Shown here piece by piece: positions 1 to 64,000 of a stretch of 64,000 bases of DNA (position 1 is the stretch's first letter; every line of letters starts with the position of its first letter). The position numbers were made by a program, and so were the translations under genes. Source of the stretch: Kitasatospora phosalacinea (lineage in GTDB: Bacteria > Actinomycetota > Actinomycetes > Streptomycetales > Streptomycetaceae); the NCBI RefSeq assembly GCF_000717185.1, contig NZ_JNYE01000027.1:80872-144871 (forward strand), in the 5' to 3' direction. The notes beneath the pieces were generated by a model. It was not told the DNA's origin. It did not search any database and saw nothing but the letters and a program-made list of their open reading frames with translations.

Positions 1-32
1 TCACGGTCCGCCCGTTCGAGGCCACCTCCTGA

Positions 33-303
33 CCGCCACCCCCGGGGACCCCGCCACCCCCGTCGCCACGGGCCCGCCGGATCGTGGCCGGCCGCGTCCT
101 GCCGGTGCGGCTCCGCCCGTCGTACGCCGGGAACGGTCCGGTGACCATCCGGCCCCGGCCCCGGCCCCGGCCCCGGCCCTGGGACTGGGGCCGGGAGCGG
201 TTCGGCTGCCGGGGCGGGTCGTTCGTCCACCACGGCCGTGAGGTGCGGGAACGGGCGCGGGCGCGTTCGAAGGGTGTCGGCCGGAGCCCCTACGATGGGC
301 GGC
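33..303. other. Upstream region with GC hexamer repeat
   Basis: No convincing gene. A plus-strand reading frame closes with TGA at 30-32, possibly the end of a gene outside the window. A tandem ggcccc repeat of nearly five units lies at about 151-178. A TACGAT hexamer at 291-296 sits 7 nt before the kinase ATG and looks like the -10 box of a leaderless transcript. Confidence 0.4.
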
Positions 304-2004
304 ATGACGACAGCGGGGCCGGGCGGCCAACTGATCGACGGCCGCTTCGAGTTGCTCGCGCGGCTCGGGGGCGGCGGGATGGGCCTGGTCTGGCGGGCCA
401 GGGACACGCTGCTGGAGCGGGAGGTCGCGCTCAAGGAGGTCCGGCCGCCGGATCCGGCGATGCTCGCCGCCGACCCGGCGGCCGCGCACGAGCTGCGCGA
501 GCGCGTCCTGCGCGAGGCGCGGGCGCTGGCCCGGCTGCAGCACCCCAACGTGGTGACCATCCACCACATCGTCGACAACCCCGAACTCGCCCACCCCTGG
601 CTGGTGATGGAGCTGGTCCCCGGCGGCTCCCTGCACGACCGGATCACCCGCGGCCCGCTCCCGCCGCAGGAGGCCGCCCGGATCGGCCGCGGCCTGCTCT
701 CCGCGCTCACCGCCGCGCACGCCGCCGGGATCCAGCACCGCGACGTCAAACCCGGCAACGTGCTGCTGCGCACCGACGGCACGCCCGTCCTCACCGACTT
801 CGGCATCGCCGCGCTCAGCGAGTCCACCAGCCTCACCGCCACCGGCGCCCTGATCGGCTCGCCCGAGTACATCGCCCCCGAACGCATCCGCGGCCAGGAG
901 GGCGACCCGGCCTCCGACCTGTGGTCGCTCGGCATGACGCTGTACGTCGCCGTCGAGGGCCACCACCCGCTGCGCCGCGCCACCAGCATCGCCACCCTCG
1001 CCGCCGTCCTCGACCAGCCGCTGCCGCCGCCGGTCCGCTCCGGCGCGCTCGGGCCGACCCTCACCGCGCTGCTCTCCCGCGACCCGGCCGGGCGGCCCGA
1101 CGCCGTCCGCCTCGACCGGCTCTTCGCCGCCGCCGAGCAGGGCGTCGACGGCACCCTCGGCGGCAGCCCCGCCTTCTCGCCGACCGAGACCAACACGCCG
1201 CCCCCGTACACCCCGACCGGGACCAACGGCGTCCTCCCGTACGCGCAGACCGGCCCGACGGGCCCGTACCCGCCCAGCGGCCCGTACGCCCCGACCGAGG
1301 CGGTGCGCCCGGAGCGGCCGTCGCGGCGGCGCACCGGGCCGGTGCTGGCGGTGGCGGTGGCCGGGGTCGCGGTGGTCGGGCTGCTGGGGTGGACGCTCGT
1401 GCCGAAGCTGTTCGACACGAAGAAGGCCGAGGGCGGTCGCATCCCCGTCACGAAGGTCACCGGCCCCGCCACCACCGGGGCCCCGCCGCCCGCGGGGGAG
1501 AGCCCCGCGCCCGAGGCGTCCGATACGCCCGGCGCGACCGGCGCGACCGGCGGGCCTGCCGCGGGCGGCGACCTGCTGACGCCGGACGGGGCCCGCGGGA
1601 TGGTCGACGCGATCCGTTCGTCCACCGGCGGGGCGACCGTGGTCGAGATGGTGGTCTACCCGGAGTTCGCCACCGCCAAGGTGCTGACCAAGGAGAACCC
1701 CAAGCACTACGACACCGTCACCTACCGGGACGGCAAGGTCACCCGCGCCACCGGCGGCCTCACCAGCGACCGGGACAAGCCGGTCGACCTGCAGAAGATC
1801 GACTGGAACCAGCTCCCGACCGTGATGGCCACCGCGCAGGACGAACTCGGCGTGCCCGCGCCCGAGTCGCGCTACCTGATCATCACCTACGGCTGGTTCG
1901 CCGACGAGATCACCGTCCGCTACTACCTGTCCGACGACTACGGGGGCGGCGGCTACCTCACCGCGGGTGCCACCGGCAAGGTCCTCAAGGTGATGAAGTC
2001 CTGA
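304..2004 (+). CDS. Membrane-anchored serine/threonine protein kinase
   Basis: A 566-residue Hanks-type (PknB-like) kinase. The catalytic domain occupies about residues 12-280: glycine loop GGGGMG, VAIK-type lysine (EVALKEV), HRD-type catalytic loop (HRDVKPGN), DFG (TDFGIA) and APE equivalent (APERIRG). A Pro/Thr-rich juxtamembrane linker follows, then one transmembrane segment near residues 345-363 and an extracytoplasmic domain of about 200 residues with no visible PASTA repeats, so its ligand is unknown. I chose the ATG at 304 over one at 295 because TACGAT at 291-296 suggests a leaderless start. It ends 26 bp from the convergent GNAT gene. The kinase call is firm; the sensed signal is unknown. 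Confidence 0.93.
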   Translation: MTTAGPGGQLIDGRFELLARLGGGGMGLVWRARDTLLEREVALKEVRPPDPAMLAADPAAAHELRERVLREARALARLQHPNVVTIHHIVDNPELAHPWLVMELVPGGSLHDRITRGPLPPQEAARIGRGLLSALTAAHAAGIQHRDVKPGNVLLRTDGTPVLTDFGIAALSESTSLTATGALIGSPEYIAPERIRGQEGDPASDLWSLGMTLYVAVEGHHPLRRATSIATLAAVLDQPLPPPVRSGALGPTLTALLSRDPAGRPDAVRLDRLFAAAEQGVDGTLGGSPAFSPTETNTPPPYTPTGTNGVLPYAQTGPTGPYPPSGPYAPTEAVRPERPSRRRTGPVLAVAVAGVAVVGLLGWTLVPKLFDTKKAEGGRIPVTKVTGPATTGAPPPAGESPAPEASDTPGATGATGGPAAGGDLLTPDGARGMVDAIRSSTGGATVVEMVVYPEFATAKVLTKENPKHYDTVTYRDGKVTRATGGLTSDRDKPVDLQKIDWNQLPTVMATAQDELGVPAPESRYLIITYGWFADEITVRYYLSDDYGGGGYLTAGATGKVLKVMKS

Positions 2005-2029
2005 CCCGCCCCGCCGCGGTGACCGGCCG

Positions 2030-2566
2030 TCAGCCGACCGCCGCGGAGCGGATCATCACCACCAGCTCCGGCGAAACCTCCGACGCCCGCTGGGAGTTGA
2101 ACGGCCGGTAGCCCCACCCCTCGTACAGCCGCTGCACTTTGCCCCCGCCCGCCAGCGGATTGACCATCAGGGCCGCCCGCCCCTCCGCCCGACCGGCCAG
2201 CAGCGCGTCGTGGATCCGGCGGGCGACCCCGGTGCCCCGCCAGGGCGCCCGGACGCCGATCTCCCGGACGGCGAGCACCGGTTCGTCGGTGAAGCCGTCC
2301 GGCAGCGGCTCGGCCATCCGCCGCCAGTACCGGTCGCCGGGCCCGACCGTGTTCCCGTAGGCGTAGCCGACCGGCGCACCGCCGTCGTGGCCGAGGACGA
2401 GGACGAAGCCCGGCGCGGCGGCGTGCCCGTCGAGGCGCTCGGCGAACGCCGCGACCCGGTAGTTCGGCTCGTGGAGCAGCGGGGCCCGCACATCCGCGTA
2501 CACCTCCAGCAGGACCCGCCGGACCCGCGGGCCGAGGACGGTGCAACGCTGCAACTCGACGGCCAT
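2030..2566 (-). CDS. GNAT family N-acetyltransferase
   Basis: A 178-residue protein with the GNAT fold: a motif A segment reading VREIGVRAPWRGTGVARR near residues 100-117, a variant of the R/Q-x-x-G-x-G/A acetyl-CoA pyrophosphate loop, then a C-terminal RLYEGWGYRPF strand typical of the family. The substrate cannot be told. It is read convergently with the kinase and away from the VOC gene, so it looks monocistronic. The start is the ATG at 2564-2566, before the MAVELQRCTVLG stretch; longer frames upstream have no family similarity. Confidence 0.85.
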   Translation of the reverse strand: MAVELQRCTVLGPRVRRVLLEVYADVRAPLLHEPNYRVAAFAERLDGHAAAPGFVLVLGHDGGAPVGYAYGNTVGPGDRYWRRMAEPLPDGFTDEPVLAVREIGVRAPWRGTGVARRIHDALLAGRAEGRAALMVNPLAGGGKVQRLYEGWGYRPFNSQRASEVSPELVVMIRSAAVG

Positions 2567-2809
2567 GCGCGACCCCTCCACTACTCGCGTCCGCCCCGGC
2601 GGACCAGCAGGTAGGTGGACGCCGTGACCCGCACGCCCGGTTCCGCGGGCCGTCGGCGGCCGTGGCCAGGAGCGCGTACTCGCGGCGTGCCGGACGGAAC
2701 TCCTCGTACCGGGTGTGCTCGGGCTTTCGGCCGGTGCGGCGATCGCCCCCCTCCCGCCCGGTGGCGGGCAAGGAGGGAAGGCCGCCTGACGCCGACTAGG
2801 GTGGCGGTC

Positions 2810-3151
2810 ATGAGCCTGGCAGCAGCGATGATCACGGTGGACTGTGCGGAACCGCAGGAGTTGGCCCGGTGGTGGGCCACCGCGCTGGGAGGCGAGATCG
2901 CCGAGGACCACGGCGACTTCGTCATCGTCGGCGCGCAGCCGGTGGCCCTGGGCTTCCAGCGGGTGGCCGAGGAACGGCGGGGCAAGAACCGGGTGCACGT
3001 CGACTTCGCCGCCGCGCCCGGCACCGGCATGGCGGGGGAGGTGGAGCGGCTGGTCGCGCTGGGGGCGAGCGTCGTCGGCGAGCACAGCATCCCGGGCCTC
3101 ACCTGGACGGTCCTCCAGGACCCGGCAGGCAACGAGTTCTGCGTTCACTGA
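2810..3151 (+). CDS. VOC / glyoxalase-like domain protein
   Basis: A 113-residue single-domain protein of the vicinal-oxygen-chelate superfamily, glyoxalase_6 type. It starts with the beta-strand MSLAAAMITVDCAEP, continues with ELARWWATALGGE, and ends in the standard LQDPAGNEFCVH strand. Such proteins bind a metal or small ligand, and in streptomycetes many serve as resistance or unassigned proteins. TAGGGT at 2797-2802 lies 7 nt before the ATG with no Shine-Dalgarno, suggesting leaderless transcription. The 3' end overlaps the convergent PAP2 frame by 53 bp. Confidence 0.85.
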   Translation: MSLAAAMITVDCAEPQELARWWATALGGEIAEDHGDFVIVGAQPVALGFQRVAEERRGKNRVHVDFAAAPGTGMAGEVERLVALGASVVGEHSIPGLTWTVLQDPAGNEFCVH

Positions 3152-3920
3152 GGAGCGCGGTCGCCGCTACTCGTCGACGGCTGTGGTCGGTGCGGTCGTC
3201 GTCCTGGGGAGGCCGGGGCCGGCGACGGTGGCTGTCCGGGTCGGGCGGGAGGGCCGGGAGGGCCGGGAGGGTCGGGAGGGCCGGGAGGAGGCACGCTCCC
3301 AGTGCCAGCCAGCAGCCCGCGAGCAGCCAGCCGCCCAGTACGTCCAGCGGCCAGTGCACGCCCAGGAAGACCCGGGTGGCGCCGATCGCGGCGGTGAACA
3401 GGACTGCTGCCGTTGTTGCGGCGCGGGCCGCCCGGGGACGGGCCCGGGCCACTGCCCAGGCCAGTAGTCCTGCCGACAGGGCCGAGGTGAAGGCGTGCCC
3501 CGAGGGGAACGCGAACCACGAGGCGTCGAACGCCCAGCCCGCCGCGGGCGGCCGCGGGCGGGCGAAGCCCCGCATCAGGCCCTGCCGCAGCAGTTGCCCC
3601 GCCACCAGCCACCCCGCTGGCGCCAACAGCACCGCCGCCGTCCGCCGCCCCCGCCGTCCGGACGGCCCGCCCGTCCGGACGGACACCGCACCCGCTGCCA
3701 GCGCCAGCACGTACGGGAAGACGTCGGTGCCCAGCGCCGTCACCGCGACCGCCGCCGACCGCGCCCCCTCCGGCCGGTGCGCCACGCCCCAGCGCACCGC
3801 TGCGGCCTCGAACCCGAACGGCCGCCACCCGTGCGCCGCCAGCACCACCGCCAGCAGTGCGAACGCCCCGCCGCAGGCCGCGGCGAGGGCGGCGGGGCGC
3901 CGCAGGTCCGCGCCGGTCAC
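3099..3920 (-). CDS. PAP2-family membrane phosphatase
   Basis: A phosphatidic acid phosphatase type 2 / haloperoxidase-like integral membrane protein with several hydrophobic helices. The three catalytic motifs are visible: RGFARPRP (KxxxxxxRP-like), FPSGHAFTS (PSGH) and TRVFLGVHWPLDV (SRxxxxxH-like). It would dephosphorylate a lipid phosphate or isoprenoid diphosphate at the membrane. The GTG at 3918-3920 puts the first helix shortly after the start, but the frame is open to a GTG at 4130 and the true start is uncertain. The tail, rich in LPALPALP repeats and Arg, overlaps the VOC gene 3' end. Confidence 0.8.
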   Translation of the reverse strand: MTGADLRRPAALAAACGGAFALLAVVLAAHGWRPFGFEAAAVRWGVAHRPEGARSAAVAVTALGTDVFPYVLALAAGAVSVRTGGPSGRRGRRTAAVLLAPAGWLVAGQLLRQGLMRGFARPRPPAAGWAFDASWFAFPSGHAFTSALSAGLLAWAVARARPRAARAATTAAVLFTAAIGATRVFLGVHWPLDVLGGWLLAGCWLALGACLLPALPTLPALPALPPDPDSHRRRPRPPQDDDRTDHSRRRVAATALLSERRTRCLPGPGGPSR

Positions 3921-4172
3921 CGGGCCACGGCCCGGCGGCGGTCCGCTTCCGGGACGGAGCAGCCGGGGGCGCGCCCCGGCCGGATGGGCAGCGAGGGGGA
4001 GAGCATCGTCGAAGCGCCTTTCCGCGAAGCGCCGGAGCCGGGCGGCACCGTCGACACCAGCATGGGCCCAGCCCTGCCGGACGGTCCCCGAAGTCCTGCA
4101 GACGCCCCCGGGAAACCCCCCGTCCGCCACCGGGGCGGGTAAGCAGGGGGCGGGCAGGGGACGCGGCGGGCG

Positions 4173-4721
4173 TCAGCCGCCGAGGACGGTGTTGCCGGTC
4201 GGCTCGCCGGTGGTGCCGTCCACCGTCACCAGGTGCCGGACGCCGTCCGGGCCCAGCACCACGGCCTGCCAGGCCCGGCCGCCGTCGGCCGCGGCGACCG
4301 TGCGCAGCGACTCCACCCGGCCGCCCGGCACCGCCGCGGCCGCCTTCAGCACCGCGTCGGCGGCGGCCAGCGAGGGCAGCGGCGCCGGGGCCGGACCGCC
4401 CTGCCGCCGCTCCAGCTGCTCCTGCTTGCGCTGCTCGGCCGGGCCCTCGCGCCCGCCCCGGTCGTGCCGCCGCCCGTCGCGCTCCCCGCCGCGGGCCGAG
4501 GTCTTCCCGCCGTGGTGCCCGTGCTCCCCGTGGTGCCCGTGCTCCCCGTGGTGCCCGTGCTCCCCGTGCTGCCCGGCCGCCGCGACCGCCGCCGCCCCGC
4601 CGCCGACCAGCAGCGCCGCGACCGCGACCCCGCCGCCCCAGCGCGCCGCCCGCCCGCGCAGCCACCCCGGCAGCACCCGTCCGGCCGCCACCGGCTGCCC
4701 GGAGCGCTCCTGCTCGTCCAC
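4173..4721 (-). CDS. His-rich exported PepSY-like protein
   Basis: A 182-residue protein with a basic N-terminus, one hydrophobic segment (about residues 30-50) and then a tandem EHGHHG repeat (three units, 18-bp DNA period at about 4510-4565) that could bind transition metals outside the membrane. The C-terminal 60 residues (VESLRTVAAADGGRAWQ... to the end) resemble a single PepSY domain. The GTG at 4719-4721 follows GGGAG at good spacing. It is divergent from the decarboxylase gene. Metal binding is inferred from the histidines only. Confidence 0.7.
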   Translation of the reverse strand: MDEQERSGQPVAAGRVLPGWLRGRAARWGGGVAVAALLVGGGAAAVAAAGQHGEHGHHGEHGHHGEHGHHGGKTSARGGERDGRRHDRGGREGPAEQRKQEQLERRQGGPAPAPLPSLAAADAVLKAAAAVPGGRVESLRTVAAADGGRAWQAVVLGPDGVRHLVTVDGTTGEPTGNTVLGG

Positions 4722-4976
4722 GTCCCCGACTCCCGTCCCCCTCCGCGCCCGGACACCGCGCCCGGACGGCCCCGCATCACCGGGGTGCGCTGAAGGGTAG
4801 CCGAGCCGATCCGGAGGCACCTCCGGCCCCCCCGCCCCGGTGGCGGAGGGGGTCAGGGGCAGGGGCAGGACAGGGCGTGAGGACGACGGGCCGGGGCGCC
4901 CGGGCACCGGCAGGCGGTGCGCACCGCCGCCCGCCGGGCCCGTTTCGTCGCCCAGGCCAGGGGCAGACGCGCCCGC

Positions 4977-6443
4977 ATGGACCAGTCACAAGCGCCGGTG
5001 CTCGAGGCCCTCGCGGCCTTCCACGCCAACCCGTTGACCGTCTTCACCCCGCCCGGGCACAAGCAGGGACGGGGCGCCGACCCCCGCGTCCTGGCGGTCC
5101 TCGGGGCGGACGTGTTCCGGGCCGACGTGCTGGCCTCCGGCGGACTCGACGACCGCACCGACTCGCGCGGCATCCTGCCGCACGCCCAGGCGCTGATGGC
5201 CGAGGCGGTGGGCGCCGAGCACACCTTCTTCTCCACCTGCGGCAGCTCGCTGTCGGTCAAGGCCGCGATGCTCTCCGTCGCCGGGCCGCACGAGGAACTG
5301 CTGGTCGGCCGGGACGCCCACAAGTCGGTGGTGGCCGGGCTGATCCTGGCCGGGATCCGCCCGGTCTGGGTCGACCCCTCCTGGGACGCCGACCTGCACC
5401 TGGCCCACCCGCCGCGCGCCGAGGCGTTCCGGGCCGCCCTGGAACGGCACCCCGACGTCAAGGGCGCCCTGGTCACCTCGCCCACCCCGTACGGCACCTG
5501 CGCCGACCTGGCGGGCATCGCCGAGGTCTGCCACGCCGCCGGGAAGCCCCTGATCGTGGACGAGGCGTGGGGCGCGCACCTGCCCTTCCACCCCGACCTG
5601 CCGCAGTGGGCGATGGACGCCGGGGCGGACGTGTGCGTCACCTCCGTCCACAAGATGGGCTCCGCGCTCGAACAGAGCTCGGTCTTCCACCTCGGGGGCG
5701 ACCTGGTCGCCCCCGACACCCTCAAGCAGCGCGAGGACCTGCTCGGCACCACCAGCCCCTCCACCCTGATCTACGCCGCGCTCGACGGCTGGCGCCGCCA
5801 GATGGTCCAGCACGGCCGCGAGCTGTACGGGGCCGCGCTGGCGCTCGCCGCCGACGTCCGCGAGCGGATCGACGCGTTCGACGGACTGCACGTCCACGGC
5901 CGGGAGGACTTCTGCGGGCCCGACCTGGCCGCCGACCTCGACCCGCTGCAGGTCATCGTCGACGTCTCCGCGCTCGGCACCACCGGCTACCGGGCCGGGG
6001 ACTGGCTGCGCTCGTACCACCAGCTCACCCTGCACGTCTGCGACCACCGGCGGATCAGCGCCCAGCTCACCCACGCCGACGACGCCACCACCGCCGACGC
6101 CCTGCTGCACGGCCTGCGCGAACTCGTCGCCGCCGCGCCCACCCTGCGCCCCGCCACCCCCGTGAGCGTCCCCGACCCGGGCGGGCTGCGGCTGGAGCAG
6201 GCGGACCTGCCGCGCGACGCGTTCTTCGGCCCGACCGAGCAGGTGCCGCTGGAGAAGGCGTCCGGCCGGATCGCCGCCGAGATGCTCACCCCGTACCCGC
6301 CCGGCATCCCCGCCGTCCTCCCCGGCGAACGCCTGAACGAGGCTGTCCTGGACTACCTGCGCACCGGGCTGGACGCGGGCATGCTCGTCCCCGACAGCGC
6401 CGACCCCGACCTGGCGACCGTCAAGGTCGCCCGCGAGCCGTGA
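4977..6443 (+). CDS. Orn/Lys/Arg decarboxylase-like PLP enzyme
   Basis: A 488-residue fold-type I PLP enzyme of the ornithine/lysine/arginine decarboxylase family, short form without the N-terminal response-regulator-like wing. It begins with the family signature FTPPGHKQG and has the PLP-stacking region STCGSSLSVKAAM, the aspartate in IVDEAWGAH, and the Schiff-base lysine in SVHKMGSA. The C-terminal domain contains the characteristic TPYPPGIP stretch. The likely reaction is basic amino acid decarboxylation to a polyamine such as cadaverine; the substrate is not predictable here. The ATG at 4977 was chosen because the PLP core begins soon after. It overlaps the CinA-like gene by 4 bp (GTGA). 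Confidence 0.9.
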   Translation: MDQSQAPVLEALAAFHANPLTVFTPPGHKQGRGADPRVLAVLGADVFRADVLASGGLDDRTDSRGILPHAQALMAEAVGAEHTFFSTCGSSLSVKAAMLSVAGPHEELLVGRDAHKSVVAGLILAGIRPVWVDPSWDADLHLAHPPRAEAFRAALERHPDVKGALVTSPTPYGTCADLAGIAEVCHAAGKPLIVDEAWGAHLPFHPDLPQWAMDAGADVCVTSVHKMGSALEQSSVFHLGGDLVAPDTLKQREDLLGTTSPSTLIYAALDGWRRQMVQHGRELYGAALALAADVRERIDAFDGLHVHGREDFCGPDLAADLDPLQVIVDVSALGTTGYRAGDWLRSYHQLTLHVCDHRRISAQLTHADDATTADALLHGLRELVAAAPTLRPATPVSVPDPGGLRLEQADLPRDAFFGPTEQVPLEKASGRIAAEMLTPYPPGIPAVLPGERLNEAVLDYLRTGLDAGMLVPDSADPDLATVKVAREP

Positions 6444-6955
6444 GCACCGGCGCGCCCCGGCCCGGCCTGCCCGACGGCGCCGTCCTGGCCCGGCAGGTCA
6501 CCGCCGCGCTCGCCGCCGCCGGGCACACCGTCGCCACCGCCGAGTCGCTCACCGCCGGACGGCTCGCCGCCGCCCTCGCCGACGCCCCCGGCGCGGGCGG
6601 GGTCTTCCTCGGCGGCGTCGTCGCCTACGCGGCCGAGGTCAAGACCGGGCTGCTGCGCGTCGACCGGGCCCTGGTCGCCGACCAGGGCACCGTCCACCCC
6701 GAGGTCGCCGCCCAGATGGCCGAGGGCGCCCGGGCCCTCACCCGCGCCACCTACGGCCTGGCCACCACCGGCGCCGCCGGGCCCGCCCCGCACGACGGGC
6801 GCCCCGTCGGCACCGTGCACGTCGCCGTCAGCGGCCCCGACGGCACCCGCACCGCCAACCCCGAACCGCCCACCGACCGGCCCGCCGACGTCCGGGCCAC
6901 CGCGGTCGAGGCCGCCCTGCGGCTGCTGCGCGACGCGCTGCGCCCCGGGGGCTGA
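6440..6955 (+). CDS. CinA C-terminal family amidohydrolase
   Basis: A 171-residue protein matching the stand-alone CinA C-terminal domain (nicotinamide mononucleotide deamidase, PncC-like). Visible are the TAESLTAGRLAAAL motif, the VAYAAEVKTGLL strand and the TTGAAGPAPHDGRPVGTVHVAV stretch (given in parts: TTGAAGPA, then GRPVGTVHVAV). Such enzymes recycle NMN in pyridine nucleotide salvage. The GTG start overlaps the decarboxylase stop, so the two are co-transcribed. Confidence 0.88.
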   Translation: MSTGAPRPGLPDGAVLARQVTAALAAAGHTVATAESLTAGRLAAALADAPGAGGVFLGGVVAYAAEVKTGLLRVDRALVADQGTVHPEVAAQMAEGARALTRATYGLATTGAAGPAPHDGRPVGTVHVAVSGPDGTRTANPEPPTDRPADVRATAVEAALRLLRDALRPGG

Positions 6956-6968
6956 ACGGCCGCGGCGA

Positions 6969-6993
6969 GTGTGCCGCGCGCACCCCCGGGTAC
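6969..6993 (+). promoter_or_regulatory. Sigma-B-type promoter (GTGT-N15-GGGTAC)
   Basis: GTGT at 6969-6972, 15 nt, then GGGTAC at 6988-6993. This fits the published S. coelicolor sigma-B consensus GNNT-N14-16-GGGTAC/T exactly. It lies 86 bp before the molybdopterin oxidoreductase ATG. Confidence 0.6.
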
Positions 6994-7014
6994 ACGCGCC
7001 AGCCGTCGGGCCAC

Positions 7015-7079
7015 AGCGCCGGGAAGGGCGGAACCGAGCGCCGAGAAGGGCGGAACCGAACGCCGAGAAGGGCGGAAGC
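7015..7079 (+). repeat. Three 22-bp direct repeats before oxidoreductase start
   Basis: Three near-identical copies at 7015-7036, 7037-7058 and 7059-7079. Each contains gaagggcgg, a Shine-Dalgarno-like core; the last copy ends one base before the ATG. This could be slippage or a leader element affecting translation. Confidence 0.75.
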
Positions 7080-9584
7080 ATGCGTGACCGGATCGACCGG
7101 ATCGCCGAACCCTGGGGCGACCGCACCCCCTACGGGCCCGGGCAGCCGTGGCCGGTGCGCCAGGACACCCACCTGACCGGGACGGGCGTGGACCGCTGGG
7201 TGCCCGCCGCCTCGCTGCTGCACTCCAACGGCGACGCGATGGACGTCGCGGTGCGCGACGGCCGGATCGTCGGGGTGCGCGGCCGGGCCGACGACCGGGT
7301 CAACCGGGGGCGGCTCGGCCCCAAGGACCTGTTCGGCTGGCAGGCCAACCACGCCGCCGACCGGCTCACCACGCCCCTGGTGCGACGCGGCGGCCGCCTG
7401 GAGGAGAGCGACTGGGACACCGCGATGGGCCTGGTCGTCGACCGGACGGAGCAACTGCTGGACGCGCACGGCCCCGGCTCGATCGGCTTCTACACCTCCG
7501 GGCAGCTGTTCCTGGAGGAGTACTACACGCTCGCGGTGATCGCCCGCGCGGGCATCGGCACCAACCACCTGGACGGCAACACCCGGCTGTGCACCGCCAC
7601 CGCCGCCGAGGCGCTCAAGGAGACCTTCGGCTGCGACGGCCAGCCCGCCTCGTACACCGACGTCGACCACTGCGACACGCTCGCGCTGTACGGCCACAAC
7701 ATGGCCGAGACCCAGCCGGTGCTGTGGATGCGGGTCCTGGACCGCCTCGCCGGGCCCGAGCCGCCCCGGCTGCTGTGCGTCGACCCGCGGCCCACGCCCG
7801 TCGCCGCCCGCGCCGAGGTGCACCTCGCGCCCCGGACCGGCACCAACGTCGCGCTGCTCAACGCCCTGCTGCACGAACTCGTCCGCACCGACCGGATCGA
7901 CCACGCGTACGTGGACGCGCACACCGTCGGGTACGAGGAGCTCGCCGCGGGCGTCGCGACGTGCACGCCCGAGTGGGCCGCGCGGATCTGCGACGTTCCC
8001 GCCCGGGAGATCCGGCGGGCCGCCGAACTGCTCGGCGGGGCACGGAAGTTGCTGTCGACCGTGCTGCAGGGCGTCTACCAGTCGCACCAGGCCACCGCCG
8101 CGGCCGTCCAGGTCAACAACATCCAGTTGGTGCGCGGCATGCTCGGCCGCCCCGGCTGCGGGGTGCTGCAGATGAACGGCCAGCCGACCGCCGAGAACAC
8201 CCGTGAGTGCGGCGCCGACGGCGACCTGCCCGGCTTCCGCAACTGGGAGAACGCCGCACACGTCGCCGAACTCGCGGAGCTGTGGAACGTGGAGCCCGAG
8301 CGCATCCCGCACCACGGCCCGCCCACCCCCGCGATGCAGATCTTCCGGTACGCCGAACAGGGCTCGGTCAAACTGCTGTGGATCTCCGGCACCAACCCGG
8401 CGGTCTCGCTGCCCGAACTCGCCCGGATCCGCGAGATCCTGCGCGCCGAAGGGCTGTTCACCGTCGTCCAGGACCTCTACCCGACCGAGACCGCGCTGCT
8501 CGCCGACGTCGTGCTGCCCGCCGCCACCTGGGGCGAGAAGACCGGCACCTTCACCAACGCCGACCGCACCGTCCACCTCTGCGAACAGGCCGTCCAGCCG
8601 CCCGGGCAGGCCCGCTCCGACCTCGCCATCCTGCTCGACTACGCCCTCCGGATGGACTTCCGCGACCGCGACGGCGCCCCGCTGATCGGCTGGCACGACG
8701 CGCCCGGCGCCTTCGCCGCCTGGCAGCGCTGCTCCGCCGGACGCCCCTGCGACTACACCGGCCTCAGCTACGCGCTGCTGCGCGAGCGCGGCGGCGTCCA
8801 GTGGCCCTGCGACGCCGAGCACCCCGACGGCACCGAACGCCTCTACACCGACGGCATCTCCTGGGCCGCCCCCGACACCTGCGAGACCTACGGACGCGAC
8901 CTGGTCACCGGCGCCGCCGTCTCCGAGACCGAGTACCGGGCCCTCAACCCGGACGGCAGGGCCGTGCTCAAGGCCGCCGAGCACCTGCCCCTGCACGAGG
9001 ACGTCAGCCCCGAGTACCCGCTGCAGCTCACCACCGGCCGCACCCTCTACCACTTCCACACCCGCACCAAGACCGGCCGCACCCCCCAACTCGCCGCCGC
9101 CGCACCCGAGATGTGGGTCGAGATCGGCGCCGGGGAGGCCCACCGGCGCGGCCTCGGCGAGGGCGACCTGGTCGAGGTCGCCACGGCGCGCGGCGCCGTC
9201 CGGGCCCGGCTGCGGGTCACCGCGCTGCGCGACGGACTGCTCTTCCTGCCCTTCCACTACGGCTACTGGGACACCCCCGGCCGCACCGGCCCCGGCCCCG
9301 ACGGCGGGCGCGCCGCCAACGAGACCACCCCCACCGACTGGGACCCGGTCTCCAAGCAGCCCCTCTACAAGACCGCCGCCGCCCGCCTCACCCGGCTCGC
9401 CCCCGCCGACGGCACCCCCGCACCCGCCCCCACCACCGGCGCCGCCGCACCCGCCGACCCCGCCGCCGCGCCCCCCACCACCGGCGGCCCCGACGCGTTC
9501 GCCGACCAGCGGCCCGCACGGCAGGAGGCCGCATCCGTACCCGCATCCCCACCCGCCCCACCCGCACCGGAGGCCACCCCGTGA
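7080..9584 (+). CDS. Molybdopterin oxidoreductase (bis-MGD family)
   Basis: An 834-residue member of the formate dehydrogenase/nitrate reductase-like superfamily. The N-terminal segment that usually carries CxxCxxxC cluster ligands reads AASLLHSNGDAMD instead, with no cysteines, so a [4Fe-4S] cluster is not evident. The core has GFYTSGQLFLEEYY, GTNHLDGNTRLCTATA with the likely Mo-ligand cysteine, CVDPRPTP, GCGVLQMNGQPTAE, and a C-terminal molydop-binding domain (TTGRTLYHFHTRTKTG). The last 50 residues are Ala/Pro-rich. It overlaps the downstream ferritin-like gene by 4 bp and has a sigma-B-type promoter upstream. Substrate unknown. No twin-arginine signal, so probably cytoplasmic. Confidence 0.9.
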   Translation: MRDRIDRIAEPWGDRTPYGPGQPWPVRQDTHLTGTGVDRWVPAASLLHSNGDAMDVAVRDGRIVGVRGRADDRVNRGRLGPKDLFGWQANHAADRLTTPLVRRGGRLEESDWDTAMGLVVDRTEQLLDAHGPGSIGFYTSGQLFLEEYYTLAVIARAGIGTNHLDGNTRLCTATAAEALKETFGCDGQPASYTDVDHCDTLALYGHNMAETQPVLWMRVLDRLAGPEPPRLLCVDPRPTPVAARAEVHLAPRTGTNVALLNALLHELVRTDRIDHAYVDAHTVGYEELAAGVATCTPEWAARICDVPAREIRRAAELLGGARKLLSTVLQGVYQSHQATAAAVQVNNIQLVRGMLGRPGCGVLQMNGQPTAENTRECGADGDLPGFRNWENAAHVAELAELWNVEPERIPHHGPPTPAMQIFRYAEQGSVKLLWISGTNPAVSLPELARIREILRAEGLFTVVQDLYPTETALLADVVLPAATWGEKTGTFTNADRTVHLCEQAVQPPGQARSDLAILLDYALRMDFRDRDGAPLIGWHDAPGAFAAWQRCSAGRPCDYTGLSYALLRERGGVQWPCDAEHPDGTERLYTDGISWAAPDTCETYGRDLVTGAAVSETEYRALNPDGRAVLKAAEHLPLHEDVSPEYPLQLTTGRTLYHFHTRTKTGRTPQLAAAAPEMWVEIGAGEAHRRGLGEGDLVEVATARGAVRARLRVTALRDGLLFLPFHYGYWDTPGRTGPGPDGGRAANETTPTDWDPVSKQPLYKTAAARLTRLAPADGTPAPAPTTGAAAPADPAAAPPTTGGPDAFADQRPARQEAASVPASPPAPPAPEATP

Positions 9585-10063
9585 ACCCGGTCGAAGCCGT
9601 CCTGCGCACCCTGCACGAGGGTGAACTCGCCCTCCACGACGACCTGCTGGCCGCCGCCGAGGAGCACGCCGCCGAGCACGAGTTCCACCACGTCGCCACC
9701 GACACCGCCCGCTGGTCCGCCGAACACGCCCGCCTGATCGCCGCCACCGCCGCCGACCGCGGCCTGCACCTGCCCGCCGCCCCGGACAGCCCCGCCCTGA
9801 CCCGGCTGCGCCGCAAGGCCGCCCGGGACCTCGCCCCGCGCCCGGACGGCCTCCCCGACCTGCTGGAGACCCTGGCCGCCCTGCACCTCGCCGCCGTCCG
9901 CAACTCGCTGCACTGGGAGATGCTCGCCCAGGCCGCGCAGGCCGGCCGGGACGGCGAACTGCTGGCCCTGGCGAGCCGCTGCCACCCGCAGACGCTCCGC
10001 CAGATGCGCTGGACCAACACCCTGACCAAGACGCTCGCCCCGCAACTGCTCACCGCGAGCTGA
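9581..10063 (+). CDS. Ferritin-like all-helical hypothetical protein
   Basis: A 160-residue protein predicted all-helical, with Glu and His spaced as in ferritin-like four-helix bundles (EGELALHDD, EEHAAEHEFHH, SAEHARLI, SLHWEML). I do not recognise a named family. The GTG start overlaps the oxidoreductase stop and follows GGAGG, so translation is coupled. It may be a metal-binding partner or accessory of the oxidoreductase; this is inference from context. Confidence 0.7.
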   Translation: MNPVEAVLRTLHEGELALHDDLLAAAEEHAAEHEFHHVATDTARWSAEHARLIAATAADRGLHLPAAPDSPALTRLRRKAARDLAPRPDGLPDLLETLAALHLAAVRNSLHWEMLAQAAQAGRDGELLALASRCHPQTLRQMRWTNTLTKTLAPQLLTAS

Positions 10064-10090
10064 CCGCACCACCCGAACGAGGAGCCAAGC

Positions 10091-11056
10091 ATGCGCATCG
10101 GATACACCCTCATGACCGAGCAGCGCGGCCCGCGCGACCTGGTCGCCGACGCGGCGCTCGCCGAGCGGGCCGGGTTCGACTTCGCGGTGATCTCCGACCA
10201 CTACTTCCCCTGGCTGGACGAGCAGGGCCACGCCCCCTACGCCTGGGCGGTGCTCGGCGCGGCCGCCCAGGCCACCGAGACCCTGCCGCTGATGACGTAC
10301 GTGACCTGCCCGACCGTCCGCTACCACCCGGCGGTGGTGGCGCAGAAGGCCGCCACCGTGCAACTGCTCTCCGCCGGGCGGTTCCGGCTCGGCCTGGGCA
10401 GCGGGGAGAACCTCAACGAGCACGTGGTGGGCCGCGGTTGGCCGCCCGTCGCGGTCCGGCAGGAGATGCTGGCCGAGGCCGTGGAGATCATCCGGGCGCT
10501 GTTCGACGGCGGGTACGTGACCCACCACGGACGCCACTTCCAGGTCGACGGCGCCAGACTGTGGGACCTGCCCGAGCAGCCCCCGCCGATCGGCGTCGCC
10601 GTCTCCGGCCCGGTCTCCTGCGCGACCGCCGGACGGCTCGCCGACCTGGCGATCGCCGTCCAGCCGGAGCGCGAACTGCTCACCGCCTTCGCCGCGGCGG
10701 GCGGCGCGGGCAAGCCCGCGGTCGGCCAGGTGCCGGTCTGCTTCGACCGCGACCGGGACGCCGCCGTCGCCCGCGCCCACGCGCAGTTCCGCTGGTTCGG
10801 CGGCGGCTGGAAGGTCAATGCCGACCTCCCCGGCACCGCCGGGTTCGCCGCCGCCAGCCGGTACGTCCGGCCCGAGGACGTCGCCGAATCCGTCCCGTGC
10901 GGCGACCGGGTCGAGGACTTCCTCGCCGCCGTCCGCCCCTACGCCGAGGCCGGGTTCGACGAACTCGCGCTGATCCAGGTCGGCGGCGACAGCCAGCCCG
11001 CGTTCCTCGACTGGGCCGAGCGGGAACTGCTGCCCGCGCTGCGCGCCGCCCGGTGA
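10091..11056 (+). CDS. F420-dependent LLM-class oxidoreductase
   Basis: A 321-residue luciferase-like TIM-barrel protein close to the F420-dependent glucose-6-phosphate dehydrogenase-like subfamily. It begins MRIGYTLMTEQ and has the FAVISDHYFPW segment, TYVTCPTVRYHPA, and RLGLGSGENLNEH, which line the F420 site in relatives. A good ribosome site (GAGGAG) precedes the ATG 28 bp after the ferritin-like gene, so it likely ends that operon. A paralogue lies at 47329. It probably transfers hydride to or from F420; substrate unknown. Confidence 0.88.
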   Translation: MRIGYTLMTEQRGPRDLVADAALAERAGFDFAVISDHYFPWLDEQGHAPYAWAVLGAAAQATETLPLMTYVTCPTVRYHPAVVAQKAATVQLLSAGRFRLGLGSGENLNEHVVGRGWPPVAVRQEMLAEAVEIIRALFDGGYVTHHGRHFQVDGARLWDLPEQPPPIGVAVSGPVSCATAGRLADLAIAVQPERELLTAFAAAGGAGKPAVGQVPVCFDRDRDAAVARAHAQFRWFGGGWKVNADLPGTAGFAAASRYVRPEDVAESVPCGDRVEDFLAAVRPYAEAGFDELALIQVGGDSQPAFLDWAERELLPALRAAR

Positions 11057-11086
11057 GACGCACCCGACCGTGGGGACCCGGGGGCG

Positions 11087-11809
11087 TCAGCCGCCGAACT
11101 CGGCGACCGCCGCCGCCACGACCGCCTCCAACTGCGCGTGGTGCGCCCCGCGCCAGTAGACCTGGCCGCACTCCGTGCACTGCGCGAAGACGTCGTACGA
11201 ACGCTCGGTCCCGTCCTCGATCCGGCCCTGCACCGCCTCCTTGGCGGCGGCGCGCAGCGGGCCGTTGCAGGCGGTGCACCTGGTCCACGGCGCCAGCGGC
11301 GGCGCGAACCGGGAGAGCACGTCGCGCAGTTGCTCGGCCGGCCGGTGGCTGTAGACGTAGCCGCCGCCCCACAGCTCGCGCCGACGCAGCAGGCCCCGGT
11401 CGCGGGAGAGCAGCACCCGCTGCTCGGCGGCCGACCGCGCGGCCAGCGCCGGGTCGCCGATGTCCACGTTCTCGTACGCGGCGTCGACGCCGAGCAGCCG
11501 CAGCCGCCGGGCCAGCGTGCCCAGGTGGACGTCGAGCAGGAAGCGGACCGGCCCGGCCAGCCGCTGCGGCCTGGTCACCCCGAGCACCGCGACCCGCGCG
11601 CCCGGCCCGGCGACCCGGGAGACGGGCACGGGGGCGCCGTCGATCCGCAGCTCGCCGACCTCGGTGAGCGGGACGCCCAGCGACTCGACCACGTGCCCCA
11701 GCGACGAGGTGCCGTCGGTCCGCACCGCGGCGGGCCCGCCGCGGTGCCGGGAGCCGACGAAGGGGTGCAGGTCGGGGGCGAACTCGATCCAGATCTCCGG
11801 TCTCTCCAC
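11087..11809 (-). CDS. Mut7-C domain RNase-like protein with Zn ribbon
   Basis: A 240-residue protein with an N-terminal ubiquitin-like Mut7-C part (residues 1-85) and a C-terminal Mut7-C PIN-like domain starting RFLLDVHLGTLARRLRLLG, with the acidic residues of a PIN nuclease (DVHLG, LSRDRGLL). Near the end are two CxxC pairs (RCTACNG and QCTECGQ) forming a treble-clef or zinc-ribbon element, as usual for this family. It probably cleaves RNA; target unknown. Convergent with the LLM gene. Confidence 0.87.
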   Translation of the reverse strand: MERPEIWIEFAPDLHPFVGSRHRGGPAAVRTDGTSSLGHVVESLGVPLTEVGELRIDGAPVPVSRVAGPGARVAVLGVTRPQRLAGPVRFLLDVHLGTLARRLRLLGVDAAYENVDIGDPALAARSAAEQRVLLSRDRGLLRRRELWGGGYVYSHRPAEQLRDVLSRFAPPLAPWTRCTACNGPLRAAAKEAVQGRIEDGTERSYDVFAQCTECGQVYWRGAHHAQLEAVVAAAVAEFGG

Positions 11810-11905
11810 GGCACCAGCATGCCAGCGGCCCCCAAGCGGTTTTCCGGCCGCCGCCCGCCGCTGCCGGGAGCGCCGCCACCGCCACCGCCACCGCCAGCGG
11901 CGCGG

Positions 11906-13093
11906 TCAGGGCCGGAACAGCACCTTCACCGCGCCGTCCCGCTTCTGCTGGAACATCGCGTACGCCTCCGGGGCCTCGTCCAGCGGCAGGTGGTGGGTGG
12001 CGAAGGAGTCCACGCCCAGCGGGTCGGCGTCGGTCAGCAGCGGCAGCAGCTCGTCCGTCCAGCGGCGCACGTTGGCCTGGCCCATCCGCAGCTGCACCTG
12101 CTTGTCGAACATGGTCAGCAGCGGCATCGGGTCGGCCGCGCCGCCGTAGACGCCCGCCACCGAGATCGTCCCGCCGCGCCGCACCAGCTCCACCGCCAGG
12201 TGCAGGGCGTGCAGCCGGTCCACCCCGGCCTTCTGCATCAGCGCCCGGGCCAGCGCGTCCGGCAGCAGGCCGGTGACGCGCTGCGCCGCGGTCGCGGCGG
12301 GGGAGCCGTGCGCCTCCATGCCGACCGCGTCGATCACGCTGTCCGGGCCCAGCCCGTCGGTCAGGTCGCGGACGGCCTGCGGCAGCTGCTTCGGCCGGTC
12401 GTTCAGGTCCAGCACCACCGCGCCGCGCTCCCGGGCCCGCTGCAGCCGCTCCGGGACGAGGTCGACGCCGATCACCTGCCGCACGCCCGGCCGCAGCAGC
12501 GCCATCCGCACGCACATCTCGCCGATCGGCCCCAGGCCCAGGACCAGCAGCGTGCCGCCCTCCGGCACCGCCGCGTACTCGACGGCCTGCCAGGCCGTCG
12601 GCAGCACGTCGGAGAGGAACACGAACCGGTCGTCCGGCGGTCCCTGCGGCACCTTCACCGGCAGCGTGTCGCCGAACGGCACCCGCAGCAGCTCGGCCTG
12701 CCCGCCCGGCACCTGCCCGTACAGCTTGGTGTAGCCGAACAGCGCCGCACCGCTGCCGTACTCGCGGACCTGGGTGGTCTCGCACTGCGAGTGCAGCCCG
12801 TCCGCGCACATCCGGCAGGTGCCGCAGCTGACGTTGAACGGCACCACCACCCGGTCGCCCGGGCTCAGCGTCCGCACCGCGCCGCCCACCTTCTGGACGG
12901 TGCCCATCGCCTCGTGGCCCAGGACGTCACCCGGGTCGAGGAACGGCCCGAGCACCTCGTACAGGTGCAGGTCGGAGCCGCACAGGCCGGTCGAACTCAC
13001 CTCCACCAGCACGTCCGAGGGGTCCTCGACCATCGGGTCGGGCACCTCCGTCACCCGGACGTCCCGCCTGCCCTGCCAGGTCACCGCACGCAT
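11906..13093 (-). CDS. Zinc-dependent alcohol dehydrogenase
   Basis: A 395-residue medium-chain dehydrogenase resembling glutathione-independent formaldehyde/threonine-type enzymes. Catalytic zinc ligands are in GLCGSDLHLYE and LGHEAMGTV, the four structural-zinc cysteines in CGTCRMCADGLHSQC, and the Rossmann loop is GLGPIGEMC. The ATG at 13091-13093 begins MRAVTWQGRRDV, a standard N-terminus. A perfect inverted repeat lies 25 bp upstream (13118-13138). The divergence from the SDR gene start is only apparent: both genes read leftwards and this one is downstream, so they may form a two-gene unit. Confidence 0.9.
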   Translation of the reverse strand: MRAVTWQGRRDVRVTEVPDPMVEDPSDVLVEVSSTGLCGSDLHLYEVLGPFLDPGDVLGHEAMGTVQKVGGAVRTLSPGDRVVVPFNVSCGTCRMCADGLHSQCETTQVREYGSGAALFGYTKLYGQVPGGQAELLRVPFGDTLPVKVPQGPPDDRFVFLSDVLPTAWQAVEYAAVPEGGTLLVLGLGPIGEMCVRMALLRPGVRQVIGVDLVPERLQRARERGAVVLDLNDRPKQLPQAVRDLTDGLGPDSVIDAVGMEAHGSPAATAAQRVTGLLPDALARALMQKAGVDRLHALHLAVELVRRGGTISVAGVYGGAADPMPLLTMFDKQVQLRMGQANVRRWTDELLPLLTDADPLGVDSFATHHLPLDEAPEAYAMFQQKRDGAVKVLFRP

Positions 13094-13117
13094 CACGCGC
13101 TCCTTCCGTTCGAGGGA

Positions 13118-13138
13118 TCGAGTCGAGGGTCGACTCGA
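13118..13138. promoter_or_regulatory. Perfect 9+9 inverted repeat, candidate operator
   Basis: TCGAGTCGA at 13118-13126, GGG, then TCGACTCGA at 13130-13138. It lies in the 62-bp gap between the SDR and dehydrogenase genes, about 25 bp from the dehydrogenase ATG. A further gggtcgagccgagg follows at about 13140. Its position and symmetry suggest a regulator binding site. Confidence 0.5.
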
Positions 13139-13155
13139 AGGGTCGAGCCGAGGGG

Positions 13156-14118
13156 TCAACCCGCTTGCGGGCCGGGCTCGTTGTTCCCCCGCCCGGCCCG
13201 GTCGCCGAGCGCGGTCAGGACCGGGACGAGCCGCCCGGTGCGCCGGGAGGCGTCCTCGCCCGGCAGGTCGTGCTCCGCCACCCGGCCCGGCCCCGGCAGC
13301 AGCCGGCCCGCCGCGCCCAGCAGCGCCCCGAACGTCGCCGGGGCCACCCCCTGCAGGCGCACCGCCAGCTTCGCCGCCGGGGTCAGCACCAGCTCGGGCC
13401 GCCCCCGCTCGGCGGCCCGCACGATCCGGCGCGCCGCCCGGCCCGCGTCCATCGACAGCAGCGGCGTGCTCGCCGCCGTGCCGAACCACGCGTACTCCAG
13501 CGGCGCCCGGCCGGAGAACCGGGCCGCCCGGTGCGAACCCGTCCGCATCAGCCCCGGCACCACCGTGGTCACCCGCACCCCGCTGCCCGCCAGCTCCACC
13601 CGCAGCCCGCGGGAGAACGCCGCCAGCGCGGCCTTCGCCGTCACGTACGGCAGCAGGTGCGGCGCGGGGACGGGCCCGCCGATCGAGGCGATGTTCACCA
13701 CCGACCCGGCGCCGCGCTCGCGCATCCCCGGCAGCACCGCCAGCACCAGCTCCAGCGGCGCCGCGACCATGACGTCCCAGGAGAGCCGGAAGTCCTCCTC
13801 GACCAGCGCCGACAGCGGCCCGACCTGGATCACCCCCGCGTTGTTCACCAGCAGGTCCAGCGGACGCCCCAGACGTTCGGCGGCCTCCGCGGCCACCGCC
13901 CGCCCCGCGCCCGGCACCGACAGGTCGCACTCCAGCGCCGCCCGCCGGGTCGTCAGCCGGGCCAACCTGCGTTCTGCGAAGGCCAGTTCGGCGCCGTCCC
14001 GGGCACAGACCGCGACCCGGCAGCCGCGCCGGGCCAGCTCCTCCGCGACCAGCAGGCCCAGCCCGCGCGACCCGCCGGTGACCAGCGCCGCCCGGTCCGC
14101 GAAATCCGTCCGCTCCAC
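13156..14118 (-). CDS. SDR family oxidoreductase
   Basis: A 320-residue classical short-chain dehydrogenase: NAD(P) loop TGGSRGLG, NNAG, catalytic serine in IASIGG and the YVTAK tyrosine/lysine pair. After the catalytic core there is a C-terminal extension of about 60 residues ending in a polar tail. I chose the GTG at 14116-14118, which follows GAGGAG at the right distance, over longer frames to 14208. The upstream region is shared with the divergent catalase gene. Substrate unknown. Confidence 0.87.
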   Translation of the reverse strand: MERTDFADRAALVTGGSRGLGLLVAEELARRGCRVAVCARDGAELAFAERRLARLTTRRAALECDLSVPGAGRAVAAEAAERLGRPLDLLVNNAGVIQVGPLSALVEEDFRLSWDVMVAAPLELVLAVLPGMRERGAGSVVNIASIGGPVPAPHLLPYVTAKAALAAFSRGLRVELAGSGVRVTTVVPGLMRTGSHRAARFSGRAPLEYAWFGTAASTPLLSMDAGRAARRIVRAAERGRPELVLTPAAKLAVRLQGVAPATFGALLGAAGRLLPGPGRVAEHDLPGEDASRRTGRLVPVLTALGDRAGRGNNEPGPQAG

Positions 14119-14214
14119 GGCCGCCACCTCTCCTCGGGGATCCGACTGCGCCGCGCCTGCCCGAGGTGCAGGGGAGGAAACGGGGCGATAAGAGATGGAT
14201 GGGGACATTCACCC

Positions 14215-14240
14215 GTTTCCGTTCGGCCCCGACCGGTTAG
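14215..14240 (+). promoter_or_regulatory. Sigma-B-like promoter (GTTT-N16-GGTTAG)
   Basis: GTTT at 14215-14218, 16 nt, then GGTTAG at 14235-14240, one base off the GGGTAG seen elsewhere in the window. It is 46 bp before the catalase ATG. Confidence 0.5.
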
Positions 14241-14286
14241 CCGCGTCGGTAACGCCCCTCCACGTCCACGTTCCGGAAGGACTCCC

Positions 14287-16488
14287 ATGACTGCCGACGA
14301 CACCCGCCCCGACCTGCCCGGCGCGCCGAGCTCCGGCGAGCCCACGGTCGAGGAGCCGGTCGAGCCGCGCCCGCCGCTGCCGCCCAAGCCCGACCAGGCC
14401 GCGCCCGCGCCCCTCTCGGCCACCGGGCGCGGCCCGCGGACGGACGGCCCGGTCCGCGCGCAGGAGGGTGCGTACCTGACCAACGCGCAGGGCACCCGGC
14501 TGCCGGACTCCGACCACTCGCTGAAGGCCGGACCGCGCGGCCCCGTCCTGCTCCAGGACCACCACCTGCGCGAGAAGATCACCCACTTCGACCACGAGCG
14601 GATCCCGGAACGCGTGGTGCACGCCCGCGGCGCCGCCGCGCACGGCGTGTTCGAGAGCTACGGCGCGGGCGCCGGGATCAGCAAGGCCGGGTTCCTCGCC
14701 GCCGGGGCGAAGACGCCCGTCTTCGTCCGGTTCTCCACCGTGCTCGGCTCGCGCGGCTCCGCCGACACCGTCCGCGACACCCGCGGCTTCGCCACCAAGT
14801 TCTACACCGACGAGGGCGTGTTCGACCTGGTCGGCAACAACATCCCGGTGTTCTTCATCCAGGACGCGATCAAGTTCCCGGACGTGGTGCACGCCGCGAA
14901 ACCGCACCCCGACCGGGAGATCCCGCAGGCGCAGTCCGCCCACGACACCTTCTGGGACTTCGTCTCGCTGCACACCGAGGCCACCCACCACACCCTGTGG
15001 AACATGTCCGACCGCGGCATCCCGCGCTCCTACCGGACGATGGAGGGCTTCGGCATTTACACCTTCCGCCTGGTCGACGCCGAGGGCGCCACCTGCCTGG
15101 TCAAGTGGCACTGGAAGCCCAAGCTCGGCGTCCACTCGCTGACCTGGGACGAGGCCCAGCTGATCGGGGGCGCCGACCCCGACTACCACCGCCGCGACCT
15201 GTACGACGCGATCGAGGCCGGGGCGTTCCCGCAGTGGGAGCTCGGCGTCCAGGTCATGCCCGACACCCCCGAGCAGACCTTCGAGGGCATCGACCTGCTC
15301 GACCCCACCAAGATCGTCCCCGAGGAGCTGGCCCCCGTGCAGGCGCTCGGCCTGATGACCCTGCACGCCAACCCGACCAACTTCTTCGCCGAGGTCGAGC
15401 AGGTCGCCTTCCACCCCGGCCACCTGGTGCCCGGTATCGACGTCACCGACGACCCGCTGCTGGCCGGACGGCTGTTCTCCTACCTCGACACCCAGATCAC
15501 CCGGCTCGGCGGCCCCAACTTCGCGCAGATCCCGATCAACCGCACCCACGCGCCGGTCAACGACATGCTGCGCGACGGCTTCCACCAGGACGCCGTGCAC
15601 ACCGGCGTCGCCCCCTACAAGCCCAACTCGCTGGACGGCGGCTGCCCGTTCTTCGCCGGGACCGACGAGCGGGCCTTCGTCGAGCACCCGCAGCCCGTCC
15701 CGGAGTCCAGGAAGGTCCGGGAGCTGCCCGCCTCGTTCGACGACCACTTCAGCCAGCCCCGGCTGTTCTGGGCCAGCATGACGCCCGTCGAGCAGGAGCA
15801 CATCATCAACGCCTACGGCTTCGAGCTCGGCAAGTGCACCGAGCCCGCCGTCCGCGAACGCAGCCTGCGCGTCCTCGCCCGGATCGACGGACGGCTGTGC
15901 GCCGAGGTCGCCGCCGCCCTCGGCCTGCCCGCCCCCGAGGGGGACCCCGCGGACGGGCCCGCCGAGCCCAGCCCCGCGCTCTCCCAGCTCGGCCGCAGCT
16001 GGCCGGTCGCCGGGCGCACCGTCGGCATCCTCACCGGGCCGGACGCCGACCCCGCCACCCTCGACGCCGTCCGCGACGCCGCCCTCGCCGCCGACCTGGT
16101 GCCGCTGGTGGTCGCCCCGACCGGCGGCGACCCGGCCCGGGTGCAGCGCAGCTTCGCCACCGCCCGCTCCGTCGAGTTCGACGCCGTCCTGCTGGCCGGG
16201 GCCCCCGCGCCCGCCGCCGACGCCGCCCCCGCCCGCGACGCCCGCGCCGCCGGGCCGCACGCCGTCCTCGACCCGCGGCTGGCCCTGCTGCTCGACGAGG
16301 CCTGGCGGCACGCCAAGGCGATCGGCGGCTGGGGCGACGCCCGCGAGGCCCTCACCGCGGCCGGGCTCCCGTCGGACGGGCCCGGCGTCGTCCTCGGCAC
16401 CGACCCGGTGCAGGTCCTGCGCGACCTCGCGGACCTGCTCGCCGGGCACCGGGTCTGGGACCGCTTCCCGCCGCCCGCGCAGAGCTGA
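14287..16488 (+). CDS. katE: Large-subunit catalase (clade 2, KatE-type)
   Basis: A 733-residue monofunctional haem catalase. After a Pro-rich N-terminal arm, the catalytic histidine is in VVHARGAAAHG, the distal asparagine in DLVGNNIPVFF, and the haem-ligand tyrosine in RLFSYLDTQITRLG. Residues from about 580 form the C-terminal DJ-1/GATase1-like domain typical of large-subunit catalases (GRTVGILTGPD onward). It destroys hydrogen peroxide. GGAAGGA precedes the ATG at 14287. A sigma-B-like promoter upstream fits stress induction. The small membrane protein downstream may be co-expressed. Confidence 0.95.
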   Translation: MTADDTRPDLPGAPSSGEPTVEEPVEPRPPLPPKPDQAAPAPLSATGRGPRTDGPVRAQEGAYLTNAQGTRLPDSDHSLKAGPRGPVLLQDHHLREKITHFDHERIPERVVHARGAAAHGVFESYGAGAGISKAGFLAAGAKTPVFVRFSTVLGSRGSADTVRDTRGFATKFYTDEGVFDLVGNNIPVFFIQDAIKFPDVVHAAKPHPDREIPQAQSAHDTFWDFVSLHTEATHHTLWNMSDRGIPRSYRTMEGFGIYTFRLVDAEGATCLVKWHWKPKLGVHSLTWDEAQLIGGADPDYHRRDLYDAIEAGAFPQWELGVQVMPDTPEQTFEGIDLLDPTKIVPEELAPVQALGLMTLHANPTNFFAEVEQVAFHPGHLVPGIDVTDDPLLAGRLFSYLDTQITRLGGPNFAQIPINRTHAPVNDMLRDGFHQDAVHTGVAPYKPNSLDGGCPFFAGTDERAFVEHPQPVPESRKVRELPASFDDHFSQPRLFWASMTPVEQEHIINAYGFELGKCTEPAVRERSLRVLARIDGRLCAEVAAALGLPAPEGDPADGPAEPSPALSQLGRSWPVAGRTVGILTGPDADPATLDAVRDAALAADLVPLVVAPTGGDPARVQRSFATARSVEFDAVLLAGAPAPAADAAPARDARAAGPHAVLDPRLALLLDEAWRHAKAIGGWGDAREALTAAGLPSDGPGVVLGTDPVQVLRDLADLLAGHRVWDRFPPPAQS

Positions 16489-16574
16489 ACCGGGCGGATT
16501 TTCCTACCGGAGGCGGCATGGGTGAACGATCAGCGGGCAGACGGCGGACGTACTGATACGAAGGAGGACAAATC

Positions 16575-16745
16575 GTGGTTCCGCTTCTGCTGGTCCTGCT
16601 CCTCGCCCTGCTGCTGTTCGGCGCGGGCTTCGCGGTGAAGATCCTGTGGTGGGTCGCGGTCATCGTGCTCGTCGTGTGGCTGGTGGGCTTCCTCGCCCGC
16701 GGCACCAACGCGACCGGCGGCCGCGGACGTTGGTACCGCTGGTAG
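16575..16745 (+). CDS. Tiny hydrophobic membrane protein
   Basis: A 56-residue peptide: VVPLLLVLLLALLLFGAG, then KILWWVAVIVLVVWLVGFL, making two transmembrane segments, and a basic Gly/Arg tail ending RWYRW. AAGGAGG at 16561-16567 gives a strong ribosome site for the GTG. Similar small hydrophobic proteins of unknown function are common in streptomycetes. The position after the catalase and before a bidirectional terminator suggests a stress link. Confidence 0.75.
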   Translation: MVPLLLVLLLALLLFGAGFAVKILWWVAVIVLVVWLVGFLARGTNATGGRGRWYRW

Positions 16746-16777
16746 CGGATCCGGCGGTACCGACGAACGACGAACGA

Positions 16778-16814
16778 CGCCGACGGCGGAGGTCCACAGC
16801 CTCCGCCGTCGGCG
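16778..16814. terminator. Bidirectional terminator, 15-bp perfect stem
   Basis: Stem 16778-16792 pairs perfectly with 16800-16814 around a 7-nt loop. It separates the small membrane protein gene from the convergent phosphatase gene. Confidence 0.8.
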
Positions 16815-16848
16815 TACGTGTGCGTAAAAGGCGTACGTGTGCGTAAAA
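16811..16848 (+). repeat. Tandem 19-bp duplication
   Basis: Two identical 19-bp units (16811-16829 and 16830-16848), each beginning ggcgtacgtg and ending taaaa, just beyond the terminator stem. On the minus strand the T-runs precede the hairpin. Confidence 0.75.
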
Positions 16849-16854
16849 ACGGGC

Positions 16855-18090
16855 TCACCAGCGGGAGACGCGGGGGCGGGTGTCGTCCAGCAGCGGCGGC
16901 GAGAGCGGCTGCCACTCGATCATCATGATGGTGGCGTCGTCGGTCAGCCCCTCGTCCTGGTGCTCCAGGATCGCGTGCATCAGCCGGCGCAGCGTCTCCG
17001 GCGCCGTCTCCCCGGCACCCGCCGCCCGGATCACGAAGTCGGTGAACCGCTCCAGGCCGAAGAACTCGTGGTTCGAGCCCTTCGCGTCCACCACCCCGTC
17101 GCTGTAGATCAGCAGCCGGTCGCCCGGCTTCAACGAGAAGGTCCGCACCGTCCGCGGCACGTCGGTGTAGTGGCTCAGCCCCAGGGGCAGCTCGCCCGGC
17201 CCGTCCAGCGCGCCGGGCACCACCTCGCCGGAGCGGATCAGCAGCGGGTGCGGGTGGCCGCAGTTGGCCCAGTGCAGGGTGCCGGTCGCGACGTCCAGCC
17301 GCAGGAACACGCCGGTCGCGAAGCGGTCCGGGAACCAGTCGTGCAGCGCCCGGTCGATCGTGTCGACCAGGTCCGGCAGGTCCGCGCCGTTGCGGCGGGC
17401 GTTGCGGCACGCGCCCAGCGCCAGCGCGGCGGTCAGGCCGGACGCCAGGTCGTGCCCCATCGCGTCCAGCACGGCGGCGTGCAGCACCCCGTCGGCCAGC
17501 GAGTGCTCGAACGCGTCCCCGCCCAACCGGTAGGCCGGCTCCAGGACGGCGGTGGAGATCGCCCGGTCGGTGCAGATCGTGCGCGGCGGCAGAAAGGCCC
17601 GCAGCATCTCCGACGGGAGGCTCATGGTGTCGGCCCGGGTGCCGTGCGCGTAACTGTCGCTGGTGTCCCGCTTGGACGTGATCACCATCGCCAGCACCGA
17701 GGCCAGCAGTCGGCAGCGCCGGACCGCCTCCCGGTCCAGGGACGGCGTCCGCAGCCCCAGCACGCCCAGCCGCTCGGCCCCGTCGCTCAGCGGGAACCAG
17801 ACCCGCAGCCCGGAGTCGGGGTCCTCGGCCACCCGCATCGTCCCGGTCCGGAACGCCCAGCCCGCCAGCGTCCCGTCGATCGGCAGGTCCGGCCCCTCGG
17901 CGAGGGCCACCAGGCGGTGCTGCTGGATGTCGGCCAGGTACACGGCGGACGACCCCAGCCCCAGCGTCCGGGTGTACTGCTCGGCGAAGCGCGGCGCCTC
18001 CCCCGGGTCGAGGGTGCGGCCCGCGGTCAGGAACTGCTCCAGCAGTTGCTCACCGAGGTTCAGGGACGGTGTCCCGGTCTCGTCAGGCAT
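16855..18090 (-). CDS. GAF-PP2C (SpoIIE-type) serine phosphatase
   Basis: A 411-residue protein. Residues 20-140 look like a GAF sensor (SSAVYLADIQQHRLVAL, ...LGVLGL). Residues 165-395 form a SpoIIE/RsbU-type PP2C domain with metal-binding acids in LGGDAF, DAMGHDLASG, YSDGVVD and DDATIMMIEW. Such enzymes dephosphorylate STAS anti-anti-sigma proteins. It lies 15 bp downstream of a membrane protein gene in the same direction. No STAS partner is adjacent, but several are encoded elsewhere in the window. Confidence 0.9.
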   Translation of the reverse strand: MPDETGTPSLNLGEQLLEQFLTAGRTLDPGEAPRFAEQYTRTLGLGSSAVYLADIQQHRLVALAEGPDLPIDGTLAGWAFRTGTMRVAEDPDSGLRVWFPLSDGAERLGVLGLRTPSLDREAVRRCRLLASVLAMVITSKRDTSDSYAHGTRADTMSLPSEMLRAFLPPRTICTDRAISTAVLEPAYRLGGDAFEHSLADGVLHAAVLDAMGHDLASGLTAALALGACRNARRNGADLPDLVDTIDRALHDWFPDRFATGVFLRLDVATGTLHWANCGHPHPLLIRSGEVVPGALDGPGELPLGLSHYTDVPRTVRTFSLKPGDRLLIYSDGVVDAKGSNHEFFGLERFTDFVIRAAGAGETAPETLRRLMHAILEHQDEGLTDDATIMMIEWQPLSPPLLDDTRPRVSRW

Positions 18091-18105
18091 CTCTCGAACC
18101 GATTC

Positions 18106-18645
18106 TCAAACCGATCGTGGACGCCGGGACCGCGCCGCCCCGGCCGGACGCTGCTCGGGCGTACGACGCTCGGGCGTACGCCGCTCGGGCATACGCCGCT
18201 CCGCCGTACGGTGGGCGGGCGCTCGGTGCTCGACTGCTCGGTGCTCCACCGCCCGGTGCTCGACCGTACGGGGGGCGGGCCCGGCGTGCGGGCCCAGCTG
18301 CAGCTCGCGCTCCAGCTCCTCGATGCGGGCCGTGACCTCCTGCGGGTCCGGCCGGGCGGCGGCCGGAGCGGCGGGGCGGCCGCGGTCCAGGGCCACCGCC
18401 CCGACCAGGCCGTGCAGCGCCAGCACGGGCAGCGCCACCGGCCACAGCGCGCCCGCGCACAACGCGAACGCCTCGGTCTGCTGCCGCTCCTGCCGCTCGA
18501 ACGTGCCGACCCGCCGCTCGTCGGCCGCCGCCCGGGCACCGCCCGCCCGCAGGAAGCGTGCCCGTCCCCGCCGGAAGACCGTCCGGGCCGTCAGCAGCCC
18601 GCCGAGCGCGTAGCCCGCCACCACCCCCAGACACAGCAGCATCAC
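18106..18645 (-). CDS. Membrane protein with repetitive basic tail
   Basis: A 179-residue protein with an N-terminal transmembrane helix (LLCLGVVAGYALGGLLTA), a second hydrophobic region around residues 60-90 (FALCAGALWPVALPVLALHG), a short coiled segment (QEVTARIEELERELQL) and a low-complexity tail of EHRAV and ERRTP repeats. I do not recognise the family. The tail is encoded by short direct repeats at about 18140-18270. It may anchor or regulate the downstream phosphatase. Confidence 0.6.
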   Translation of the reverse strand: MMLLCLGVVAGYALGGLLTARTVFRRGRARFLRAGGARAAADERRVGTFERQERQQTEAFALCAGALWPVALPVLALHGLVGAVALDRGRPAAPAAARPDPQEVTARIEELERELQLGPHAGPAPRTVEHRAVEHRAVEHRAPAHRTAERRMPERRTPERRTPEQRPAGAARSRRPRSV

Positions 18646-18680
18646 CGCTGACCGCCTCCTCGATCGCCGAAAGCCTCCGG

Positions 18681-18695
18681 ATACGTCGCACGTAT
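18681..18695. promoter_or_regulatory. Short palindrome ATACGT-CGC-ACGTAT
   Basis: A 6-bp inverted repeat around a 3-bp centre, 36 bp upstream of the 18645 start. It may be an operator for the membrane protein-phosphatase pair. Confidence 0.3.
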
Positions 18696-18733
18696 GCCCG
18701 ACATTCCGGCGCCCAACGGGTCGATCCCCGCAA

Positions 18734-18765
18734 AAGCCGCCCGGGCGGTGCGCGCCGGGCGGCTT
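18734..18765 (-). terminator. Rho-independent terminator
   Basis: A 10-bp perfect stem (AAGCCGCCCG with CGGGCGGCTT) followed on the minus strand by a T-run. It sits directly after the 18791-19042 gene. Confidence 0.75.
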
Positions 18766-18790
18766 CCGTGTCGGTCGACGGCCGTGTCGG

Positions 18791-19042
18791 TCAGTGGCCG
18801 TCCGGGCCCCGCGGGGGGACGGTCGGCTCCGGACGGTCCGGCCCGTCGCCCTCCGGCGTGCTCCAGGAGTCGGAGCGCGGGGCCGCGGGCCCGGGCCCCG
18901 CCGGGGGGCGCCGCCGGGCGCGCCGCCGACTGCCCCACACGAACGCCCCGATCAGTGCGGCGACGATGATCAGCGCCGGAATGACCATCACCAGAAGGGA
19001 CGGGCCGCTCGACTCCGCCGCCAGTACCACGTCGACCGTCAT
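18791..19042 (-). CDS. DUF6479-like small membrane protein
   Basis: An 83-residue protein with a short extracytoplasmic N-terminus, one transmembrane helix (LLVMVIPALIIVAALIGAFV), the WGSRRRARRRPP boundary and a Pro/Gly-rich cytoplasmic tail. This pattern resembles DUF6479 of streptomycetes; function unknown. A sigma-B-type promoter lies at 19098-19123, back-to-back with one driving the gas vesicle operon. Confidence 0.7.
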   Translation of the reverse strand: MTVDVVLAAESSGPSLLVMVIPALIIVAALIGAFVWGSRRRARRRPPAGPGPAAPRSDSWSTPEGDGPDRPEPTVPPRGPDGH

Positions 19043-19097
19043 GACCTGCTCCTTCGCTCCGGCGGGCCGGTCCGATCGGGCCCGCGTCGCACCCCGC

Positions 19098-19123
19098 CTA
19101 CCCGGTGCGGTCGGAATGAATGC
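19098..19123 (-). promoter_or_regulatory. Sigma-B-type promoter (GCAT-N16-GGGTAG)
   Basis: On the minus strand GCAT (19120-19123) is 16 nt from GGGTAG (19098-19103). It would give a leader of about 50 nt before the DUF6479-like gene. Confidence 0.6.
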
Positions 19124-19144
19124 CCGATAGGTCCGGATATCGGT

Positions 19145-19169
19145 GTGTTGTGTTCCGCGCTCCGGGTAG
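19145..19169 (+). promoter_or_regulatory. Sigma-B-type promoter of gas vesicle operon
   Basis: GTGT at 19145-19148, 15 nt, GGGTAG at 19164-19169. It is 64 bp before the first gene of the operon and diverges from the promoter at 19098-19123. Confidence 0.6.
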
Positions 19170-19233
19170 GCGGTACGACTGTCGAAGAGGGGCGGCCACC
19201 AGGACCGGTCCGACTCCTTCTACGGGGTATCCG

Positions 19234-20052
19234 ATGAAGAATTCGAAGTTGGCAACTGCTGTGGTCGCGGGCTACTTCCTCGGGCGCTGGCGCAAGGCCC
19301 GCTGGGCGTTGGCCCTGGCGGGCATGGCGGCGGGAAAGAAACTCAGCACCAATCCGGGCGTGCTGTTCGGGCAGCTCATGGAGTCCTCACCGCAACTGCG
19401 CGGCCTGGTGGACGAGATGCGCGGCGACCTCACCGAAGCGGGCAAGAACGCCCTGGTGACGGCCGCGGGCAACCGGATGGGCGCGCTCACCGACCGTCTG
19501 CAGCAGCAGACCGAAGCCGTCCGCGACCGTACTGCGGGACGCGGCCGGGACGACGAGGAACCGGACGAGGACGAGGTGGAGCCGGACGACAGCGAGGAAC
19601 CGGACGAGGAGGAGCCCGAGCCGGACGAGGCGGAGGCCGAGGAGGAACCGGACGAGGCCGAGGAAGCCGAGGAGCCGGAGGAGGCCGAGGACGAGGCCGA
19701 GGACGAGGCCGAGGACGAACCGGAGGAGGCCGAGGAGGAGCCGCCGCCCCGGCGACGCACCTCGCGAAGCAGCAGCAGCAGCAGCGCCTCCCGCGCGAGC
19801 GGCGGGGCCGGCGGGGGCACGAAGCGCCCGTCGCGGGCCAAGAGCGGCACGGCGTCCACCGCCTCCCGCTCCCGCTCGACCGGAAGCGGCACCGGCGCGA
19901 AGAAGACCGCGAAGAAGGCGGCGGCGCCGCGGAAGTCCACGGCCGCCAAACGGACCGCCTCGTCGGCCTCCGGACGGAAGTCGACCGGTACCGCGTCCGC
20001 CCGCAAGAGCACCGGGACACGGGCGTCCGCCAAGAAGACGAAGGCGGGGTGA
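19234..20052 (+). CDS. Gas vesicle cluster protein, acidic/basic low-complexity
   Basis: A 272-residue protein. Residues 1-35 include a hydrophobic stretch with arginines (LATAVVAGYFLGRWRKARW); residues 40-100 are helical. Then comes a run of about 70 residues dominated by Glu/Asp, and finally a Lys/Ala/Ser-rich tail like histone H1 (KKTAKKAAAPRKST). It is the first gene of the gas vesicle operon. A protein of unknown role occurs in related Streptomyces gvp clusters (gvpY position), but I cannot confirm homology. GGGGTAT precedes the ATG. Confidence 0.65.
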   Translation: MKNSKLATAVVAGYFLGRWRKARWALALAGMAAGKKLSTNPGVLFGQLMESSPQLRGLVDEMRGDLTEAGKNALVTAAGNRMGALTDRLQQQTEAVRDRTAGRGRDDEEPDEDEVEPDDSEEPDEEEPEPDEAEAEEEPDEAEEAEEPEEAEDEAEDEAEDEPEEAEEEPPPRRRTSRSSSSSSASRASGGAGGGTKRPSRAKSGTASTASRSRSTGSGTGAKKTAKKAAAPRKSTAAKRTASSASGRKSTGTASARKSTGTRASAKKTKAG

Positions 20053-20058
20053 CCGGCG

Positions 20059-21276
20059 ATGGCCAGGCAGTCCCATTCCGATGACGACAAGGGCGGCTCG
20101 GGCAGCGTGCTGGAGGCGCTCCCCACCGACCGGCTGATGGAACAGGCCCGGGAGCTGGTCTCCGCAGTGGGGGAGCGGGCGATGACGGCAGCCGCCGACA
20201 AGGTCGGCGGGGTGACCGAGCGGCTCGTCGACTACGTGGCGAACGGCGGCGGCAGCAGCAGCGGTGACGACGATGACGACGACGGTGGCGGTGGGGGCGG
20301 TGGCGGCAGCATCGGCGGAACCCTCGCGAAGAAGGCGCTGGGAGCGGGCGTGTCGAAGGTGAAGGATGCCGTGACCGGGAAACTCGGTGGCGGGGGTGGT
20401 GGCGGAGGGAGCAAGGAGACCAAGGTCACCAACATCATCGAGCAGGTCGACGTCGGGGTCCCCCTCCGGGTCGCCTACAACCAGTGGACCCAGTTCCAGG
20501 ACTTCCCGAAGTACACCAAGCGGGTCGAGAGCGTCGACCAGTCCTCCGACGAGAAGCTGAGCTGGAAGGCCGGGATCTTCCTCTCGCACCGCACCTGGGA
20601 GTCGACGATCGTCGAGCAGGTCCCGGACGAGCGGATCGTGTGGCGCTCCAAGGGCCAGAAGGGCTCGGTGGACGGGGCGGTGACGTTCCACGAACTCGCC
20701 CCCAACCTGACCAGGATCCTGGTCGTCCTCGAGTACCACCCCCAAGGCCTGTTCGAACGGACGGGCAACCTGTGGCGGGCCCAGGGCCGACGCGCCCGGC
20801 TGGAGCTGAAGCACTTCCGCCGCCACGTGATGACGCGCACGATCCTCGACCCCGACGACGTCGAGGGCTGGCGCGGCGAGATACGCGACAGCAAGGTGGT
20901 CCGCTCCCACGAGGACGCGATGCAGGAGGAGGAACAGCAGGACCAGGACGAGCAGGACCAGGACGAGCAGGACCAGGACGAGCAGGACCAGGACGAGCAG
21001 GACCAGGACCAGGAGGACCAGGAGGACCAGGACCAGGAGGAGCCCGAGGACGAGGGCTACGACGACGAGGGCTACGAGGACGAGGACCAGGGCGAGGACG
21101 GCGACGAGGAGTACGACGACGACGAGGAGTACGAGGACGAGGACGAAGGCGGCGACGAGGACGAGGACGGCGAGTACGAGGACGAGGACGACGCGGAGGA
21201 CGCGGAGGACACGGAGGACGAGCCCGAACAGCCCGCCCGCCGGAGTTCCCGCCGGGCCTCCTCCCGGAAGAGGTGA
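20059..21276 (+). CDS. SRPBCC-domain gas vesicle cluster protein
   Basis: A 405-residue protein. Residues 1-125 contain a helical start and Gly-rich/Asp-rich linkers. Residues 135-285 form an SRPBCC (polyketide cyclase/START-like) domain beginning [18 protein letters not shown], with [24 protein letters not shown] and [12 protein letters not shown]. The C-terminal 120 residues are an extreme Asp/Glu/Gln tail, including four exact 15-bp DNA repeats (20941-21000). It corresponds in position and type to the gvpZ-like gene of streptomycete clusters. Role unknown. Confidence 0.75.
20941..21000 (+). repeat. Four exact 15-bp repeats coding DQDEQ
   Basis: Unit gaccaggacgagcag repeated four times in phase, extending the acidic tail of the SRPBCC protein. 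This array is prone to length change by slippage. Confidence 0.85.
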
Positions 21277-21281
21277 GAGCG

Positions 21282-21704
21282 GTGTCAGTGGCCCCGCGTT
21301 CCAGCAACTACATGTCCCGCCCTTCTTCGTCGGGCCTGGTGGACGTGATCGACCTGATCCTCGACAAGGGCCTGGTCATCGACATCTACATCCGGGTCTC
21401 CCTGGTCGGGATCGAACTGCTGACCATCGACGCCCGCATCGTGGTGGCGAGCGTCGACACGTACCTGCGCTTCGCCGAGGCGGTCAACCGGCTCGACATC
21501 ACCCAGGACCGGAGCGAAGGACTTCCGCAGCTGGTGAACGACATGCAGGAGGGCGGTGCCCGGCACAAGACCCGCGGCGCGCTCGAAGGCGTGAAGGAGA
21601 AGGTGACCGACCTGATCGGAGGAGACGGCGAGGAGGACGAGGAGGAGCAGGAGGAGCGGCCCCGTCGGCGGACGCGGCCGGCCCGGAAGGGGCGTGAGCA
21701 ATGA
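21282..21704 (+). CDS. gvpA: Gas vesicle structural protein GvpA
   Basis: A 140-residue protein whose first 75 residues are clearly Gvp[39 protein letters not shown] and TYLRFAEAV. GvpA forms the ribbed wall of the gas vesicle. Unlike the usual short GvpA it has a 60-residue tail, rich in Glu then Arg/Lys. The GTG at 21282 was preferred (GTGs at 21273 and 21288 are alternatives). The gene sits 5 bp after the SRPBCC gene and overlaps gvpF by ATGA. Confidence 0.88.
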
Positions 21705-22489
21705 GCGGCACCCTCCCGTCCGACTCCGCCTGCTACGTCTACGGCATCGTCCCGGCCGACGCCCCCGTACCGGAGGAGGTGCTCGGCGTCGGCGACCCGC
21801 CCGCGCCGGTGGTCCCGGTGCAGCACGGGGAGGTGGCCGCCCTGGTCAGCGAGATCGACCCACGCCGCCCGCTCGGCACGCCCCAGGACCTGATCGGCCA
21901 CGCCCGGGTGCTGGACGCGGTGGCGGCCGGACGCACGCCCGTCCTGCCGTTCCGGTTCGGCGCGGTGGTCCGGGACGCGGCGGCCGTCACCGACGAACTG
22001 CTCGCCCCGCAGCAGGAACGCTTCCTGGCCGCGCTGGAGGGGCTGGAGGGCTTCGCCCAGTTCACCGTCCGCGGCGCGTACCGGCAGGACCGGGTGCTGC
22101 GCGAGATCCTCGAACAGCGGCCGGACGTCGCCCGCCTCCGCGAGGAGATCGCCGCGCTGCCCGAGGACGCCTCCCGCTACCAGCAGATCCGGCTCGGCGA
22201 ACTCGTCTCCGAGGAACTCACCGCCCGCGCCCGGGCCGACGCCGACGAACTGGCGGCCCGGCTCGGACCGCTCGCGGCGGCCACCGCCCGCGCCGACTCC
22301 TCCGCCGACCAGCCGGTCAACGCCTCCTTCCTGGTCGCCGAGGACAGCTGGGAGGAGTTCGAACGCGCCGCGGACGGCCTCGCCGCCACCTGGGAGGGCC
22401 GGATCGACCTCCGGCTGCTCGGCCCACTGGCCCCGTACGACTTCGCCTCGCAACTCGTCGACGCCCGAGGACGCGACTCATGGGACTGA
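21701..22489 (+). CDS. gvpF: Gas vesicle protein GvpF/L
   Basis: A 262-residue GvpL/GvpF family protein: [15 protein letters not shown] at the start, [12 protein letters not shown] in the middle and [17 protein letters not shown] at the end, the standard domain boundaries. GvpF is an accessory protein contacting GvpA during vesicle nucleation. It overlaps gvpA and gvpG in tight translational coupling. A second family member lies at 23672-24493. Confidence 0.9.
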
Positions 22490-22722
22490 TCACCGGCCTG
22501 CTCACCCTCCCGCTCGCCCCCGTCCGCGGCGTCGTGTGGGTGGCCGAGCAGCTGTACGACCAGGCGTGGCAGGAACTGAACGACCCGGCGGCCGTCCGCC
22601 GCCAGCTGACGGAGGTCCAGGCCGCCCGGGAGGCGGGGACGATCAGCGAGGAGGAAGCCGCCCGCCGCGAAGCGGAACTGGTGCGGCGGCTGCTACCACC
22701 GACCGAGGGGTGGGAGGTGTGA
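22480..22722 (+). CDS. gvpG: Gas vesicle protein GvpG
   Basis: An 80-residue protein with the GvpG pattern: [20 protein letters not shown], then an amphipathic helix with LYDQAWQELNDPAAV and a Glu-rich end (ISEEEAARREAELVRRL). It is an accessory gas vesicle protein. The ATG at 22480 overlaps the end of gvpF by 10 bp. Confidence 0.9.
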   Translation: MGLITGLLTLPLAPVRGVVWVAEQLYDQAWQELNDPAAVRRQLTEVQAAREAGTISEEEAARREAELVRRLLPPTEGWEV

Positions 22723-22725
22723 ACC

Positions 22726-23229
22726 GTGCCCGAGCCACGCACCCGCCGAGCGACGCACGGCAACTCGTCCACGGGCGCGCCGCGCCGACGCACCGCGCGC
22801 GCCGCTCCCGAAACCGAACCGCGCACCCGCCGCCGGGCCGCCCGGCGCGCCGAGCCCGAGGACGTCGAGCCGGAGGAGGACGAGATCGAGGAGGAGGAGC
22901 CCGAGGAGGAGCCTGACGAGCCCGAGGAGGAGGACGAACCCGAGGAGGACGACGGTCCCGCCCGGATCGATGCCGCCGAGGCCGCCCGCCGGGCCGCCGC
23001 CCAGGTGCGGGCGATGACCGGCCGCAGCCCGGAGGGCGTCACCGCGGTGGAGCGGACCGAGGACGGCTGGCGGATCGGCATCGAGGTGGTGGAGAGCCGC
23101 CGGATCCCCGACTCCACCGACATCCTGGCCCTCTACCGGGTCGACCTCGGCGGGGACGGCGACCTGCTCGCCTACCGCCGGGAGAGCCGCTACCACCGCG
23201 GCCGGTTCCCCGAGGAGGAGGAACAGTGA
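22726..23229 (+). CDS. gvpO: Gas vesicle protein GvpO
   Basis: A 167-residue protein with a disordered N-terminal half (Arg-rich, then a long Glu/Asp run) and a C-terminal GvpO domain: AAAQVRAMTGRSPEGVTAV, WRIGIEVVESRRIPDSTD and LLAYRRESRYHRG. GvpO is required for vesicle formation in haloarchaea and is standard in actinomycete clusters. The GTG start follows GGGAGG. In published streptomycete clusters gvpO usually leads the operon; here it is internal. Confidence 0.88.
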   Translation: MPEPRTRRATHGNSSTGAPRRRTARAAPETEPRTRRRAARRAEPEDVEPEEDEIEEEEPEEEPDEPEEEDEPEEDDGPARIDAAEAARRAAAQVRAMTGRSPEGVTAVERTEDGWRIGIEVVESRRIPDSTDILALYRVDLGGDGDLLAYRRESRYHRGRFPEEEEQ

Positions 23230-23675
23230 GCACTCCGACCCCGTGGCGCGGCAACGGCGCGGCACCCGCGTACCCCGGGACCTCCGCCGCGCCGCAGCCC
23301 GCCAACCTGGCCGACCTGCTCGAACGCGTACTGGACAAGGGCATCGTGATCGCCGGGGACATCCGGATCAACCTGCTCGACATCGAGCTGCTCACGATCC
23401 GGATCCGGCTGCTGATCGCCTCCGTCGACCGGGCCCGCGAGATGGGCATCGACTGGTGGGAGCACGACCCCACGCTCTCCTCCGGCGACCACCGCCGCGA
23501 CCTCGCCGCCGAGAACCGCCGCCTGCGCGAACGCCTCGGCGAACTGGAGGCCGCCCGCTCGTCGGAGGACGCCCCGGACGGCACCGCGGACGGCACCGCG
23601 GACGCCGAGCCGGAGGCGGTGGCCGAACGTCCGGCCCGGAAGGGCACCGGCAGCCGACCGCGGAGGGCGTCGTGA
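23226..23675 (+). CDS. gvpJ: Gas vesicle protein GvpJ (GvpA family)
   Basis: A 149-residue GvpA/J/M-family protein: NLADLLERVLDKGIVIAGD, IRINLLDIELLTIRIRLLI and ASVDRAREMGIDWW. Coiled ENRRLRERLGELE and an acidic/basic tail follow. Members of this type are minor wall components that nucleate the vesicle tips. The GTG overlaps gvpO; its own stop overlaps the next gene. Confidence 0.87.
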   Translation: MSTPTPWRGNGAAPAYPGTSAAPQPANLADLLERVLDKGIVIAGDIRINLLDIELLTIRIRLLIASVDRAREMGIDWWEHDPTLSSGDHRRDLAAENRRLRERLGELEAARSSEDAPDGTADGTADAEPEAVAERPARKGTGSRPRRAS

Positions 23676-24493
23676 CCTACACCTGGCTGTACGCGGTGGC
23701 CCGGGCGGGCCCCGACCCGCTGCCGCCGGACGTCCCCGACGGCGTCGCCGACGAGGGCCCGCGGACGGTCACGGCCGACGGACTGCTCGCGGTCGTCGGC
23801 TCGGTGCCCGCCCCGGACTTCGAGGCCGACGCCCTGCAACGCCACCTCGGCGAACCGCAGTGGCTCGAACGCACGGCCCGCGCCCACCACCGGGTGGTCA
23901 CCGCGGTCGGCAGCCGGGCCCTCCCGGTCCGCTACGGCACGGTGTACCGCGACGACGACCGGGTCCGGGCCCTGCTGACGGCGCACGCCGACGGGTTCCG
24001 GACGGCCCTCGCGGGCATCACCGACCGCACCGAGTGGGGCGTCAAGGCCTACCAGGAGCGGACGGACCCGGACGCGGCGGCCGAGGGGGACGGCCCGCCG
24101 GACGACCGTCCGGGCACCGCCTACCTGCTGCGCCGCCGCTCCGCCCGCGACCGGGCCGACCACGCGCTGACGGACGCCGCCGAACGCGCCCGGCAGGTCC
24201 ACCGGGCCCTGGCCGGGCTCGCCGACCGCAGCACCGAGCACCCGCCGCAGCCCCCGGAGGCGACCGGCGTCCGCGAACCGATGCTGCTCAACGGCGCCTA
24301 CCTGGTGCACCGTTCGCGGGCCGCGGAGTTCGCCCGCGAGGTCACCGGCCTCCAGCGCCTGCACGGCCCCGCGCTGCGGGTGGAACTCACCGGGCCCTGG
24401 CCCCCGTACTCCTTCGCCGACCTGCCGACCGGCGAGGCCGGGGCAGCCGGGGCAGCCGGGGCAGCTGGGCCGACCGGGGGCGACGCGGAATGA
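23672..24493 (+). CDS. gvpL: Gas vesicle protein GvpL/F
   Basis: A 273-residue second GvpL/F protein: YTWLYAVARAGPDP at the start, ALPVRYGTVYRDDDRV in the middle and GPWPPYSFADLP at the end. The C-terminus carries a Gly-Ala-Ala run from a 9-bp repeat (about 24440-24470), the same repeat logic as in the neighbouring ku gene. It is a vesicle-assembly accessory protein. GTG start overlapping gvpJ; stop overlapping the next start (ATGA). Confidence 0.87.
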   Translation: MTYTWLYAVARAGPDPLPPDVPDGVADEGPRTVTADGLLAVVGSVPAPDFEADALQRHLGEPQWLERTARAHHRVVTAVGSRALPVRYGTVYRDDDRVRALLTAHADGFRTALAGITDRTEWGVKAYQERTDPDAAAEGDGPPDDRPGTAYLLRRRSARDRADHALTDAAERARQVHRALAGLADRSTEHPPQPPEATGVREPMLLNGAYLVHRSRAAEFAREVTGLQRLHGPALRVELTGPWPPYSFADLPTGEAGAAGAAGAAGPTGGDAE

Positions 24494-24738
24494 GCGCGTA
24501 CGACCTCGCCCCCGAGCTGCGGCAGCGCGACGTCGCCCTGGTCGACCTGCTCGACCGGGTGCTGGCCGGCGGCGTGGTGATCGCGGGCGAGATCACCCTC
24601 TCGATCGCCGACGTCGACCTGGTCCGGATCAGCCTGCGGGCCCTGATCGCCTCGGTCCGCTCCCTGGCCGCCGACGGGCCGACCGCTGACGGGCCGACCG
24701 CCGAGGGGCCGGTCGCCGGCGGGGGAGCGGCACCGTGA
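24490..24738 (+). CDS. gvpS: Gas vesicle protein GvpS (GvpA family)
   Basis: An 82-residue third GvpA-fold protein: ALVDLLDRVLAGGVVIAGE, then ITLSIADVDLVRISLRALI. A short repeat (DGPTADGPTAEGP) ends it. The gvpS name follows the actinomycete order J-L-S-K seen here. It is a minor vesicle protein. Overlaps both neighbours by 4 bp. Confidence 0.82.
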   Translation: MSAYDLAPELRQRDVALVDLLDRVLAGGVVIAGEITLSIADVDLVRISLRALIASVRSLAADGPTADGPTAEGPVAGGGAAP

Positions 24739-25022
24739 GCGGCGACCGGCCCCGGCGGGTGGAGCTCGACCCCGAGACGGTCGGGCGGGACCTCGCGGCC
24801 CTGGTCCTCACCGTGGTCGAACTGCTCCGGCAGCTGATGGAGCGCCAGGCGCTGCGCCGGATCGACCAGGGCGACCTGGACGAGGAGCAGATCGAGCAAC
24901 TGGGGCTGACCCTGATGGCGCTGGAGGAGCGGATGGCGGAACTCCGCGACCACTTCGGCCTCGCCCCGGAGGATCTCAACATCGACCTGGGGCCGCTCGG
25001 CCCGCTGCTCTCCTCCGACTGA
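24735..25022 (+). CDS. gvpK: Gas vesicle protein GvpK
   Basis: A 95-residue GvpK: VELDPETVGRDLAALVLTVV, ELLRQLMERQALRRIDQG, QIEQLGLTLMALEERM and the end DLNIDLGPLGPLL. This is the conserved full-length family protein. It is the last gene of the ten-gene operon; 23 bp further on is the convergent ku stop. Confidence 0.9.
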   Translation: MSGDRPRRVELDPETVGRDLAALVLTVVELLRQLMERQALRRIDQGDLDEEQIEQLGLTLMALEERMAELRDHFGLAPEDLNIDLGPLGPLLSSD

Positions 25023-25045
25023 CGTCAGGGCCGTCCGGCGCCCGG

Positions 25046-26176
25046 TCAGGACGCCTTGCCCAGTTTCCGGCGCGGCCTGGCGGCGGCCTCCAGGGCGTAC
25101 TGGAGCTGGTCGCGCGTCATGGTGGACCGGTGCGGGACACCGAGGGCGGCGGCCCGCCGGTACAGCTCGGCCTTGGTGAGCGAGCCGAGGCCCTCCACAG
25201 CCTCGGGGGGTTCCGGCGCCCGCCGGGCCCGCTCCCGCTTCGGCGCGTTCCTCGCCCCGGCAGCCCCGGCAGCCCCGGCAGCCCCGGCAGCCCCGGCAGC
25301 CCCGGCAGCCCCGGCGGCTCCGGCCGTCCCGGGCTTCCCCGACCTCCCGGACCTCCCGGACCTCCCGCCCTTCGGGCCGGTCCCGCGGGCCGCGCGGGCC
25401 TCGTCGAGGCTGCGGCGCAGGACGTCCGCCAGGTCGGTGAGTTCGGTGGCCTCGGGCTCGGCGCCGGCGGACAGGGCGACCTCCCGGCCCTCGGCCTTCG
25501 CCGCGACCAGGGCGCGGACCCGCTCCTCGTGGGTGTCGTGGTAGTCGTCCGGGTTCCAGTCGACGGAGAGCATCTCGATGAGCTGCTCCGCGGTGGCGAG
25601 CTCGGTCCGGTTGAACTCCCTGCGCCGGGCGGGCAGGTCGGGGACCTCCTGCTGCGGGTCGCGCAGCTCGTCGGCCCAGTGCAGGGTGCGCAGTTCGAGC
25701 AGCCCGTCGGCGGAGTCGACCGCGGTCAGGTACTCCTTGCCGCGCATCGCGAACACGGCGATGCCCGCCCGGCGGGAGTGGGCGAGCGCCTCGACGAGGA
25801 GCTGGTAGACCTTGGCGGTCGCCGGATCGGCGGGGCCGAGGTAGTAGGTCCTGTCGAAGAGGACCGGGTCGATCTCCGCGAGGTCGGCGAAACCGCCGAT
25901 CTCGATCGTCCGGGAGCGCCCGGGGGAGAGCTCCTCCAGTTCGGCGGGCTCCACGACGACGTACTGCCCCTCCGCGAGCTCGTAGCCCTTGACGACGTCC
26001 TCGAACGGCACCTCCTCGCCGGTGCGCTCGTTCACCCGCCGCTGCCGCACCCGGTCGGTGGTGCCGCGCTGCAACTGGTGGAAGCGCACCGCGTGCGACT
26101 CGGTCGCCGGGTACAGCGCCACCGGCAGGCTCACCAGCCCGAACGTCAGCGTTCCCTTCCACACCGCCTTGGCCAT
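25046..26176 (-). CDS. ku: Ku DNA-end-binding protein
   Basis: A 376-residue bacterial Ku homodimer subunit for non-homologous end joining. The core (residues 1-255) begins MAKAVWKGTLTFGLVSLPVAL, with RGTTDRVRQRRVNERTGEEV (split here as the typical bridge region) and YYLGPADPATAKVYQLL. The extension has RSGRSGRSG and Gly-Ala-Ala repeats from a 9-bp array, then a SAP/HeH-like module (LTKAELYRRAAALGVP, MTRDQLQYALEAA) and a basic tail. The ATG at 26174-26176 follows GGAAAGG. It is divergent from a LigD-type polymerase gene. Confidence 0.93.
   Translation of the reverse strand: MAKAVWKGTLTFGLVSLPVALYPATESHAVRFHQLQRGTTDRVRQRRVNERTGEEVPFEDVVKGYELAEGQYVVVEPAELEELSPGRSRTIEIGGFADLAEIDPVLFDRTYYLGPADPATAKVYQLLVEALAHSRRAGIAVFAMRGKEYLTAVDSADGLLELRTLHWADELRDPQQEVPDLPARRREFNRTELATAEQLIEMLSVDWNPDDYHDTHEERVRALVAAKAEGREVALSAGAEPEATELTDLADVLRRSLDEARAARGTGPKGGRSGRSGRSGKPGTAGAAGAAGAAGAAGAAGAAGAAGARNAPKRERARRAPEPPEAVEGLGSLTKAELYRRAAALGVPHRSTMTRDQLQYALEAAARPRRKLGKAS
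25255..25317 (+). repeat. 9-bp tandem array in ku linker
   Basis: Six exact ccccggcag units (25255-25308) plus one variant. They encode the Gly-Ala-Ala linker of Ku on the minus strand. Confidence 0.85.
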
Positions 26177-26219
26177 CGTGCTCACCTTTCCCTCCGCCGT
26201 CCCGGCACGTGCCGCGCGG

Positions 26220-26245
26220 CTGCCCGGTCCGGCCCGCGCCCACAC
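26220..26245 (-). promoter_or_regulatory. Possible sigma-B-like promoter of ku
   Basis: Minus-strand GTGT (26242-26245), 16 nt, GGGCAG (26220-26225), one base from GGGTAG, about 44 bp before the ku ATG. It is weaker than the others. Confidence 0.3.
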
Positions 26246-26299
26246 CAGGGTCCGGCCGCGGGCGCCGGTCCGCACCCGGTCGGGGCCCGGACGCGGAAC

Positions 26300-26324
26300 G
26301 TGTCGGGCGGGTCCGGCCGGGTAG
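26300..26324 (+). promoter_or_regulatory. Sigma-B-type promoter (GTGT-N15-GGGTAG)
   Basis: GTGT at 26300-26303, 15 nt, GGGTAG at 26319-26324. It is 61 bp before the LigD-type polymerase ATG. Confidence 0.6.
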
Positions 26325-26384
26325 GCGCCCGGGCCCGGACGAGGACGGACGGCCCGCCGGGGCGGTCCGGGAACGGAGCACGCC

Positions 26385-27287
26385 ATGACCACCGTCGAGA
26401 TCCGGGCCAGCGGGCGGATCGTCCAGCTCAAGCGCGCCGACAAGGAGCTGTTCCCGGCGGACGGCCTCACCAAGGCCGACCTCGCCGCGCACTACCGCCG
26501 CGTCGCCCGGCGCATCCTGCCGCAGCTGCGCGACCGCCCGCTGATGCTGGAGCGCTACCCGGACGGCATCGACGGCCCCCGGCTCGTCCAGAAGGACACC
26601 CCCGAGCACTTCCCCGACTGGATCCGGCGGGCCGAACTGCCCAAGGCGGGCGGCACCGTGCACTACCCCGTCTGCGACGACCTGGCCACCCTGCTCCACC
26701 TGGTCGGGCAGGCCTGCGTCACCCCGCACCGCTGGCTCTCCAAGGCGGACCGGCCCGACCACCCCGACCTGCTGGTGATCGACCTCGACCCGGCGGACGA
26801 GGACTTCGAGCCCGTCCGGGAGGCCGCCGTCCTGGCACACGGCCTGTGCGCCGAACTCGGCCTCCCCGCCGACCTGATGACCACCGGCTCGCGCGGCCTG
26901 CACCTGCTCGTCCGGCTCGACCGCAGCGCCCCCTTCGACGAGGTCCGGGCCTTCGCCCGGGACGCCGCCGACCTGCTCGCCCGCCGGCACCCCGACCTGC
27001 TCACCACCGAGCCCCGCAAGGCGGCCCGCCGGGGACGGCTCTACCTCGACGTCCAGCGCAACGCCTACGGCCAGAACGCCGTCACCCCGTACGCGGTCCG
27101 GGCCCTCCCCGGCGCGCCGGTCGCCGTCCCGATCGGCCGCGGCGAACTGGACGACCCCGACCTCACCGCCCGGCGCTGGACCCTCACCACCGTGGAGGAG
27201 CGCCTGGGCTCCCCCGACCCGTGGCGCAACGCCGCCCGCCGGACCCGCTCGCTGGGGCCCGCGCGCCGCCGCCTCGAACGGCTCTGA
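26385..27287 (+). CDS. LigD-type primase-polymerase, stand-alone
   Basis: A 300-residue archaeo-eukaryotic primase domain like the polymerase part of LigD. Catalytic aspartates are in LLVIDLDPADEDF, the nucleotide-binding histidine in TTGSRGLHLLVRL, and a conserved LDVQRNAYGQ/TPYAVRALPGAPV region follows. There is no ligase or phosphoesterase domain, so ligation needs another enzyme. It fills or extends ends in Ku-dependent repair. Divergent from ku, with a sigma-B-type promoter upstream. Confidence 0.9.
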   Translation: MTTVEIRASGRIVQLKRADKELFPADGLTKADLAAHYRRVARRILPQLRDRPLMLERYPDGIDGPRLVQKDTPEHFPDWIRRAELPKAGGTVHYPVCDDLATLLHLVGQACVTPHRWLSKADRPDHPDLLVIDLDPADEDFEPVREAAVLAHGLCAELGLPADLMTTGSRGLHLLVRLDRSAPFDEVRAFARDAADLLARRHPDLLTTEPRKAARRGRLYLDVQRNAYGQNAVTPYAVRALPGAPVAVPIGRGELDDPDLTARRWTLTTVEERLGSPDPWRNAARRTRSLGPARRRLERL

Positions 27288-27302
27288 GCGGGGGAGGCGG
27301 GG

Positions 27303-28106
27303 TCAGAACCGGCGCCAGCGCGCCGAGGCGAAGGAGAACACGCCGTACAGGACCAGCCCGGCGGCCACCGCCACCAGCAGCCACGGGCCCGCCGCGCTGT
27401 CGGAGAAGGAGCGGAGGGTGTCGTCCATGCCCCGGGCCTGCCCGGGGTCGAAGCGGACGGCCGCCACCACGACGAACGCCCCGGCGGCCGCGTACACGAC
27501 GCCGCGGGCCACGTTGCCGGAGACGCCCGTGGCGGTCACGGCGGTCCGGGCGCGCGGGTGCATCGACGCGGTGTCGAGCTTGCGCAGGAACCGCCGCTGC
27601 AGGGCGCGGACCGCGATCGCCGCGCCGACGCCCGCCAGCACCAGCCCGGCCGCGCCCACCAGCCAGCGGCCGCCGGGCCGGCCCAGCGCGGTGGCCGTCC
27701 AGTCCTTGGAGGCGGAGTCGCTGTCCGAGCCGCCGCCGGAGCCCGCCGCGTACGCGGCCGTCCCCCATGCCACGAAGGCGTAGAACACGGCCCGCCCGGC
27801 CGACAGCACCCGCGAACCGGCCTTCTTCCGCCCGGCCTCGCCGAACACCGCCGTCGCGGCCCGCCACAGCGCCATCCCGACGAAGCCGGCCGCCAGCACC
27901 CACAGCAGCGCCGTGCCGAACGGCCGCGCCGCGACCTGGTGCAGCGCCCCCTGCCGGTCGGCGTCCTCCCCGCCCGCCCCGAAGGCGATCCGCAGGGCCA
28001 GCACCCCGACCAGGGCGTACACCACGCCCCGCGCCACGAAGCCCGACCGGCCCGCGACCGTCGTCACCCGGCCCAGCCGGGCCTCCGCATGCGTGTTCGA
28101 ATCCAT
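27303..28106 (-). CDS. DUF1206 membrane protein
   Basis: A 267-residue integral membrane protein with about six transmembrane segments in three similar pairs, each carrying a GFVARGVVYALVG-like start (GRSGFVARGVVYA, SAGRAVFYAFVAW, SGNVARGVVYAAAG). This internal triplication is the DUF1206 signature. Function unknown. GGAGGAGG precedes the ATG at 28104-28106. It is downstream of and co-directional with a small membrane protein gene. Confidence 0.85.
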   Translation of the reverse strand: MDSNTHAEARLGRVTTVAGRSGFVARGVVYALVGVLALRIAFGAGGEDADRQGALHQVAARPFGTALLWVLAAGFVGMALWRAATAVFGEAGRKKAGSRVLSAGRAVFYAFVAWGTAAYAAGSGGGSDSDSASKDWTATALGRPGGRWLVGAAGLVLAGVGAAIAVRALQRRFLRKLDTASMHPRARTAVTATGVSGNVARGVVYAAAGAFVVVAAVRFDPGQARGMDDTLRSFSDSAAGPWLLVAVAAGLVLYGVFSFASARWRRF

Positions 28107-28143
28107 GGACGTCCTCCTCCCTGCTCCTTCTCGCTGCTCCCGC

Positions 28144-28413
28144 TCAGTCAAGGGCCCGACTGCGGGTGACGAGGTTGCCGATGACCACGTAGACGACGGC
28201 CGGGATGCCGTAGTCGAGGAGGACCTGCGCGGTGTGGTTGGACACCGTGAACAGGCCGCGGGACCAGCCGGAGAGCCAGTCGGCTGCGGTGTGGAACCAG
28301 TTGACGAGGCCGTTGCCCTGGTTGGCGTCGAAGAGGTCCAGCAGGATCCAGACGACCAGGATCGCCGCGAGCGCGTGGGCCAGGACCGATATCACCGAAG
28401 TTGTCCGTCTCAT
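28144..28413 (-). CDS. Small membrane protein, two helices
   Basis: An 89-residue protein: N-terminal helix VLAHALAAILVVWILLDLF, a loop with TAADWLSGWSRGLF, and a C-terminal helix DYGIPAVVYVVIGNLV. Similar short proteins occur in streptomycetes near stress genes, but I know no function. It probably shares a transcript with the DUF1206 gene 37 bp downstream. Confidence 0.65.
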   Translation of the reverse strand: MRRTTSVISVLAHALAAILVVWILLDLFDANQGNGLVNWFHTAADWLSGWSRGLFTVSNHTAQVLLDYGIPAVVYVVIGNLVTRSRALD

Positions 28414-28508
28414 GGCTGCCGCCTTGCCCGTTGTGCTGGCCCCAAACCCCTTGCTGGGAAAGGGAGTTCGCGATCCGTGCGCCCGGGCCCGGCCGGGCCG
28501 CCCGGCGC

Positions 28509-29711
28509 TCACAGGAAGTGCCGGATCGGGGCGGTGGCTGCCTCCAGGGCGCGCCGGCCCGCCCCGCGGCGGTGCCAGCGGCCCGGCAGGACGGCCTCGC
28601 TGCGGGCCAGGTCCTCGTCGAAGTGCCGGTCCAGGACGGCGGTGAACTCCCCGTCCACCACGGCGAGCACCACCTCCTCGTCGTGGTCCAGCGAGCGCCG
28701 GTTGAAGTTCGCCGAGCCGACCACCGCGGCCGTCCCGTCGACGGTGAGCACCTTGGCGTGCATCATCGTCGGCCCGTACCGCCAGACCGTGACCCCGGCG
28801 GCGGTCAGCCGCCCGAAATGGCGCTCGCCCGCCAGCTGGCACACCCGCTTGTCGGTGTGCCGCCCCGGCACCAGCAGGTCGACGGCGACCCCGCGGCGCC
28901 CCGCCGCGCACAGCAGGTCGACGAAGTAGTCGTCGGGCGCGAAGTACGCCGTCGCCAGGCGCAGCCGCCGCTCGGCCGAGGAGATCACCACCCGCATCAG
29001 GGTCTGCAGGTCCTGCCAGCCGACCGCGGCCGAACCCCGCACCACCTGCACCACCGCACCGCCCGGCTGCTCGTGCTCCGCGAACCGGTCCGCCGCGTCG
29101 TACAGCGTGCCCGGGGCGCACTCGGCCCAGTTCTGCGCGAAGGCCGCCGCGATGCCGTCCACCGCCGGGCCCACCACCCGCACGTGGGTGTCGCGCCACT
29201 CGCCCGGGTGGCGGGCGTCGCCGCACCACTCCTCGGCGATGCCGACGCCGCCGGTGAACGCGGTCCGGCCGTCCACCACCAGGACCTTGCGGTGGCAGCG
29301 GTGGTTCTGCTTGAACGGCGACAGCCGCACCGGCCGCCGGAACCAGGAGATCCGGACGCCCGCCCGCTCCATCAGGTCGGTCAGCTCCGGCTCGATCAGC
29401 CGACTGCCGAACCCGTCCAGCAGCAGCCGCACCCGCACGCCCTGCGCCGCCTTGCGGGCCAGCGCCCGGGCGAAGACCCGGGCGATGTCCCCGCGCCAGT
29501 ACACGAACGTCATCAGGTCGACCGTCCGCCGCGCCCCGTCGATCGCCTCCAGCATGGCGGGGAAGATCTCGTCCCCGTTGCGCAGCGGCGTCAGCAGGTT
29601 GCCCTCGGTCGCGGCGATGCCGATCAACCCCTCCAGTCGGCGGCGCAGCACCCGGCCGCGGTCCGCGGGCAGTGGAGAGGGGGCGGGCTCGGGCGCGGTC
29701 TCGGTGGTCAT
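28509..29711 (-). CDS. Phospholipase D / cardiolipin synthase-like protein
   Basis: A 400-residue protein with two HKD motifs: HRKVLVVDGRTAFTGG and HAKVLTVDGTAAVVGSANF, the paired catalytic sites of PLD-family phosphatidyltransferases. There is no clear N-terminal membrane helix, unlike classical cardiolipin synthases. It likely makes or remodels cardiolipin-type lipids. A sigma-B-type promoter (29755-29779) lies 44 bp upstream. Divergent from the PAP2-diacylglycerol kinase gene, so the pair may remodel membrane lipids together. Confidence 0.88.
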   Translation of the reverse strand: MTTETAPEPAPSPLPADRGRVLRRRLEGLIGIAATEGNLLTPLRNGDEIFPAMLEAIDGARRTVDLMTFVYWRGDIARVFARALARKAAQGVRVRLLLDGFGSRLIEPELTDLMERAGVRISWFRRPVRLSPFKQNHRCHRKVLVVDGRTAFTGGVGIAEEWCGDARHPGEWRDTHVRVVGPAVDGIAAAFAQNWAECAPGTLYDAADRFAEHEQPGGAVVQVVRGSAAVGWQDLQTLMRVVISSAERRLRLATAYFAPDDYFVDLLCAAGRRGVAVDLLVPGRHTDKRVCQLAGERHFGRLTAAGVTVWRYGPTMMHAKVLTVDGTAAVVGSANFNRRSLDHDEEVVLAVVDGEFTAVLDRHFDEDLARSEAVLPGRWHRRGAGRRALEAATAPIRHFL

Positions 29712-29754
29712 GGGGTCCCTCCGTACGGGGCGGGTCGCTGTGGCGGGCGCTCGG

Positions 29755-29779
29755 CTACCCGCTGCGCGGCGAACGATGC
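29755..29779 (-). promoter_or_regulatory. Sigma-B-type promoter (GCAT-N15-GGGTAG)
   Basis: Minus-strand GCAT (29776-29779), 15 nt, GGGTAG (29755-29760), just upstream of the phospholipase D gene. Confidence 0.6.
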
Positions 29780-29844
29780 CCGCCGACCGGGCCGGGCCGA
29801 GAACCGGCAGGGATGAAAACCGCGGACCGGGGGACACGGGGGCC

Positions 29845-31524
29845 ATGACGACGACTCGGGGAGGACGGGCGGCAGCGCTCGGCGTACTGGTGGCGGTGCT
29901 GGGGCAGCTGGCGGCCCTGGTCGCCGTCGGACTGCTGCTCACCCACCCGCCGGGCGGCTGGTGGGACCCGGGCGAGAACGGCCTGGTCAGCTGGCTGGCC
30001 GCGCACCGCACCCCCGCCCTGACCACGGTCAGCACCTGGCTCTCCGGGCTCGCCTTCACCCCCGCCGTCGTGGCGGTGACGGCCGCCGCCGCGGCCCTGC
30101 TGCTGCTCCGGCACCGGTGGCGGGCCGCCGTGCTGCTCGCCGGTGCGGTGACGCTGCAGGCCGCGCTGTTCGTGACCGCCGCCCACCTGGTCGACCGGGC
30201 CCGGCCCGACGTCGTCCGGCTGGACGGCTCGCTGCCCACCTCCAGCTTCCCGTCCGGGCACGTCGGGGCGGCCACCGCCCTGTACGGCGGCCTGGGCCTG
30301 CTCGCCCTGCACCTGCTGCGCGGCCGGTGGCGGGTGCCGGGCGTGCTGCTGTGCGCCCTCGCCTGGACGGTGCCGGTGCTGGTCGCCGCCAGCCGCCTCT
30401 ACCGGGGCATGCACCACCCCACCGACGTGGCGGCCGGGCTGCTCAACGGCGCCGCCGCCCTGTGGGTGGTCGCGCACGCCCTGCCCGCCCGCGAGCGGCG
30501 GACGCCGGTCGTCCCCGCCGCCCCGCTCCCGGCCGCCCTGGTGCACAACCCGACCACCGTCGACGACGCCCTGCTGGAGCGACTCACCGCCGTCCTGACC
30601 GCCCACGGCCACGGCCCCGTCCGCCACCTGGCCGGGGACGCCGAGGACTGCGGCCGGGCCGCCGCCGCCCGGGCCCTCGCCGACGGCGCCCGCCTGGTCG
30701 CGGCCTGCGGCGGCGACGGCACCGTCACCGCCTGCGCCGAGACCCTGGCGGGCACCGGCGCCACCCTGCTGGTCGTCCCCTGCGGCACCGGCAACCTGCT
30801 GGCCCGCAACCTCGGCCTGCCCACCGACCCCGAGACCGCCCTGGCCGCCGCCCTCACCGGCCGCACCCGCCGGATCGACCTGATGCGGGTCGAGGGCGAC
30901 GGCCTGCCCGCCCGGGCCGCCGCGACCATGGTCGGCATGGGCTTCGACGCCGCCGTGATGGCCGACACCGGCCGCGCCCTCAAGCGCCGCCTCGGCTGGC
31001 CCGCCTACCTGATCGCCGCCGCCCGCCACCTCCGCGACCGGCGCTTCCCGCTGACCGTCACCGTCGACGGCGCCCCGCCCGTGCGCCGACAGGTCCGCAC
31101 CGCGATCGTCGGCAACGTCGGCACCCTCCAGGGCGGGGTGCGCCTGCTGCCCGACGCCGCCCCCGACGACGGCCTGCTCGACCTCGTCCTGGTGCAGCCG
31201 CACGGGCCGCGCGGCTGGTGGCAGACCCTGCTGGAGCTGCTCACCGGCACCCGCCGCCCCGGCCCCGACACCCCGCTGGAGCACTTCCGGGGCCGCCGCA
31301 TCGAACTGACCGCGGACCACGCCCGCCCCCGCGAGTGCGACGGCGACCCCGTCGACGAGGGCCGCACCCTGACCCTGACCGCCCGCCCGGACGCCCTGCT
31401 GGTCCGCGTCCCCGCCGCCCCGCAGGACGCCCGGCCCGGGCCGGGCGGGTCGGAGGGGCAGGACGGGCCGGTCGGGGCAGTCGAGGCGGGCGAGCCGGTC
31501 GGGGCCGACCGGGAGGCGGCCTGA
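29845..31524 (+). CDS. PAP2 phosphatase-diacylglycerol kinase fusion
   Basis: A 559-residue two-domain protein. Residues 1-215 form a membrane PAP2 domain with DRARPD, FPSGHVGAAT and SRLYRGMHHPTDV. Residues 230-520 form a DAGK/lipid kinase domain with GGDGT, VPCGTGNLLARNLGLP and the C-terminal beta-rich half ending in CDGDPVDEGRTLTL. The pair could interconvert phosphorylated and free lipids. This fusion is known in actinobacteria. It is the first gene of a three-gene operon, with start/stop overlaps downstream. Confidence 0.9.
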   Translation: MTTTRGGRAAALGVLVAVLGQLAALVAVGLLLTHPPGGWWDPGENGLVSWLAAHRTPALTTVSTWLSGLAFTPAVVAVTAAAAALLLLRHRWRAAVLLAGAVTLQAALFVTAAHLVDRARPDVVRLDGSLPTSSFPSGHVGAATALYGGLGLLALHLLRGRWRVPGVLLCALAWTVPVLVAASRLYRGMHHPTDVAAGLLNGAAALWVVAHALPARERRTPVVPAAPLPAALVHNPTTVDDALLERLTAVLTAHGHGPVRHLAGDAEDCGRAAAARALADGARLVAACGGDGTVTACAETLAGTGATLLVVPCGTGNLLARNLGLPTDPETALAAALTGRTRRIDLMRVEGDGLPARAAATMVGMGFDAAVMADTGRALKRRLGWPAYLIAAARHLRDRRFPLTVTVDGAPPVRRQVRTAIVGNVGTLQGGVRLLPDAAPDDGLLDLVLVQPHGPRGWWQTLLELLTGTRRPGPDTPLEHFRGRRIELTADHARPRECDGDPVDEGRTLTLTARPDALLVRVPAAPQDARPGPGGSEGQDGPVGAVEAGEPVGADREAA

Positions 31525-32597
31525 TGGGAACCGCCAGCCGGGTCCGGCCCGGCCGGGAGCACCTGTCCGCGGACGAGGCCGTCGGGACGCTGCGGCGGCG
31601 CGCCTGGTGGCCGCTGGCGCGCGACGCCTTCGTGCGGTTCCGCTACGCCGACGGGTTCAGCCACGCCCGCGCCCTGGCGTTCCAGGTGGTGCTGGCCCTC
31701 GTCCCGTTCGCGATCGCCGTGGTCGGCCTGGCCTCCTCGCTGCACGGCGGCCCGGTCGGGCAACTGGTCGCCGCCAGCATCCAGCGGATGGTCCCGGCCT
31801 CCAGCGCCGACCTGGTGCGCGAGGTGCTCGACCGCAGCCGCCACCGCACCGGCGGCACCCTCGCGCTCTGGTTCGGCGCCCTGTTCGCGCTCGCCAACCT
31901 GGTCACCGCGATGTCCCAGATCGAACGCGGCGCCAACCGGATCTACGGCATCGAACGCGACCGGCCGTTCGACCGCAAGTACGGGCGGAGCCTGCTGATG
32001 GCCGCGGGCGCGGGCCTGCCGGTGGGCGCCGGGTTCCTGCTGATGGTCGCCGGACCGCAGGTCACGGCCGCCGCCGACGAGGTGTTCGGGCTCGCCCCGG
32101 CCACCACCACCGCCTGGACCCTGCTGCGCTGGCCCGCGGGCGTGCTGCTCACCCTCACCTCGACCGCGGTCGTCTTCCGGCGCGCCCCGCGCCGCCGCCA
32201 ACCCGGCTACAGCTGGCTGGCGTTCGGCGCCGGGGTCCACCTGGTGCTCTGGCTGGCGGCGACCTGGCTGCTCAGCCTCTACCTGCGCCTGAGCGGCTCC
32301 TTCGACGCCGTCTACGGGCCGCTCAGCGCGGTGTTCTCCCTGCTGGTGTGGGCGTACCTGACCGCGATCGCGCTCTTCCTCGGCCTGTCCTTCGCCGCCC
32401 AGCTGGAGGCCGACCGCACCGGCCGCCCCGGGCCCGTCCTCCCCGACCCGCTGGCCCCCGAGGAGGGGGAGGCCGCGGCCGCGGCCGCGGATGCGGACGC
32501 GCGGTCGGCGGCGGGAGGGCCCGAGTCGGGGCGGTCCGAGTCGGGGCGGTCCGTGTCGGACCGGCCGACCCGCGTCCGGGGGAGGTCGCCGCAGTGA
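31524..32597 (+). CDS. YihY/BrkB family membrane protein
   Basis: A 357-residue inner membrane protein of the YihY (UPF0761/BrkB) family with six predicted helices: FQVVLALVPFAIAVVGLA, the TGGTLALWFGALFALANLV region, and the end helix YLTAIALFLGLSFAAQLEA. The tail is disordered with SESGRSES repeats. Function unclear; often described as a putative transporter or virulence factor. TGATG overlap with the fusion gene upstream and GTGA overlap with the PAP2 gene downstream. Confidence 0.85.
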   Translation: MGTASRVRPGREHLSADEAVGTLRRRAWWPLARDAFVRFRYADGFSHARALAFQVVLALVPFAIAVVGLASSLHGGPVGQLVAASIQRMVPASSADLVREVLDRSRHRTGGTLALWFGALFALANLVTAMSQIERGANRIYGIERDRPFDRKYGRSLLMAAGAGLPVGAGFLLMVAGPQVTAAADEVFGLAPATTTAWTLLRWPAGVLLTLTSTAVVFRRAPRRRQPGYSWLAFGAGVHLVLWLAATWLLSLYLRLSGSFDAVYGPLSAVFSLLVWAYLTAIALFLGLSFAAQLEADRTGRPGPVLPDPLAPEEGEAAAAAADADARSAAGGPESGRSESGRSVSDRPTRVRGRSPQ

Positions 32598-33373
32598 TCC
32601 GCCGACCCCGCCCGTCCCCGCGCACCGCCAGGCTGCGCACCGCCGACCTGCACCTGGGCGAGCGCCTGCTCGCCGCCGTCGCCGCGTTCGCGGTGGCCGC
32701 CGTGCCGACGGCGCTGCTGCTGGTGCTGATCGAGTCGCACTGGGCGCCGCTGCACCGGCTCGACGCGGGCGCGGCGCACCGGCTGCACACCACCGTGCGC
32801 GACCACCCCGCCGTCCTCTCGGCGCTGCGCACGCTCAGCAACGGGGTGTGGGACCCGCTGACGATGCGGCTGCTGGTCGCGGCGGCCGTCGGCTGGCTGC
32901 TGTGGCGGCGGGCCTGGCGGCTGGCGGTGTGGGCCGCCGCGACGGTGGCCGCCTCGGGGCTGATCGGCTGGGCGGTGAAGGCGGCCGTCGCCCGGGCCCG
33001 GCCCGCGCTGCCCGATCCGGTGGCGCACGCCCCGGGCTTCTCGTTCCCGTCCGGGCACGCGATGACGGCGGCGACCTGCTGCACCGTGCTGCTGCTGGTG
33101 TTCTCCCCGGTGCTGCGCCCGCCGTGGCGGTGGGCGGCCCGGGTGGCGGCCGGGGCGAGCGTGCTGGGGGTGGGGTTCACCCGGGTCGCGCTCGGCGTGC
33201 ACTGGGCCAGCGACGTGCTGGGCGGGTGGCTGCTCGGCCTGGCCCTGGTCGCGGCCACCGCCTGGGCGTTCGAGGGCTGGCGGCGCGAGACCGGCCGCCC
33301 CGTCCCGCCGCCGCTCGCCGAGGGCCTGGAGCCCGAGCTCGCCCCGGACGGCCCGCAGCGGCCCGAGGGGTGA
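32594..33373 (+). CDS. PAP2 phosphatase family protein
   Basis: A 259-residue membrane phosphatase with six helices and motifs VARARPALPDP, FSFPSGHAMTAAT and FTRVALGVHWASDV. This is similar to undecaprenyl diphosphate or lipid phosphate phosphatases. It is the third PAP2 domain in the window and the end of the lipid operon. The GTG start overlaps the YihY stop. Confidence 0.88.
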   Translation: MIRRPRPSPRTARLRTADLHLGERLLAAVAAFAVAAVPTALLLVLIESHWAPLHRLDAGAAHRLHTTVRDHPAVLSALRTLSNGVWDPLTMRLLVAAAVGWLLWRRAWRLAVWAAATVAASGLIGWAVKAAVARARPALPDPVAHAPGFSFPSGHAMTAATCCTVLLLVFSPVLRPPWRWAARVAAGASVLGVGFTRVALGVHWASDVLGGWLLGLALVAATAWAFEGWRRETGRPVPPPLAEGLEPELAPDGPQRPEG

Positions 33374-33389
33374 GGGGCCCGGGGCGGGC

Positions 33390-33746
33390 TCAGCCGCCGC
33401 GGTGCAGCGCGCCGACCGCCGCGTCGACCGTGTCGTGGCTGGGCAGCAGCCCGTCCACCCCGGCCATGGCCAGCAGCCGTCCGAGGTCGGGAGAGGTCCC
33501 GGCCAGGGCCAGCGAGGTCCCGGCGGCCCGGGTCCGGCGGAACGCGAAGAGCAGCTCGGCGACGCCCACCGAGTCGCAGAACCCGAGCCGGGTCAGGTCC
33601 AGCACCAGCGGCAGGTCCTCGGCGGTCCGCTCCACGGCCCGGTGCAGGCGCGGCGCGGTGTGGTGGTCGAGTTCGCCCGCGAGCGCGACGACGGTCACCC
33701 CCACGGGACGGGTGCGGACCTCGATGGTCAGGGCGTACTCGGGCAC
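33390..33746 (-). CDS. STAS-domain anti-anti-sigma factor
   Basis: A 118-residue single STAS domain like RsbV/SpoIIAA: VVALAGELDHHTAPRL and the phosphoacceptor region DLTRLGFCDSVGVAELL with the conserved serine. Unphosphorylated forms release a sigma factor by binding its anti-sigma kinase. It lies 67 bp after the REC-PP2C gene in the same direction, so it could be that phosphatase's substrate and the output of the stressosome operon. Confidence 0.88.
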   Translation of the reverse strand: MPEYALTIEVRTRPVGVTVVALAGELDHHTAPRLHRAVERTAEDLPLVLDLTRLGFCDSVGVAELLFAFRRTRAAGTSLALAGTSPDLGRLLAMAGVDGLLPSHDTVDAAVGALHRGG

Positions 33747-33813
33747 GGGGGCTCCGTACGGTGCGGGGCGGACTTGCGGGCGGGGCGGGGCGGGGCGGGG
33801 TGCGGCAGCGGAG

Positions 33814-35445
33814 TCAGTCGAGCCGGGCGAGGAGCAGCGCGACGTCGTCGGTCTGCGCCCGGGCGAACGAGGACAGCAGCAGGTCGGCCGCCGGGTCCAG
33901 CGCGGCCGGGGCGGCGGCGAAGGCGTCCCGCAGGGCGTCCAGGCCGGTCTGCAGGTGCTCGCCGGGCACCTCGATCAGGCCGTCGGTGACCAGCAGCAGG
34001 GTGGTGCCGGGCTCGACCGGGAAGTCCACCGGCGGCGGCTGCGGCACGTTCAGGCCTAGCAGGATGCCGTGCTCGGTCAGGTAGCGGGCGGAGCCGTCCG
34101 GCAGCCGCAGCAACGGCGGCAGGTGACCGGCGTTGGCGACCTTGACGCTGCGCCGGTCGGGGGCGATCAGCACCAGGCACACCGTCGCGGTCAGGCCGGG
34201 GCGCAGCCGGGTCAGCAGGGCGTCCAGCCGGTGCAGCAGGGTCTGCGGGTCGTGGCCCTCGATGGCGTAGGCGCGCAGCGCGTGGCGCAGTTCGCCCATC
34301 GCCATCGCGGCCTCCAGGGAGTGCCCGGCCACGTCGCCGATCGCCAGCAGCAGCCCGGCGGGGGTGTCGATGGCCTCGTAGAAGTCGCCGCCGATCTCGC
34401 TGCGCGCGGAGGCCGGTTCGTACCGCACGGCGAGCCCGACCTCGGGGACGGCGGGCAGCCGGCTGGGCAGGAAGCTGCGCTGCAGGGTCAGGGCGAGGGC
34501 GTGCTCCTCGGCCTGGCTGCGCTGGGCCTCCAGGGCGAGCGCCCCGGCCTGGGTGAGCTGGGGGAGCAGGCCGCGCTCGTCGGGGGCGGCGACCGCGTCC
34601 CGGTCGACGACCACGGCGAGCAGCGGGCGGCCGGGCTTGGTGCGGGCCACCACCAGGGCGACCGGCCCGGCGGGCAGGCCCGCGCCGCCCAGCCCGTGGC
34701 CGGCCAGGACCTCGTGCCACTGGTCGGCGTCGAGCAGGGCCGTGTCGGTGCCGGTGGCGTCGCCCAGGGTGTGGTGGGCGATGACGTCGAGCAGCACCGG
34801 CGGGGCCTGGAGCAGCCGCACCGCCGGGCCGTCCGGCAGGTCCGGGTCGTGGTGGGCCAGGTGCAGGGCGTCGCGGTCCGGCCCGAGGGCGATCGCGGTG
34901 GCCCGGGCGGCGCCGAGCCGGATCGCGCCGAGCGCGGCCGCGGCGACCAGCTCGTCGGTGTCGGCGGCGCCGTACAGGGCGAGCGTGCTGCGGTGCAGGG
35001 CCGCGACCCGGGCGGCCAGCCGTTCGGCGTGCCGCCGGGCCCGGGTGTAGCGCAGCACGGCGGTGACGGTGGCCTGGAGCTCGGCCGGGTCGATCGGCTC
35101 GGTCAGGTAGGCGTCGGCGCCCCGGTGCAGGCCCTGGGTGCGGTCGCTGGCCCCGATCGCGGTGGCGGAGATGTGGACGACGGGCAGCGCGGCGGTGCGC
35201 GGCCCGCTCTTGATCCGCTCGCACACCTCGAAGCCGGTCATGTCGGGCAGGCTGATGTCCACCACGGCGAGCTCGGGCAGCTCGGCGGCGGGGGTGCGCT
35301 CCAGCAGCGCCAGGGCCTGGGTGCCGTCGACCGCCTCGACGACGGTGTGCCCGGAGCGGCGCAGCCAGCTGCCGACGATGTAACGGGTCGCGTCGTTGTC
35401 GTCGAGCACCAGGACGGTGGCGGGCCCGGAATCGGAGCCGGTCAT
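33814..35445 (-). CDS. REC-GAF-PP2C phosphatase (RsbU-like output)
   Basis: A 543-residue protein. Residues 10-130 are a receiver domain with DDND, the phosphoacceptor aspartate in VVDISLPDMTG, and LTEP where receivers usually have a Lys-Pro pair. Residues 150-290 resemble a GAF sensor. Residues 320-540 are a SpoIIE-type PP2C domain with IGGDFYEA, GDVAGHS, TDGLIE and TDDVALLL. It would dephosphorylate a STAS protein. It starts on the stop of the hybrid kinase (ATGA), linking two-component input with partner switching. Confidence 0.9.
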   Translation of the reverse strand: MTGSDSGPATVLVLDDNDATRYIVGSWLRRSGHTVVEAVDGTQALALLERTPAAELPELAVVDISLPDMTGFEVCERIKSGPRTAALPVVHISATAIGASDRTQGLHRGADAYLTEPIDPAELQATVTAVLRYTRARRHAERLAARVAALHRSTLALYGAADTDELVAAAALGAIRLGAARATAIALGPDRDALHLAHHDPDLPDGPAVRLLQAPPVLLDVIAHHTLGDATGTDTALLDADQWHEVLAGHGLGGAGLPAGPVALVVARTKPGRPLLAVVVDRDAVAAPDERGLLPQLTQAGALALEAQRSQAEEHALALTLQRSFLPSRLPAVPEVGLAVRYEPASARSEIGGDFYEAIDTPAGLLLAIGDVAGHSLEAAMAMGELRHALRAYAIEGHDPQTLLHRLDALLTRLRPGLTATVCLVLIAPDRRSVKVANAGHLPPLLRLPDGSARYLTEHGILLGLNVPQPPPVDFPVEPGTTLLLVTDGLIEVPGEHLQTGLDALRDAFAAAPAALDPAADLLLSSFARAQTDDVALLLARLD

Positions 35446-37295
35446 GACCCCTCCTCGGGGGACGGCCGCCGCGGCGCGGCGGGGCGGGGGGCGGACAGGG
35501 CGGCGGCGATCCGGCCGCTGCTCAGCCCGGACTTCGGCAGCACGGCGCGGGCGTGCGACAGGCGGGCCCGGTCAGCGGCGGTCAGCGAGGCGGAGGTCAG
35601 CACCACCACCGGCGTGCGTCGCAGCACCGGGTCGGCCCGCAGCTCGGCGAGGACCTGGTAGCCGTCGACGTCGCCGAGGTGCAGGTCCAGGACGATCCCG
35701 TCGGGCCGGACGTCGCGCACCACGGAGAGCGCGGCCGCCCCGTCGTCGGTCTCCACCACCCGCTCGGCGATCTCGTGCAGCAGCGGGCGCAGCACGTCCC
35801 GGAACGCCGGGTCGTCGTCGACCGCGACCAGCACGCCCCGCCGCGGGCCCGGCGGCGGGGCCGGACGCGCGGGCAGCCGGACGGTGAGCGTGCTGCCCCG
35901 GCCGGGCGCGCTGTCCAGGCGCAGCGTGCCGCCGAGGATCTCGGCCAGCCGGCGGGCGTACGGCAGGCCCAGGCCGGTGCCGCGGCGGCCCCGCTGGTGC
36001 GCGCCCTTCACCTGGTAGAACTCCTCGAAGACCCGCTCGTGCTGGTCCGCGGGGATGCCCACGCCGCTGTCGGTGACGGTCATCACCAGCAGCGGGCCCT
36101 CGCCGCGGGCCTCCTCGACCCGGGTGGTCAGCTCCACCGAGCCGCGCTCGGTGAACTTGAGCGCGTTGGACAGCAGGTTGCGCAGGATCCGCACCAGCAT
36201 CGTCTCGTCGCCCAGCAGCGCCCCCGGCACCTCGGGCGCCGGGCCGATCCGCAGCTCGACGCCGGGGCGGGCCAGGCCGCGCAGGGTGCCGTCCAGGTGG
36301 GCCAGGACGGCGCGCAGGTCGAGCGGCGCCCACAGCGGGTCGAGGGTGCCGGACTCCGCCTTCGCGACGTCCAGCAGCTCGTCCACCAGGGCGAGCAGGG
36401 TGCGGCCCGAGTCGGCGATCAGGGACAGCTGGCGGCCGCGCTCCTCCGGCGGGGCGTCGGCGTCGGCGCGCAGCAGCTCGGCCAGGCCCACCACCGCGTT
36501 GACGGGGGTGCGCAGCTCGTGGCTGACGTTCGCCCAGAACCGGCTCTTGGCCTCGCTGGCCTCGCGCAGCTGCCGCGACTTCTCGTCCAGCTCGGCGTAC
36601 AGCGCGACCACGCCCCGGTTGGTCTCCTCCAGCTCCTCCGACAGCTCCGAGTACAGCGCGACCACGCCCCGGTTGGTCTCCTCCAGCTCGCGGTTCAGGC
36701 GGCGCAGCTCCTCGCGCTGGGCCCGGGTGCGCTCCAGCGCGGCGATCAGGTCGCGGGTCTGCGCCCGGGAGTCCTCCAGGGCGCTGGTGCCGGTGTGCGC
36801 GGCGATCAGGTCGCGGGCCTGCCCGACCAGCTCCGGGCCCGGCTCGGGGCCGGAGCCGAGCCGCTGCTCGACCCGCACCAGACCGTCCCCGCCGCCGTGC
36901 TCGTGGCGGGTGGGCAGCAGCCGGGCGGACGCCTCCAGCGCCTCGTCGGGCAGCCGGTGGCCGCCCCGCCAGGCCAGGGTGACCCGCAGCGCGGTCGGCC
37001 TCCCCGGCAGCAGGTCGAACGAGGCGGTGAGCCGCTCGGCGCCGAGCAGGCCGCGGCCGAGCTCGCTCAGCACGGTGGCCAGCCGGACGGCGTCCTGCCC
37101 GTCCGCGCCGAGCAGGTCGGCGACGGCGCGGGCGCTGCGGCGCAGCGCGAAGGCGTCCTGGGCGGTGAGCAGGGGCGCGGCGCCCAGGTGCACGGCTTGC
37201 TGTTCGACGGGCTGGTCGTTCGCGGGGTCGTCGTTTGCGGGCTGGTCGTCGGGCTCGTTCGTACGGTCGTCCACGGGGTCGTTCGGTCCGTTCAC
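35442..37295 (-). CDS. Hybrid histidine kinase with C-terminal receiver
   Basis: A 617-residue cytoplasmic kinase. Residues 35-180 look like an HATPase/partner-switch-like N-domain. Residues 195-260 are coiled coil with an 18-residue duplication. The H-box is FWANVSHELRTPVNAVVG, followed by an HATPase_c domain (NLLSNALKF, DSGVGIP, GTGLGLPYARRLAEILGG). The C-terminal receiver has VAVDDDPAF, aspartate in GIVLDLHLGDVDG, and VLPKSGLS with the lysine. No membrane helices. It probably phosphorylates its own receiver and the REC-PP2C protein next door. GTG start overlaps the upstream stop. Confidence 0.9.
   Translation of the reverse strand: MNGPNDPVDDRTNEPDDQPANDDPANDQPVEQQAVHLGAAPLLTAQDAFALRRSARAVADLLGADGQDAVRLATVLSELGRGLLGAERLTASFDLLPGRPTALRVTLAWRGGHRLPDEALEASARLLPTRHEHGGGDGLVRVEQRLGSGPEPGPELVGQARDLIAAHTGTSALEDSRAQTRDLIAALERTRAQREELRRLNRELEETNRGVVALYSELSEELEETNRGVVALYAELDEKSRQLREASEAKSRFWANVSHELRTPVNAVVGLAELLRADADAPPEERGRQLSLIADSGRTLLALVDELLDVAKAESGTLDPLWAPLDLRAVLAHLDGTLRGLARPGVELRIGPAPEVPGALLGDETMLVRILRNLLSNALKFTERGSVELTTRVEEARGEGPLLVMTVTDSGVGIPADQHERVFEEFYQVKGAHQRGRRGTGLGLPYARRLAEILGGTLRLDSAPGRGSTLTVRLPARPAPPPGPRRGVLVAVDDDPAFRDVLRPLLHEIAERVVETDDGAAALSVVRDVRPDGIVLDLHLGDVDGYQVLAELRADPVLRRTPVVVLTSASLTAADRARLSHARAVLPKSGLSSGRIAAALSAPRPAAPRRPSPEEGS
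36598..36689. repeat. Two 38-bp copies, 54-bp period, in kinase coiled coil
   Basis: Identical 38-bp blocks at 36598-36635 and 36652-36689 encode a duplicated ETNRGVVALY segment of the coiled-coil linker. Confidence 0.8.
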
Positions 37296-38485
37296 CAGGC
37301 ACCCTTCGCGACCACCACGCCGGCGTCGTCCCGGCGCACCCCCGCCTCGCGCAGCAGCAGCGCGGCCGCGGTGACGGGCAGGTGGGAGAACAGGCCGGGG
37401 ACGTCGGGGGCCCGCCAGCGGTCGGTCAGGCCGTCCGAGTGCAGCACGACCGCGCTGCCGGGCGGCAGCTCCTGCTGGACGGTGTGCGGCGCGGGCAGCT
37501 GGTGGCCGACGATGCCGGGGGAGGAGGGCAGCGAGCGGCGGGCCCCGGTGGCGGTGTCCACCACGAAGGCGCTGACGTTGCCGACCCCGCAGAACACCAC
37601 CCGGGCGGCGGCGGGCTCGACCAGGGCGACCGCGATCGCCCCGCCGCGCCCGGTGCGCAGCACCCGGTGCAGGTCCGCCAGGACCTCCTCGGGCCGGTGC
37701 GCCTGGCTGCGGTGGAAGGCGGCGACGGCGTCCGAGGCGGCCCGGGCGGCGAGCGGACCGTGGCCCAGCCCGTCGCAGAACAGCAGCAGGAAGGAACCGG
37801 CGTCCGGCCGCCCCGGCCCGGGGGAGACGGGCGTCCGGGGCGCCCGGTTGGTCAGCACCGACCAGTCCAGCGCGGCCCCCGCCACCCCCGCGGCCCGGGG
37901 CAGGACGCGGCCGGGCACCGGCGGCAGCGCCCCGAGCGGGCGCACCGCCCAGGCGTCGCCGCACAGCTCCTGCCCGCTCATCGGCCGGGTCAGCCCGGCC
38001 GCGGCCGGTTCGCCCGCCGCGGCGGCCGCCCGCCCGGCCGGGGTGCGGTTCCAGAACCGGGCGGTCAGCACGGTGCCCCGGCCGGGCAGCGAGTGCAGGT
38101 CGAAGGCGTCGGCGAGGCGGGCGACCGCGCCCAGGCCGATGCCCAGGGTCGGGCCGGAGGAGTAGCCGTCGGCGAGCGCCGCGGGGACGTCCGCCATCCC
38201 CGGCCCGCTGTCGACGGTGAGGAACTCCAGCGCCGCCTCGGTGTCGGTGCGCACCACGCGCAGCACCATCGCCCCGTCCACGGCGTGCCGGCGCAGGTTG
38301 GTGGCGGCCTCGCTGACGGCGAGCGCCACCTCGGCGGCCCGCTCGGGCAGCAGGCCGATCCGGTGGGCGAGCTGCCGGGCCGTGCCGCGGGCGGCGGCGG
38401 GCAGCGAGTCGGAGTGCCGGAACCACACGGTGTCCTCGCACCCGGCCGGGACGGGCGCGGCCGGGCCCGCCCGGTCGGGGGTCAC
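37292..38485 (-). CDS. HATPase-PP2C fusion (RsbX/RsbT-like)
   Basis: A 397-residue protein. Residues 15-135 are an anti-sigma-type HATPase domain (ALAVSEAATNLRRHAV, DSGPGMADVP, LGIGLGAVARLADAF). Residues 165-395 are a PP2C domain of RsbX type (LLLFCDGLGHGPLAARAA, LHSDGLTDRW). RsbX resets stressosomes by dephosphorylating RsbR and RsbS. It overlaps rsbT and the hybrid kinase by 4 bp each. The RsbX role is inferred from the order. Confidence 0.88.
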   Translation of the reverse strand: MTPDRAGPAAPVPAGCEDTVWFRHSDSLPAAARGTARQLAHRIGLLPERAAEVALAVSEAATNLRRHAVDGAMVLRVVRTDTEAALEFLTVDSGPGMADVPAALADGYSSGPTLGIGLGAVARLADAFDLHSLPGRGTVLTARFWNRTPAGRAAAAAGEPAAAGLTRPMSGQELCGDAWAVRPLGALPPVPGRVLPRAAGVAGAALDWSVLTNRAPRTPVSPGPGRPDAGSFLLLFCDGLGHGPLAARAASDAVAAFHRSQAHRPEEVLADLHRVLRTGRGGAIAVALVEPAAARVVFCGVGNVSAFVVDTATGARRSLPSSPGIVGHQLPAPHTVQQELPPGSAVVLHSDGLTDRWRAPDVPGLFSHLPVTAAALLLREAGVRRDDAGVVVAKGAW

Positions 38486-38901
38486 CGGGCCCACTTGGTC
38501 ACCGACACCTTCGTCCCGGAGCCGGGCTCGCTGCGCAGCTCGAACTCGTCCACCAGCCGCCGGGCCCCGCTCAGGCCCAGGCCCAGGCCGCCGCCGGAGG
38601 TCCACCCGTCGGTCAGCGCGAGGTCCAGGTCGGCGATGCCGGGGCCGCTGTCCTCGAACACCGCGTGCACGCCCACCCGGGCGCCGCTGCGGACGGCGGC
38701 GCAGCGCATCAGGCCGCCGCCGCCGTACACCAGCGTGTTGCGGGCGAGCTCGCTGGCCGCGGTGACCAGCTTCGTCTGGTCGACCAGCGACAGCCCGCAC
38801 TGCTGGGCGTACGTCCGGACGGTCTGCCGGGCCCGCACCACGTCGTCGTTGGAGCCGATCGGCACGCTCTGCTCGTCCTCCACCACCCGCGGCCCGGTCA
38901 T
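38482..38901 (-). CDS. rsbT: RsbT-like serine kinase of the stressosome
   Basis: A 139-residue GHKL serine kinase: N-box ASELARNTLVYGGGG, G1 FEDSGPGIADLDLAL, G2 GGLGLGLSGARRLVDEF, ending SGTKVSVTKWA. In Bacillus, RsbT phosphorylates RsbR and RsbS and, once released, activates the RsbU phosphatase. It lies between rsbS and the HATPase-PP2C gene with 4-bp overlaps. Confidence 0.92.
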   Translation of the reverse strand: MTGPRVVEDEQSVPIGSNDDVVRARQTVRTYAQQCGLSLVDQTKLVTAASELARNTLVYGGGGLMRCAAVRSGARVGVHAVFEDSGPGIADLDLALTDGWTSGGGLGLGLSGARRLVDEFELRSEPGSGTKVSVTKWAR

Positions 38902-39275
38902 GGGCGGCCCGTACGCGCGGTACGGTCCCGTTCCAGCAGCGCCAGGCCCTTCTCCAGGGTGAGCGCGGTGCGCACCCCGCCGAGCGAGAGGCCCAGCTCG
39001 ACCAGGGTGATCGCCACCGCCGGGCGCATGCCGACGACCACGGTCTCGGCGTCCAGCATGCGCGAGATCGCGGCGGTGTTGGCGAGCATCCGGCCGACGA
39101 AGGAGTCGACGATCTCCAGCGCCGTGATGTCGATGACCACGCCGTTCGCACCGGTGGCGACGATCCGTTCGGCCAGGTCGTCCTGGAGGTCCAGGACGAT
39201 CTGGTCCTCCAGGTCGACCTGGATGGAGACCAGCAGGACCTGCCCGATCTTCAGGACGGGGACGCGGTCGCTCAT
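38898..39275 (-). CDS. rsbS: RsbS-like STAS scaffold protein
   Basis: A 125-residue STAS protein: VPVLKIGQVLLVSIQVDLED at the start, phosphoacceptor serine in VIDITALEIVDSFVGRML, and GMRPAVAITLVELGLSLGGV after it. This is the pattern of RsbS, the core of the stressosome that holds RsbT. It overlaps rsbR and rsbT. Confidence 0.92.
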   Translation of the reverse strand: MSDRVPVLKIGQVLLVSIQVDLEDQIVLDLQDDLAERIVATGANGVVIDITALEIVDSFVGRMLANTAAISRMLDAETVVVGMRPAVAITLVELGLSLGGVRTALTLEKGLALLERDRTARTGRP

Positions 39276-40111
39276 CGGTCGCCGCCCGAAGGCAGCGCGG
39301 CGCCGCTGTGCTGCAGCACGTGGCGCAGCGCGTCGGCCAGGGTCGCCTTGGTGACGATGTCGCCGAACTGCACGCCCAGCGCGACCAGGGTCTGCGCGAT
39401 CTGCGGCCGGATGCCGGAGATCGTGCACTCCGCGCCCATCAGCCGGGCGGCGACCACGGTCTTCAACAGGTGCTGGGCGACCTCGGTGTCCACCGCGGGC
39501 ACACCGGTGATGTCGATGATGGCGTGCTCGGACTCCGAGTCCACCAGGCTCTGCAGCAGCTTCTCCATCACCACCTGGGTGCGCGCCGAGTCCAGCGTGC
39601 CGACCAGCGGCACCGCGACCACGCCCTCCCACAGCTTGACCACCGGCGTCGACAGTTCGAGCAGCTGCTCGGCCTGGGCGCTGATGATCTCCTCCCGGGT
39701 GCGGGCGTACGCCTCGATGGTGAACAGGCCCAGCGCGTCGAACAGCCGGGCCAGCTGGAGGTAGGCCGCGGTGTCCTCGGCGGTGCTGTCCGCGGTCGGC
39801 TCCAGCACGTCCTTGCCCGCGAAGACGCTGACGGCCGTCTCGGTCGGCGTGAAACCGTGCCGGGCCCGGCTCCGGGAGAGCTCCACCAGCAGGGCGCGCA
39901 CCTCCGAGTACGCCTCGTCCTGCCAGTCCAGGCCGCCCTTGTCCAGGGCCTGCAGCAGCGCCTGGTAAAGGTCCGACAGCTCGCGCTCCAACTCGGCCCG
40001 GCTGATCCGGCCGCCGAGGGACGCCGCCACGGCCGCCACCCACTGCTCCTGCACCGCACCGTCCCGGGTGAGCAGCTCCACGAGCCGTTCCGACGCACGC
40101 TCCACCGCCAT
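39272..40111 (-). CDS. rsbR: RsbR-like stressosome sensor
   Basis: A 279-residue protein with an N-terminal helical (non-haem globin-like) sensor domain of about 150 residues and a C-terminal STAS domain. The phosphorylatable threonines are in IIDITGVPAVDTEVAQ and SGIRPQIAQTLVALGVQF. It is the first gene of the stressosome operon; GAGGAGAG precedes the ATG at 40109-40111. The signal sensed by the N-domain is unknown. Confidence 0.92.
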   Translation of the reverse strand: MAVERASERLVELLTRDGAVQEQWVAAVAASLGGRISRAELERELSDLYQALLQALDKGGLDWQDEAYSEVRALLVELSRSRARHGFTPTETAVSVFAGKDVLEPTADSTAEDTAAYLQLARLFDALGLFTIEAYARTREEIISAQAEQLLELSTPVVKLWEGVVAVPLVGTLDSARTQVVMEKLLQSLVDSESEHAIIDITGVPAVDTEVAQHLLKTVVAARLMGAECTISGIRPQIAQTLVALGVQFGDIVTKATLADALRHVLQHSGAALPSGGDR

Positions 40112-40166
40112 CAGGCGCTCTCCTCGCTGATAAGGCCCCGCGGACGGGGCCGGGCCGTTACGCGAC

Positions 40167-40209
40167 GGCGCGCGGCGACCCGGACCGGTCGGTCGGGTCG
40201 CCGCGCGCC
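40167..40209 (-). terminator. Terminator after dps, 16-bp perfect stem
   Basis: 40167-40182 pairs perfectly with 40194-40209 around an 11-nt loop. It isolates dps from the stressosome operon just downstream on the same strand. Confidence 0.8.
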
Positions 40210-40309
40210 TTCTGCCCCGGTCAGCGCGGGGTATGCAGCAGCGGCCGAAGAATTTCCCCGGCCGCCCCGCAGGGGGGATTCCGCGGGGACTCCGCGGGAG
40301 CTCCGCAGC

Positions 40310-40789
40310 TCAGCGCCGGTCCACGTGCTCCGCCCTGAACATCCAGGCGTGCTTCTCCAGCGCCGCGGTCACCGTGATCAGCAGGTCCTGGGTCACGGGG
40401 TCGGCCTCCTCGGTCTTCGCGATCCGCTCGCGCATCCGGCCGACCACCGCCGCGAGCGCCCCCACCAACTGCTCCACGACCGCGGTGTCGGCCTGCCAGC
40501 CCGAGGGCACCCCGGGCAGGCCGCCCGCCGCGACGGTCGCGGCCCGCCCGTCCGGGCTGACGCCGATCGCGGCCGCCCGCTCCGCCACCTGGTCGGAGAA
40601 GTCGCGGGCCGTGGCCACCACCTCGTCCAACTGCAGGTGGACGGAGCGGAACCGGGGGCCGTACAGGTTCCAGTGCGCCTGCTTGCCGATCAGCGACAGG
40701 TCCACGAGATCGACCAGGGCGCCTTGCAGCGCCTCCCCTGCCGTGTCGCGGTCGTGCGCGGCCAGCGGGCTGCCGGTGGCGATGTCCAT
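40310..40789 (-). CDS. dps: Dps family ferritin-like DNA protection protein
   Basis: A 159-residue Dps: the ferroxidase region is split as GKQAHWNLYGPRF and HLQLDEVVATARDFSDQVAE, with the His, Asp and Glu ligands at dimer interfaces. It binds iron, detoxifies peroxide and may bind DNA. The promoter region has a partial sigma-B-like pair on the minus strand (GTTA-N15-GGGTTT at 40864-40888), less good than the others. It is followed by a strong terminator. Confidence 0.92.
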   Translation of the reverse strand: MDIATGSPLAAHDRDTAGEALQGALVDLVDLSLIGKQAHWNLYGPRFRSVHLQLDEVVATARDFSDQVAERAAAIGVSPDGRAATVAAGGLPGVPSGWQADTAVVEQLVGALAAVVGRMRERIAKTEEADPVTQDLLITVTAALEKHAWMFRAEHVDRR

Positions 40790-40903
40790 CGTTCGGTCCT
40801 CTCCACGTCGGGGGCGGTCGGCGAGCGCCGACCGTCCTTCGGCTGCCCGCCGCGGCCGGACGGAAACCCGCCCGCGCCCCCGGATAACGGTTTCGCATCA
40901 CCC

Positions 40904-40928
40904 GCGTGGACCCCCCGACCCCGGGTAG
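40904..40928 (+). promoter_or_regulatory. Sigma-B-type promoter (GCGT-N15-GGGTAG)
   Basis: GCGT at 40904-40907, 15 nt, GGGTAG at 40923-40928. It lies 111 bp before the SsgA-like ATG and diverges from dps. Confidence 0.55.
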
Positions 40929-41038
40929 TCGCGCCGACACGGCCCCGGCCGTCCGGACCGGCACCCGGACCGGCACCGGGGCCGCTCCCGCAGGCACGTC
41001 ACCGGCACACCAGCACGAACAGGAACAGGGGACCCCGC

Positions 41039-41443
41039 ATGCCCGTCGCCGTGTCCAGGCCGATCTCCGTCACCCTCCCGGAGAGCCCCTACCCCCACAC
41101 CCCGGTCACGGGACAGCTCCGCTTCGACCCCGCCCTGCCCTACGGCGTCGGGCTGGCCTTCCCACCCCGCCGCCCCGGTGACCAGGACATCGTCTGGTGG
41201 TTCGGCCGCGACCTGCTCGCCGAGGGCCGCCACACCCCCAGCGGCGAGGGCGACGTCCGGGTCGCCCCGGGCGCGGACGGCCGGATCCTGGTCACCCTCG
41301 GCAGCCGCACCGACCGCGCGGTGATCAGCGCCCCCGCCGAGACCGTCAACGCCTTCCTCGCCGACACCTTCGCCGAGGTCCCGCCCGGCACCGAGTCCGC
41401 CCACCTCGACCTCGACCCCGGCCTGGCCCGTCTACTGGCCTGA
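41039..41443 (+). CDS. SsgA-like sporulation/cell division protein
   Basis: A 134-residue SsgA-like protein (SALP): LRFDPALPYGVGLAF, VWWFGRDLLAEGRHTPSGEG, then DVRVAPGADGRILVTLGS and FLADTFAEVPPGTE. SALPs occur only in sporulating actinomycetes and steer septum placement and spore wall assembly. Which paralogue (SsgB-SsgG) cannot be decided here. It supports a streptomycete-like host. Confidence 0.9.
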   Translation: MPVAVSRPISVTLPESPYPHTPVTGQLRFDPALPYGVGLAFPPRRPGDQDIVWWFGRDLLAEGRHTPSGEGDVRVAPGADGRILVTLGSRTDRAVISAPAETVNAFLADTFAEVPPGTESAHLDLDPGLARLLA

Positions 41444-41717
41444 CTCGCTTGTCGGCTCCGCCTGGCTGCTTGTTGGCTGCCCGCTTGCCCGCTTGCCCGC
41501 TTGCCCGGCTGTCGGCCCGGCCCGTTGCGGGCCGGACTCGCACCGGCCCGTCAGGGTTCCCACCGGGTGGCGGTAGCATGGCGGTTCGGGTGCGGCCCGT
41601 CGGACCCGCCCGTCGGGATCGGCAGTTCGCGCCAAACCCGCCGACCGCGGTGGCCCCCGGGCCCGGCCGGGCGGCGGAAACCGAATTGCGAGGTGAGGGC
41701 CCGTCAGGGCCCGGACG
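41444..41717. other. Intergenic region with decamer repeats
   Basis: No gene seen. At about 41478-41511 a gcccgctt-type unit repeats in tandem. TAGCAT near 41574 is a possible -10 box for the downstream PP2C gene. Confidence 0.4.
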
Positions 41718-43331
41718 ATGGCATCTTCTTCCTCCACGGCGACCACCGAGCGGGAGTTCCTCGCCGCTTCCCCCTACCCGGTGGTGGTGCTCGGCCCCGA
41801 CGGCGAACTGCTCCACTCCAGCCGCAGCGCCCGCCTCCTCCTGGAGGGCCCCGCCACCGGCGGGGTCCCACCCTGGCTGCGCCGGGCCCAGCAGGCCCTC
41901 GCCGACGGTGCCCGGCCCGACACCGTCCGGCACACCCACCCCGTCGCGGGCCCGGTCGAGGCGCACCCCGTGCCCCGGCCCGACGGCAGCACGGTGTGGT
42001 GGCTCGTCGTCCCGGAGGGCTGCGCGGGCCTGCTGCCGCGGACCGCCGGGGACGGCGCCTGCGACTGGGAGCTGCTGACCCGGCTGTCCGGCCTGCTGCT
42101 GTCCTCGTTGAACGTCGACCGGATCCTGGAGACGGTCGTCCGCCAGGCCGCGCTGCACCTGGCCGACGCCGCCGTGGTGGTCGCCCCCGGCAACGGACGG
42201 ACCCTGCGTCTCGTCACCTGCCTGCGCGGCGGCGACCCGGCGCACGTCCAGCAGCGGGCCGACCCCGCCGAGGTGCCCGGCCTGGCCGAGGCGCTGCAGG
42301 GCTTCCCCCCGGTGCCCTCGCGCTGGATCGACCCGGACGCCACCCCGCGCTGGCTCGTCCCCGCGGGCTTCGGCCGGGTCGGCTCCGTCCTGGTCACCCC
42401 GCTGCCCGGGCACGGCGTCCCCGCCGGGGCCCTGGTCCTGCTCCGCGCGGCGGGCGGCGGCCCGTTCGCCAGCGAGGAGGAGGTCTTCGCCCGCCTGTTC
42501 GCCACCCGGGCCGGCGCGGCCGTCTCCGCCGCCGTCATGTACTCCGAGCAGGCCGCCGTCACCGACCTGCTGATGCGCGAACTCCTCCCGCCCCGGCTCG
42601 AGCACCTCGACGGGGTCGACTATGCGGGCGGCTACCGGGCCTCCGTCGACCGCGACCGGATCGGCGGCGACTTCTACGACGTCCACCCCGCCGCCGACCC
42701 CGGCGGCGAGACGCTCGCCCTGCTCGGCGACGTCAGCGGCAAGGGCCTGGAAGCCGCCGTGATGACCGGCAAGGTCCGCAACACGCTGCACGCCCTGCTC
42801 CCGCTCGCCGACGACCACGGACGGGTCCTGAACCTGCTCAACCGGGCCCTGCTCACCTCCCACCACACCCGTTTCGCCAGCCTCGTCCTCGCCTCGGTCC
42901 GCCGCGAGGACGACCGGGTCCGGGTCCGGCTCTCGGCCGCCGGGCACCCCGCGCCGATGGTGCTCAGGGCCGACGGCCGGGTCACCGACTCCACCACCCT
43001 CGGCAGCATCGTCGGCGTCCTCCCCGAAGCCACGACCTGCACCGACACCGTCCTGCTCGACCCCGGCGAAGCGTGCCTCCTCTACAGCGACGGCATCACC
43101 GAGGCCAAGGGCGGCCCCACCGGCCGCGAACAGTTCGGCGACCACCGGCTCCGCCAGGCCCTCGCCCAGTGCGCGGGCCTGCCCGCGGAGGCGATCGTCG
43201 AACGCATCCAGATGCTCGCCGCGCAGTGGCTGCGCGACGGCCGACACGACGACATGGCAGTCATGGTCATCGCCGCACCCCCACGCGGCCACCTACCCGT
43301 GGTCGGCGAACGCCGAGGACACACGACATGA
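41718..43331 (+). CDS. PAS-GAF-PP2C phosphatase
   Basis: A 537-residue protein: PAS-like N-domain (FLAASPYPVVVLGPDGELLH), GAF domain (residues 125-280, LLSSLNVDRILETVVRQAA) and SpoIIE-type PP2C (IGGDFYDV, GDVSGKGLEAAVMTG, YSDGITEAKG, HDDMAVMVI). It likely dephosphorylates the STAS protein encoded two genes downstream. Its stop overlaps the B12-binding gene start (ATGA). Confidence 0.9.
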   Translation: MASSSSTATTEREFLAASPYPVVVLGPDGELLHSSRSARLLLEGPATGGVPPWLRRAQQALADGARPDTVRHTHPVAGPVEAHPVPRPDGSTVWWLVVPEGCAGLLPRTAGDGACDWELLTRLSGLLLSSLNVDRILETVVRQAALHLADAAVVVAPGNGRTLRLVTCLRGGDPAHVQQRADPAEVPGLAEALQGFPPVPSRWIDPDATPRWLVPAGFGRVGSVLVTPLPGHGVPAGALVLLRAAGGGPFASEEEVFARLFATRAGAAVSAAVMYSEQAAVTDLLMRELLPPRLEHLDGVDYAGGYRASVDRDRIGGDFYDVHPAADPGGETLALLGDVSGKGLEAAVMTGKVRNTLHALLPLADDHGRVLNLLNRALLTSHHTRFASLVLASVRREDDRVRVRLSAAGHPAPMVLRADGRVTDSTTLGSIVGVLPEATTCTDTVLLDPGEACLLYSDGITEAKGGPTGREQFGDHRLRQALAQCAGLPAEAIVERIQMLAAQWLRDGRHDDMAVMVIAAPPRGHLPVVGERRGHTT

Positions 43332-44575
43332 GCACCGACACCCCGACCACCCCCGCACCCCCGCACCCCCGGGCCACGGGGACGACCGCCCTCAGCGAGG
43401 GCGCCCCGGCCCCTGCCGCGCGGGCCGCGACCCTAGCTTCGCCTCCGGCCGCGGGGACGGCGGCCCCCGCCGCGTCCGGCCCGGCCCCGTCCCTTCCCGC
43501 TCTCGTTCCGCCTCCCTCCTCCCCGCCCCCGTCCGTGTCCGTTCTCGCCGGGCGGCTCTGGGAGGCCGTCATCGGGGGCGACCAGGTGCGGGCCGCGGCT
43601 CTTGCGACGGGGGCGTTGGAGGCGGGGCTGGAGCCGGAGGCGTTGTTGTTGGACGTGATCGGGGGGTTGCAGGCGCGGGTCGGGCGGGAGTGGGCGGCCG
43701 ATCGGATCACCGTGATCCAGGAGCACGCCGCCACCGCCGTCAACGACCGGGTGGTGGCGCTGGTCGCGGGGCACCCCGCGTTCGCCGCCGCCGCTGCCCG
43801 GCAGCCGGATCGCGGCCGGATCGCGGTGGCCTGCGTCGACGGCGAGTGGCACGCCTTCCCCGCCCGGTTGCTGGCCGAGGTGCTGATGCTGCGCGGCTGG
43901 CGGGTGGACTACCTCGGGGCGCAGTGCCCGACCCCGCACCTGATCGCCCACCTGCACCGGACCGCCCCGGACGCGCTGGCCCTGTCCGCCTCGCTGTCGA
44001 CCCGGCTGCCCGCCGCGCACGCGGCCGTCACGGCGGCCCAGGCCGCGGGCGTGCCGGTCATCGCAGGTGGTGCCGCGTTCGGTCCGGACGGTCGGCACGC
44101 CCGGCTGCTGGGGGCCGACGCCTGGGCGCCGGACGCCCGCGCCGCGGCCGAGCGCCTGGCCCGGGGGCTGCCGCTGCCCGCTACCCCGCACCAGCCGGTC
44201 GACGACCTCCCGCACCTCGCGGACCAGGAGTACACCCTGGTCAGCCGGAGTTCCCGCGAGCTGGTGGGCGCCGTGATGGCGGCCCTGGAGCGGGAGCACC
44301 CGGCGGTGCGCTCCTACACCCCGCTCCAGCGCGCGCACACCCTCGACGACCTGGCCCACATCGTCGAGCACCTGGCCGTCACCCTGTACACCGGCGACCC
44401 GGAGCTGTTCACCGCGTTCACCGGCTGGACCAGGGAGATCCTGCTCGCCCGGGGCGTCCCGGACGCCCTGCTCGCCTTCTCGCTGACGGTGCTGCGCGAG
44501 CAGCTGCGCGACCTGCCGCGCAGCGTCGCGGTCCTGACGGCCGCCCTGTCGACGTCGGCGGGGGGCGCCGCGTGA
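43328..44575 (+). CDS. Cobalamin-binding domain protein in partner-switch operon
   Basis: A 415-residue protein. After a Pro/Ala-rich first 70 residues, residues 72-150 form a helical B12-domain cap. Residues 150-285 are a B12-binding Rossmann domain with CVDGEWHAFPARLLAEVL, where a DxxxH/ExH signature replaces the classic DxHxxG, then WRVDYLGAQCPTPHLI, ALSASLSTRLPAAHAAV and AGGAAFG. The last 120 residues are helical (TAFTGWTREILLARGVP). It resembles light or redox sensors built on a B12 domain; cofactor and signal are not proven. It lies between a PP2C and a STAS gene. Confidence 0.8.
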   Translation: MSTDTPTTPAPPHPRATGTTALSEGAPAPAARAATLASPPAAGTAAPAASGPAPSLPALVPPPSSPPPSVSVLAGRLWEAVIGGDQVRAAALATGALEAGLEPEALLLDVIGGLQARVGREWAADRITVIQEHAATAVNDRVVALVAGHPAFAAAAARQPDRGRIAVACVDGEWHAFPARLLAEVLMLRGWRVDYLGAQCPTPHLIAHLHRTAPDALALSASLSTRLPAAHAAVTAAQAAGVPVIAGGAAFGPDGRHARLLGADAWAPDARAAAERLARGLPLPATPHQPVDDLPHLADQEYTLVSRSSRELVGAVMAALEREHPAVRSYTPLQRAHTLDDLAHIVEHLAVTLYTGDPELFTAFTGWTREILLARGVPDALLAFSLTVLREQLRDLPRSVAVLTAALSTSAGGAA

Positions 44576-44889
44576 GCACCGGCCCCGGGCCCCGGCCCCG
44601 TACGGTCACCGTCCCGGTGGAGGGCGAACTCGACCACGAGAGCTGCGAGGAGCTCGTCCGGGCGGTGACCGTCCACCTGGCCGCCCGCCCGCAGGTCGAG
44701 GTGCTGCGGCTGGACTGCGCGGGCATGTCGCTGTGCGACTCGATGGGCCTGTCGGCGCTGCTCCAGATCCGGCGCGACGTCGACGCCGCCGGGGGCCGGC
44801 TGCGGCTCGACCACCGCCCCGCCCACCTGGAGCGCCTGCTGCGCCTCACCGGCACCGCCGACTACCTGCTCGCCGACCGGCCGGACTGA
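44572..44889 (+). CDS. STAS-domain anti-anti-sigma factor
   Basis: A 105-residue STAS domain: VTVPVEGELDHESCEEL and phosphoacceptor LDCAGMSLCDSMGLSALLQI, then a closing strand RLDHRPAHLERLLRL. It is the probable target of the PP2C encoded two genes upstream. The GTG overlaps the B12-binding gene stop. It would control an anti-sigma factor encoded elsewhere. Confidence 0.88.
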   Translation: MSTGPGPRPRTVTVPVEGELDHESCEELVRAVTVHLAARPQVEVLRLDCAGMSLCDSMGLSALLQIRRDVDAAGGRLRLDHRPAHLERLLRLTGTADYLLADRPD

Positions 44890-44968
44890 GCCGCGGCCAC
44901 CGGGCCCCGCCCGCCGCCCCCGTCCGGGTGAGGCGCCGGGCGGGGCGGGTGAGGCGCCGGGCGGGGCC

Positions 44969-44993
44969 GTTTCCGATTCCCGGACCGGGGCAG
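44969..44993 (+). promoter_or_regulatory. Possible sigma-B-like promoter of P450
   Basis: GTTT at 44969-44972, 15 nt, GGGCAG at 44988-44993. It is only 9 bp before the ATG and no ribosome site is seen, implying a near-leaderless transcript. Two 20-bp direct repeats lie just upstream (about 44927-44966). Confidence 0.35.
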
Positions 44994-45002
44994 CCGACGG
45001 CC

Positions 45003-46247
45003 ATGGACCGACGACATCACCCCCGGTGGGACAGCACCCTTCCGCTGCTGGCGCGCGGCTACGCGTGGCTGCCCGACCTGCGCCGCCGCCACCCCGGCCC
45101 GGTCGTGCGGACCAGGCTGGCGGGGCGGCCCGCGGTCGCCCTGCACGGGCCGGAGGCCGTCCGCTTCTTCTACGACGAGCGGCACGTCGAACGCGCGGGC
45201 GCGCTGCCCGAGCCGGTGCGCAGCACGCTCTTCGGGCACGGCGCCGTGCACTCCCTGGACGGCCCGGTGCACCGGCTGCGCAAGGCGATGTTCCTGTCGC
45301 TGCTGGCCGATCCGGCCCAGGTGCGGGCCCTGGTCGACGAGGTCGGCGCGGCGTGGGACGCCGCGGCGGACGACTGGGCGGGGCGGCCCCGGGTGGTGCT
45401 GCTGGACGCGTCGGCGCGGGTCCTCACCGAGGGCGTGTGCCGGTGGGCGGGCCTGCCGCTGCCCGCGGACGGCGTCGGCCCGCTCGCCGCGGACCTGGTC
45501 GCGATGGTCGACGGTTTCGCCACGCCGGGCCCGCGGCACTGGCGCGGGCGGCTGGCCCGGCGCCGCCGGGAGGCGTGGATCGCCGGGATCGTGGCGGGGG
45601 CGCGGGACGGCAGCGCCCCGCTGCCGTCCGGCTGCCCGGTCGAGCGGGTGGCGCTGCACCGGGACGCGGACGGCGAGCTGCTGGAGCCCCGGGTCGCGGC
45701 CGTCGAGGTGCTCAACCTGGTCCGCCCCACCGTCGCGGTCTGCTGGTTCGTCGCGTTCGCGGCCCACGCCACCCACCGCTGGCCGGAGACCCGCAAGGCG
45801 CTCGCCACCGGCGATCCGGCCTACGCGCGGGCGTTCGCGCAGGAGGTCCGCCGCTTCTACCCGTTCGCCCCGTTCGTGGGCGGCCGGGCCGCCGCCGACC
45901 TGACCCACCGGGGCGAGCCGATCGCCGCGGGCACCACGGTGCTGCTCGACCTGTACGGGCAGAACCACGACCCGGAGCTGTGGCCCGACCCGTACGCCTT
46001 CCGTCCCGAACGGTTCCTCGAACGCCCGCAGGACGTCGGGCAGTTGGTCCCGCAGGGCGGCGGAGACCCGGGCAGCGGCCACCGCTGCCCGGGCGAGGCG
46101 GTGGTGGTCGGGCTGCTGGAGGACCTGTCGGTGCGCCTGGCCCGGCTGGAGTACGTGCTGCCCGCGCAGGACCTCGCCATCCCGCTCGGCCGGATGATCG
46201 CCCGGCCGCGCAGCGGCTTCGTGATCGAGGCGGTCCGGGCCGGATGA
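45003..46247 (+). CDS. CYP152-like P450 fatty acid peroxygenase
   Basis: A 414-residue P450. The haem cysteine loop is GSGHRCPGEAVVV. The I-helix reads LVRPTVAVCWFVAFAAHATH, with Arg-Pro where most P450s have an acid-alcohol pair. This is the hallmark of CYP152 peroxygenases (P450 BS-beta, SP-alpha), which use hydrogen peroxide to hydroxylate or decarboxylate fatty acids. The ExxR region is VRRFYPFAPF-type (QEVRRFYPF). No redox partner is next to it, as expected. Role unknown, possibly lipid or peroxide handling. Confidence 0.88.
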   Translation: MDRRHHPRWDSTLPLLARGYAWLPDLRRRHPGPVVRTRLAGRPAVALHGPEAVRFFYDERHVERAGALPEPVRSTLFGHGAVHSLDGPVHRLRKAMFLSLLADPAQVRALVDEVGAAWDAAADDWAGRPRVVLLDASARVLTEGVCRWAGLPLPADGVGPLAADLVAMVDGFATPGPRHWRGRLARRRREAWIAGIVAGARDGSAPLPSGCPVERVALHRDADGELLEPRVAAVEVLNLVRPTVAVCWFVAFAAHATHRWPETRKALATGDPAYARAFAQEVRRFYPFAPFVGGRAAADLTHRGEPIAAGTTVLLDLYGQNHDPELWPDPYAFRPERFLERPQDVGQLVPQGGGDPGSGHRCPGEAVVVGLLEDLSVRLARLEYVLPAQDLAIPLGRMIARPRSGFVIEAVRAG

Positions 46248-46309
46248 ACGCACACGGACGACACGACGAACGGCAGGACGAACCGCAGCACGGACGGAAG
46301 GGGACGCGG

Positions 46310-47332
46310 ATGCCGCAGCACGAGCAGGACGGGCCCCGCCGCCGGGCCGGGAGCACCGCGGCCCCGGACGGGCCGGAGGACGTCCCGGCCCGCGGCTGGT
46401 TCGCGGTGCTGCGGCGCACCGCGAAGGAGTTCCTGGACGACGAGCTGCCGGACCGGGCCGCCGCCCTGACCTACTACGGGGTGCTGGCGGTCTTCCCGGC
46501 GCTGCTGGTGCTGGTCTCCGTCCTCGGGCTGCTCGGGCGCTCCGCGACCGACACGGTCCTCGACAACCTGCAGCAGCTCGCCCCGGGCCCGGCCCGGGAC
46601 GTCCTGCGCTCCACCGTCGAGCAGTTGCAGGACGGGCGCGGCGCCAGCGGGGTGCTGGCCGTGGTGGGCCTGCTGGGCGCGCTGTGGTCGGCCTCGGGCT
46701 ACGTGGCGGCGTTCATCCGGGCGTCCAACGCGGTCTACGACATCCGCGAGGGCCGTCCGGTGTGGAAGCTCACCCCGCTGCGGGTCGGGCTGACCCTGCT
46801 GATGATGGTGCTGCTGCTGGCCAGCGCCGTGATCGTGGTCTTCACCGGCCCGGTGGCCCAGCGCGCCGGGGACGTCCTCGGGCTGGGCGCCACCGCCGTG
46901 ACGGTCTGGTCGATCGCGAAGTGGCCGGTCCTGGTGCTGCTGGTCAGCATCATGATCGCGCTGCTGTACTGGGCGGCGCCCAACGTGCGCGGCCGCGGCT
47001 GGCGCTGGATCTCCCCGGGCAGCCTGCTGGCCGTCCTGCTCTGGCTGCTGCTCTCCGGCGGGTTCGCCGCGTACGTCGCCAACTTCGGCTCCTACAACCG
47101 CACCTACGGCACCCTCGCCGGGGTGATCGTCTTCCTGGTGTGGCTGTGGCTGTCCAACCTGGCGGTCCTGCTCGGCCTGGAGTTCGACGCCGAGCTCGCC
47201 CGCGAGCGGGCCGTCGAGGGCGGGATGCCGCCCGACGAGGAGCCGTACGTGCCGCCGCGCGACACCCGCAAGTGGCCCGAGGAGGAGCGGGCCCCGGACA
47301 CCGAGACGAACCGAGACGAGGAGCAGCGATGA
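46310..47332 (+). CDS. YihY/BrkB family membrane protein
   Basis: A 340-residue second YihY-family protein: LTYYGVLAVFPALLVLVSVL, ASGYVAAFIRASNAVYDI, APNVRGRGWRWISPGSLLAV and VWLWLSNLAVLLGLEFDAEL, six helices. The ATG at 46310 has GGAAGGGG at good distance; an ATG at 46244 overlapping the P450 stop would add 22 residues. Overlaps the LLM gene by ATGA. Confidence 0.85.
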   Translation: MPQHEQDGPRRRAGSTAAPDGPEDVPARGWFAVLRRTAKEFLDDELPDRAAALTYYGVLAVFPALLVLVSVLGLLGRSATDTVLDNLQQLAPGPARDVLRSTVEQLQDGRGASGVLAVVGLLGALWSASGYVAAFIRASNAVYDIREGRPVWKLTPLRVGLTLLMMVLLLASAVIVVFTGPVAQRAGDVLGLGATAVTVWSIAKWPVLVLLVSIMIALLYWAAPNVRGRGWRWISPGSLLAVLLWLLLSGGFAAYVANFGSYNRTYGTLAGVIVFLVWLWLSNLAVLLGLEFDAELARERAVEGGMPPDEEPYVPPRDTRKWPEEERAPDTETNRDEEQR

Positions 47333-48435
47333 CCGAGTACGGGTTCTTCCTGTCCTGCGAGGAGTTCACCCCGCAGGAACTGATCCGCCAGGCCGAACGG
47401 GCTCGGGAGGCCGGGTTCACCCGGCTGGCGATCTCCGACCACTTCCACCCGTGGAACGAGGCGCAGGGCAACAGCGCCTTCGTCTGGTCGGTGATCGGCG
47501 CGCTCTCGCAGACCGTCGACCTGCCCGTCACCACCCTGGTGACCTGCCCCACCGTGCGCCTGCACCCGGCGGTCACCGCCCAGGCCGCGGCCACCTCCAG
47601 CGTCCTGCTGGACGGCCGCTTCGCCCTCGGCGTGGGCACCGGCGAGGCGCTCAACGAGCACGTCCTCGGCGACCGCTGGCCCTCCTTCGAGGAGCGCGCC
47701 GAGATGCTGGAGGAGGCCGTCGAGGTGATGCGCGAGCTGTTCACCGGCCGCCAGGTCAGCCACCGCGGCCCGAACTACACCGTCGATAACGCCCGCCTCT
47801 ACACCGCGCCCCGCGGCCGGCTGCCGGTCCTGGTCTCCGGGTTCGGCCCCAAGGCCGCCGCGATGGCAGCCCGGATCGGCGACGGCTTCGTCACCATGAC
47901 GCCCGACGCCGACCTGGTCGCCGCCTTCCGCGGCGCGGGCGGCGCGGGCAAACCCGTCGTCGGCGGGCTCAAGGTCTGCTGGAGCGCCGACCGGGAGGCG
48001 GCGATCGACGAGGTGCACCGCCGCTGGCCCACCGAGCTGCTCCCCGGCGAACTCGCCCAACTGTTGCCCACCCCCGCCCACTTCGAGCAGGCCAGCACCC
48101 TCGTCACCCGCGACATGGTCGCCGACGCGGTGGTCTGCGGCGACGACGTCGACGCGCACGTCGAAGCGGTCCTCGCCTACCCGCGGGCGGGCTTCGACGA
48201 GGTGTACGTCGGGCAGATCGGCCCCGACCAGGACGCCTTCTTCGAGGCCTACCGGACGCGGGTGCTGCCCGCCCTGAAGGGCGCCGACGCCGGTGCCCGC
48301 ACCGCGGCCGACACGGACCGGGCGCTGGAGACCCCCGAGGCCCGGATGACCGGCGAGGGCGCCCCCGCGCCCGACGAGAGCACCAAGGACGCCGGGGACG
48401 GCCCGGAGTTCGCCCCCACCGACCCCGGCCGCTGA
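47329..48435 (+). CDS. F420-dependent LLM-class oxidoreductase
   Basis: A 368-residue luciferase-like protein close to the 10091 gene: RLAISDHFHPWNEAQGNSAF, TTLVTCPTVRLHPAV and FALGVGTGEALNEHVLGDRW. It has an added acidic C-terminal tail of about 45 residues. It probably uses F420; substrate unknown. Co-transcribed with the YihY gene and probably the P450 gene. Confidence 0.87.
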   Translation: MTEYGFFLSCEEFTPQELIRQAERAREAGFTRLAISDHFHPWNEAQGNSAFVWSVIGALSQTVDLPVTTLVTCPTVRLHPAVTAQAAATSSVLLDGRFALGVGTGEALNEHVLGDRWPSFEERAEMLEEAVEVMRELFTGRQVSHRGPNYTVDNARLYTAPRGRLPVLVSGFGPKAAAMAARIGDGFVTMTPDADLVAAFRGAGGAGKPVVGGLKVCWSADREAAIDEVHRRWPTELLPGELAQLLPTPAHFEQASTLVTRDMVADAVVCGDDVDAHVEAVLAYPRAGFDEVYVGQIGPDQDAFFEAYRTRVLPALKGADAGARTAADTDRALETPEARMTGEGAPAPDESTKDAGDGPEFAPTDPGR

Positions 48436-48454
48436 CCCGGATCGGGCGGGGCGT

Positions 48455-48479
48455 GCATGACCTGCGGAGGAGCGGTTAG
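48455..48479 (+). promoter_or_regulatory. Sigma-B-like promoter (GCAT-N15-GGTTAG)
   Basis: GCAT at 48455-48458, 15 nt, GGTTAG at 48474-48479, one base from GGGTAG. It is 40 bp before the WhiB-like gene. Confidence 0.5.
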
Positions 48480-48519
48480 ACGGCGGTCGTTCGATCATCC
48501 CCGTCCGGAAGGCACCGTC

Positions 48520-48825
48520 GTGACCATGGTCTCCCGTCTCCCCGGCGCTCAGACGCACCACTGGGACTGGCAGCTCGAAGGCTCCTGCCGCACCGTCGGC
48601 AGCGAGGTCTTCTTCCGACCCGCGAGCGAGGGCCGCGCCGAGGCCCGCCGGCGCGAGGAGGCGGCCAAGCGGGTGTGCGCCGGCTGCCCCGTCCGCCTGG
48701 AGTGCCGGCGGCACGCCCTCGCCACCCGCGAGCCCTACGGCGTCTGGGGCGGCCTGACCGAGGACGAGCGGCGCGCCCTGCTGGTGCGCCGCGAGCCCGA
48801 GGAGGTCATGCCCCGGGCCGCCTGA
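48520..48825 (+). CDS. WhiB-family Fe-S regulator
   Basis: A 101-residue Wbl protein with four cysteines: GSCRTVGSEVFF, then CAGCPVRLEC (C-x2-C-x5-C), and the GVWGGLTEDERR turn. It would bind a [4Fe-4S] cluster and partner with a sigma factor to respond to redox or development. GGAAGG at 48507 precedes the GTG; an ATG at 48526 is an alternative. A terminator hairpin follows. Confidence 0.92.
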   Translation: MTMVSRLPGAQTHHWDWQLEGSCRTVGSEVFFRPASEGRAEARRREEAAKRVCAGCPVRLECRRHALATREPYGVWGGLTEDERRALLVRREPEEVMPRAA

Positions 48826-49270
48826 AGGCGGTGCCGCGCCGGAGGCCGACCGGGTTCCGGTCGGCCTCCGGCGTTCCCGGCGGCCTCCGGCGCGGGCACC
48901 GCCGGGTCCGGACGGGGGCGCTGTCCTCGACCGGCAGGTACGGCGCGGAGCGGCTGATCTCCAGGACCCGGCGCACGCAGCGCGACGGCGAGTCCAGCGC
49001 CAGCGCCACCCCGATGGCGCGGGCCTCGTACCTGGTCCGCAGCAGGGTGTCCAGGGCGGACGAGGTGAACAGGTCCACCGCCCGCAGGTCGACCGAGAGC
49101 CGGACCGGGCGGGCCCGCAGGCCGTCCCGCAGGGCCAGCGCGAACACCTGCTGGTTGTCCTGGTGCAGGGCGCCGATCAGGGCGCACCGGACGGTGCCCC
49201 CGGTGCGGCGGGTCTCGATCCGCAGGTCGGGGGTGCGCACCACGACGGGCCGCCCGTGGCGTCGGGTCAC
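48806..49270 (-). CDS. STAS-like protein
   Basis: A 154-residue protein. Residues 15-115 look like a divergent STAS domain (RIETRRTGGTVRCALIG, VRLSVDLRAVDLFTSSALDTL, GVALALDSPSRCVRRVLEI). The final 35 residues are Arg/Pro-rich and are encoded across the whiB terminator hairpin, so they may be accidental. The GTG overlaps the upstream gene by 4 bp. Function inferred only from the fold. Confidence 0.65.
   Translation of the reverse strand: MTRRHGRPVVVRTPDLRIETRRTGGTVRCALIGALHQDNQQVFALALRDGLRARPVRLSVDLRAVDLFTSSALDTLLRTRYEARAIGVALALDSPSRCVRRVLEISRSAPYLPVEDSAPVRTRRCPRRRPPGTPEADRNPVGLRRGTAFRRPGA
48837..48873 (+). terminator. whiB-gene terminator, 15-bp perfect stem
   Basis: 48837-48851 pairs perfectly with 48859-48873 around a 7-nt loop, 12 bp after the WhiB-like stop. 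It lies inside the 3' part of the convergent STAS-like frame. Confidence 0.8.
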
Positions 49271-49545
49271 CGTGCGGCACCCGCCGGGGCGCTCCGGGGC
49301 GGGGGCAGCGGCACGGGCACGGGCACGGCGGACGAGCCGACCGCGTCCCGCAGGGTCTCCCACAGCGCCACGGCGTTGCCGTGCAGGTGGCCGGCGGCCG
49401 GGGCCCCCTCCTCGACGGCGGCCAGGTAGGCGCTCACCCCGGCGATCGCGTACCGCAGCTGCGGCGGTAGGGCCTCGACGGCGCCGGTGCCGGCGGTCAG
49501 GGCCTCGGTGAAGTGCTCCAGGCGGGCCCGGGTCGGGACCTCCAC
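49267..49545 (-). CDS. Small helical protein of unknown function
   Basis: A 92-residue mostly helical protein (RARLEHFTEALTAGTGAVEA, RYAIAGVSAYLAAVEEG, GNAVALWETLRDAV) with a Pro/Val-rich end. GGAGG precedes the GTG at 49543-49545. It overlaps the STAS-like gene and is divergent from a winged-helix regulator gene, which may control it. I do not recognise the family. Confidence 0.6.
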   Translation of the reverse strand: MEVPTRARLEHFTEALTAGTGAVEALPPQLRYAIAGVSAYLAAVEEGAPAAGHLHGNAVALWETLRDAVGSSAVPVPVPLPPPRSAPAGAAR

Positions 49546-49619
49546 GACATCGCCTCCAGGTGCCGGTGCGGGGAGGCCGGCACGTCCCACTCTCCCCGCA
49601 CGCACGACATGCGTCAATG

Positions 49620-49645
49620 AATGCACGAAAATTATGTCATGCATT
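49620..49645. promoter_or_regulatory. Inverted repeat in AT-rich divergent region
   Basis: AATGCA at 49620-49625 and TGCATT at 49640-49645, in the most AT-rich stretch of the region, between the helical protein gene and the winged-helix gene. It is a candidate operator for the latter. Confidence 0.4.
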
Positions 49646-49679
49646 ACGATTCGCGAACTGCACTACCTATCCTGGATGG

Positions 49680-49988
49680 GTGGAGAGAGCCGTCGAATCC
49701 AGCCGCCAGTGGACGTTCCTGACCAATCACGCCAGGGTGCTGATCCAGATCTACCGCGACCCGGGCATCCGGGTCCGCGACATAGCCGCCCGGTGCCTGC
49801 TCACCGAACGGGCGGTGCAGCGCATCATCTCCGACCTGGAGGAAGCCGGGTACCTCTCCCACGAGCGCCGCGGCCGCACCAACCACTACCACGTCATCGA
49901 CGGCCAACTGCGCCATCCCGCCGACGCCGGGCCCACCATCGCCGAACTCCTCTCCGCCCTCCTCACCCCGCCGCCGGAAACGCCCTGA
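49680..49988 (+). CDS. MarR/winged-helix transcriptional regulator
   Basis: A 102-residue winged-helix protein: WTFLTNHARVLIQIYRDPG, the HTH region VRDIAARCLLTERAVQRIIS, the DLEEAGYLSHERRGRTNHYHV wing (in parts: DLEEAGYLSHERRG, NHYHV). MarR-like DNA-binding domain without obvious ligand helices. The GTG at 49680 was preferred to longer frames. The TGA lies in the left arm of a strong terminator. Confidence 0.8.
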   Translation: MERAVESSRQWTFLTNHARVLIQIYRDPGIRVRDIAARCLLTERAVQRIISDLEEAGYLSHERRGRTNHYHVIDGQLRHPADAGPTIAELLSALLTPPPETP

Positions 49989-50026
49989 CCCCCGCCGCGC
50001 GGACCGGGGCGGCGGGGGTCAGGGCG
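49981..50026. terminator. Bidirectional terminator, 18-bp perfect stem
   Basis: 49981-49998 pairs perfectly with 50009-50026. It separates the winged-helix gene from the convergent 50040-50231 gene. Confidence 0.85.
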
Positions 50027-50039
50027 CTTCCGGCGGGCC

Positions 50040-50231
50040 TCAGGGAGCCTGGGTGTCCGCCGCCGGGGGCTCGGGCTCCTCGTCGCCCCCAGCGCCGCCG
50101 CGGCCCGCGGCCTTGGCCCGTACGTCGGCCGGGGTCGGCGCGGTGATCTCGCGCTCCTCGGCCGAGCGCTCGCGCACGTCCTCCCCGGGCGCCTCCTCGG
50201 CGGCCCGGTCCTTGCCGTCCTGCGTGGTCAT
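50040..50231 (-). CDS. Small acidic hydrophilic protein
   Basis: A 63-residue protein rich in Glu, Asp, Ala and Pro (DRAAEEAPGEDVRERSAEE) with no hydrophobic part; probably disordered. No family recognised. A sigma-B-type promoter 40 bp upstream supports it being a real, stress-induced gene. GGAGAGGAG-like sequence precedes the ATG. Confidence 0.6.
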   Translation of the reverse strand: MTTQDGKDRAAEEAPGEDVRERSAEEREITAPTPADVRAKAAGRGGAGGDEEPEPPAADTQAP

Positions 50232-50270
50232 GGCTGCTCCTCTCCTGCACTCCGTCGGGACACCGGGCGG

Positions 50271-50295
50271 CTACCCCCGACCCGGACGGCCACAC
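50271..50295 (-). promoter_or_regulatory. Sigma-B-type promoter (GTGT-N15-GGGTAG)
   Basis: Minus-strand GTGT (50292-50295), 15 nt, GGGTAG (50271-50276), 40 bp before the small acidic protein gene. Confidence 0.6.
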
Positions 50296-50325
50296 GGGGC
50301 CGACCGGGTGAACCGCGCCCGGTGC

Positions 50326-50601
50326 TCAGCCCGACCCACCGGGCCACACGCCCGTCACCCGCTTCCAGGCGGCCGCACCCGACCGGTCCAGGGCCGCCTT
50401 CACCAGCGCGAACACCGCCCCCTGGAGCGCGGCGGCGATCAGCACCTCCCGCCAGCCGCGGTCCTCGTCGGTCGCGTCCGGCGCGTCGTCCTCGTGGGCG
50501 ACCCGCTGCCACAGCCGCTTGAACACCGCCCCGGCCACCACCCCGCCCAGCGCCCCCACCACCATGCCGACCGGCCTGTACACCACCGCTGCCGCCTCCA
50601 C
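50326..50601 (-). CDS. DUF4235 membrane protein
   Basis: A 91-residue protein of the DUF4235 pattern: PVGMVVGALGGVVAGAVFKR, LWQRVAHEDDAPDATDEDRG, then WREVLIAAALQGAVFALVKA and an Arg/Gly end. Two helices. Function unknown. The GTG at 50599-50601 follows GGAGGAGG. Divergent from the hemerythrin gene. Confidence 0.85.
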   Translation of the reverse strand: MEAAAVVYRPVGMVVGALGGVVAGAVFKRLWQRVAHEDDAPDATDEDRGWREVLIAAALQGAVFALVKAALDRSGAAAWKRVTGVWPGGSG

Positions 50602-50672
50602 CGGACCTCCTCCGCCGTGCCGCCGGGAACGCTCCCGCGGCTGCCCGGCGCCGCCCGCCGCAAACCGGCCCC

Positions 50673-50697
50673 GGTTGCCCCGGCCCGTTCCGGGTAG
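50673..50697 (+). promoter_or_regulatory. Sigma-B-type promoter (GGTT-N15-GGGTAG)
   Basis: GGTT at 50673-50676, 15 nt, GGGTAG at 50692-50697. It is 49 bp before the hemerythrin ATG. Confidence 0.6.
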
Positions 50698-50746
50698 CCG
50701 ACGGCCGTCCCACCCCGTCCCACCCCATCCCGGACCAGGAGGCCCG

Positions 50747-51220
50747 ATGGACGCGATCGTGCTGCTCAAGGAAGACCACAAGACGGTGGAGAAGCTCTTC
50801 AAGGAGTTCGAGAAGGCCGGTGACCGGGCCTTCGCGACCAAGCGCAGGCTCGCCGACCGGGTGATCGAGGAGTTGACCGTCCACGCCGTCATCGAGGAGG
50901 AGGTCTTCTACCCGGCGGCGCGCGAGGCCGCCCCCGGGACGACCGACCACGTCCTGGAGAGCGTCGAGGAGCACCACGTCGTGGTGTGGATGCTGGCCGA
51001 ACTGGCCGGCCTCGATCCCGAGGACGAGCGGTTCGACGCCAAGATGACGGTGCTGATGGAGAACGTCCGCCACCACGTCGAGGAGGAGGAACGGGACTGG
51101 TTCCCCGAGGTCCGCAAGGCCATGGGGCGCAACCGCCTCCTCGAACTCGGCGAGCGCCTGGCGGCGGCCAGGGAGACCGCCACCCGCGACCCGCTGAAGG
51201 TGCCCAGCGCCACGAAGTGA
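50747..51220 (+). CDS. Hemerythrin HHE domain protein
   Basis: A 157-residue hemerythrin-like protein with the metal ligands spread over four helices: LLKEDHKTVEKLFKEFE, VHAVIEEEVFYPAAREA, VEEHHVVVWMLAEL and VRHHVEEEERDWFPEVR. Such domains bind a di-iron centre and sense or carry oxygen, NO or peroxide. GGAGG precedes the ATG; a sigma-B-type promoter lies upstream. Confidence 0.9.
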   Translation: MDAIVLLKEDHKTVEKLFKEFEKAGDRAFATKRRLADRVIEELTVHAVIEEEVFYPAAREAAPGTTDHVLESVEEHHVVVWMLAELAGLDPEDERFDAKMTVLMENVRHHVEEEERDWFPEVRKAMGRNRLLELGERLAAARETATRDPLKVPSATK

Positions 51221-51230
51221 CCGCCCGCCC

Positions 51231-51272
51231 GGCCCGGGGCCCCGCAGCCGTCCGGCCGCGGGGCCCCGGGCC
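51231..51272. terminator. Bidirectional terminator, 15-bp perfect stem
   Basis: 51231-51245 pairs perfectly with 51258-51272, between the hemerythrin gene and the convergent DUF6328-like gene. Confidence 0.8.
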
Positions 51273-51274
51273 GC

Positions 51275-51784
51275 TCACCGCTCGTGCTGGCGGCGCTCCT
51301 CGTGGCGCAGCAGCAGGAAGGGCAGCACCAGCCAGGTGGTCGCGAAGTAGGCGACCGTGCAGGCGGACACCGTCGCGGCGAGCACGGCGTTGCCGGTCGC
51401 GGTGCGCAGCAGCAGCAACAGGGCGCAGCCGATGGTCAGGGCGAGCAGCGTCAGGCCCAGCCCGATCAGGCGCGAGCCGGTGCGGATCAGCACCGGCTTC
51501 AGGCCGTGCCCGGTCAGCAGCCGGTGGAAGGCGACCGGCGCGATCAGCGAGGCGGTCGCGCAGGCGCCCAGGACGACGGTGACCGTGTACAGGCCCTTGT
51601 CGAAGTCGTCGAGCGAGGCGAACCGCGGGGTGAAGGCCACGCTCAGCAGGAAGCCGAACAGGATCTGCGCCCCGGTCTGGGCGACCCGCACCTCCTGCAG
51701 CATCTCGTCCCACTGCCGGTCCGCCCGCTCCTGCGGGCTCTCGTCACGGCCGGGGCCGCCTCCGGACTGCGCAGAGTCGTCCAT
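51275..51784 (-). CDS. DUF6328-like membrane protein
   Basis: A 169-residue protein: a polar N-terminus with ERADRQWDEMLQEVRVAQTG, then QILFGFLLSVAFTPRF, and four helices in all, ending FLLLRHEERRQHER. The pattern matches the DUF6328 family of actinomycetes. AAAGGA precedes the ATG at 51782-51784. The gap to the next gene holds two overlapping promoter-like motifs. Function unknown. Confidence 0.8.
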   Translation of the reverse strand: MDDSAQSGGGPGRDESPQERADRQWDEMLQEVRVAQTGAQILFGFLLSVAFTPRFASLDDFDKGLYTVTVVLGACATASLIAPVAFHRLLTGHGLKPVLIRTGSRLIGLGLTLLALTIGCALLLLLRTATGNAVLAATVSACTVAYFATTWLVLPFLLLRHEERRQHER

Positions 51785-51901
51785 AGGGGGTCCTTTCGCT
51801 CGTCGCACCTGGTCGGCGGGAACGGGAACGGGGGCGGGGTCGGGAGGCCGGGGCCGGGCCGCTCCCGCCGATTCTCCGCCGCCCGCGCCGTCCCCGCCCC
51901 C

Positions 51902-51928
51902 GGTTGCCCGGTGCGGCCGCGCCTATGC
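51902..51928. promoter_or_regulatory. Overlapping divergent sigma-B-like motifs
   Basis: Plus strand: GGTT (51902-51905), 15 nt, GCCTAT (51921-51926). Minus strand over the same bases: GCAT (51925-51928), 15 nt, GGGCAA (51904-51909). Each is one or two bases from the consensus. If real, the divergent genes share one site. Confidence 0.35.
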
Positions 51929-52006
51929 CCGCGGACGCCCGGGGGTGTGGGCCCGGGCCGATCGGGCAGGCGCCGTGCCACCCGTTCCGACCCGGAGGAC
52001 CCGTCC

Positions 52007-52369
52007 ATGGACAGTGGAGAGCGACGGCACGTCAACGACCACCGGGCGAGGGCGCTGCAGCGCTTCCCCCGCCACGACCGGCGCGGCGAGGCCCGGCTGC
52101 CCGCGGTGCTCGCCACACTGGCCGCCGTGCTGCTCTACCTGGTGCTGCCGGAGCAGCTGCTGTTCGTCCCGCGCTTCGTCCTGCCCGGCCTGGAACTCCT
52201 GCTGCTGATCCCGCTGATCGCGGTCAACCCGCGCCGGATGACCCGGCAGAGGCCGAGCGCTCCGAACTGCCCCTCGCCGACTTCCGGTTCTCCCAGGACG
52301 AGAACGACGACGCCATCGAGGAGGTCGCCGACGGCTCCTCCCGCACCAGCGACTGGGTACCCACCCTGA
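52007..52369 (+). pseudogene. Truncated membrane protein gene, left copy
   Basis: This begins with a natural N-terminus (MDSGERRHVNDHRARALQRF) and helices TLAAVLLYLVLP and ELLLLIPLIAV. After RRMTRQ it jumps out of frame because about 217 bp present in the right copy (56281-56497) are missing. The rest of the gene can be followed in another frame to about 52385 (DYLYVS), where homology stops just before the recombinase gene. So both an internal deletion and loss of the 3' end are visible. The intact family looks like a DUF1345-type or channel-like membrane protein. Confidence 0.75.
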
Positions 52370-52385
52370 TGGACTACCTGTACGT
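52166..52385. repeat. Inverted repeat, left arm
   Basis: 52166-52249 is an exact inverse copy of 56498-56581 (84 bp). 52250-52385 matches 56145-56280 inverted with six mismatches by eye. These are the two pieces of one broken membrane-protein gene. Confidence 0.85.
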
Positions 52386-52478
52386 ATCACGGGTTTGACG
52401 GTTCTTCCCAGCTCAGAGGGGTGGACGACCATCCGGGGTCAGCGAAACGTCAGCAAGTTCCCGGAGGTACCGTCCGCC

Positions 52479-53633
52479 ATGGCAACCACAGGTCTCACCC
52501 GCGGCATGGGCAGCTTCTTCAAGGAGTGCGAGCACCCCGAGTCCCGCTGGACCAGGTGTCCCCACGAGTACAAGATCCGGTACCGCAACGCGGCGGGACA
52601 GCAGACCGAGGAGTCCGGTTTCGCCACCCAGGAGAAGGCCAGGACCAGGCTCGCCGAGGTCTACCACGCGCGCAAGAACTCCCCGCAGAGCCAGCGCAAG
52701 GCGGAGCGCATCCAGAAGTACGGCGGGATGCAGTTCTCGGCCTACGCCGCCGAGTGGCTCAAGGGCCAGCGTCACCAGGGCCCGGCCTCGCTGCGGATGC
52801 TCGAGTCCACTCTGAAGAACCACCTCCTGCCCGCGTTCGGCAGCCGCCGCATGGGGACCTTCGACCACAAGGTCGTGGAGGCGTTCATCGAGACGATGGA
52901 GCGCAATGGTGTCGGCCTCGCCGCTCAGACCCACGCGTTCGTCAGGCTGAAGACCATCCTGCTGGACGCGCACCGGCTCGGCCTGTACGAGGACAATCCG
53001 GTGGACGGCGTCCAGCCCCCGCAGTACGACCCGAAGCGCGCGGTGATCCCCTCCCTCGCCCAGCTCCAGGGGATCCGCACCGCCGGAGACGAGGCCTTCA
53101 ACCTGGTGGCCGAACTCATGAGCGGCTGCGGCCTGCGCAACGGCGAGGCACTGGCGATCAACGTCGACAACATCGTCGCCGACGACGTGTACCGCGTCAC
53201 CGAGCAGGTCAACCAGACCACCAAGACCTACGCACCCCTCAAGCACCGCAAGGTGGGGGAGTACCGCGACGTCCCGCTGCCCGCGCGGACCAAACAGGCG
53301 ATCGAACATTACGCGGACACGTACGGGACGGTTGAGGGCTACCTCCTGCGTAACCCCAAGGACATCACCCTGCCCATGCCGCACCACACCGTCGACAACC
53401 AGTGGCGCAGGATCAGGCGCTCCAGGCAGGTTCATATCCCGGAAGGGATGGTCCTCTACGGCCTGCGCCACTTCTTCGCCTCGAACTGCCTCAGCCGCGG
53501 CATCCCGATCACCGATGTCGCGGAGTGGATGGGCCACCGCAGCATCGAGATCACCTTCAAGACCTACCGGCACCTCATGCCCGGCTCGATCGGGAAGGCT
53601 GCCAAGATCCTTGATCTCGGCCTCGCCGCCTGA
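52479..53633 (+). CDS. int: Tyrosine recombinase / integrase
   Basis: A 384-residue phage-type integrase. N-terminal arm-binding region with a Cys/His-containing start, SAM-like core-binding domain (residues 80-170), then the catalytic domain: arginine in LMSGCGLRNGEALAINVD, lysine near APLKHRKVGEYRDVPLP, LYGLRHFFAS where the usual HxxR first His is Tyr, GHRSIEITFKTY with the nucleophile tyrosine. It is of the type found in actinomycete integrative elements. It sits directly after the broken membrane gene, as expected for an int next to its attachment site. A terminator follows. Confidence 0.93.
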   Translation: MATTGLTRGMGSFFKECEHPESRWTRCPHEYKIRYRNAAGQQTEESGFATQEKARTRLAEVYHARKNSPQSQRKAERIQKYGGMQFSAYAAEWLKGQRHQGPASLRMLESTLKNHLLPAFGSRRMGTFDHKVVEAFIETMERNGVGLAAQTHAFVRLKTILLDAHRLGLYEDNPVDGVQPPQYDPKRAVIPSLAQLQGIRTAGDEAFNLVAELMSGCGLRNGEALAINVDNIVADDVYRVTEQVNQTTKTYAPLKHRKVGEYRDVPLPARTKQAIEHYADTYGTVEGYLLRNPKDITLPMPHHTVDNQWRRIRRSRQVHIPEGMVLYGLRHFFASNCLSRGIPITDVAEWMGHRSIEITFKTYRHLMPGSIGKAAKILDLGLAA

Positions 53634-53634
53634 G

Positions 53635-53675
53635 CATGTGCAGGGCCCGCTCGGTCAGGGCGGGCCCCGCACATG
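53635..53675 (+). terminator. Terminator after integrase
   Basis: A 16-bp stem (53635-53650 with 53660-53675, one mismatch) immediately after the integrase stop. Confidence 0.75.
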
Positions 53676-54181
53676 TGTTGCACGGCCTCAGAACGAGTTC
53701 GGGGGACGGCACTTTCGGCCAGCCCGCCGATCTGGCCCAGAGCGCGGCAGTTCCCGGACTGGCGATCCTGGTGGACACCGTCAACGACCGTCACGCCGGG
53801 TACCAGAGCCATGACGGCTGGGGCATCCGGCAGCCCAGTTGGATCACCGGCGCTGTCGAAAGCACTGTGCCCCGTCCACGCCGACCCGCCCTCGGTCTCC
53901 TTTCCCGGGGCCGTCGCGGCTGAGCCTTGACCCGGGTCGCCATCTGGTCTCACGTCCTGCCCACCCGCACCCGGCTCCTCCCCTACGACGACGCCACCGA
54001 CCTCGACGGGCTCATCGACCCAGTCATCTTCCTGGTGCGGGCCGCAGTTCCGGCGACTGCGCGTACGCCTCGGACGGCACCGCCATCACCTCCGGCCCGG
54101 TTGCGCGATGTCCTCGGCTCCGACCGCGAGCGCGGTAGCATCGAGCGCGCCAGCGGCACCCCTCCGCTGGCCCTGCGCTCG
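53676..54181. other. Degenerate region, no convincing gene
   Basis: Open frames exist on both strands but none has a ribosome site, third-position GC pattern and recognisable protein together. A frame at 53927-54226 begins TRVAIWSHVLPTRTRLLPYD and could be a gene remnant. Probably decayed mobile-element DNA. Confidence 0.4.
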
Positions 54182-54601
54182 CTAGAAGAGCGGCCAGTCG
54201 GCACCGGGCGGAGGCGTAGGGCGTAGCCGCTCCTGCTTCTCGCCGCCCACGTCAACAGGCCAGCGATCGTCGATGACGATGGCTGTCTCTTTGCATTCTC
54301 GGCACGCGTCGTCCCAATCGGGGACCCACGGGTAGGGAGAGGGAACCATGCCCTCCTGCTGCATACCGCACAAGGTTGCACCGAAGTGGCTGTATGCATG
54401 GGAGACGCCAGCGGGCAGTTCTGTGGCATCGGCGCGCTCCCACCGCATGTGCACAGGCTCGTACCACGACCGGCTGACCAAGCCCGGATGAGCACCCAGC
54501 TCGGTCCATGCGTAGCACCAGGGACAGACCCACGCCTCGCTCACCCGCGAGTCCGCTCTTGGCACTTGTCGCATCTCGTGCCCGCACACGTCACACGTCA
54601 C
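54182..54601 (-). CDS. Hypothetical zinc-ribbon protein
   Basis: A 139-residue protein with two CxxC pairs near the start (CDVCGHE and CPWCYAW) and a further Cys cluster (CGMQQ, CRECKE). Trp- and Pro-rich throughout. It looks like a small phage or mobile-element zinc protein; no family recognised. GGAAGGG precedes the chosen GTG (54599-54601). Its codon use is less GC-rich than the surroundings, consistent with foreign origin. Confidence 0.6.
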   Translation of the reverse strand: MTCDVCGHEMRQVPRADSRVSEAWVCPWCYAWTELGAHPGLVSRSWYEPVHMRWERADATELPAGVSHAYSHFGATLCGMQQEGMVPSPYPWVPDWDDACRECKETAIVIDDRWPVDVGGEKQERLRPTPPPGADWPLF

Positions 54602-54702
54602 GAGCCGACCCTTCCATCCGCCACTGACCACGCCGCACCGGCACAGCTGCAGCGGAACCGACCCACTGAAGGATCACGGACCGCATTTCGTTAGGAATTC
54701 TA

Positions 54703-55775
54703 ACGACCTCGTGCGTGGTTGGCCGTGGCCTGCGGGCGGCCTGGTCGTTGGACCTTCCGTGGTGGGGACTGCAACGCGTGCACTGATCGTCTCGGAGCGT
54801 CGGATCACCGGCTTGTTGCGGGCGGTGATCGCCGACCTGGTGACCGAGTTGGGACCGATGTGGCAAGCCCGGCGTGACGCAGAGCTGTCCGAGCGGCTGC
54901 GGCGGCGGGCGGTCGGCGCGGGCGCGAATACAAACTGGTCTTCGTCGACCGGCTCCTGGCCACGCTCGTCCACCTGCGGCACGGTGTCACCCACGACGTC
55001 CTGGCCTGCTGGTTCGGCGTGGACCGCTCCACCGTCACCCGCGCGATCGGCGAGATCCGCCCGCTGCTGGCCGAGCGCGGCTGCCGCATCACGTCCGGCC
55101 TTCGTCTTCGCACCCTCGCGGACGTGATCGCCCACCTGGGCGCCACCGGGCGGACCAGGATCATCGACGCGACCGAGATCCGAGTGCGCCGCCCGGCTTC
55201 GAACCGGCCGGGCCGCAATCGGTTCGTCTCGGGCAAGAGCCGGATTGAACGCCATGAAGGTGCTGGTGGTCACCGACGACCGCGGCCGAGTGCTGTTCTG
55301 CGGCGAGGTGCGGGCCGGGTCGGTCGCCGACATCACCCAGGCCCGCGACGCCGGCCTGGTCGACCTGCTCGCCGACAGCATCCACCTGGAGATCCTTGCG
55401 GACGCCGACTACCAGGGCCTGGGCGCCCAGACCTGCGGCCAGGTGGTCACCCCGCCCCGCAAACGCCGCGGCAAGTACCTCGAGTAGGTCCAATGGCTCA
55501 TGGCCCACCACGAATAGGCCCGCTTCGAACACTCCTCACGCTGCATGCCGGTCGAACACGGCATCGTCCACCTGAAGAACTGGCGCACCCTCACCCGACA
55601 CCACGGCCGCCGCGACTACCTGCCCGACACCATCCGCGCCGTCGCCGGACTCCTGTCGGACCAACAAGCCGTGTCCAAGCAACAGTTGATGGCACTCTCG
55701 TCGGGCCGAGCCGCGTGATCGGCAAGGCCAGGACCTCCCCACAGACGGGCCACGGCCAACCACGCACGAGGTCGT
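54703..55775 (+). mobile_element. Decayed IS5-like insertion sequence
   Basis: A 1073-bp element bounded by perfect 28-bp terminal inverted repeats (54703-54730 and 55748-55775). No clear target duplication flanks it. It encloses a broken transposase gene. Confidence 0.85.
54762..55718 (+). pseudogene. IS5-like transposase pseudogene
   Basis: The protein can be followed across three frames: ALIVSERRITGLLRAVIADL, then LVHLRHGVTHDVLACWFGVD and RSTVTRAIGEIRPLLAERGC (HTH_Tnp_4), DATEIRVRRP (first catalytic Asp), LVDLLADSIHLEILADADYQ (second Asp) and VEHGIVHLKNWRTLTRHHGR (final Glu region). Frame breaks occur near 54918 and 55240, and two in-frame TAG codons at about 55484 and 55515. It cannot make active transposase. 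Confidence 0.85.
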
Positions 55776-55996
55776 AAGCGCCAGCATCGCCGTCGAGGTG
55801 CGGTTTGGCCCGCCTGTCGGAGGCCGTCTCGCATCTACTGGACATCACGGGCGCCAGCAGCGTCTGCACTGTCAAGGCGGAGATCCCTCGCCGCACAGGA
55901 CCCGCTGAGCCCGGCGGGGCGAGCAAACGTCCGCCCGGACTGCAGCAGGGCGTCGCCCCCTTCCCTACCCGCGGCGCTCCAGGCCGGGACGCCTGG
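55776..55996. other. Intergenic remnant right of the IS
   Basis: No gene found. Short open frames overlap the IS end and look spurious. Confidence 0.4.
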
Positions 55997-56602
55997 CTAC
56001 TGGTCGAGGACGCCGACGGCATGGGCGATGACGAGCAGGGAGGTGATGAGTGCGGCGATGCTCTCGACGGCCATCAGGGCCTTGGCCCGGGCGGACAGCG
56101 GCATGGTGTCGGTGGGGCTGAAGGCGGTGGAGTTGGTCACCGAAACGTACAGATAGTCCATCAGGGTGGGTACCCAGTCGCTGGTGCGGGAGGAGCCGTC
56201 GGCGACTTCTTCGATGGCGTCGTCGTTCTCGTCCTGGGAGAAGCGGAAGTCGGCGAGCGGCAGGTCGGAGCGCTCGGCCTGGGTGCGCGCCACGGGGCCG
56301 CCGCGGTCGAGTTCCCAGAACGCCAGGCCGAAGACGATGATGCCGGTGGCCCAGACCTGGAGCGCGGCGAGGAGCAGCGGGCCGCCCTCCTGGGCCCGGC
56401 TGGTGACCATGGCGTCGACCAGCAGGCCGAGCGAGACGAGGTTGCTGGTGCCGATGAGGGCGACCAGGGTCAGCGACACGATCCGGGAGAAGCGGTTCTG
56501 CCGGGTCATCCGGCGCGGGTTGACCGCGATCAGCGGGATCAGCAGCAGGAGTTCCAGGCCGGGCAGGACGAAGCGCGGGACGGTCAGGTGAGGAGGCGAC
56601 AT
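55997..56602 (-). pseudogene. Membrane protein gene, right copy lacking 5' end
   Basis: From VPRFVLPGLELLLLIPLIAV to the natural end HAVGVLDQ this is an uninterrupted membrane protein with helices IVSLTLVALIGTSNLVSLGL and LLLAALQVWATGIIVFGLAF, an acidic loop (QDENDDAIEEVAD), a possible pore loop (YVSVTNSTAFSPTDT) and a last helix. The first 50 or so residues present in the left copy are replaced by unrelated DNA. An ATG at 56600-56602 could start a shortened product of 201 residues. It resembles DUF1345-type or ion-channel-like proteins. With the left copy it marks a rearranged integration locus. Confidence 0.7.
56145..56581. repeat. Inverted repeat, right arm
   Basis: Partner of 52166-52385. 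The stretch 56281-56497, absent from the left copy, interrupts the two matching blocks. Confidence 0.85.
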
Positions 56603-56620
56603 CCAAGGCCCGACAGTGCC

Positions 56621-56720
56621 CCACCGCAACATCGAGATCACCTTCAAGACCTACCGACACCTCATGCCCGGCTCGATCGGACGGGCCGCCGAGATCCTCG
56701 GCCGTGGCCTCGCCGCCTGA
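56621..56720 (+). pseudogene. Integrase 3'-terminal fragment
   Basis: A 100-bp piece that translates to HRNIEITFKTYRHLMPGSIG and ends with the same GLAA stop as the full integrase. It aligns with 53534-53633 with about a dozen differences. It keeps the catalytic tyrosine region only. The divergence shows it came from a related but different element, not a recent copy. Confidence 0.85.
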
Positions 56721-56765
56721 CGGCCGAGGAGGGCCCGCCTCGACCGGGTGGGTCCCGCTTGGCTG

Positions 56766-56788
56766 CGGCCCACCGGATCGGTGGGCCG
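56766..56788. terminator. Hairpin between integrase fragment and excisionase
   Basis: A 9-bp perfect stem (56766-56774 with 56780-56788) between convergent features. Confidence 0.5.
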
Positions 56789-56798
56789 TACCCGGTGC

Positions 56799-56987
56799 TC
56801 ACATGTACGTTCGTTGCTGCTTGATCCAGGCCTGGACTTCGGACACCTTGAACTGGAGCTTGGCGTTCCGCCCCTGCCCGAACCGGTAGGCCACCAGACC
56901 GACGCCTGCGGCCTCCCGGTACAACCAGGAGAGCGAGACGTTCAGGTACTCGGCCGTCTGCTTGGCGTCCATGAACTGTGAAACCAT
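56799..56987 (-). CDS. xis: Excisionase / AlpA-like HTH protein
   Basis: A 62-residue winged-helix DNA-binding protein: FMDAKQTAEYLNVSLSWLYR (HTH_17), then AYRFGQGRNAKLQFKVSEVQ and AWIKQQ. This is the usual excisionase form found beside actinomycete integrases. AGAAGGA precedes the ATG at 56985-56987. It points away from the intact integrase and towards the integrase fragment, so the module is scrambled. Confidence 0.85.
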   Translation of the reverse strand: MVSQFMDAKQTAEYLNVSLSWLYREAAGVGLVAYRFGQGRNAKLQFKVSEVQAWIKQQRTYM

Positions 56988-57448
56988 CGATCCTTCTCCC
57001 TGCGCTGCGATGCTCCGGTGGAGCGGGATCAGGATGGTCACCGCGGTCCGGCGGTTCTCCGATGCCGACAGAAGCTGCTACGGACCGTCTGCTGATTGAC
57101 CTCGTGATGGCAGAGGAGAGGAAGGGGCTGGTTCGAGGACGGTGGAGGTGAGGCCACGCGGGTCGGCGGTTCGGTGGGTTGGCTGATACGGCGTTCAGGG
57201 ACAGGAACGCGGGCACCAGCGGGAAGCCCCGGGTGGTCGGGCGGGCGCGTGCTTGGTGAGCGCAGCCTGCTCCTACGGGCGCAGGGCTGTGAAGGCGATG
57301 CCAGTCTCGTAGCTCTCGTTCCAGACGGCGGCAGTGAACTGGGGACGGTCATGGATCTACGTGACGGTGCGTCGGGCAGAAGACGGGTTGGCGGTGCAGT
57401 TGTCGTTCCGCAGGCATCGAGCCGTTGGAGGCGCGGGCGGGCCGGGGT
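56988..57448. other. Gap between excisionase and cargo block
   Basis: No convincing gene on either strand and no tRNA seen. The stretch is less GC-rich than its surroundings and may include the xis promoter region or an element junction. Confidence 0.4.
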
Positions 57449-58117
57449 TTAGAACAGGGCGTCCTGTTCTGCGGGCGGGTCGGGCCGGGCGGGGCGTTTG
57501 GGCTGCAGTCCGGCGGTGGTGTCCAGGTCGAGCAGGGTGTTCCACCGTCCGGCGGTGCACCCGTCGGTGAGCAGGCGTTCCAGCAACTGGGCGGTGACGG
57601 TGACGTCGGGCATCGCCCGGTGGCGGTCGGCCGGGCGGGCGATGCCGTAGTGGGCCAGGAGGGTGTCCAGGCTGTAGGAGCCGAGGCCGGGGGTGAGGGC
57701 CTTGGCGAGGCGGATCGTGTCGAGCAGGGGTGTGGCGGCCAGGACGGGGCAGTGCGCGGCCTGACGGGCGATCATCCCGGCCTCGGTGGTGGCGTGGTGG
57801 GCCACCAGCCGGTAGGGCGGCGCGGTCAGGTGCGCGTCCAGGTGGGCCAGGACGACGGCGGCCGGGTCCGCGGCGGCAAGCATCTGTGCGGTGATGCCGC
57901 TCTGCGCGACGTCGCGTGCGGTGACGGGGACGTCGGCGGGCGGCCGGATCAGGGACTCGAACCGGCCGACTTCCGCCAGGCGTCCGTGTACGGGGCGCAG
58001 CGCGAGCGCGGCGACCTCGGTCGGCTCTGCCGGGCGCCCGGTGGGGGTGAGCCCTTCGAAGTCGATGACGACCAGCGTCAGGCCGACCAGGGACGGATCG
58101 TGGAGCAGTCCCGTCAC
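57449..58117 (-). CDS. DEDDh 3'-5' exonuclease domain protein
   Basis: A 222-residue DnaQ/RNase T-fold nuclease: first acids in TLVVIDFEGLTP, middle VAHHATTEAGMIARQA and LLDTIRLAKAL, and the closing HRAMPDVTVTAQLL with His and Asp. A separate exonuclease of this type could trim DNA or RNA or small oligonucleotides. GTG start overlaps the phosphotransferase stop. It is the last gene of the cargo block. Confidence 0.88.
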   Translation of the reverse strand: MTGLLHDPSLVGLTLVVIDFEGLTPTGRPAEPTEVAALALRPVHGRLAEVGRFESLIRPPADVPVTARDVAQSGITAQMLAAADPAAVVLAHLDAHLTAPPYRLVAHHATTEAGMIARQAAHCPVLAATPLLDTIRLAKALTPGLGSYSLDTLLAHYGIARPADRHRAMPDVTVTAQLLERLLTDGCTAGRWNTLLDLDTTAGLQPKRPARPDPPAEQDALF

Positions 58118-59012
58118 GTCGTACCCTCCCGTCGGGCTGCGGCCTCGGCCGTGGCGCGGAGCCGGGTGAGGGTTCGCAGGCCGCGCTCCAGGAGTTCGGG
58201 ATCGCCGGCGGCGGCCCCGTACTGGATGCCGGACACCGCGTCCAGGGCCTCCAGCACCGTCAGGTATTCGAGCTCCGCGGTTGTGAAGGTGCGGCCGTAG
58301 CCGTCGGTCAGGGCCTCCAGCAGGTCCGGGCGGCCTGCCCAGAGGTCGGCGAGGCGGACGAAGTCGCGGACGGCCGGGCCCATTTGGGCGCGTTCGAAGT
58401 CGATCACGTACAGCTCGTCGGCCTCGCCGAGCAGGAGGTTCCGCAGTTGCAGGTCCCCGTGGGTGAACACCGTCTCGGGTTCTTGCAGCAGCTCGGCGCG
58501 GGCCGCCAGGGCGCGGACGAAGTCCGCGTCGCCGGGCGCCAGGTGGGTGCGGGCGGCATCCAGGTGCCGTTCCATCTTCTCCAGCGCGGCCGACAGGGTG
58601 TCGTCGGGCCCGGCGGCGGGGGCCGGGCGGTGGATCGCGGCGGCGAGCGCCCCGACCTGGTGGAAGATCGCGCGTTGCTGCTCAGGCGGGTGGACGGCGC
58701 CGTGCAGGGGGCGGCCGGGCAGCGCGGTGACGACGACGGCCGACAAGTCGGCGTCGACGGCCACCAGCCGGGGTGTGGCCGCCCCGAGGCCGGGCACCCA
58801 GGTGCGGTAGGCGCACCTCGCGCTGGTGGAAGCGCGCGCCCCGGTGGATCTTCACGTACCACTGGCCGCCTTCGGCCCCGGTGGCGCGCCACACCCGGCT
58901 GCCCGGCCAGGCCCAGGAGACGTCCGTCCAGGAGGCGATGCGGCCGACGGCCTGCTCGGTGAACTCCCGCACCGCCGGTGTGGGACCGTCCGCGGGGGGC
59001 TCTGCGGCCGGC
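58114..59012 (-). pseudogene. APH-family phosphotransferase, frameshifted
   Basis: An aminoglycoside/choline-kinase-like phosphotransferase. The part up to about 58814 (VWRATGAEGGQWYVKIHRGA, with the ATP lysine) reads in one frame. The rest (AVVVTALPGRPLHGAVHPPE, catalytic VFTHGDLQLRNLLLGE, VIDFERAQMGP with the metal Asp) reads in another. Two bases appear missing near 58811-58814, where REVRAYRTW is expected. The N-terminal part is in frame with the end of the HIT domain, so the intact ancestor was probably a HIT-kinase fusion. A sequencing error is possible; otherwise the gene is inactive. Confidence 0.7.
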
Positions 59013-59504
59013 GGCGCGGCGAGGGCGGCGCGAAGCCGTGCGGCGATCCGGGCCGTCTCCTCGGTCGGCACGTCGAGCAGTCCGGCGCTCTCCCAGAGCA
59101 GGGCGGCCGTCTGCTGCTGCTCGTAGGGCACGCCGGGCGGGGAGGGCGGCCACGTGGATGTGGACGTGGCTGTTGCCGCTGTGGGAGCCGAGGCTCTGCA
59201 GGTAGATCCGCTCCGTCGGCACGACCTGCTGCAGCGCCGCCCCGGCGCGGTGGACGGTGTGCCACAGCGCGGCGGACTGCACCGCGGTGAAGTCGCCGAT
59301 CACGTCCCGCCGGTGTGCGACGGGAGCGACGAGGAGCTTGCCGAGCAGGGTCGGGTACCGGTCCAGGAACACGACGTGCTGCTCGTCCCGGTAGACGACC
59401 TCGTGCCGGAACTCCTCGTCGCCGGCCAGCATGCGGCAGATGAAGCACGGCCCGCTCCGGGACCGCCGCGCATACGCCTGCTCGTCGAACTCGATCCGCT
59501 TCAT
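59013..59504 (-). pseudogene. HIT-family protein, frameshifted
   Basis: It starts at the ATG at 59502-59504 with PCFICRMLAGDEEFRHEVVY and VVFLDRYPTLLGKLLVAPVA, then the histidine triad HSGNSHVHIHVAALP. The usual PPGVPYEQQQTAALLW ending follows in a different frame. One extra C in a four-base run (59139-59142 on the plus strand as G) explains the shift. HIT enzymes hydrolyse or transfer nucleotides. It starts on the MazG stop (ATGA) and continues without a stop into the phosphotransferase. Confidence 0.75.
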
Positions 59505-59836
59505 CGCTGCGCCTCCGCGTCGAGTGCGCCGGTGATGGACTGCTCCAGGTCCGCCATGGTGGCGGTGAAGGCGGATTCGAGGTCGACGCCGTACAGCCGG
59601 GCGATCACGACGACTGACCACAGGCAGTCCGCCAGTTCGTGGCCGAGGTCGCGTCCACCCGGCGCGGGACGGATCCCGTCGGCGGCCTGGGTGAGCTTCG
59701 CCAGGTCGCCGACGTCCCCGGCGAAGCCGAGGACGAAGTCCTGCCGCTCCCAGGTGCGGCCGCGCTGCGCCGCGTTCAGCCGGTCGTACAGGGCGTGGAC
59801 GCGCATCGCACGCTCGGTGATCTCGCTGAGTTCCAT
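59501..59836 (-). CDS. MazG-like nucleotide pyrophosphohydrolase
   Basis: A 111-residue protein of the all-alpha NTP pyrophosphatase type: ERAMRVHALYDRLNAAQRGR, FVLGFAGDVGDLAKLTQAAD, then GHELADCLWSVVVIARLYG with the ExxD-type metal ligands. Members remove non-canonical nucleotides. GGAG lies 8 nt before the ATG at 59834-59836. A second MazG-like gene is at 63519-63842. Confidence 0.82.
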   Translation of the reverse strand: MELSEITERAMRVHALYDRLNAAQRGRTWERQDFVLGFAGDVGDLAKLTQAADGIRPAPGGRDLGHELADCLWSVVVIARLYGVDLESAFTATMADLEQSITGALDAEAQR

Positions 59837-59909
59837 GGGGCACGCTCCGATCAGGCGCAGGTGGTGTTCCATGCAGGGCGGCACCGGGCGATCCGCCCCG
59901 CGGGCGCGG

Positions 59910-60587
59910 TCACCGGCCGGTCCGCTCGGCCGGTCCGGCGGCGGGAGCCCGCGGTGACGGGCGGTCAGCGGGTTCCTCTTCCTGAGGCGCTGTCGATCGA
60001 CCGGATACGAGGGGCGTCACTGCCTGGTCGGTGGCTTGGTGCGGCAGCAGGCCGGTGGTGCGCTGTGCGGTGAGCAGGACGGCCGCGAGGGTGCCGGCCT
60101 CGGTGATCCGGCCGTCGGCGCACATCGCCGTCGCTTCCTCCAGCGGGACCCAGCGCAGTTCCATGTCGGCTTCGCTGGCCTCCCGCTGGTGCTCGCCGAC
60201 GGTCAGGTCCGTGGCGAGGTAGAGGTGTTCGCGGGTCCGCGCACCGGCGGGCATCCGCCACATCGCCGTCAGCGGCTCGATCCGGGCGGCGCGGATGCCG
60301 GCTTCCTCCAGCAGTTCGCGCAGCGCGGCTACCGCCGGGTCCTCGTCCGCCCCGCACCCGCCGCCGGGGCACATCAGCAGCCGCAGGCCGCAGGCGTGGA
60401 CGTTCTCCTCCACCAGGGCCACGCGGCCCCGGTCGTCCAGGGCCAGGACGCGCACCCCGTCGACCGACTCGGTGTACTCGTACGTCCCCAGGCTGCCGTC
60501 CGCGCGCCGGACCTCGTCGCGGCGCACCACCACCCGGCGTCCGGTGAACACGATGGTCGACGACTCCGTGCTCCAGCCTTCGATCAT
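59910..60587 (-). CDS. NUDIX hydrolase
   Basis: A 225-residue NUDIX protein similar to ADP-ribose pyrophosphatases. The box is complete from GGGCGADEDPAVA to LRELLEEAGI (G-x5-E-x7-RELxEEAGI). The fold before it starts VRVLALDDRGRVALVEE. The last 45 residues are a Pro/Ala-rich tail. It would cleave a nucleotide diphosphate linked to another group. It stands between the MazG and ABC genes with gaps of 73 and 77 bp. Confidence 0.88.
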   Translation of the reverse strand: MIEGWSTESSTIVFTGRRVVVRRDEVRRADGSLGTYEYTESVDGVRVLALDDRGRVALVEENVHACGLRLLMCPGGGCGADEDPAVAALRELLEEAGIRAARIEPLTAMWRMPAGARTREHLYLATDLTVGEHQREASEADMELRWVPLEEATAMCADGRITEAGTLAAVLLTAQRTTGLLPHQATDQAVTPLVSGRSTAPQEEEPADRPSPRAPAAGPAERTGR

Positions 60588-60664
60588 GTCGCCTGCTCCT
60601 TCTTCCTACGGGTCGTGCTGCGGTGGCGGAGTTGGTGCGCCCCGCTCGGCGTACGAGGCGCCGG

Positions 60665-62688
60665 TCACGGGGCAGCGGTGGTGGTGGCGTCAGCGGACCG
60701 CGGGCCGGGGAGCCGGGTGGCGTACTGCTGGGCTTGGAGGAGGTAGGCGGTGCGGTAGCTGCCCGCGCCGGGCCGGTCGTCGTTCGGGGCGGCGGCCATG
60801 AGTTCCTCGTGCGTGCCCTGTTCCACCAGGCGGCCGTCCTTGAGGACGTAGATGAGGTCGGCGGCGGCCGAGGCAGCGAGGCGGTGGGTGATCAGCAGCA
60901 CCGTCGCCCCCTGGCCCGCCAGTCGCCGCAGGTTGTCGAAGGCCCGCACCTCCGCGGCCGGATCGAGCGCGCTGGTCGGCTCGTCGGCGACGACCAGGAA
61001 CGGGCGCCGGCCCTCGGCGCCGGTGGTGGTGGCGCGCAGGTGGGTGCGGGCGGTGCCGATCTGCTGCCACTGGCCGCCGGAGAAGTCGACGCCGCCCTCG
61101 AAGCCGCGTGCCGCCAGGGTGTCCCAGCCCCGGTCCTGCTTGCGGAGCAGGTCCTGCATCCCGGCGAAGTCGGCCGCCGCGCCGAGGGCGTGGGCGTCGT
61201 CGTGGTGGCCGGGACGGCCGGTGGTGACGATCGCCCGAAGCGTCAGGGGCCAGCGGAAGAAGTCCTGCGGGAGCAGGACGGTGGAGGCGAACTGCTGCTT
61301 GCGGTCGGCGGTCGCGGTGTCGACGTCGTCCCAGCGGATGGTGCCGCTGTCCGGCTGGTACAGCCCGCACAGCAGCCGCGCCAGGGTCGACTTGCCGGCG
61401 CCGTTGTCACCGACCAAGGCAACGATCTTGCCCGTCGACACCACCAGGCTGACCTTGTCCAGCGAGGGCGTGGTGCGGCCGGTGTAGGTGAAGCAGACGT
61501 CCTCGACGTGGATCGCCGCGGGGCGCTCGGGCAGGTCGTCGCCGCCGGCGGGGATGGCCAGGGCGTCGGCCTCGGTGGTGAGCCTCTGCAGGTCGCCGAC
61601 GTACAGTGCTTCCTCGAACAGCTGGTTGACGCTGCCGAGCAGGCCGCCGACGTTCGCGGCGCCGGTGCGCACCGCGACGACGGCGGTACCCGCGGCGGCG
61701 AGCGCCAGGTGCCCGCCGGAGACGAGCGCGCCCAGCAGGCCGAAGGTGGCGGTGAAGGCGAGGCCGGAGGCAGCCGCGGCAGCGATCGTGGTGCGGGCGC
61801 CGGCCGCGGCCAGGCGGGCCTGCTCCCGGTCCGAGGCCACGGCCATCCGCTCGAAGTGGTGCAGCAGGAAGGCACCGACGCCGTGCACCCGGATCTCGGC
61901 GGCCGTGTGGGTCTGGGTGAGGAGCTGGGCGACGAGCTGGGAGGCCCGCAGGTGCTGGAGCCAGGCCATCACTGAGGTGCGTCGCCGCCGGGCGGTGACA
62001 GCCGCCCCCCAGGCGCGGGGCGCTGCGATCAGCACCATCAGCGGCAGCAGCACCGGAGACAGGGTGAACAGCACGCCGCCGGTGGCCGCCATCGAGAGCA
62101 GGGTACTGAGCACCGAGACCGACTCGCTGGTCAGACGCTGCACGGAGTGGATGCCGAACCGGGCGGACTCCAGCAGCCGGTTGAACTCCGGGTCCTCCAG
62201 GGAGGCCAGCTCCACCCGCTGGGCCCGCTCCAGCAGGGTGAGGGTCGCGGTGCGCTGGATCCGCGGGCTGAGCCGGTCCGCCCCCCCCAAGAGGACACCG
62301 CCGCCAAGACCGCCCCGGCACCGGCGGCAGCGCCCGCCGCCAGCACGGAGGGCAGCACCGCGCGCAGCGTGCCGGCGCCGCCGCCGGAGGCGAACAGGTG
62401 CCCCAGGGCGGTGTTCACTGCGACCAGGGACAGCGCCCCGGCGCCGGCCCGTCCGACCTCCGCGAGCACCACCCCCGCCAGTGCTGTACGGTCGGCCCGC
62501 CAGGCGAGCTGCCACGCCAGGCGCAGCATCCCGGGGATCTGCCGGACCACTGCCCACAGCCCGGCCTGTGCGCCGGCGTCCTCGTACCGGACGAACCCGG
62601 CGTCGTAGCGCATCGGCCCGCCGAACAGCAGCTGCTCGCTCGGGGACGACCCGTCCACCGGGGCCGTCCCGCGCCGGAGCCGCTTCAC
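60665..62688 (-). pseudogene. ABC exporter (membrane-ATPase), frameshifted
   Basis: The N-terminal part starts at the GTG at 62686-62688 (KRLRRGTAPVDGSSPSEQLL, IPGMLRLAWQLAWRADRTAL) and runs to a run of eight C (62281-62288). From there another frame continues (ADRLSPRIQRTATLTLLERA, six helices in all). The ATPase is intact: Walker A GDNGAGKSTLARLL, signature VDFSGGQWQQIG, Walker B FLVVADEPTSALD and the H-loop ITHRL. One added base in the run would restore a single protein of about 674 residues. It resembles peptide/lantibiotic-type half transporters; substrate unknown. Confidence 0.78.
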
Positions 62689-63191
62689 GCCGCCCCTCCC
62701 GCGGTCGCGGGGCGGACGGGGGCGGTCGATGCCAGGGGGTGGCGCAGCGTCAGGTAGTGGGCGGCCGACTCGAAGCCGAGCTTCTCGTACAGCGGCAGGC
62801 CCTCTTCGGTGGCGATCAGCTCGACCGAGGAGCAGCCGCGGTCCTGGAGTTCGCCGACCAGGGCGCGGGTGACGGCCTCGCCCAGGCCGCGGCGCCGGTG
62901 ACGCGGATCGGTGACCACGGTGTGGACACGGCCCCACCGGCCGTCCGGGTAGGCGGGGCCGTCGTAGCCCCGGTAGACGACGCCGATCGCGCACGCCGCC
63001 AGCACGCCGTCCCCGGCGTCGGCGACGTAGGCCAGCAGGTGCGGGTCGGTGCCGAGGCGGGCCCGCATGTCGGCCAGGAAGGTGGAGCGCCAGGCGTCGG
63101 TGGTCGGCCGGCCGGTCAGGACGTCCACGCGCAGGCGTAGCAGTTCCTCGGCGTCCTCGGGCAGAGCCGGGCGGACGGGGGGCGGTGTCAT
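62685..63191 (-). CDS. GNAT family N-acetyltransferase
   Basis: A 168-residue acetyltransferase: RPALPEDAEELLRLRVDVLT at the start, the acetyl-CoA loop VVTDPRHRRRGLGEAVTRAL, and GLPLYEKLGFESAAHYLTL at the end. Substrate unknown. It overlaps the ABC gene start by 4 bp, so the two are co-translated. Such pairs often modify and export one compound. Confidence 0.88.
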   Translation of the reverse strand: MTPPPVRPALPEDAEELLRLRVDVLTGRPTTDAWRSTFLADMRARLGTDPHLLAYVADAGDGVLAACAIGVVYRGYDGPAYPDGRWGRVHTVVTDPRHRRRGLGEAVTRALVGELQDRGCSSVELIATEEGLPLYEKLGFESAAHYLTLRHPLASTAPVRPATAGGAA

Positions 63192-63273
63192 CAGGGGTGT
63201 CTCCTCCGGACGGTGGGCAGTGGGCGGGAGCGGGCCCGTCGGCGGTCGGCGCAGGCGGGCGGGGGCAGGGGTG

Positions 63274-63522
63274 TCAGCGCGGGTCGGGTGGAGGGAAGGG
63301 CAGTGTGCTGTCCAGGCGCACCAGGTAGCGGTGGGTACGGCCGTCGGGGAGGTACTCCTGCCGCCACCAGAACGCGATGCCGCCGGAGGTGAACACTCCG
63401 ACCTCCTCGACCGGCCGCCTCTCGGTGATCGCCCGCAGGTGCAGCTCCGCGGCCTCCGGCGGGACGGGGTGCTGCGGCGTCGGGCGCCGGTGCCGACCCG
63501 GAGCTCCGGGCAGGGGGCTCAA
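63274..63522 (-). CDS. Small hypothetical protein
   Basis: An 82-residue protein: AAELHLRAITERRPVEEVGV, FTSGGIAFWWRQEYLPDGRT and HRYLVRLDSTLPFPP, giving a beta-rich fold. No family recognised. It starts at a rare TTG overlapping the MazG-like stop (TTGA), with GGAG 8 nt upstream. It is probably part of the cargo operon. Confidence 0.6.
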   Translation of the reverse strand: MSPLPGAPGRHRRPTPQHPVPPEAAELHLRAITERRPVEEVGVFTSGGIAFWWRQEYLPDGRTHRYLVRLDSTLPFPPPDPR

Positions 63523-63842
63523 GCGGTGGGCTCCGGCGTGAGCGAGCGCTGCACCAGGTGCTGCAGGTGCGCTTCCAGGCGTCGGCGCGGGTCCTCGCTG
63601 CGGCGGGCCAGCAGGATCAGCGCGGTGACCGCGATGTCACACGCCTCCCCGTACACGTCCTCCCAGGTGTGGGACGCGCCCTTCCTCGGGTTGGCCGCGA
63701 GGACCCCGATGACGGCTTCGGCGAGTTCCCCGGCCTCCTCCGACACCTTGAGCGCCTGCAGGGTGACCGCCTGCTCCGGCGGTACGGTCGACAGCGAATC
63801 CAGCTGATCGGCAAGGGACTTGATGGTCTCGAAGACGTCCAC
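63519..63842 (-). CDS. MazG-like nucleotide pyrophosphohydrolase
   Basis: A 107-residue MazG-fold protein: ETIKSLADQLDSLSTVPPEQ, LKVSEEAGELAEAVIGVLAA with the EExxE helix, and WEDVYGEACDIAVTALILLA with the ExxD helix. This is the metal-binding core of NTP pyrophosphatases. The GTG at 63840-63842 was chosen because longer frames upstream lack similarity. It is the first gene of the cargo block. Confidence 0.82.
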   Translation of the reverse strand: MDVFETIKSLADQLDSLSTVPPEQAVTLQALKVSEEAGELAEAVIGVLAANPRKGASHTWEDVYGEACDIAVTALILLARRSEDPRRRLEAHLQHLVQRSLTPEPTA

Positions 63843-63913
63843 GGTACGGTCCTGTCTGTACTCGAATCCCTTGTCCCGGACGGTTCCGGGCAAGGTGCGG
63901 CTAACTGATCGTT

Positions 63914-64000
63914 TCAGAATGAGGTTCGGAGCTTCCGCAGGCAGATGATGGCTGCAGGCTGGTTGGAGCAGGCCCAATCGAGGTCGGTGCGTCGCTTGTA
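63914..64000 (-). pseudogene. Possible transposase C-terminal fragment
   Basis: The frame runs in from beyond the window and reads KRRTDLDWACSNQPAAIICL, then RKL and a stop at 63914. It resembles the end of an IS5-type transposase. Only 28 residues are visible. Confidence 0.35.

Follow-up and report, generated by a model that had tools for sequence, protein, structure and literature searches.

The partner-switching locus and its surroundings

The window, i.e. the whole 64-kb stretch of DNA from the soil bacterium Kitasatospora phosalacinea that was analysed, contains a region of about 47 kb (approximately 4.9-52 kb, hereafter the island) in which 18 promoter sites were accepted. The island encodes an RsbR-RsbS-RsbT module, catalase, Dps, Ku, a LigD polymerase, and gas-vesicle and hemerythrin proteins, and it also holds one SsgA-like and one WhiB-like gene. 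The large-subunit catalase gene (14287..16488, + strand) matches PF00199 and PF18011, its top NCBIfam model being catalase HPII at a score below that model's cut-off. Ku (- strand, PF02735) and the LigD primase-polymerase (+ strand, PF21686) are encoded divergently at 25046..27287, and a Dps/ferritin-like gene (PF00210) is found at 40310..40789 on the - strand. Genes were called with a home-made caller and their starts are therefore approximate; the starts at 19042(-) and 19234(+) were placed by hand from the DNA, because one of the two genes had escaped the caller and the other had been given a wrong start.

Partner-switch genes assigned by Pfam occupy 33390..40111 on the - strand. In order of transcription they encode RsbR (RsbRD_N plus STAS), an RsbS-like STAS protein, an RsbT-like ATPase, an ATPase-SpoIIE phosphatase, a hybrid histidine kinase, a response regulator-SpoIIE phosphatase and a STAS protein. 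The genes for RsbR, RsbS (STAS) and RsbT (HATPase) are adjacent at 38482-40111, as in a stressosome module, and orthologous runs were present in the relatives G036, G026, G028 and G021. A sigma gene is absent from this operon, which differs in this respect from the module. The original prediction, which proposed a sigma-B-type promoter motif recurring before clustered stress genes, had made no mention of these stressosome-type genes, which lie midway along the island. A tyrosine recombinase gene is located at 52479, just beyond the last site, no tRNA was found in the 64-kb window, and the segment from 52.1 to 56.6 kb resembles a separate rearrangement.

Eighteen conserved promoter sites

Eight exact matches to GNNT-N15/16-GGGTA(G/C) had been predicted (seven N15, one N16), and all eight were found in place, intergenic and correctly oriented, 39-110 nt before a start. 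Four of five predicted variants (14215, 48455, 44969 and 26220(-)) were conserved as well. The fifth, 51902, was rejected for lack of conservation, as one of the 13 listed sites, and was replaced by a conserved GTGT-N15-GGGCAG-GCG 43 bp downstream. A matrix was built from 12 window sites and found six more conserved sites, which brought the number to 18. Five of these six had been missed before (-10 ends 4966, 14157-, 16540, 40843-, 50641-); the sixth is the replacement at 51945-51969. A further matrix hit, GCAT-N17 at 4800, lies 197 nt from its start and was rejected, as it showed no conservation.

On the left side of the island, GTTT-N15-GGGCAG-ACG (4942..4966, +) precedes an ornithine/lysine/arginine decarboxylase gene (core identity 1.0/0.9/0.8 in G036/G026/G028) and GTGT-N15-GGGTAC-ACG (6969..6993, +) a molybdopterin oxidoreductase gene (0.9-1.0 in G036 and G026; G028 could not be usefully aligned). 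GTTT-N15-GGGCAG-GCG (14157..14181, -) faces the SDR-ADH-Mut7C genes (1.0 in all three) and GTTT-N16-GGTTAG-CCG (14215..14240, +) the catalase gene (1.0/1.0/0.9 in relatives). The site before a 56-aa membrane protein ORF, GCAT-N15-GGGCAG-ACG (16516..16540, +), is fully preserved in G036 and G026 (1.0) and less so in G028 (0.6) and L059 (0.3). The SpoIIE-phosphatase genes are headed by an 80-aa membrane protein ORF (18803-19042, -), which is preceded by GCAT-N16-GGGTAG-GCG (19098..19123, -; 0.9-1.0 in three relatives), and the gas-vesicle gene run (19234-25022) has GTGT-N15-GGGTAG-GCG (19145..19169, +; 1.0 in G036 and G026, both of which retain gas-vesicle genes). Upstream of Ku lies GTGT-N16-GGGCAG-CCG (26220..26245, -; 0.9-1.0 in three relatives). 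The site of the LigD primase-polymerase gene, GTGT-N15-GGGTAG-GCG (26300..26324, +), was conserved in G026 only (0.9; 0.6/0.2/0.4 in G036/G028/G018). A phospholipase-D-like gene follows GCAT-N15-GGGTAG-CCG (29755..29779, -; 0.9-1.0 in four relatives including K. cheerisanensis, 0.5 in L062).

Further to the right, GTTT-N15-GGGCAG-CCG (40843..40867, -) stands before Dps, beyond which the RsbR gene follows after another 198 nt (1.0 in four relatives), and GCGT-N15-GGGTAG-TCG (40904..40928, +) before the SsgA-like gene (0.9-1.0 in four). A P450-domain gene begins 9 nt after GTTT-N15-GGGCAG-CCG (44969..44993, +; 1.0/1.0/0.9 in G036/G028/G018), and the WhiB-like gene follows GCAT-N15-GGTTAG-ACG (48455..48479, +; 1.0 in G036 and G028). 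The remaining sites are GTGT-N15-GGGTAG-CCG before a 63-aa ORF (50271..50295, -; 1.0 in G036 and G028), GTTT-N15-GGGCAG-CCG before a DUF4235 gene (50641..50665, -; 0.8/1.0 in G036/G028), GGTT-N15-GGGTAG-CCG before the hemerythrin gene (50673..50697, +; 1.0 in G036, 0.4 in G018) and GTGT-N15-GGGCAG-GCG upstream of an ORF that begins at 52007 (51945..51969, +; 1.0/0.9 in G036/G028). Two weaker candidates were noted: GTTT-N14-GGGCAA (28424..28447, -) before an 83-aa membrane protein gene, with a score of 10.7, below the matrix cut-off, conserved in G036, G026 and G028; and GGAT-N15-GGGGAC-ACG (29811..29835, +) before DAGK/BrkB/PAP2 genes, with a score of 8.2, conserved in G036, G026, G028 and L047. 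Nine of the 23 transcription-unit heads in the stretch were without a site scoring >=12, among them the RsbR gene; the partner-switch genes have no matrix hit of their own upstream.

Each of the 18 sites is conserved in at least one relative. In the alignment with G028 identity was 0.84 in the -10 box and 0.97 in the CG that follows it, compared with 0.65 for the spacer and 0.61 for the upstream DNA; in G018 the mean -10 identity over three aligned sites was only 0.50. Two conserved blocks at fixed spacing would also fit a transcription factor that binds direct-repeat-like halves without any promoter being present. However, all 18 sites aim at the next gene from 9-110 nt ahead of its start, the 15/16 variation in spacing is promoter-like and both blocks fit a promoter class known from the literature, which makes a regulator site very improbable.

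The sites resemble promoters recognised by SigB

The -35 element GNNT was present in 18/18 sites and the spacer, N15 in 15 and N16 in three, stayed within 14-16. The strict -10 form GGGTAC/T occurred at 6969 only, the other 17/18 being GGGTAG, GGTTAG or GGGCAG; mapped SigB promoters do not require the strict form. The prediction had set GGGTAG, used by most sites, beside a SigB consensus of GGGTAC/T. It is no departure from known SigB promoters: the mapped S. coelicolor promoters SCO1566p and SCO7446p, which are recognised by SigB, carry GGGTAG, and PMC3184153 states the -10 consensus as GGGTAC/G. In 16/18 sites the -10 box lies inside the mapped SigB-recognised range (GGGTAG, GGGTAC, GGGCAx); the GGTTAG sites 14215 and 48455 are without exact counterpart among the published Table 2 promoters.

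All 12 training sites have CG at the second and third base past the -10 box, a feature (NCG) that had escaped the original prediction. The published SigB promoters considered share GNNT, GGGTAG/GGGCA and NCG with the island sites. Among published promoters NCG follows the -10 box in 9/16 that are recognised by SigB and in 0/8 others (Fisher p 0.0095), and in 8/12 not recognised by SigF, SigH or SigN vs 1/12 recognised (Fisher p 0.0094).

These figures bear on a possible assignment of the sites to the sporulation branch (SigF/SigH/SigN type), which would make the island a cluster for late development and not for stress. The paralogues cross-recognise promoters: PMC8346170 describes nine cross-reacting sigma factors in the SigB-type regulons of S. 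coelicolor, gives no sequence rule that distinguishes their promoters and, in 2021, was unable to separate SigB/L/M-type and SigF/H/N-type promoters by sequence. In addition, the island contains SsgA-like and WhiB-like genes, and dpsA of S. coelicolor (GGGCAT) is described as needing SigH besides SigB. The tie of NCG to SigB-recognised promoters and its rarity in F/H/N-recognised ones speak against this assignment, as does a GNNT other than GTTT at 12/18 -35 elements, a SigB/L/M tendency according to PMC8346170. We consider the sporulation branch improbable.

Clustering of the sites in the window

GNNT-N15-GGGTA(G/C) matched seven times in the window, against a mean of 1.61 and a maximum of 5 in 100 shuffles, none of which reached 7. 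The single match of the N16 form is unremarkable alone, as its shuffle mean was 1.60. Sixty-four tiles of this genome were also scanned. Of these, 49 each surround a known GNNTN15GGGTAG site or a SigB-family gene and are biased towards hits; 15 served as background, namely 11 without listed GNNTN15GGGTAG sites, biased against hits, and four to the left of the window on its contig. Upstream matrix hits numbered 18 among 70 window genes vs two among 275 background genes, a density that is partly circular because all 12 sites used for training are window sites. These 18 hits include 4800, later dropped, and omit 51969, which was classed as 'other' because its ORF had not been called; for the 18 accepted sites the reverse holds. 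Split-half training is a fair test of clustering and agreed with the headline density: with each matrix trained on the opposite half, upstream hits numbered 10 for 32 genes and seven for 38, vs four and three among 275 in the background. The 800 genes of the 49 biased tiles had 22 upstream hits at a score of 14, of which 10 have a form other than N15-GGGTAG. When a matrix was built from 16 published S. coelicolor promoters, it separated window and background weakly at the top cut-off tried (28.6 vs 7.6 upstream hits per 100 genes), and at low cut-offs the two were inseparable.

Base composition or chance would explain the sites if GGGTAG-like words were simply frequent in GC-rich intergenic DNA. 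Genome-wide the bare GNNTN15GGGTAG is not enriched (60 vs 53 for the reversed pattern), and GNNTN14-16GGGTAS is too loose to be informative (625 vs 589). Yet 299 column-permuted matrices gave at most two upstream hits in the window, where the real matrix gave 18 and the reversed matrix none. At a score >=12 no matrix hit fell inside window genes, whereas background hits were mostly inside genes. Together with the conservation across species, the split-half result and the absence of upstream hits from seven control tiles of other genomes (115 genes), this leaves chance hardly credible. A motif density above that of non-promoter DNA had been predicted; this does not hold for the bare patterns, whose counts are near equal, but it does hold for upstream positions and for GNNTN15GGGTAGNCG (22 vs 9 reversed). 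Six of these 22 lie within 31.6 kb, which was seen in 0/50,000 uniform simulations with spans picked after the clusters had been seen. With the N14/N16 forms of GGGTAGNCG the count rises to 93 vs 40 reversed, and GNNTN{15,16}GGKYASNCG (469 vs 420 reversed) was too loose and told nothing. Upstream density, conservation and split-half training thus agree on the predicted recurrence and physical clustering of a sigma-B-type motif, and as far as sequence can tell both the promoter class and the clustering are supported.

Occurrence in other genomes

G036, G026 and G028 retain the gene order across tens of kb. Six RsbR loci titled Kitasatospora gave 25 upstream hits among 130 genes at a score >=12, with a gene caller trained on the present genome; three of them are the same contigs as G026, G028 and G036. 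We expected RsbR loci of other Streptomycetaceae to share the clustering. This failed: 74 loci, including L048, titled [Kitasatospora] papulosa, gave 27 hits among 1357 genes at the same score with the same caller. Comparable clusters differ in gene content between genomes; those of G013, G010 and G021 are no blind test, as they were inspected after an earlier scan had shown them. The G018 stretch at the LigD-polymerase gene is no island (one hit scoring >=14 among 58 genes). In a genus-wide count many genomes showed no excess over the reversed pattern (e.g. G012, 5 vs 17; G086, 7 vs 25), so that this form of the motif is not common to the whole genus as sampled.

A different history would be that the promoters are real without forming a single island, stress genes having gathered over time in chromosome arms with each regulated alone. 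It departs from an island in the origin of the cluster, not in transcription. The varying gene content fits it, as do 12 promoter-like GGGTAGNCG sites elsewhere in the genome and the Streptomyces dps copies with SigB promoters that PMC3613396 reports towards chromosome ends, in poor synteny. The gene order held in G036, G026 and G028 and the location of RsbR-RsbS-RsbT among the targets argue against it, and we regard gradual gathering as unlikely, if still a serious contender.

A candidate sigma factor and a model

Five SigBFG matches exceeded the family cut-off, on contigs C12, C2 (two), C38 and C13. No SigB-family sigma gene was found among the annotated window genes, nor any over the cut-off on the window's own contig, C27. 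The best candidate is the SigB/F/G-family gene on C38. GCAT-N15-GGGTAC-CCG is located 38 nt upstream of it, identical in 4/5 close orthologues and variant in the fifth; a site was found before the sigma gene in 0/20 loci with more distant family members. The WhiB-like gene beside the C38 gene has GCTT-N15-GGTTAG-ACG.

The sites with their orientation, clustering and conservation, the partner-switch genes and the motif before the C38 sigma gene are the sequence evidence on which our reading is based: the region of 4.9-52 kb would be a chromosomal stress island, most transcription units of which start at SigB/SigL/SigM-type promoters (probability about 0.8). As most units share one kind of start signal, a common stress switch probably activates a large part of the neighbourhood at once. 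The RsbR-RsbS-RsbT module would act as the stress sensor, and partner switching by STAS proteins and SpoIIE-type phosphatases would release a sigma factor, putatively the C38 product, from its anti-sigma factor. The freed sigma factor would read GNNT-N15/16-GG(G/T)(T/C)A(G/C)-N-CG and transcribe, besides its own gene and some scattered ones, the island with its catalase, Dps, NHEJ (Ku/LigD-polymerase), gas-vesicle, hemerythrin, redox and membrane genes. Action of the stressosome on this sigma factor, recognition of the sites by it and induction of the island genes by stress are what we infer from this arrangement.

More tentatively, the island may be a largely self-contained stress unit, with sensor, switch and effectors together, whose genes turn over between species, several newcomers carrying the same promoter; CG after the -10 box might be a read-out element setting SigB/L/M-type promoters apart from those of the SigF/H/N type. 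Between Ku and LigD-polymerase, for example, G036 has a DNA-ligase-like gene and a neighbour, each with a site. With its 18 conserved sites and embedded control genes, the compact region offers a natural reporter set, the sharper consensus (NCG) is testable by point mutation, and the island makes it possible to study why the genes of a stress regulon are packed closely.

Comparison with known systems

GGGTAG as -10 box was already known; the novelty is the clustering, of which no description was found in the searches made of the open-licence PMC literature. The dps copies of PMC3613396 are similar in that possession of a SigB-type promoter goes with a position in the chromosome arms and with poor synteny; they are presented there as single genes, not as an island. 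The S. coelicolor SigB regulon (GNNT-N14-16-GGGTAY) has in common with the island the -35 GNNT, a spacer of 14-16, a GGGTA/GGGCA -10 box, NCG in 9/16 SigB-recognised promoters and overlapping target types (the catalase CatB, Dps, gas vesicles). It differs in that 7/8 exact island sites end in G and not in C/T, and in that the island targets are packed together whereas the published targets listed have scattered SCO numbers.

The stressosome/partner-switching module (RsbR-RsbS-RsbT-RsbU-RsbV-RsbW-SigB) shows the same order of RsbR, RsbS-like and RsbT-like genes, with those for SpoIIE phosphatases and a STAS protein coming next; unlike it, the island operon is without a sigma factor gene and has a hybrid histidine kinase and a response-regulator phosphatase inserted. 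The Listeria stress survival islets consist of a few adjacent SigB-dependent stress genes, whereas the island described here extends over about 47 kb and comprises 18 sites.

Putative promoter sites of the island

A pattern search of the window recovered all eight exact GNNT-N15/16-GGGTA(G/C) sites of the original prediction, at 6969, 19098(-), 19145, 26300, 29755(-), 40904, 50271(-) and 50673. The N15 form was over-represented, with 7 occurrences compared with a mean of 1.61 in shuffled sequence; the N16 form occurred in the window as a single site, with no excess over shuffles. Together with five variants the prediction comprised 13 sites over 45 kb, of which 12 were good and one, at 51902, had to be excluded. 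In 12/12 good sites the second and third bases after the -10 box are CG (referred to as NCG), a feature absent from the original description. A position matrix was built from these 12 sites (51902 left out; leave-one-out scores 12.5-19.5), and scanning the window with it revealed six further matches (scores 15.7-17.1) with -10 boxes ending at 4966(+), 14157(-), 16540(+), 40843(-), 50641(-) and 51969(+). These lie 31-53 nt upstream of called starts, that at 51969(+) being 37 nt upstream of the ATG at 52007; their NCG is partly built in because the matrix rewards it. All 18 putative sigma-B-type sites are situated 9-110 nt upstream of starts, and the region that bears them (4.9-52 kb) is called the island.

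Excess over chance

The proposed physical clustering was upheld when matrix density upstream of and within genes was compared between the window and other tiles of the genome. At a score of 14 the window contained 18 matches upstream of its 70 genes, none in genes and one elsewhere, against 2 upstream and 6 in genes in 15 background tiles (275 genes). In 49 tiles placed around known sites, 22 were upstream and 12 in genes (800 genes). A match at 4800 was dropped as a site because it is not conserved, and is still counted among the 18 upstream matches. Column-permuted matrices (299 trials) gave a mean of 0.11 upstream matches in the window and a maximum of 2, and the reversed matrix gave none there. 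As the full matrix was trained on the window itself, a split-half comparison (score 12) is the fairer test. Training on the 5 right-hand sites yielded 10 upstream and no in-gene matches among 32 left-hand genes (4800 included) and 4 upstream among the 275 background genes; training on the 7 left-hand sites yielded 7 upstream, 1 in-gene and 1 other match for the 38 genes on the right, and 3 upstream in the background.

Genome-wide, GNNTN15GGGTAGNCG occurred 22 times versus 9 for the reversed pattern. Six of the 22 fall within a 31.6-kb stretch inside the window, which was matched by 0 of 50,000 uniform simulations. By hand count, the other 16 comprise 12 intergenic sites at most 200 nt before a start, 3 in genes and 1 intergenic without a near start; GNNTN15GGGTAG lacking NCG was upstream of genes in 8 of 38 cases over the whole genome.

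Conservation and recurrence in relatives

The window takes up positions 80872-144871 of contig C27 (144871 nt), at the right-hand end, in a genome of 8.6 Mb and 340 contigs; the RsbR protein encoded in the window shares 95% identity with the K. phosalacinea NBRC 14627 protein (best segment). Identity to the window over alignable sites, for the -35 G and T, the -10 hexamer, the CG, the spacer and the upstream 30 nt respectively, was 0.94, 0.95, 0.97, 0.78 and 0.80 in NBRC 14627; 1.00, 0.93, 1.00, 0.77 and 0.69 in K. phosalacinea NRRL B-16230; 0.87, 0.84, 0.97, 0.65 and 0.61 in Kitasatospora sp. SolWspMP-SS2h; and 1.00, 1.00, 1.00, 0.59 and 0.58 in K. cheerisanensis locus L047 (3 sites). Thus, both boxes and the CG are retained while the spacer drifts, the exception being genome G018 (0.67, 0.50, 0.67, 0.54 and 0.56; 3 sites). 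The site at 26300 is the weakest by conservation and is retained in NRRL B-16230 only.

At a score of 14, the island runs of NBRC 14627, SolWspMP-SS2h and NRRL B-16230 had 17, 14 and 9 upstream matches, and the orthologous region of G021 had 8. Regions of G013 and G010, consisting mostly of other genes and chosen for their visible clusters, had 6 and 11; control tiles of G021, G013, G010 and G018 (7 tiles, 115 genes) had none upstream. Some genes without a window homologue also bear a site: in NBRC 14627 one beside Ku, presumably DNA-ligase-like from its sequence, and in G013 and G010 genes that we take, likewise, to be CsbD-like, Hsp20-like and hemerythrin-like. At 74 other RsbR loci, for the most part from Streptomyces, density was low, with 27 upstream matches (score 12) among 1357 genes, which indicates that the clustered arrangement is not general. 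In G025, of the same genus, nine GNNTN15GGGTAGNCG sites lie within 38 kb (C1:938479-976028), with a SigB-family gene at 962756.

Left of the window by 13 kb, GCAT-N15-GGGCAG-CCG (L142:7644; contig position 67644) precedes a 115-aa ORF by 43 nt, and a similar site-bearing ORF is present in the SolWspMP-SS2h stretch, so the cluster may extend further left. On the right, inverted near-identical arms at 52160-52388 and 56142-56587 (139 nt, 95%; 91 nt, 98%) have between them a tyrosine recombinase gene (52479-53633), a second piece of whose 3' end lies at 56621-56720. This arrangement is read as a recent insertion or inversion that interrupts the gene downstream of the last promoter of the island.

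Transcription units

Gene calling over 4.9-52.4 kb gave 53 genes and 23 heads of transcription units, and a site precedes 14 heads and 3 further genes; weaker conserved look-alikes precede two site-less heads, at 28424(-) and 29835(+). The matrix scan of the window gave no site for the RsbR gene, which starts 198 nt past the Dps gene; the latter has its own promoter site, at 40843(-). As no terminator-like pattern was found between the two, read-through from dps into the RsbR gene is possible. At 44993, 4966, 29835 and 28424 a conserved start codon follows the -10 box by about 9-15 nt (e.g. ATG at 4977), and nearly leaderless mRNAs would result. Downstream of a SpoIIE phosphatase gene, a B12-binding-domain gene and, after it, a STAS gene (43649-44889), for which no promoter site was found, possibly feed a signal dependent on light or cobalamin into partner switching.

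Candidate sigma factor and proposed mechanism

Five SigB/F/G-family genes of the genome exceed the family cut-off. That on contig C38 carries GCAT-N15-GGGTAC-CCG 38 nt upstream of its start; a STAS gene and an HATPase gene come after it. The site is identical before close orthologues in NBRC 14627, G021, G018 and G090, and reads GGGTAA-CCG in SolWspMP-SS2h; among more distant relatives (L334, L335, L337, L338, L339) 2/5 have an upstream site. No site preceded the sigma gene at any of 20 loci that encode other members of the family. Immediately upstream of the contig C13 sigma gene no site reaches a score of 13, but sites flank this gene, one of them before the STAS gene that comes next. The motif before its own gene, suggesting autoregulation, makes the C38 sigma factor the leading candidate for reading the island. 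Adjoining that gene is a WhiB-like gene (L213:9656-9955) whose upstream GCTT-N15-GGTTAG-ACG is nearly the same as the promoter of the window WhiB-like gene. In G013, G010, G025, G090, G021, NBRC 14627 and G018, SigB-family members also lie at clusters or close to them.

Most likely, by analogy with the Bacillus/Listeria pathway from which the order of steps is borrowed, stress would alter RsbR-RsbS and release RsbT, which would activate a SpoIIE-type phosphatase; a STAS protein, once dephosphorylated, would strip the anti-sigma factor from a SigB-type sigma factor, whose holoenzyme would then transcribe the island.

Comparison with known promoters and regulons

Literature searches, covering open-licence papers, found no published description of such an island; the promoter class itself is already known. 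Table 2 of PMC8346170 sets out 24 promoters mapped for the nine SigB homologues of S. coelicolor, with GGGTAG in SCO1566p and SCO7446p (SigB-recognised) and SCO1276p (SigF/H/N); its authors report finding no sequence feature that separates the promoter groups. Among the promoters listed, NCG was present in 9/16 recognised by SigB versus 0/8 others (p 0.0095), and in 8/12 not recognised by SigF/H/N versus 1/12 recognised (p 0.0094); these data are independent of the window, the numbers are small, and the two splits are related with uncorrected p values. A matrix from the 16 published promoters gave 28.6 upstream matches/100 genes in the window versus 7.6 in the background at a cut-off of 10, and 72.9 versus 81.8 at a cut-off of 5, the enrichment thus being confined to high cut-offs. 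In S. coelicolor, the RsbV-like protein SCO7325 acts on SigB; established or proposed SigB or osmotic-stress genes of that species include those for the catalase CatB, Dps and gas vesicles.
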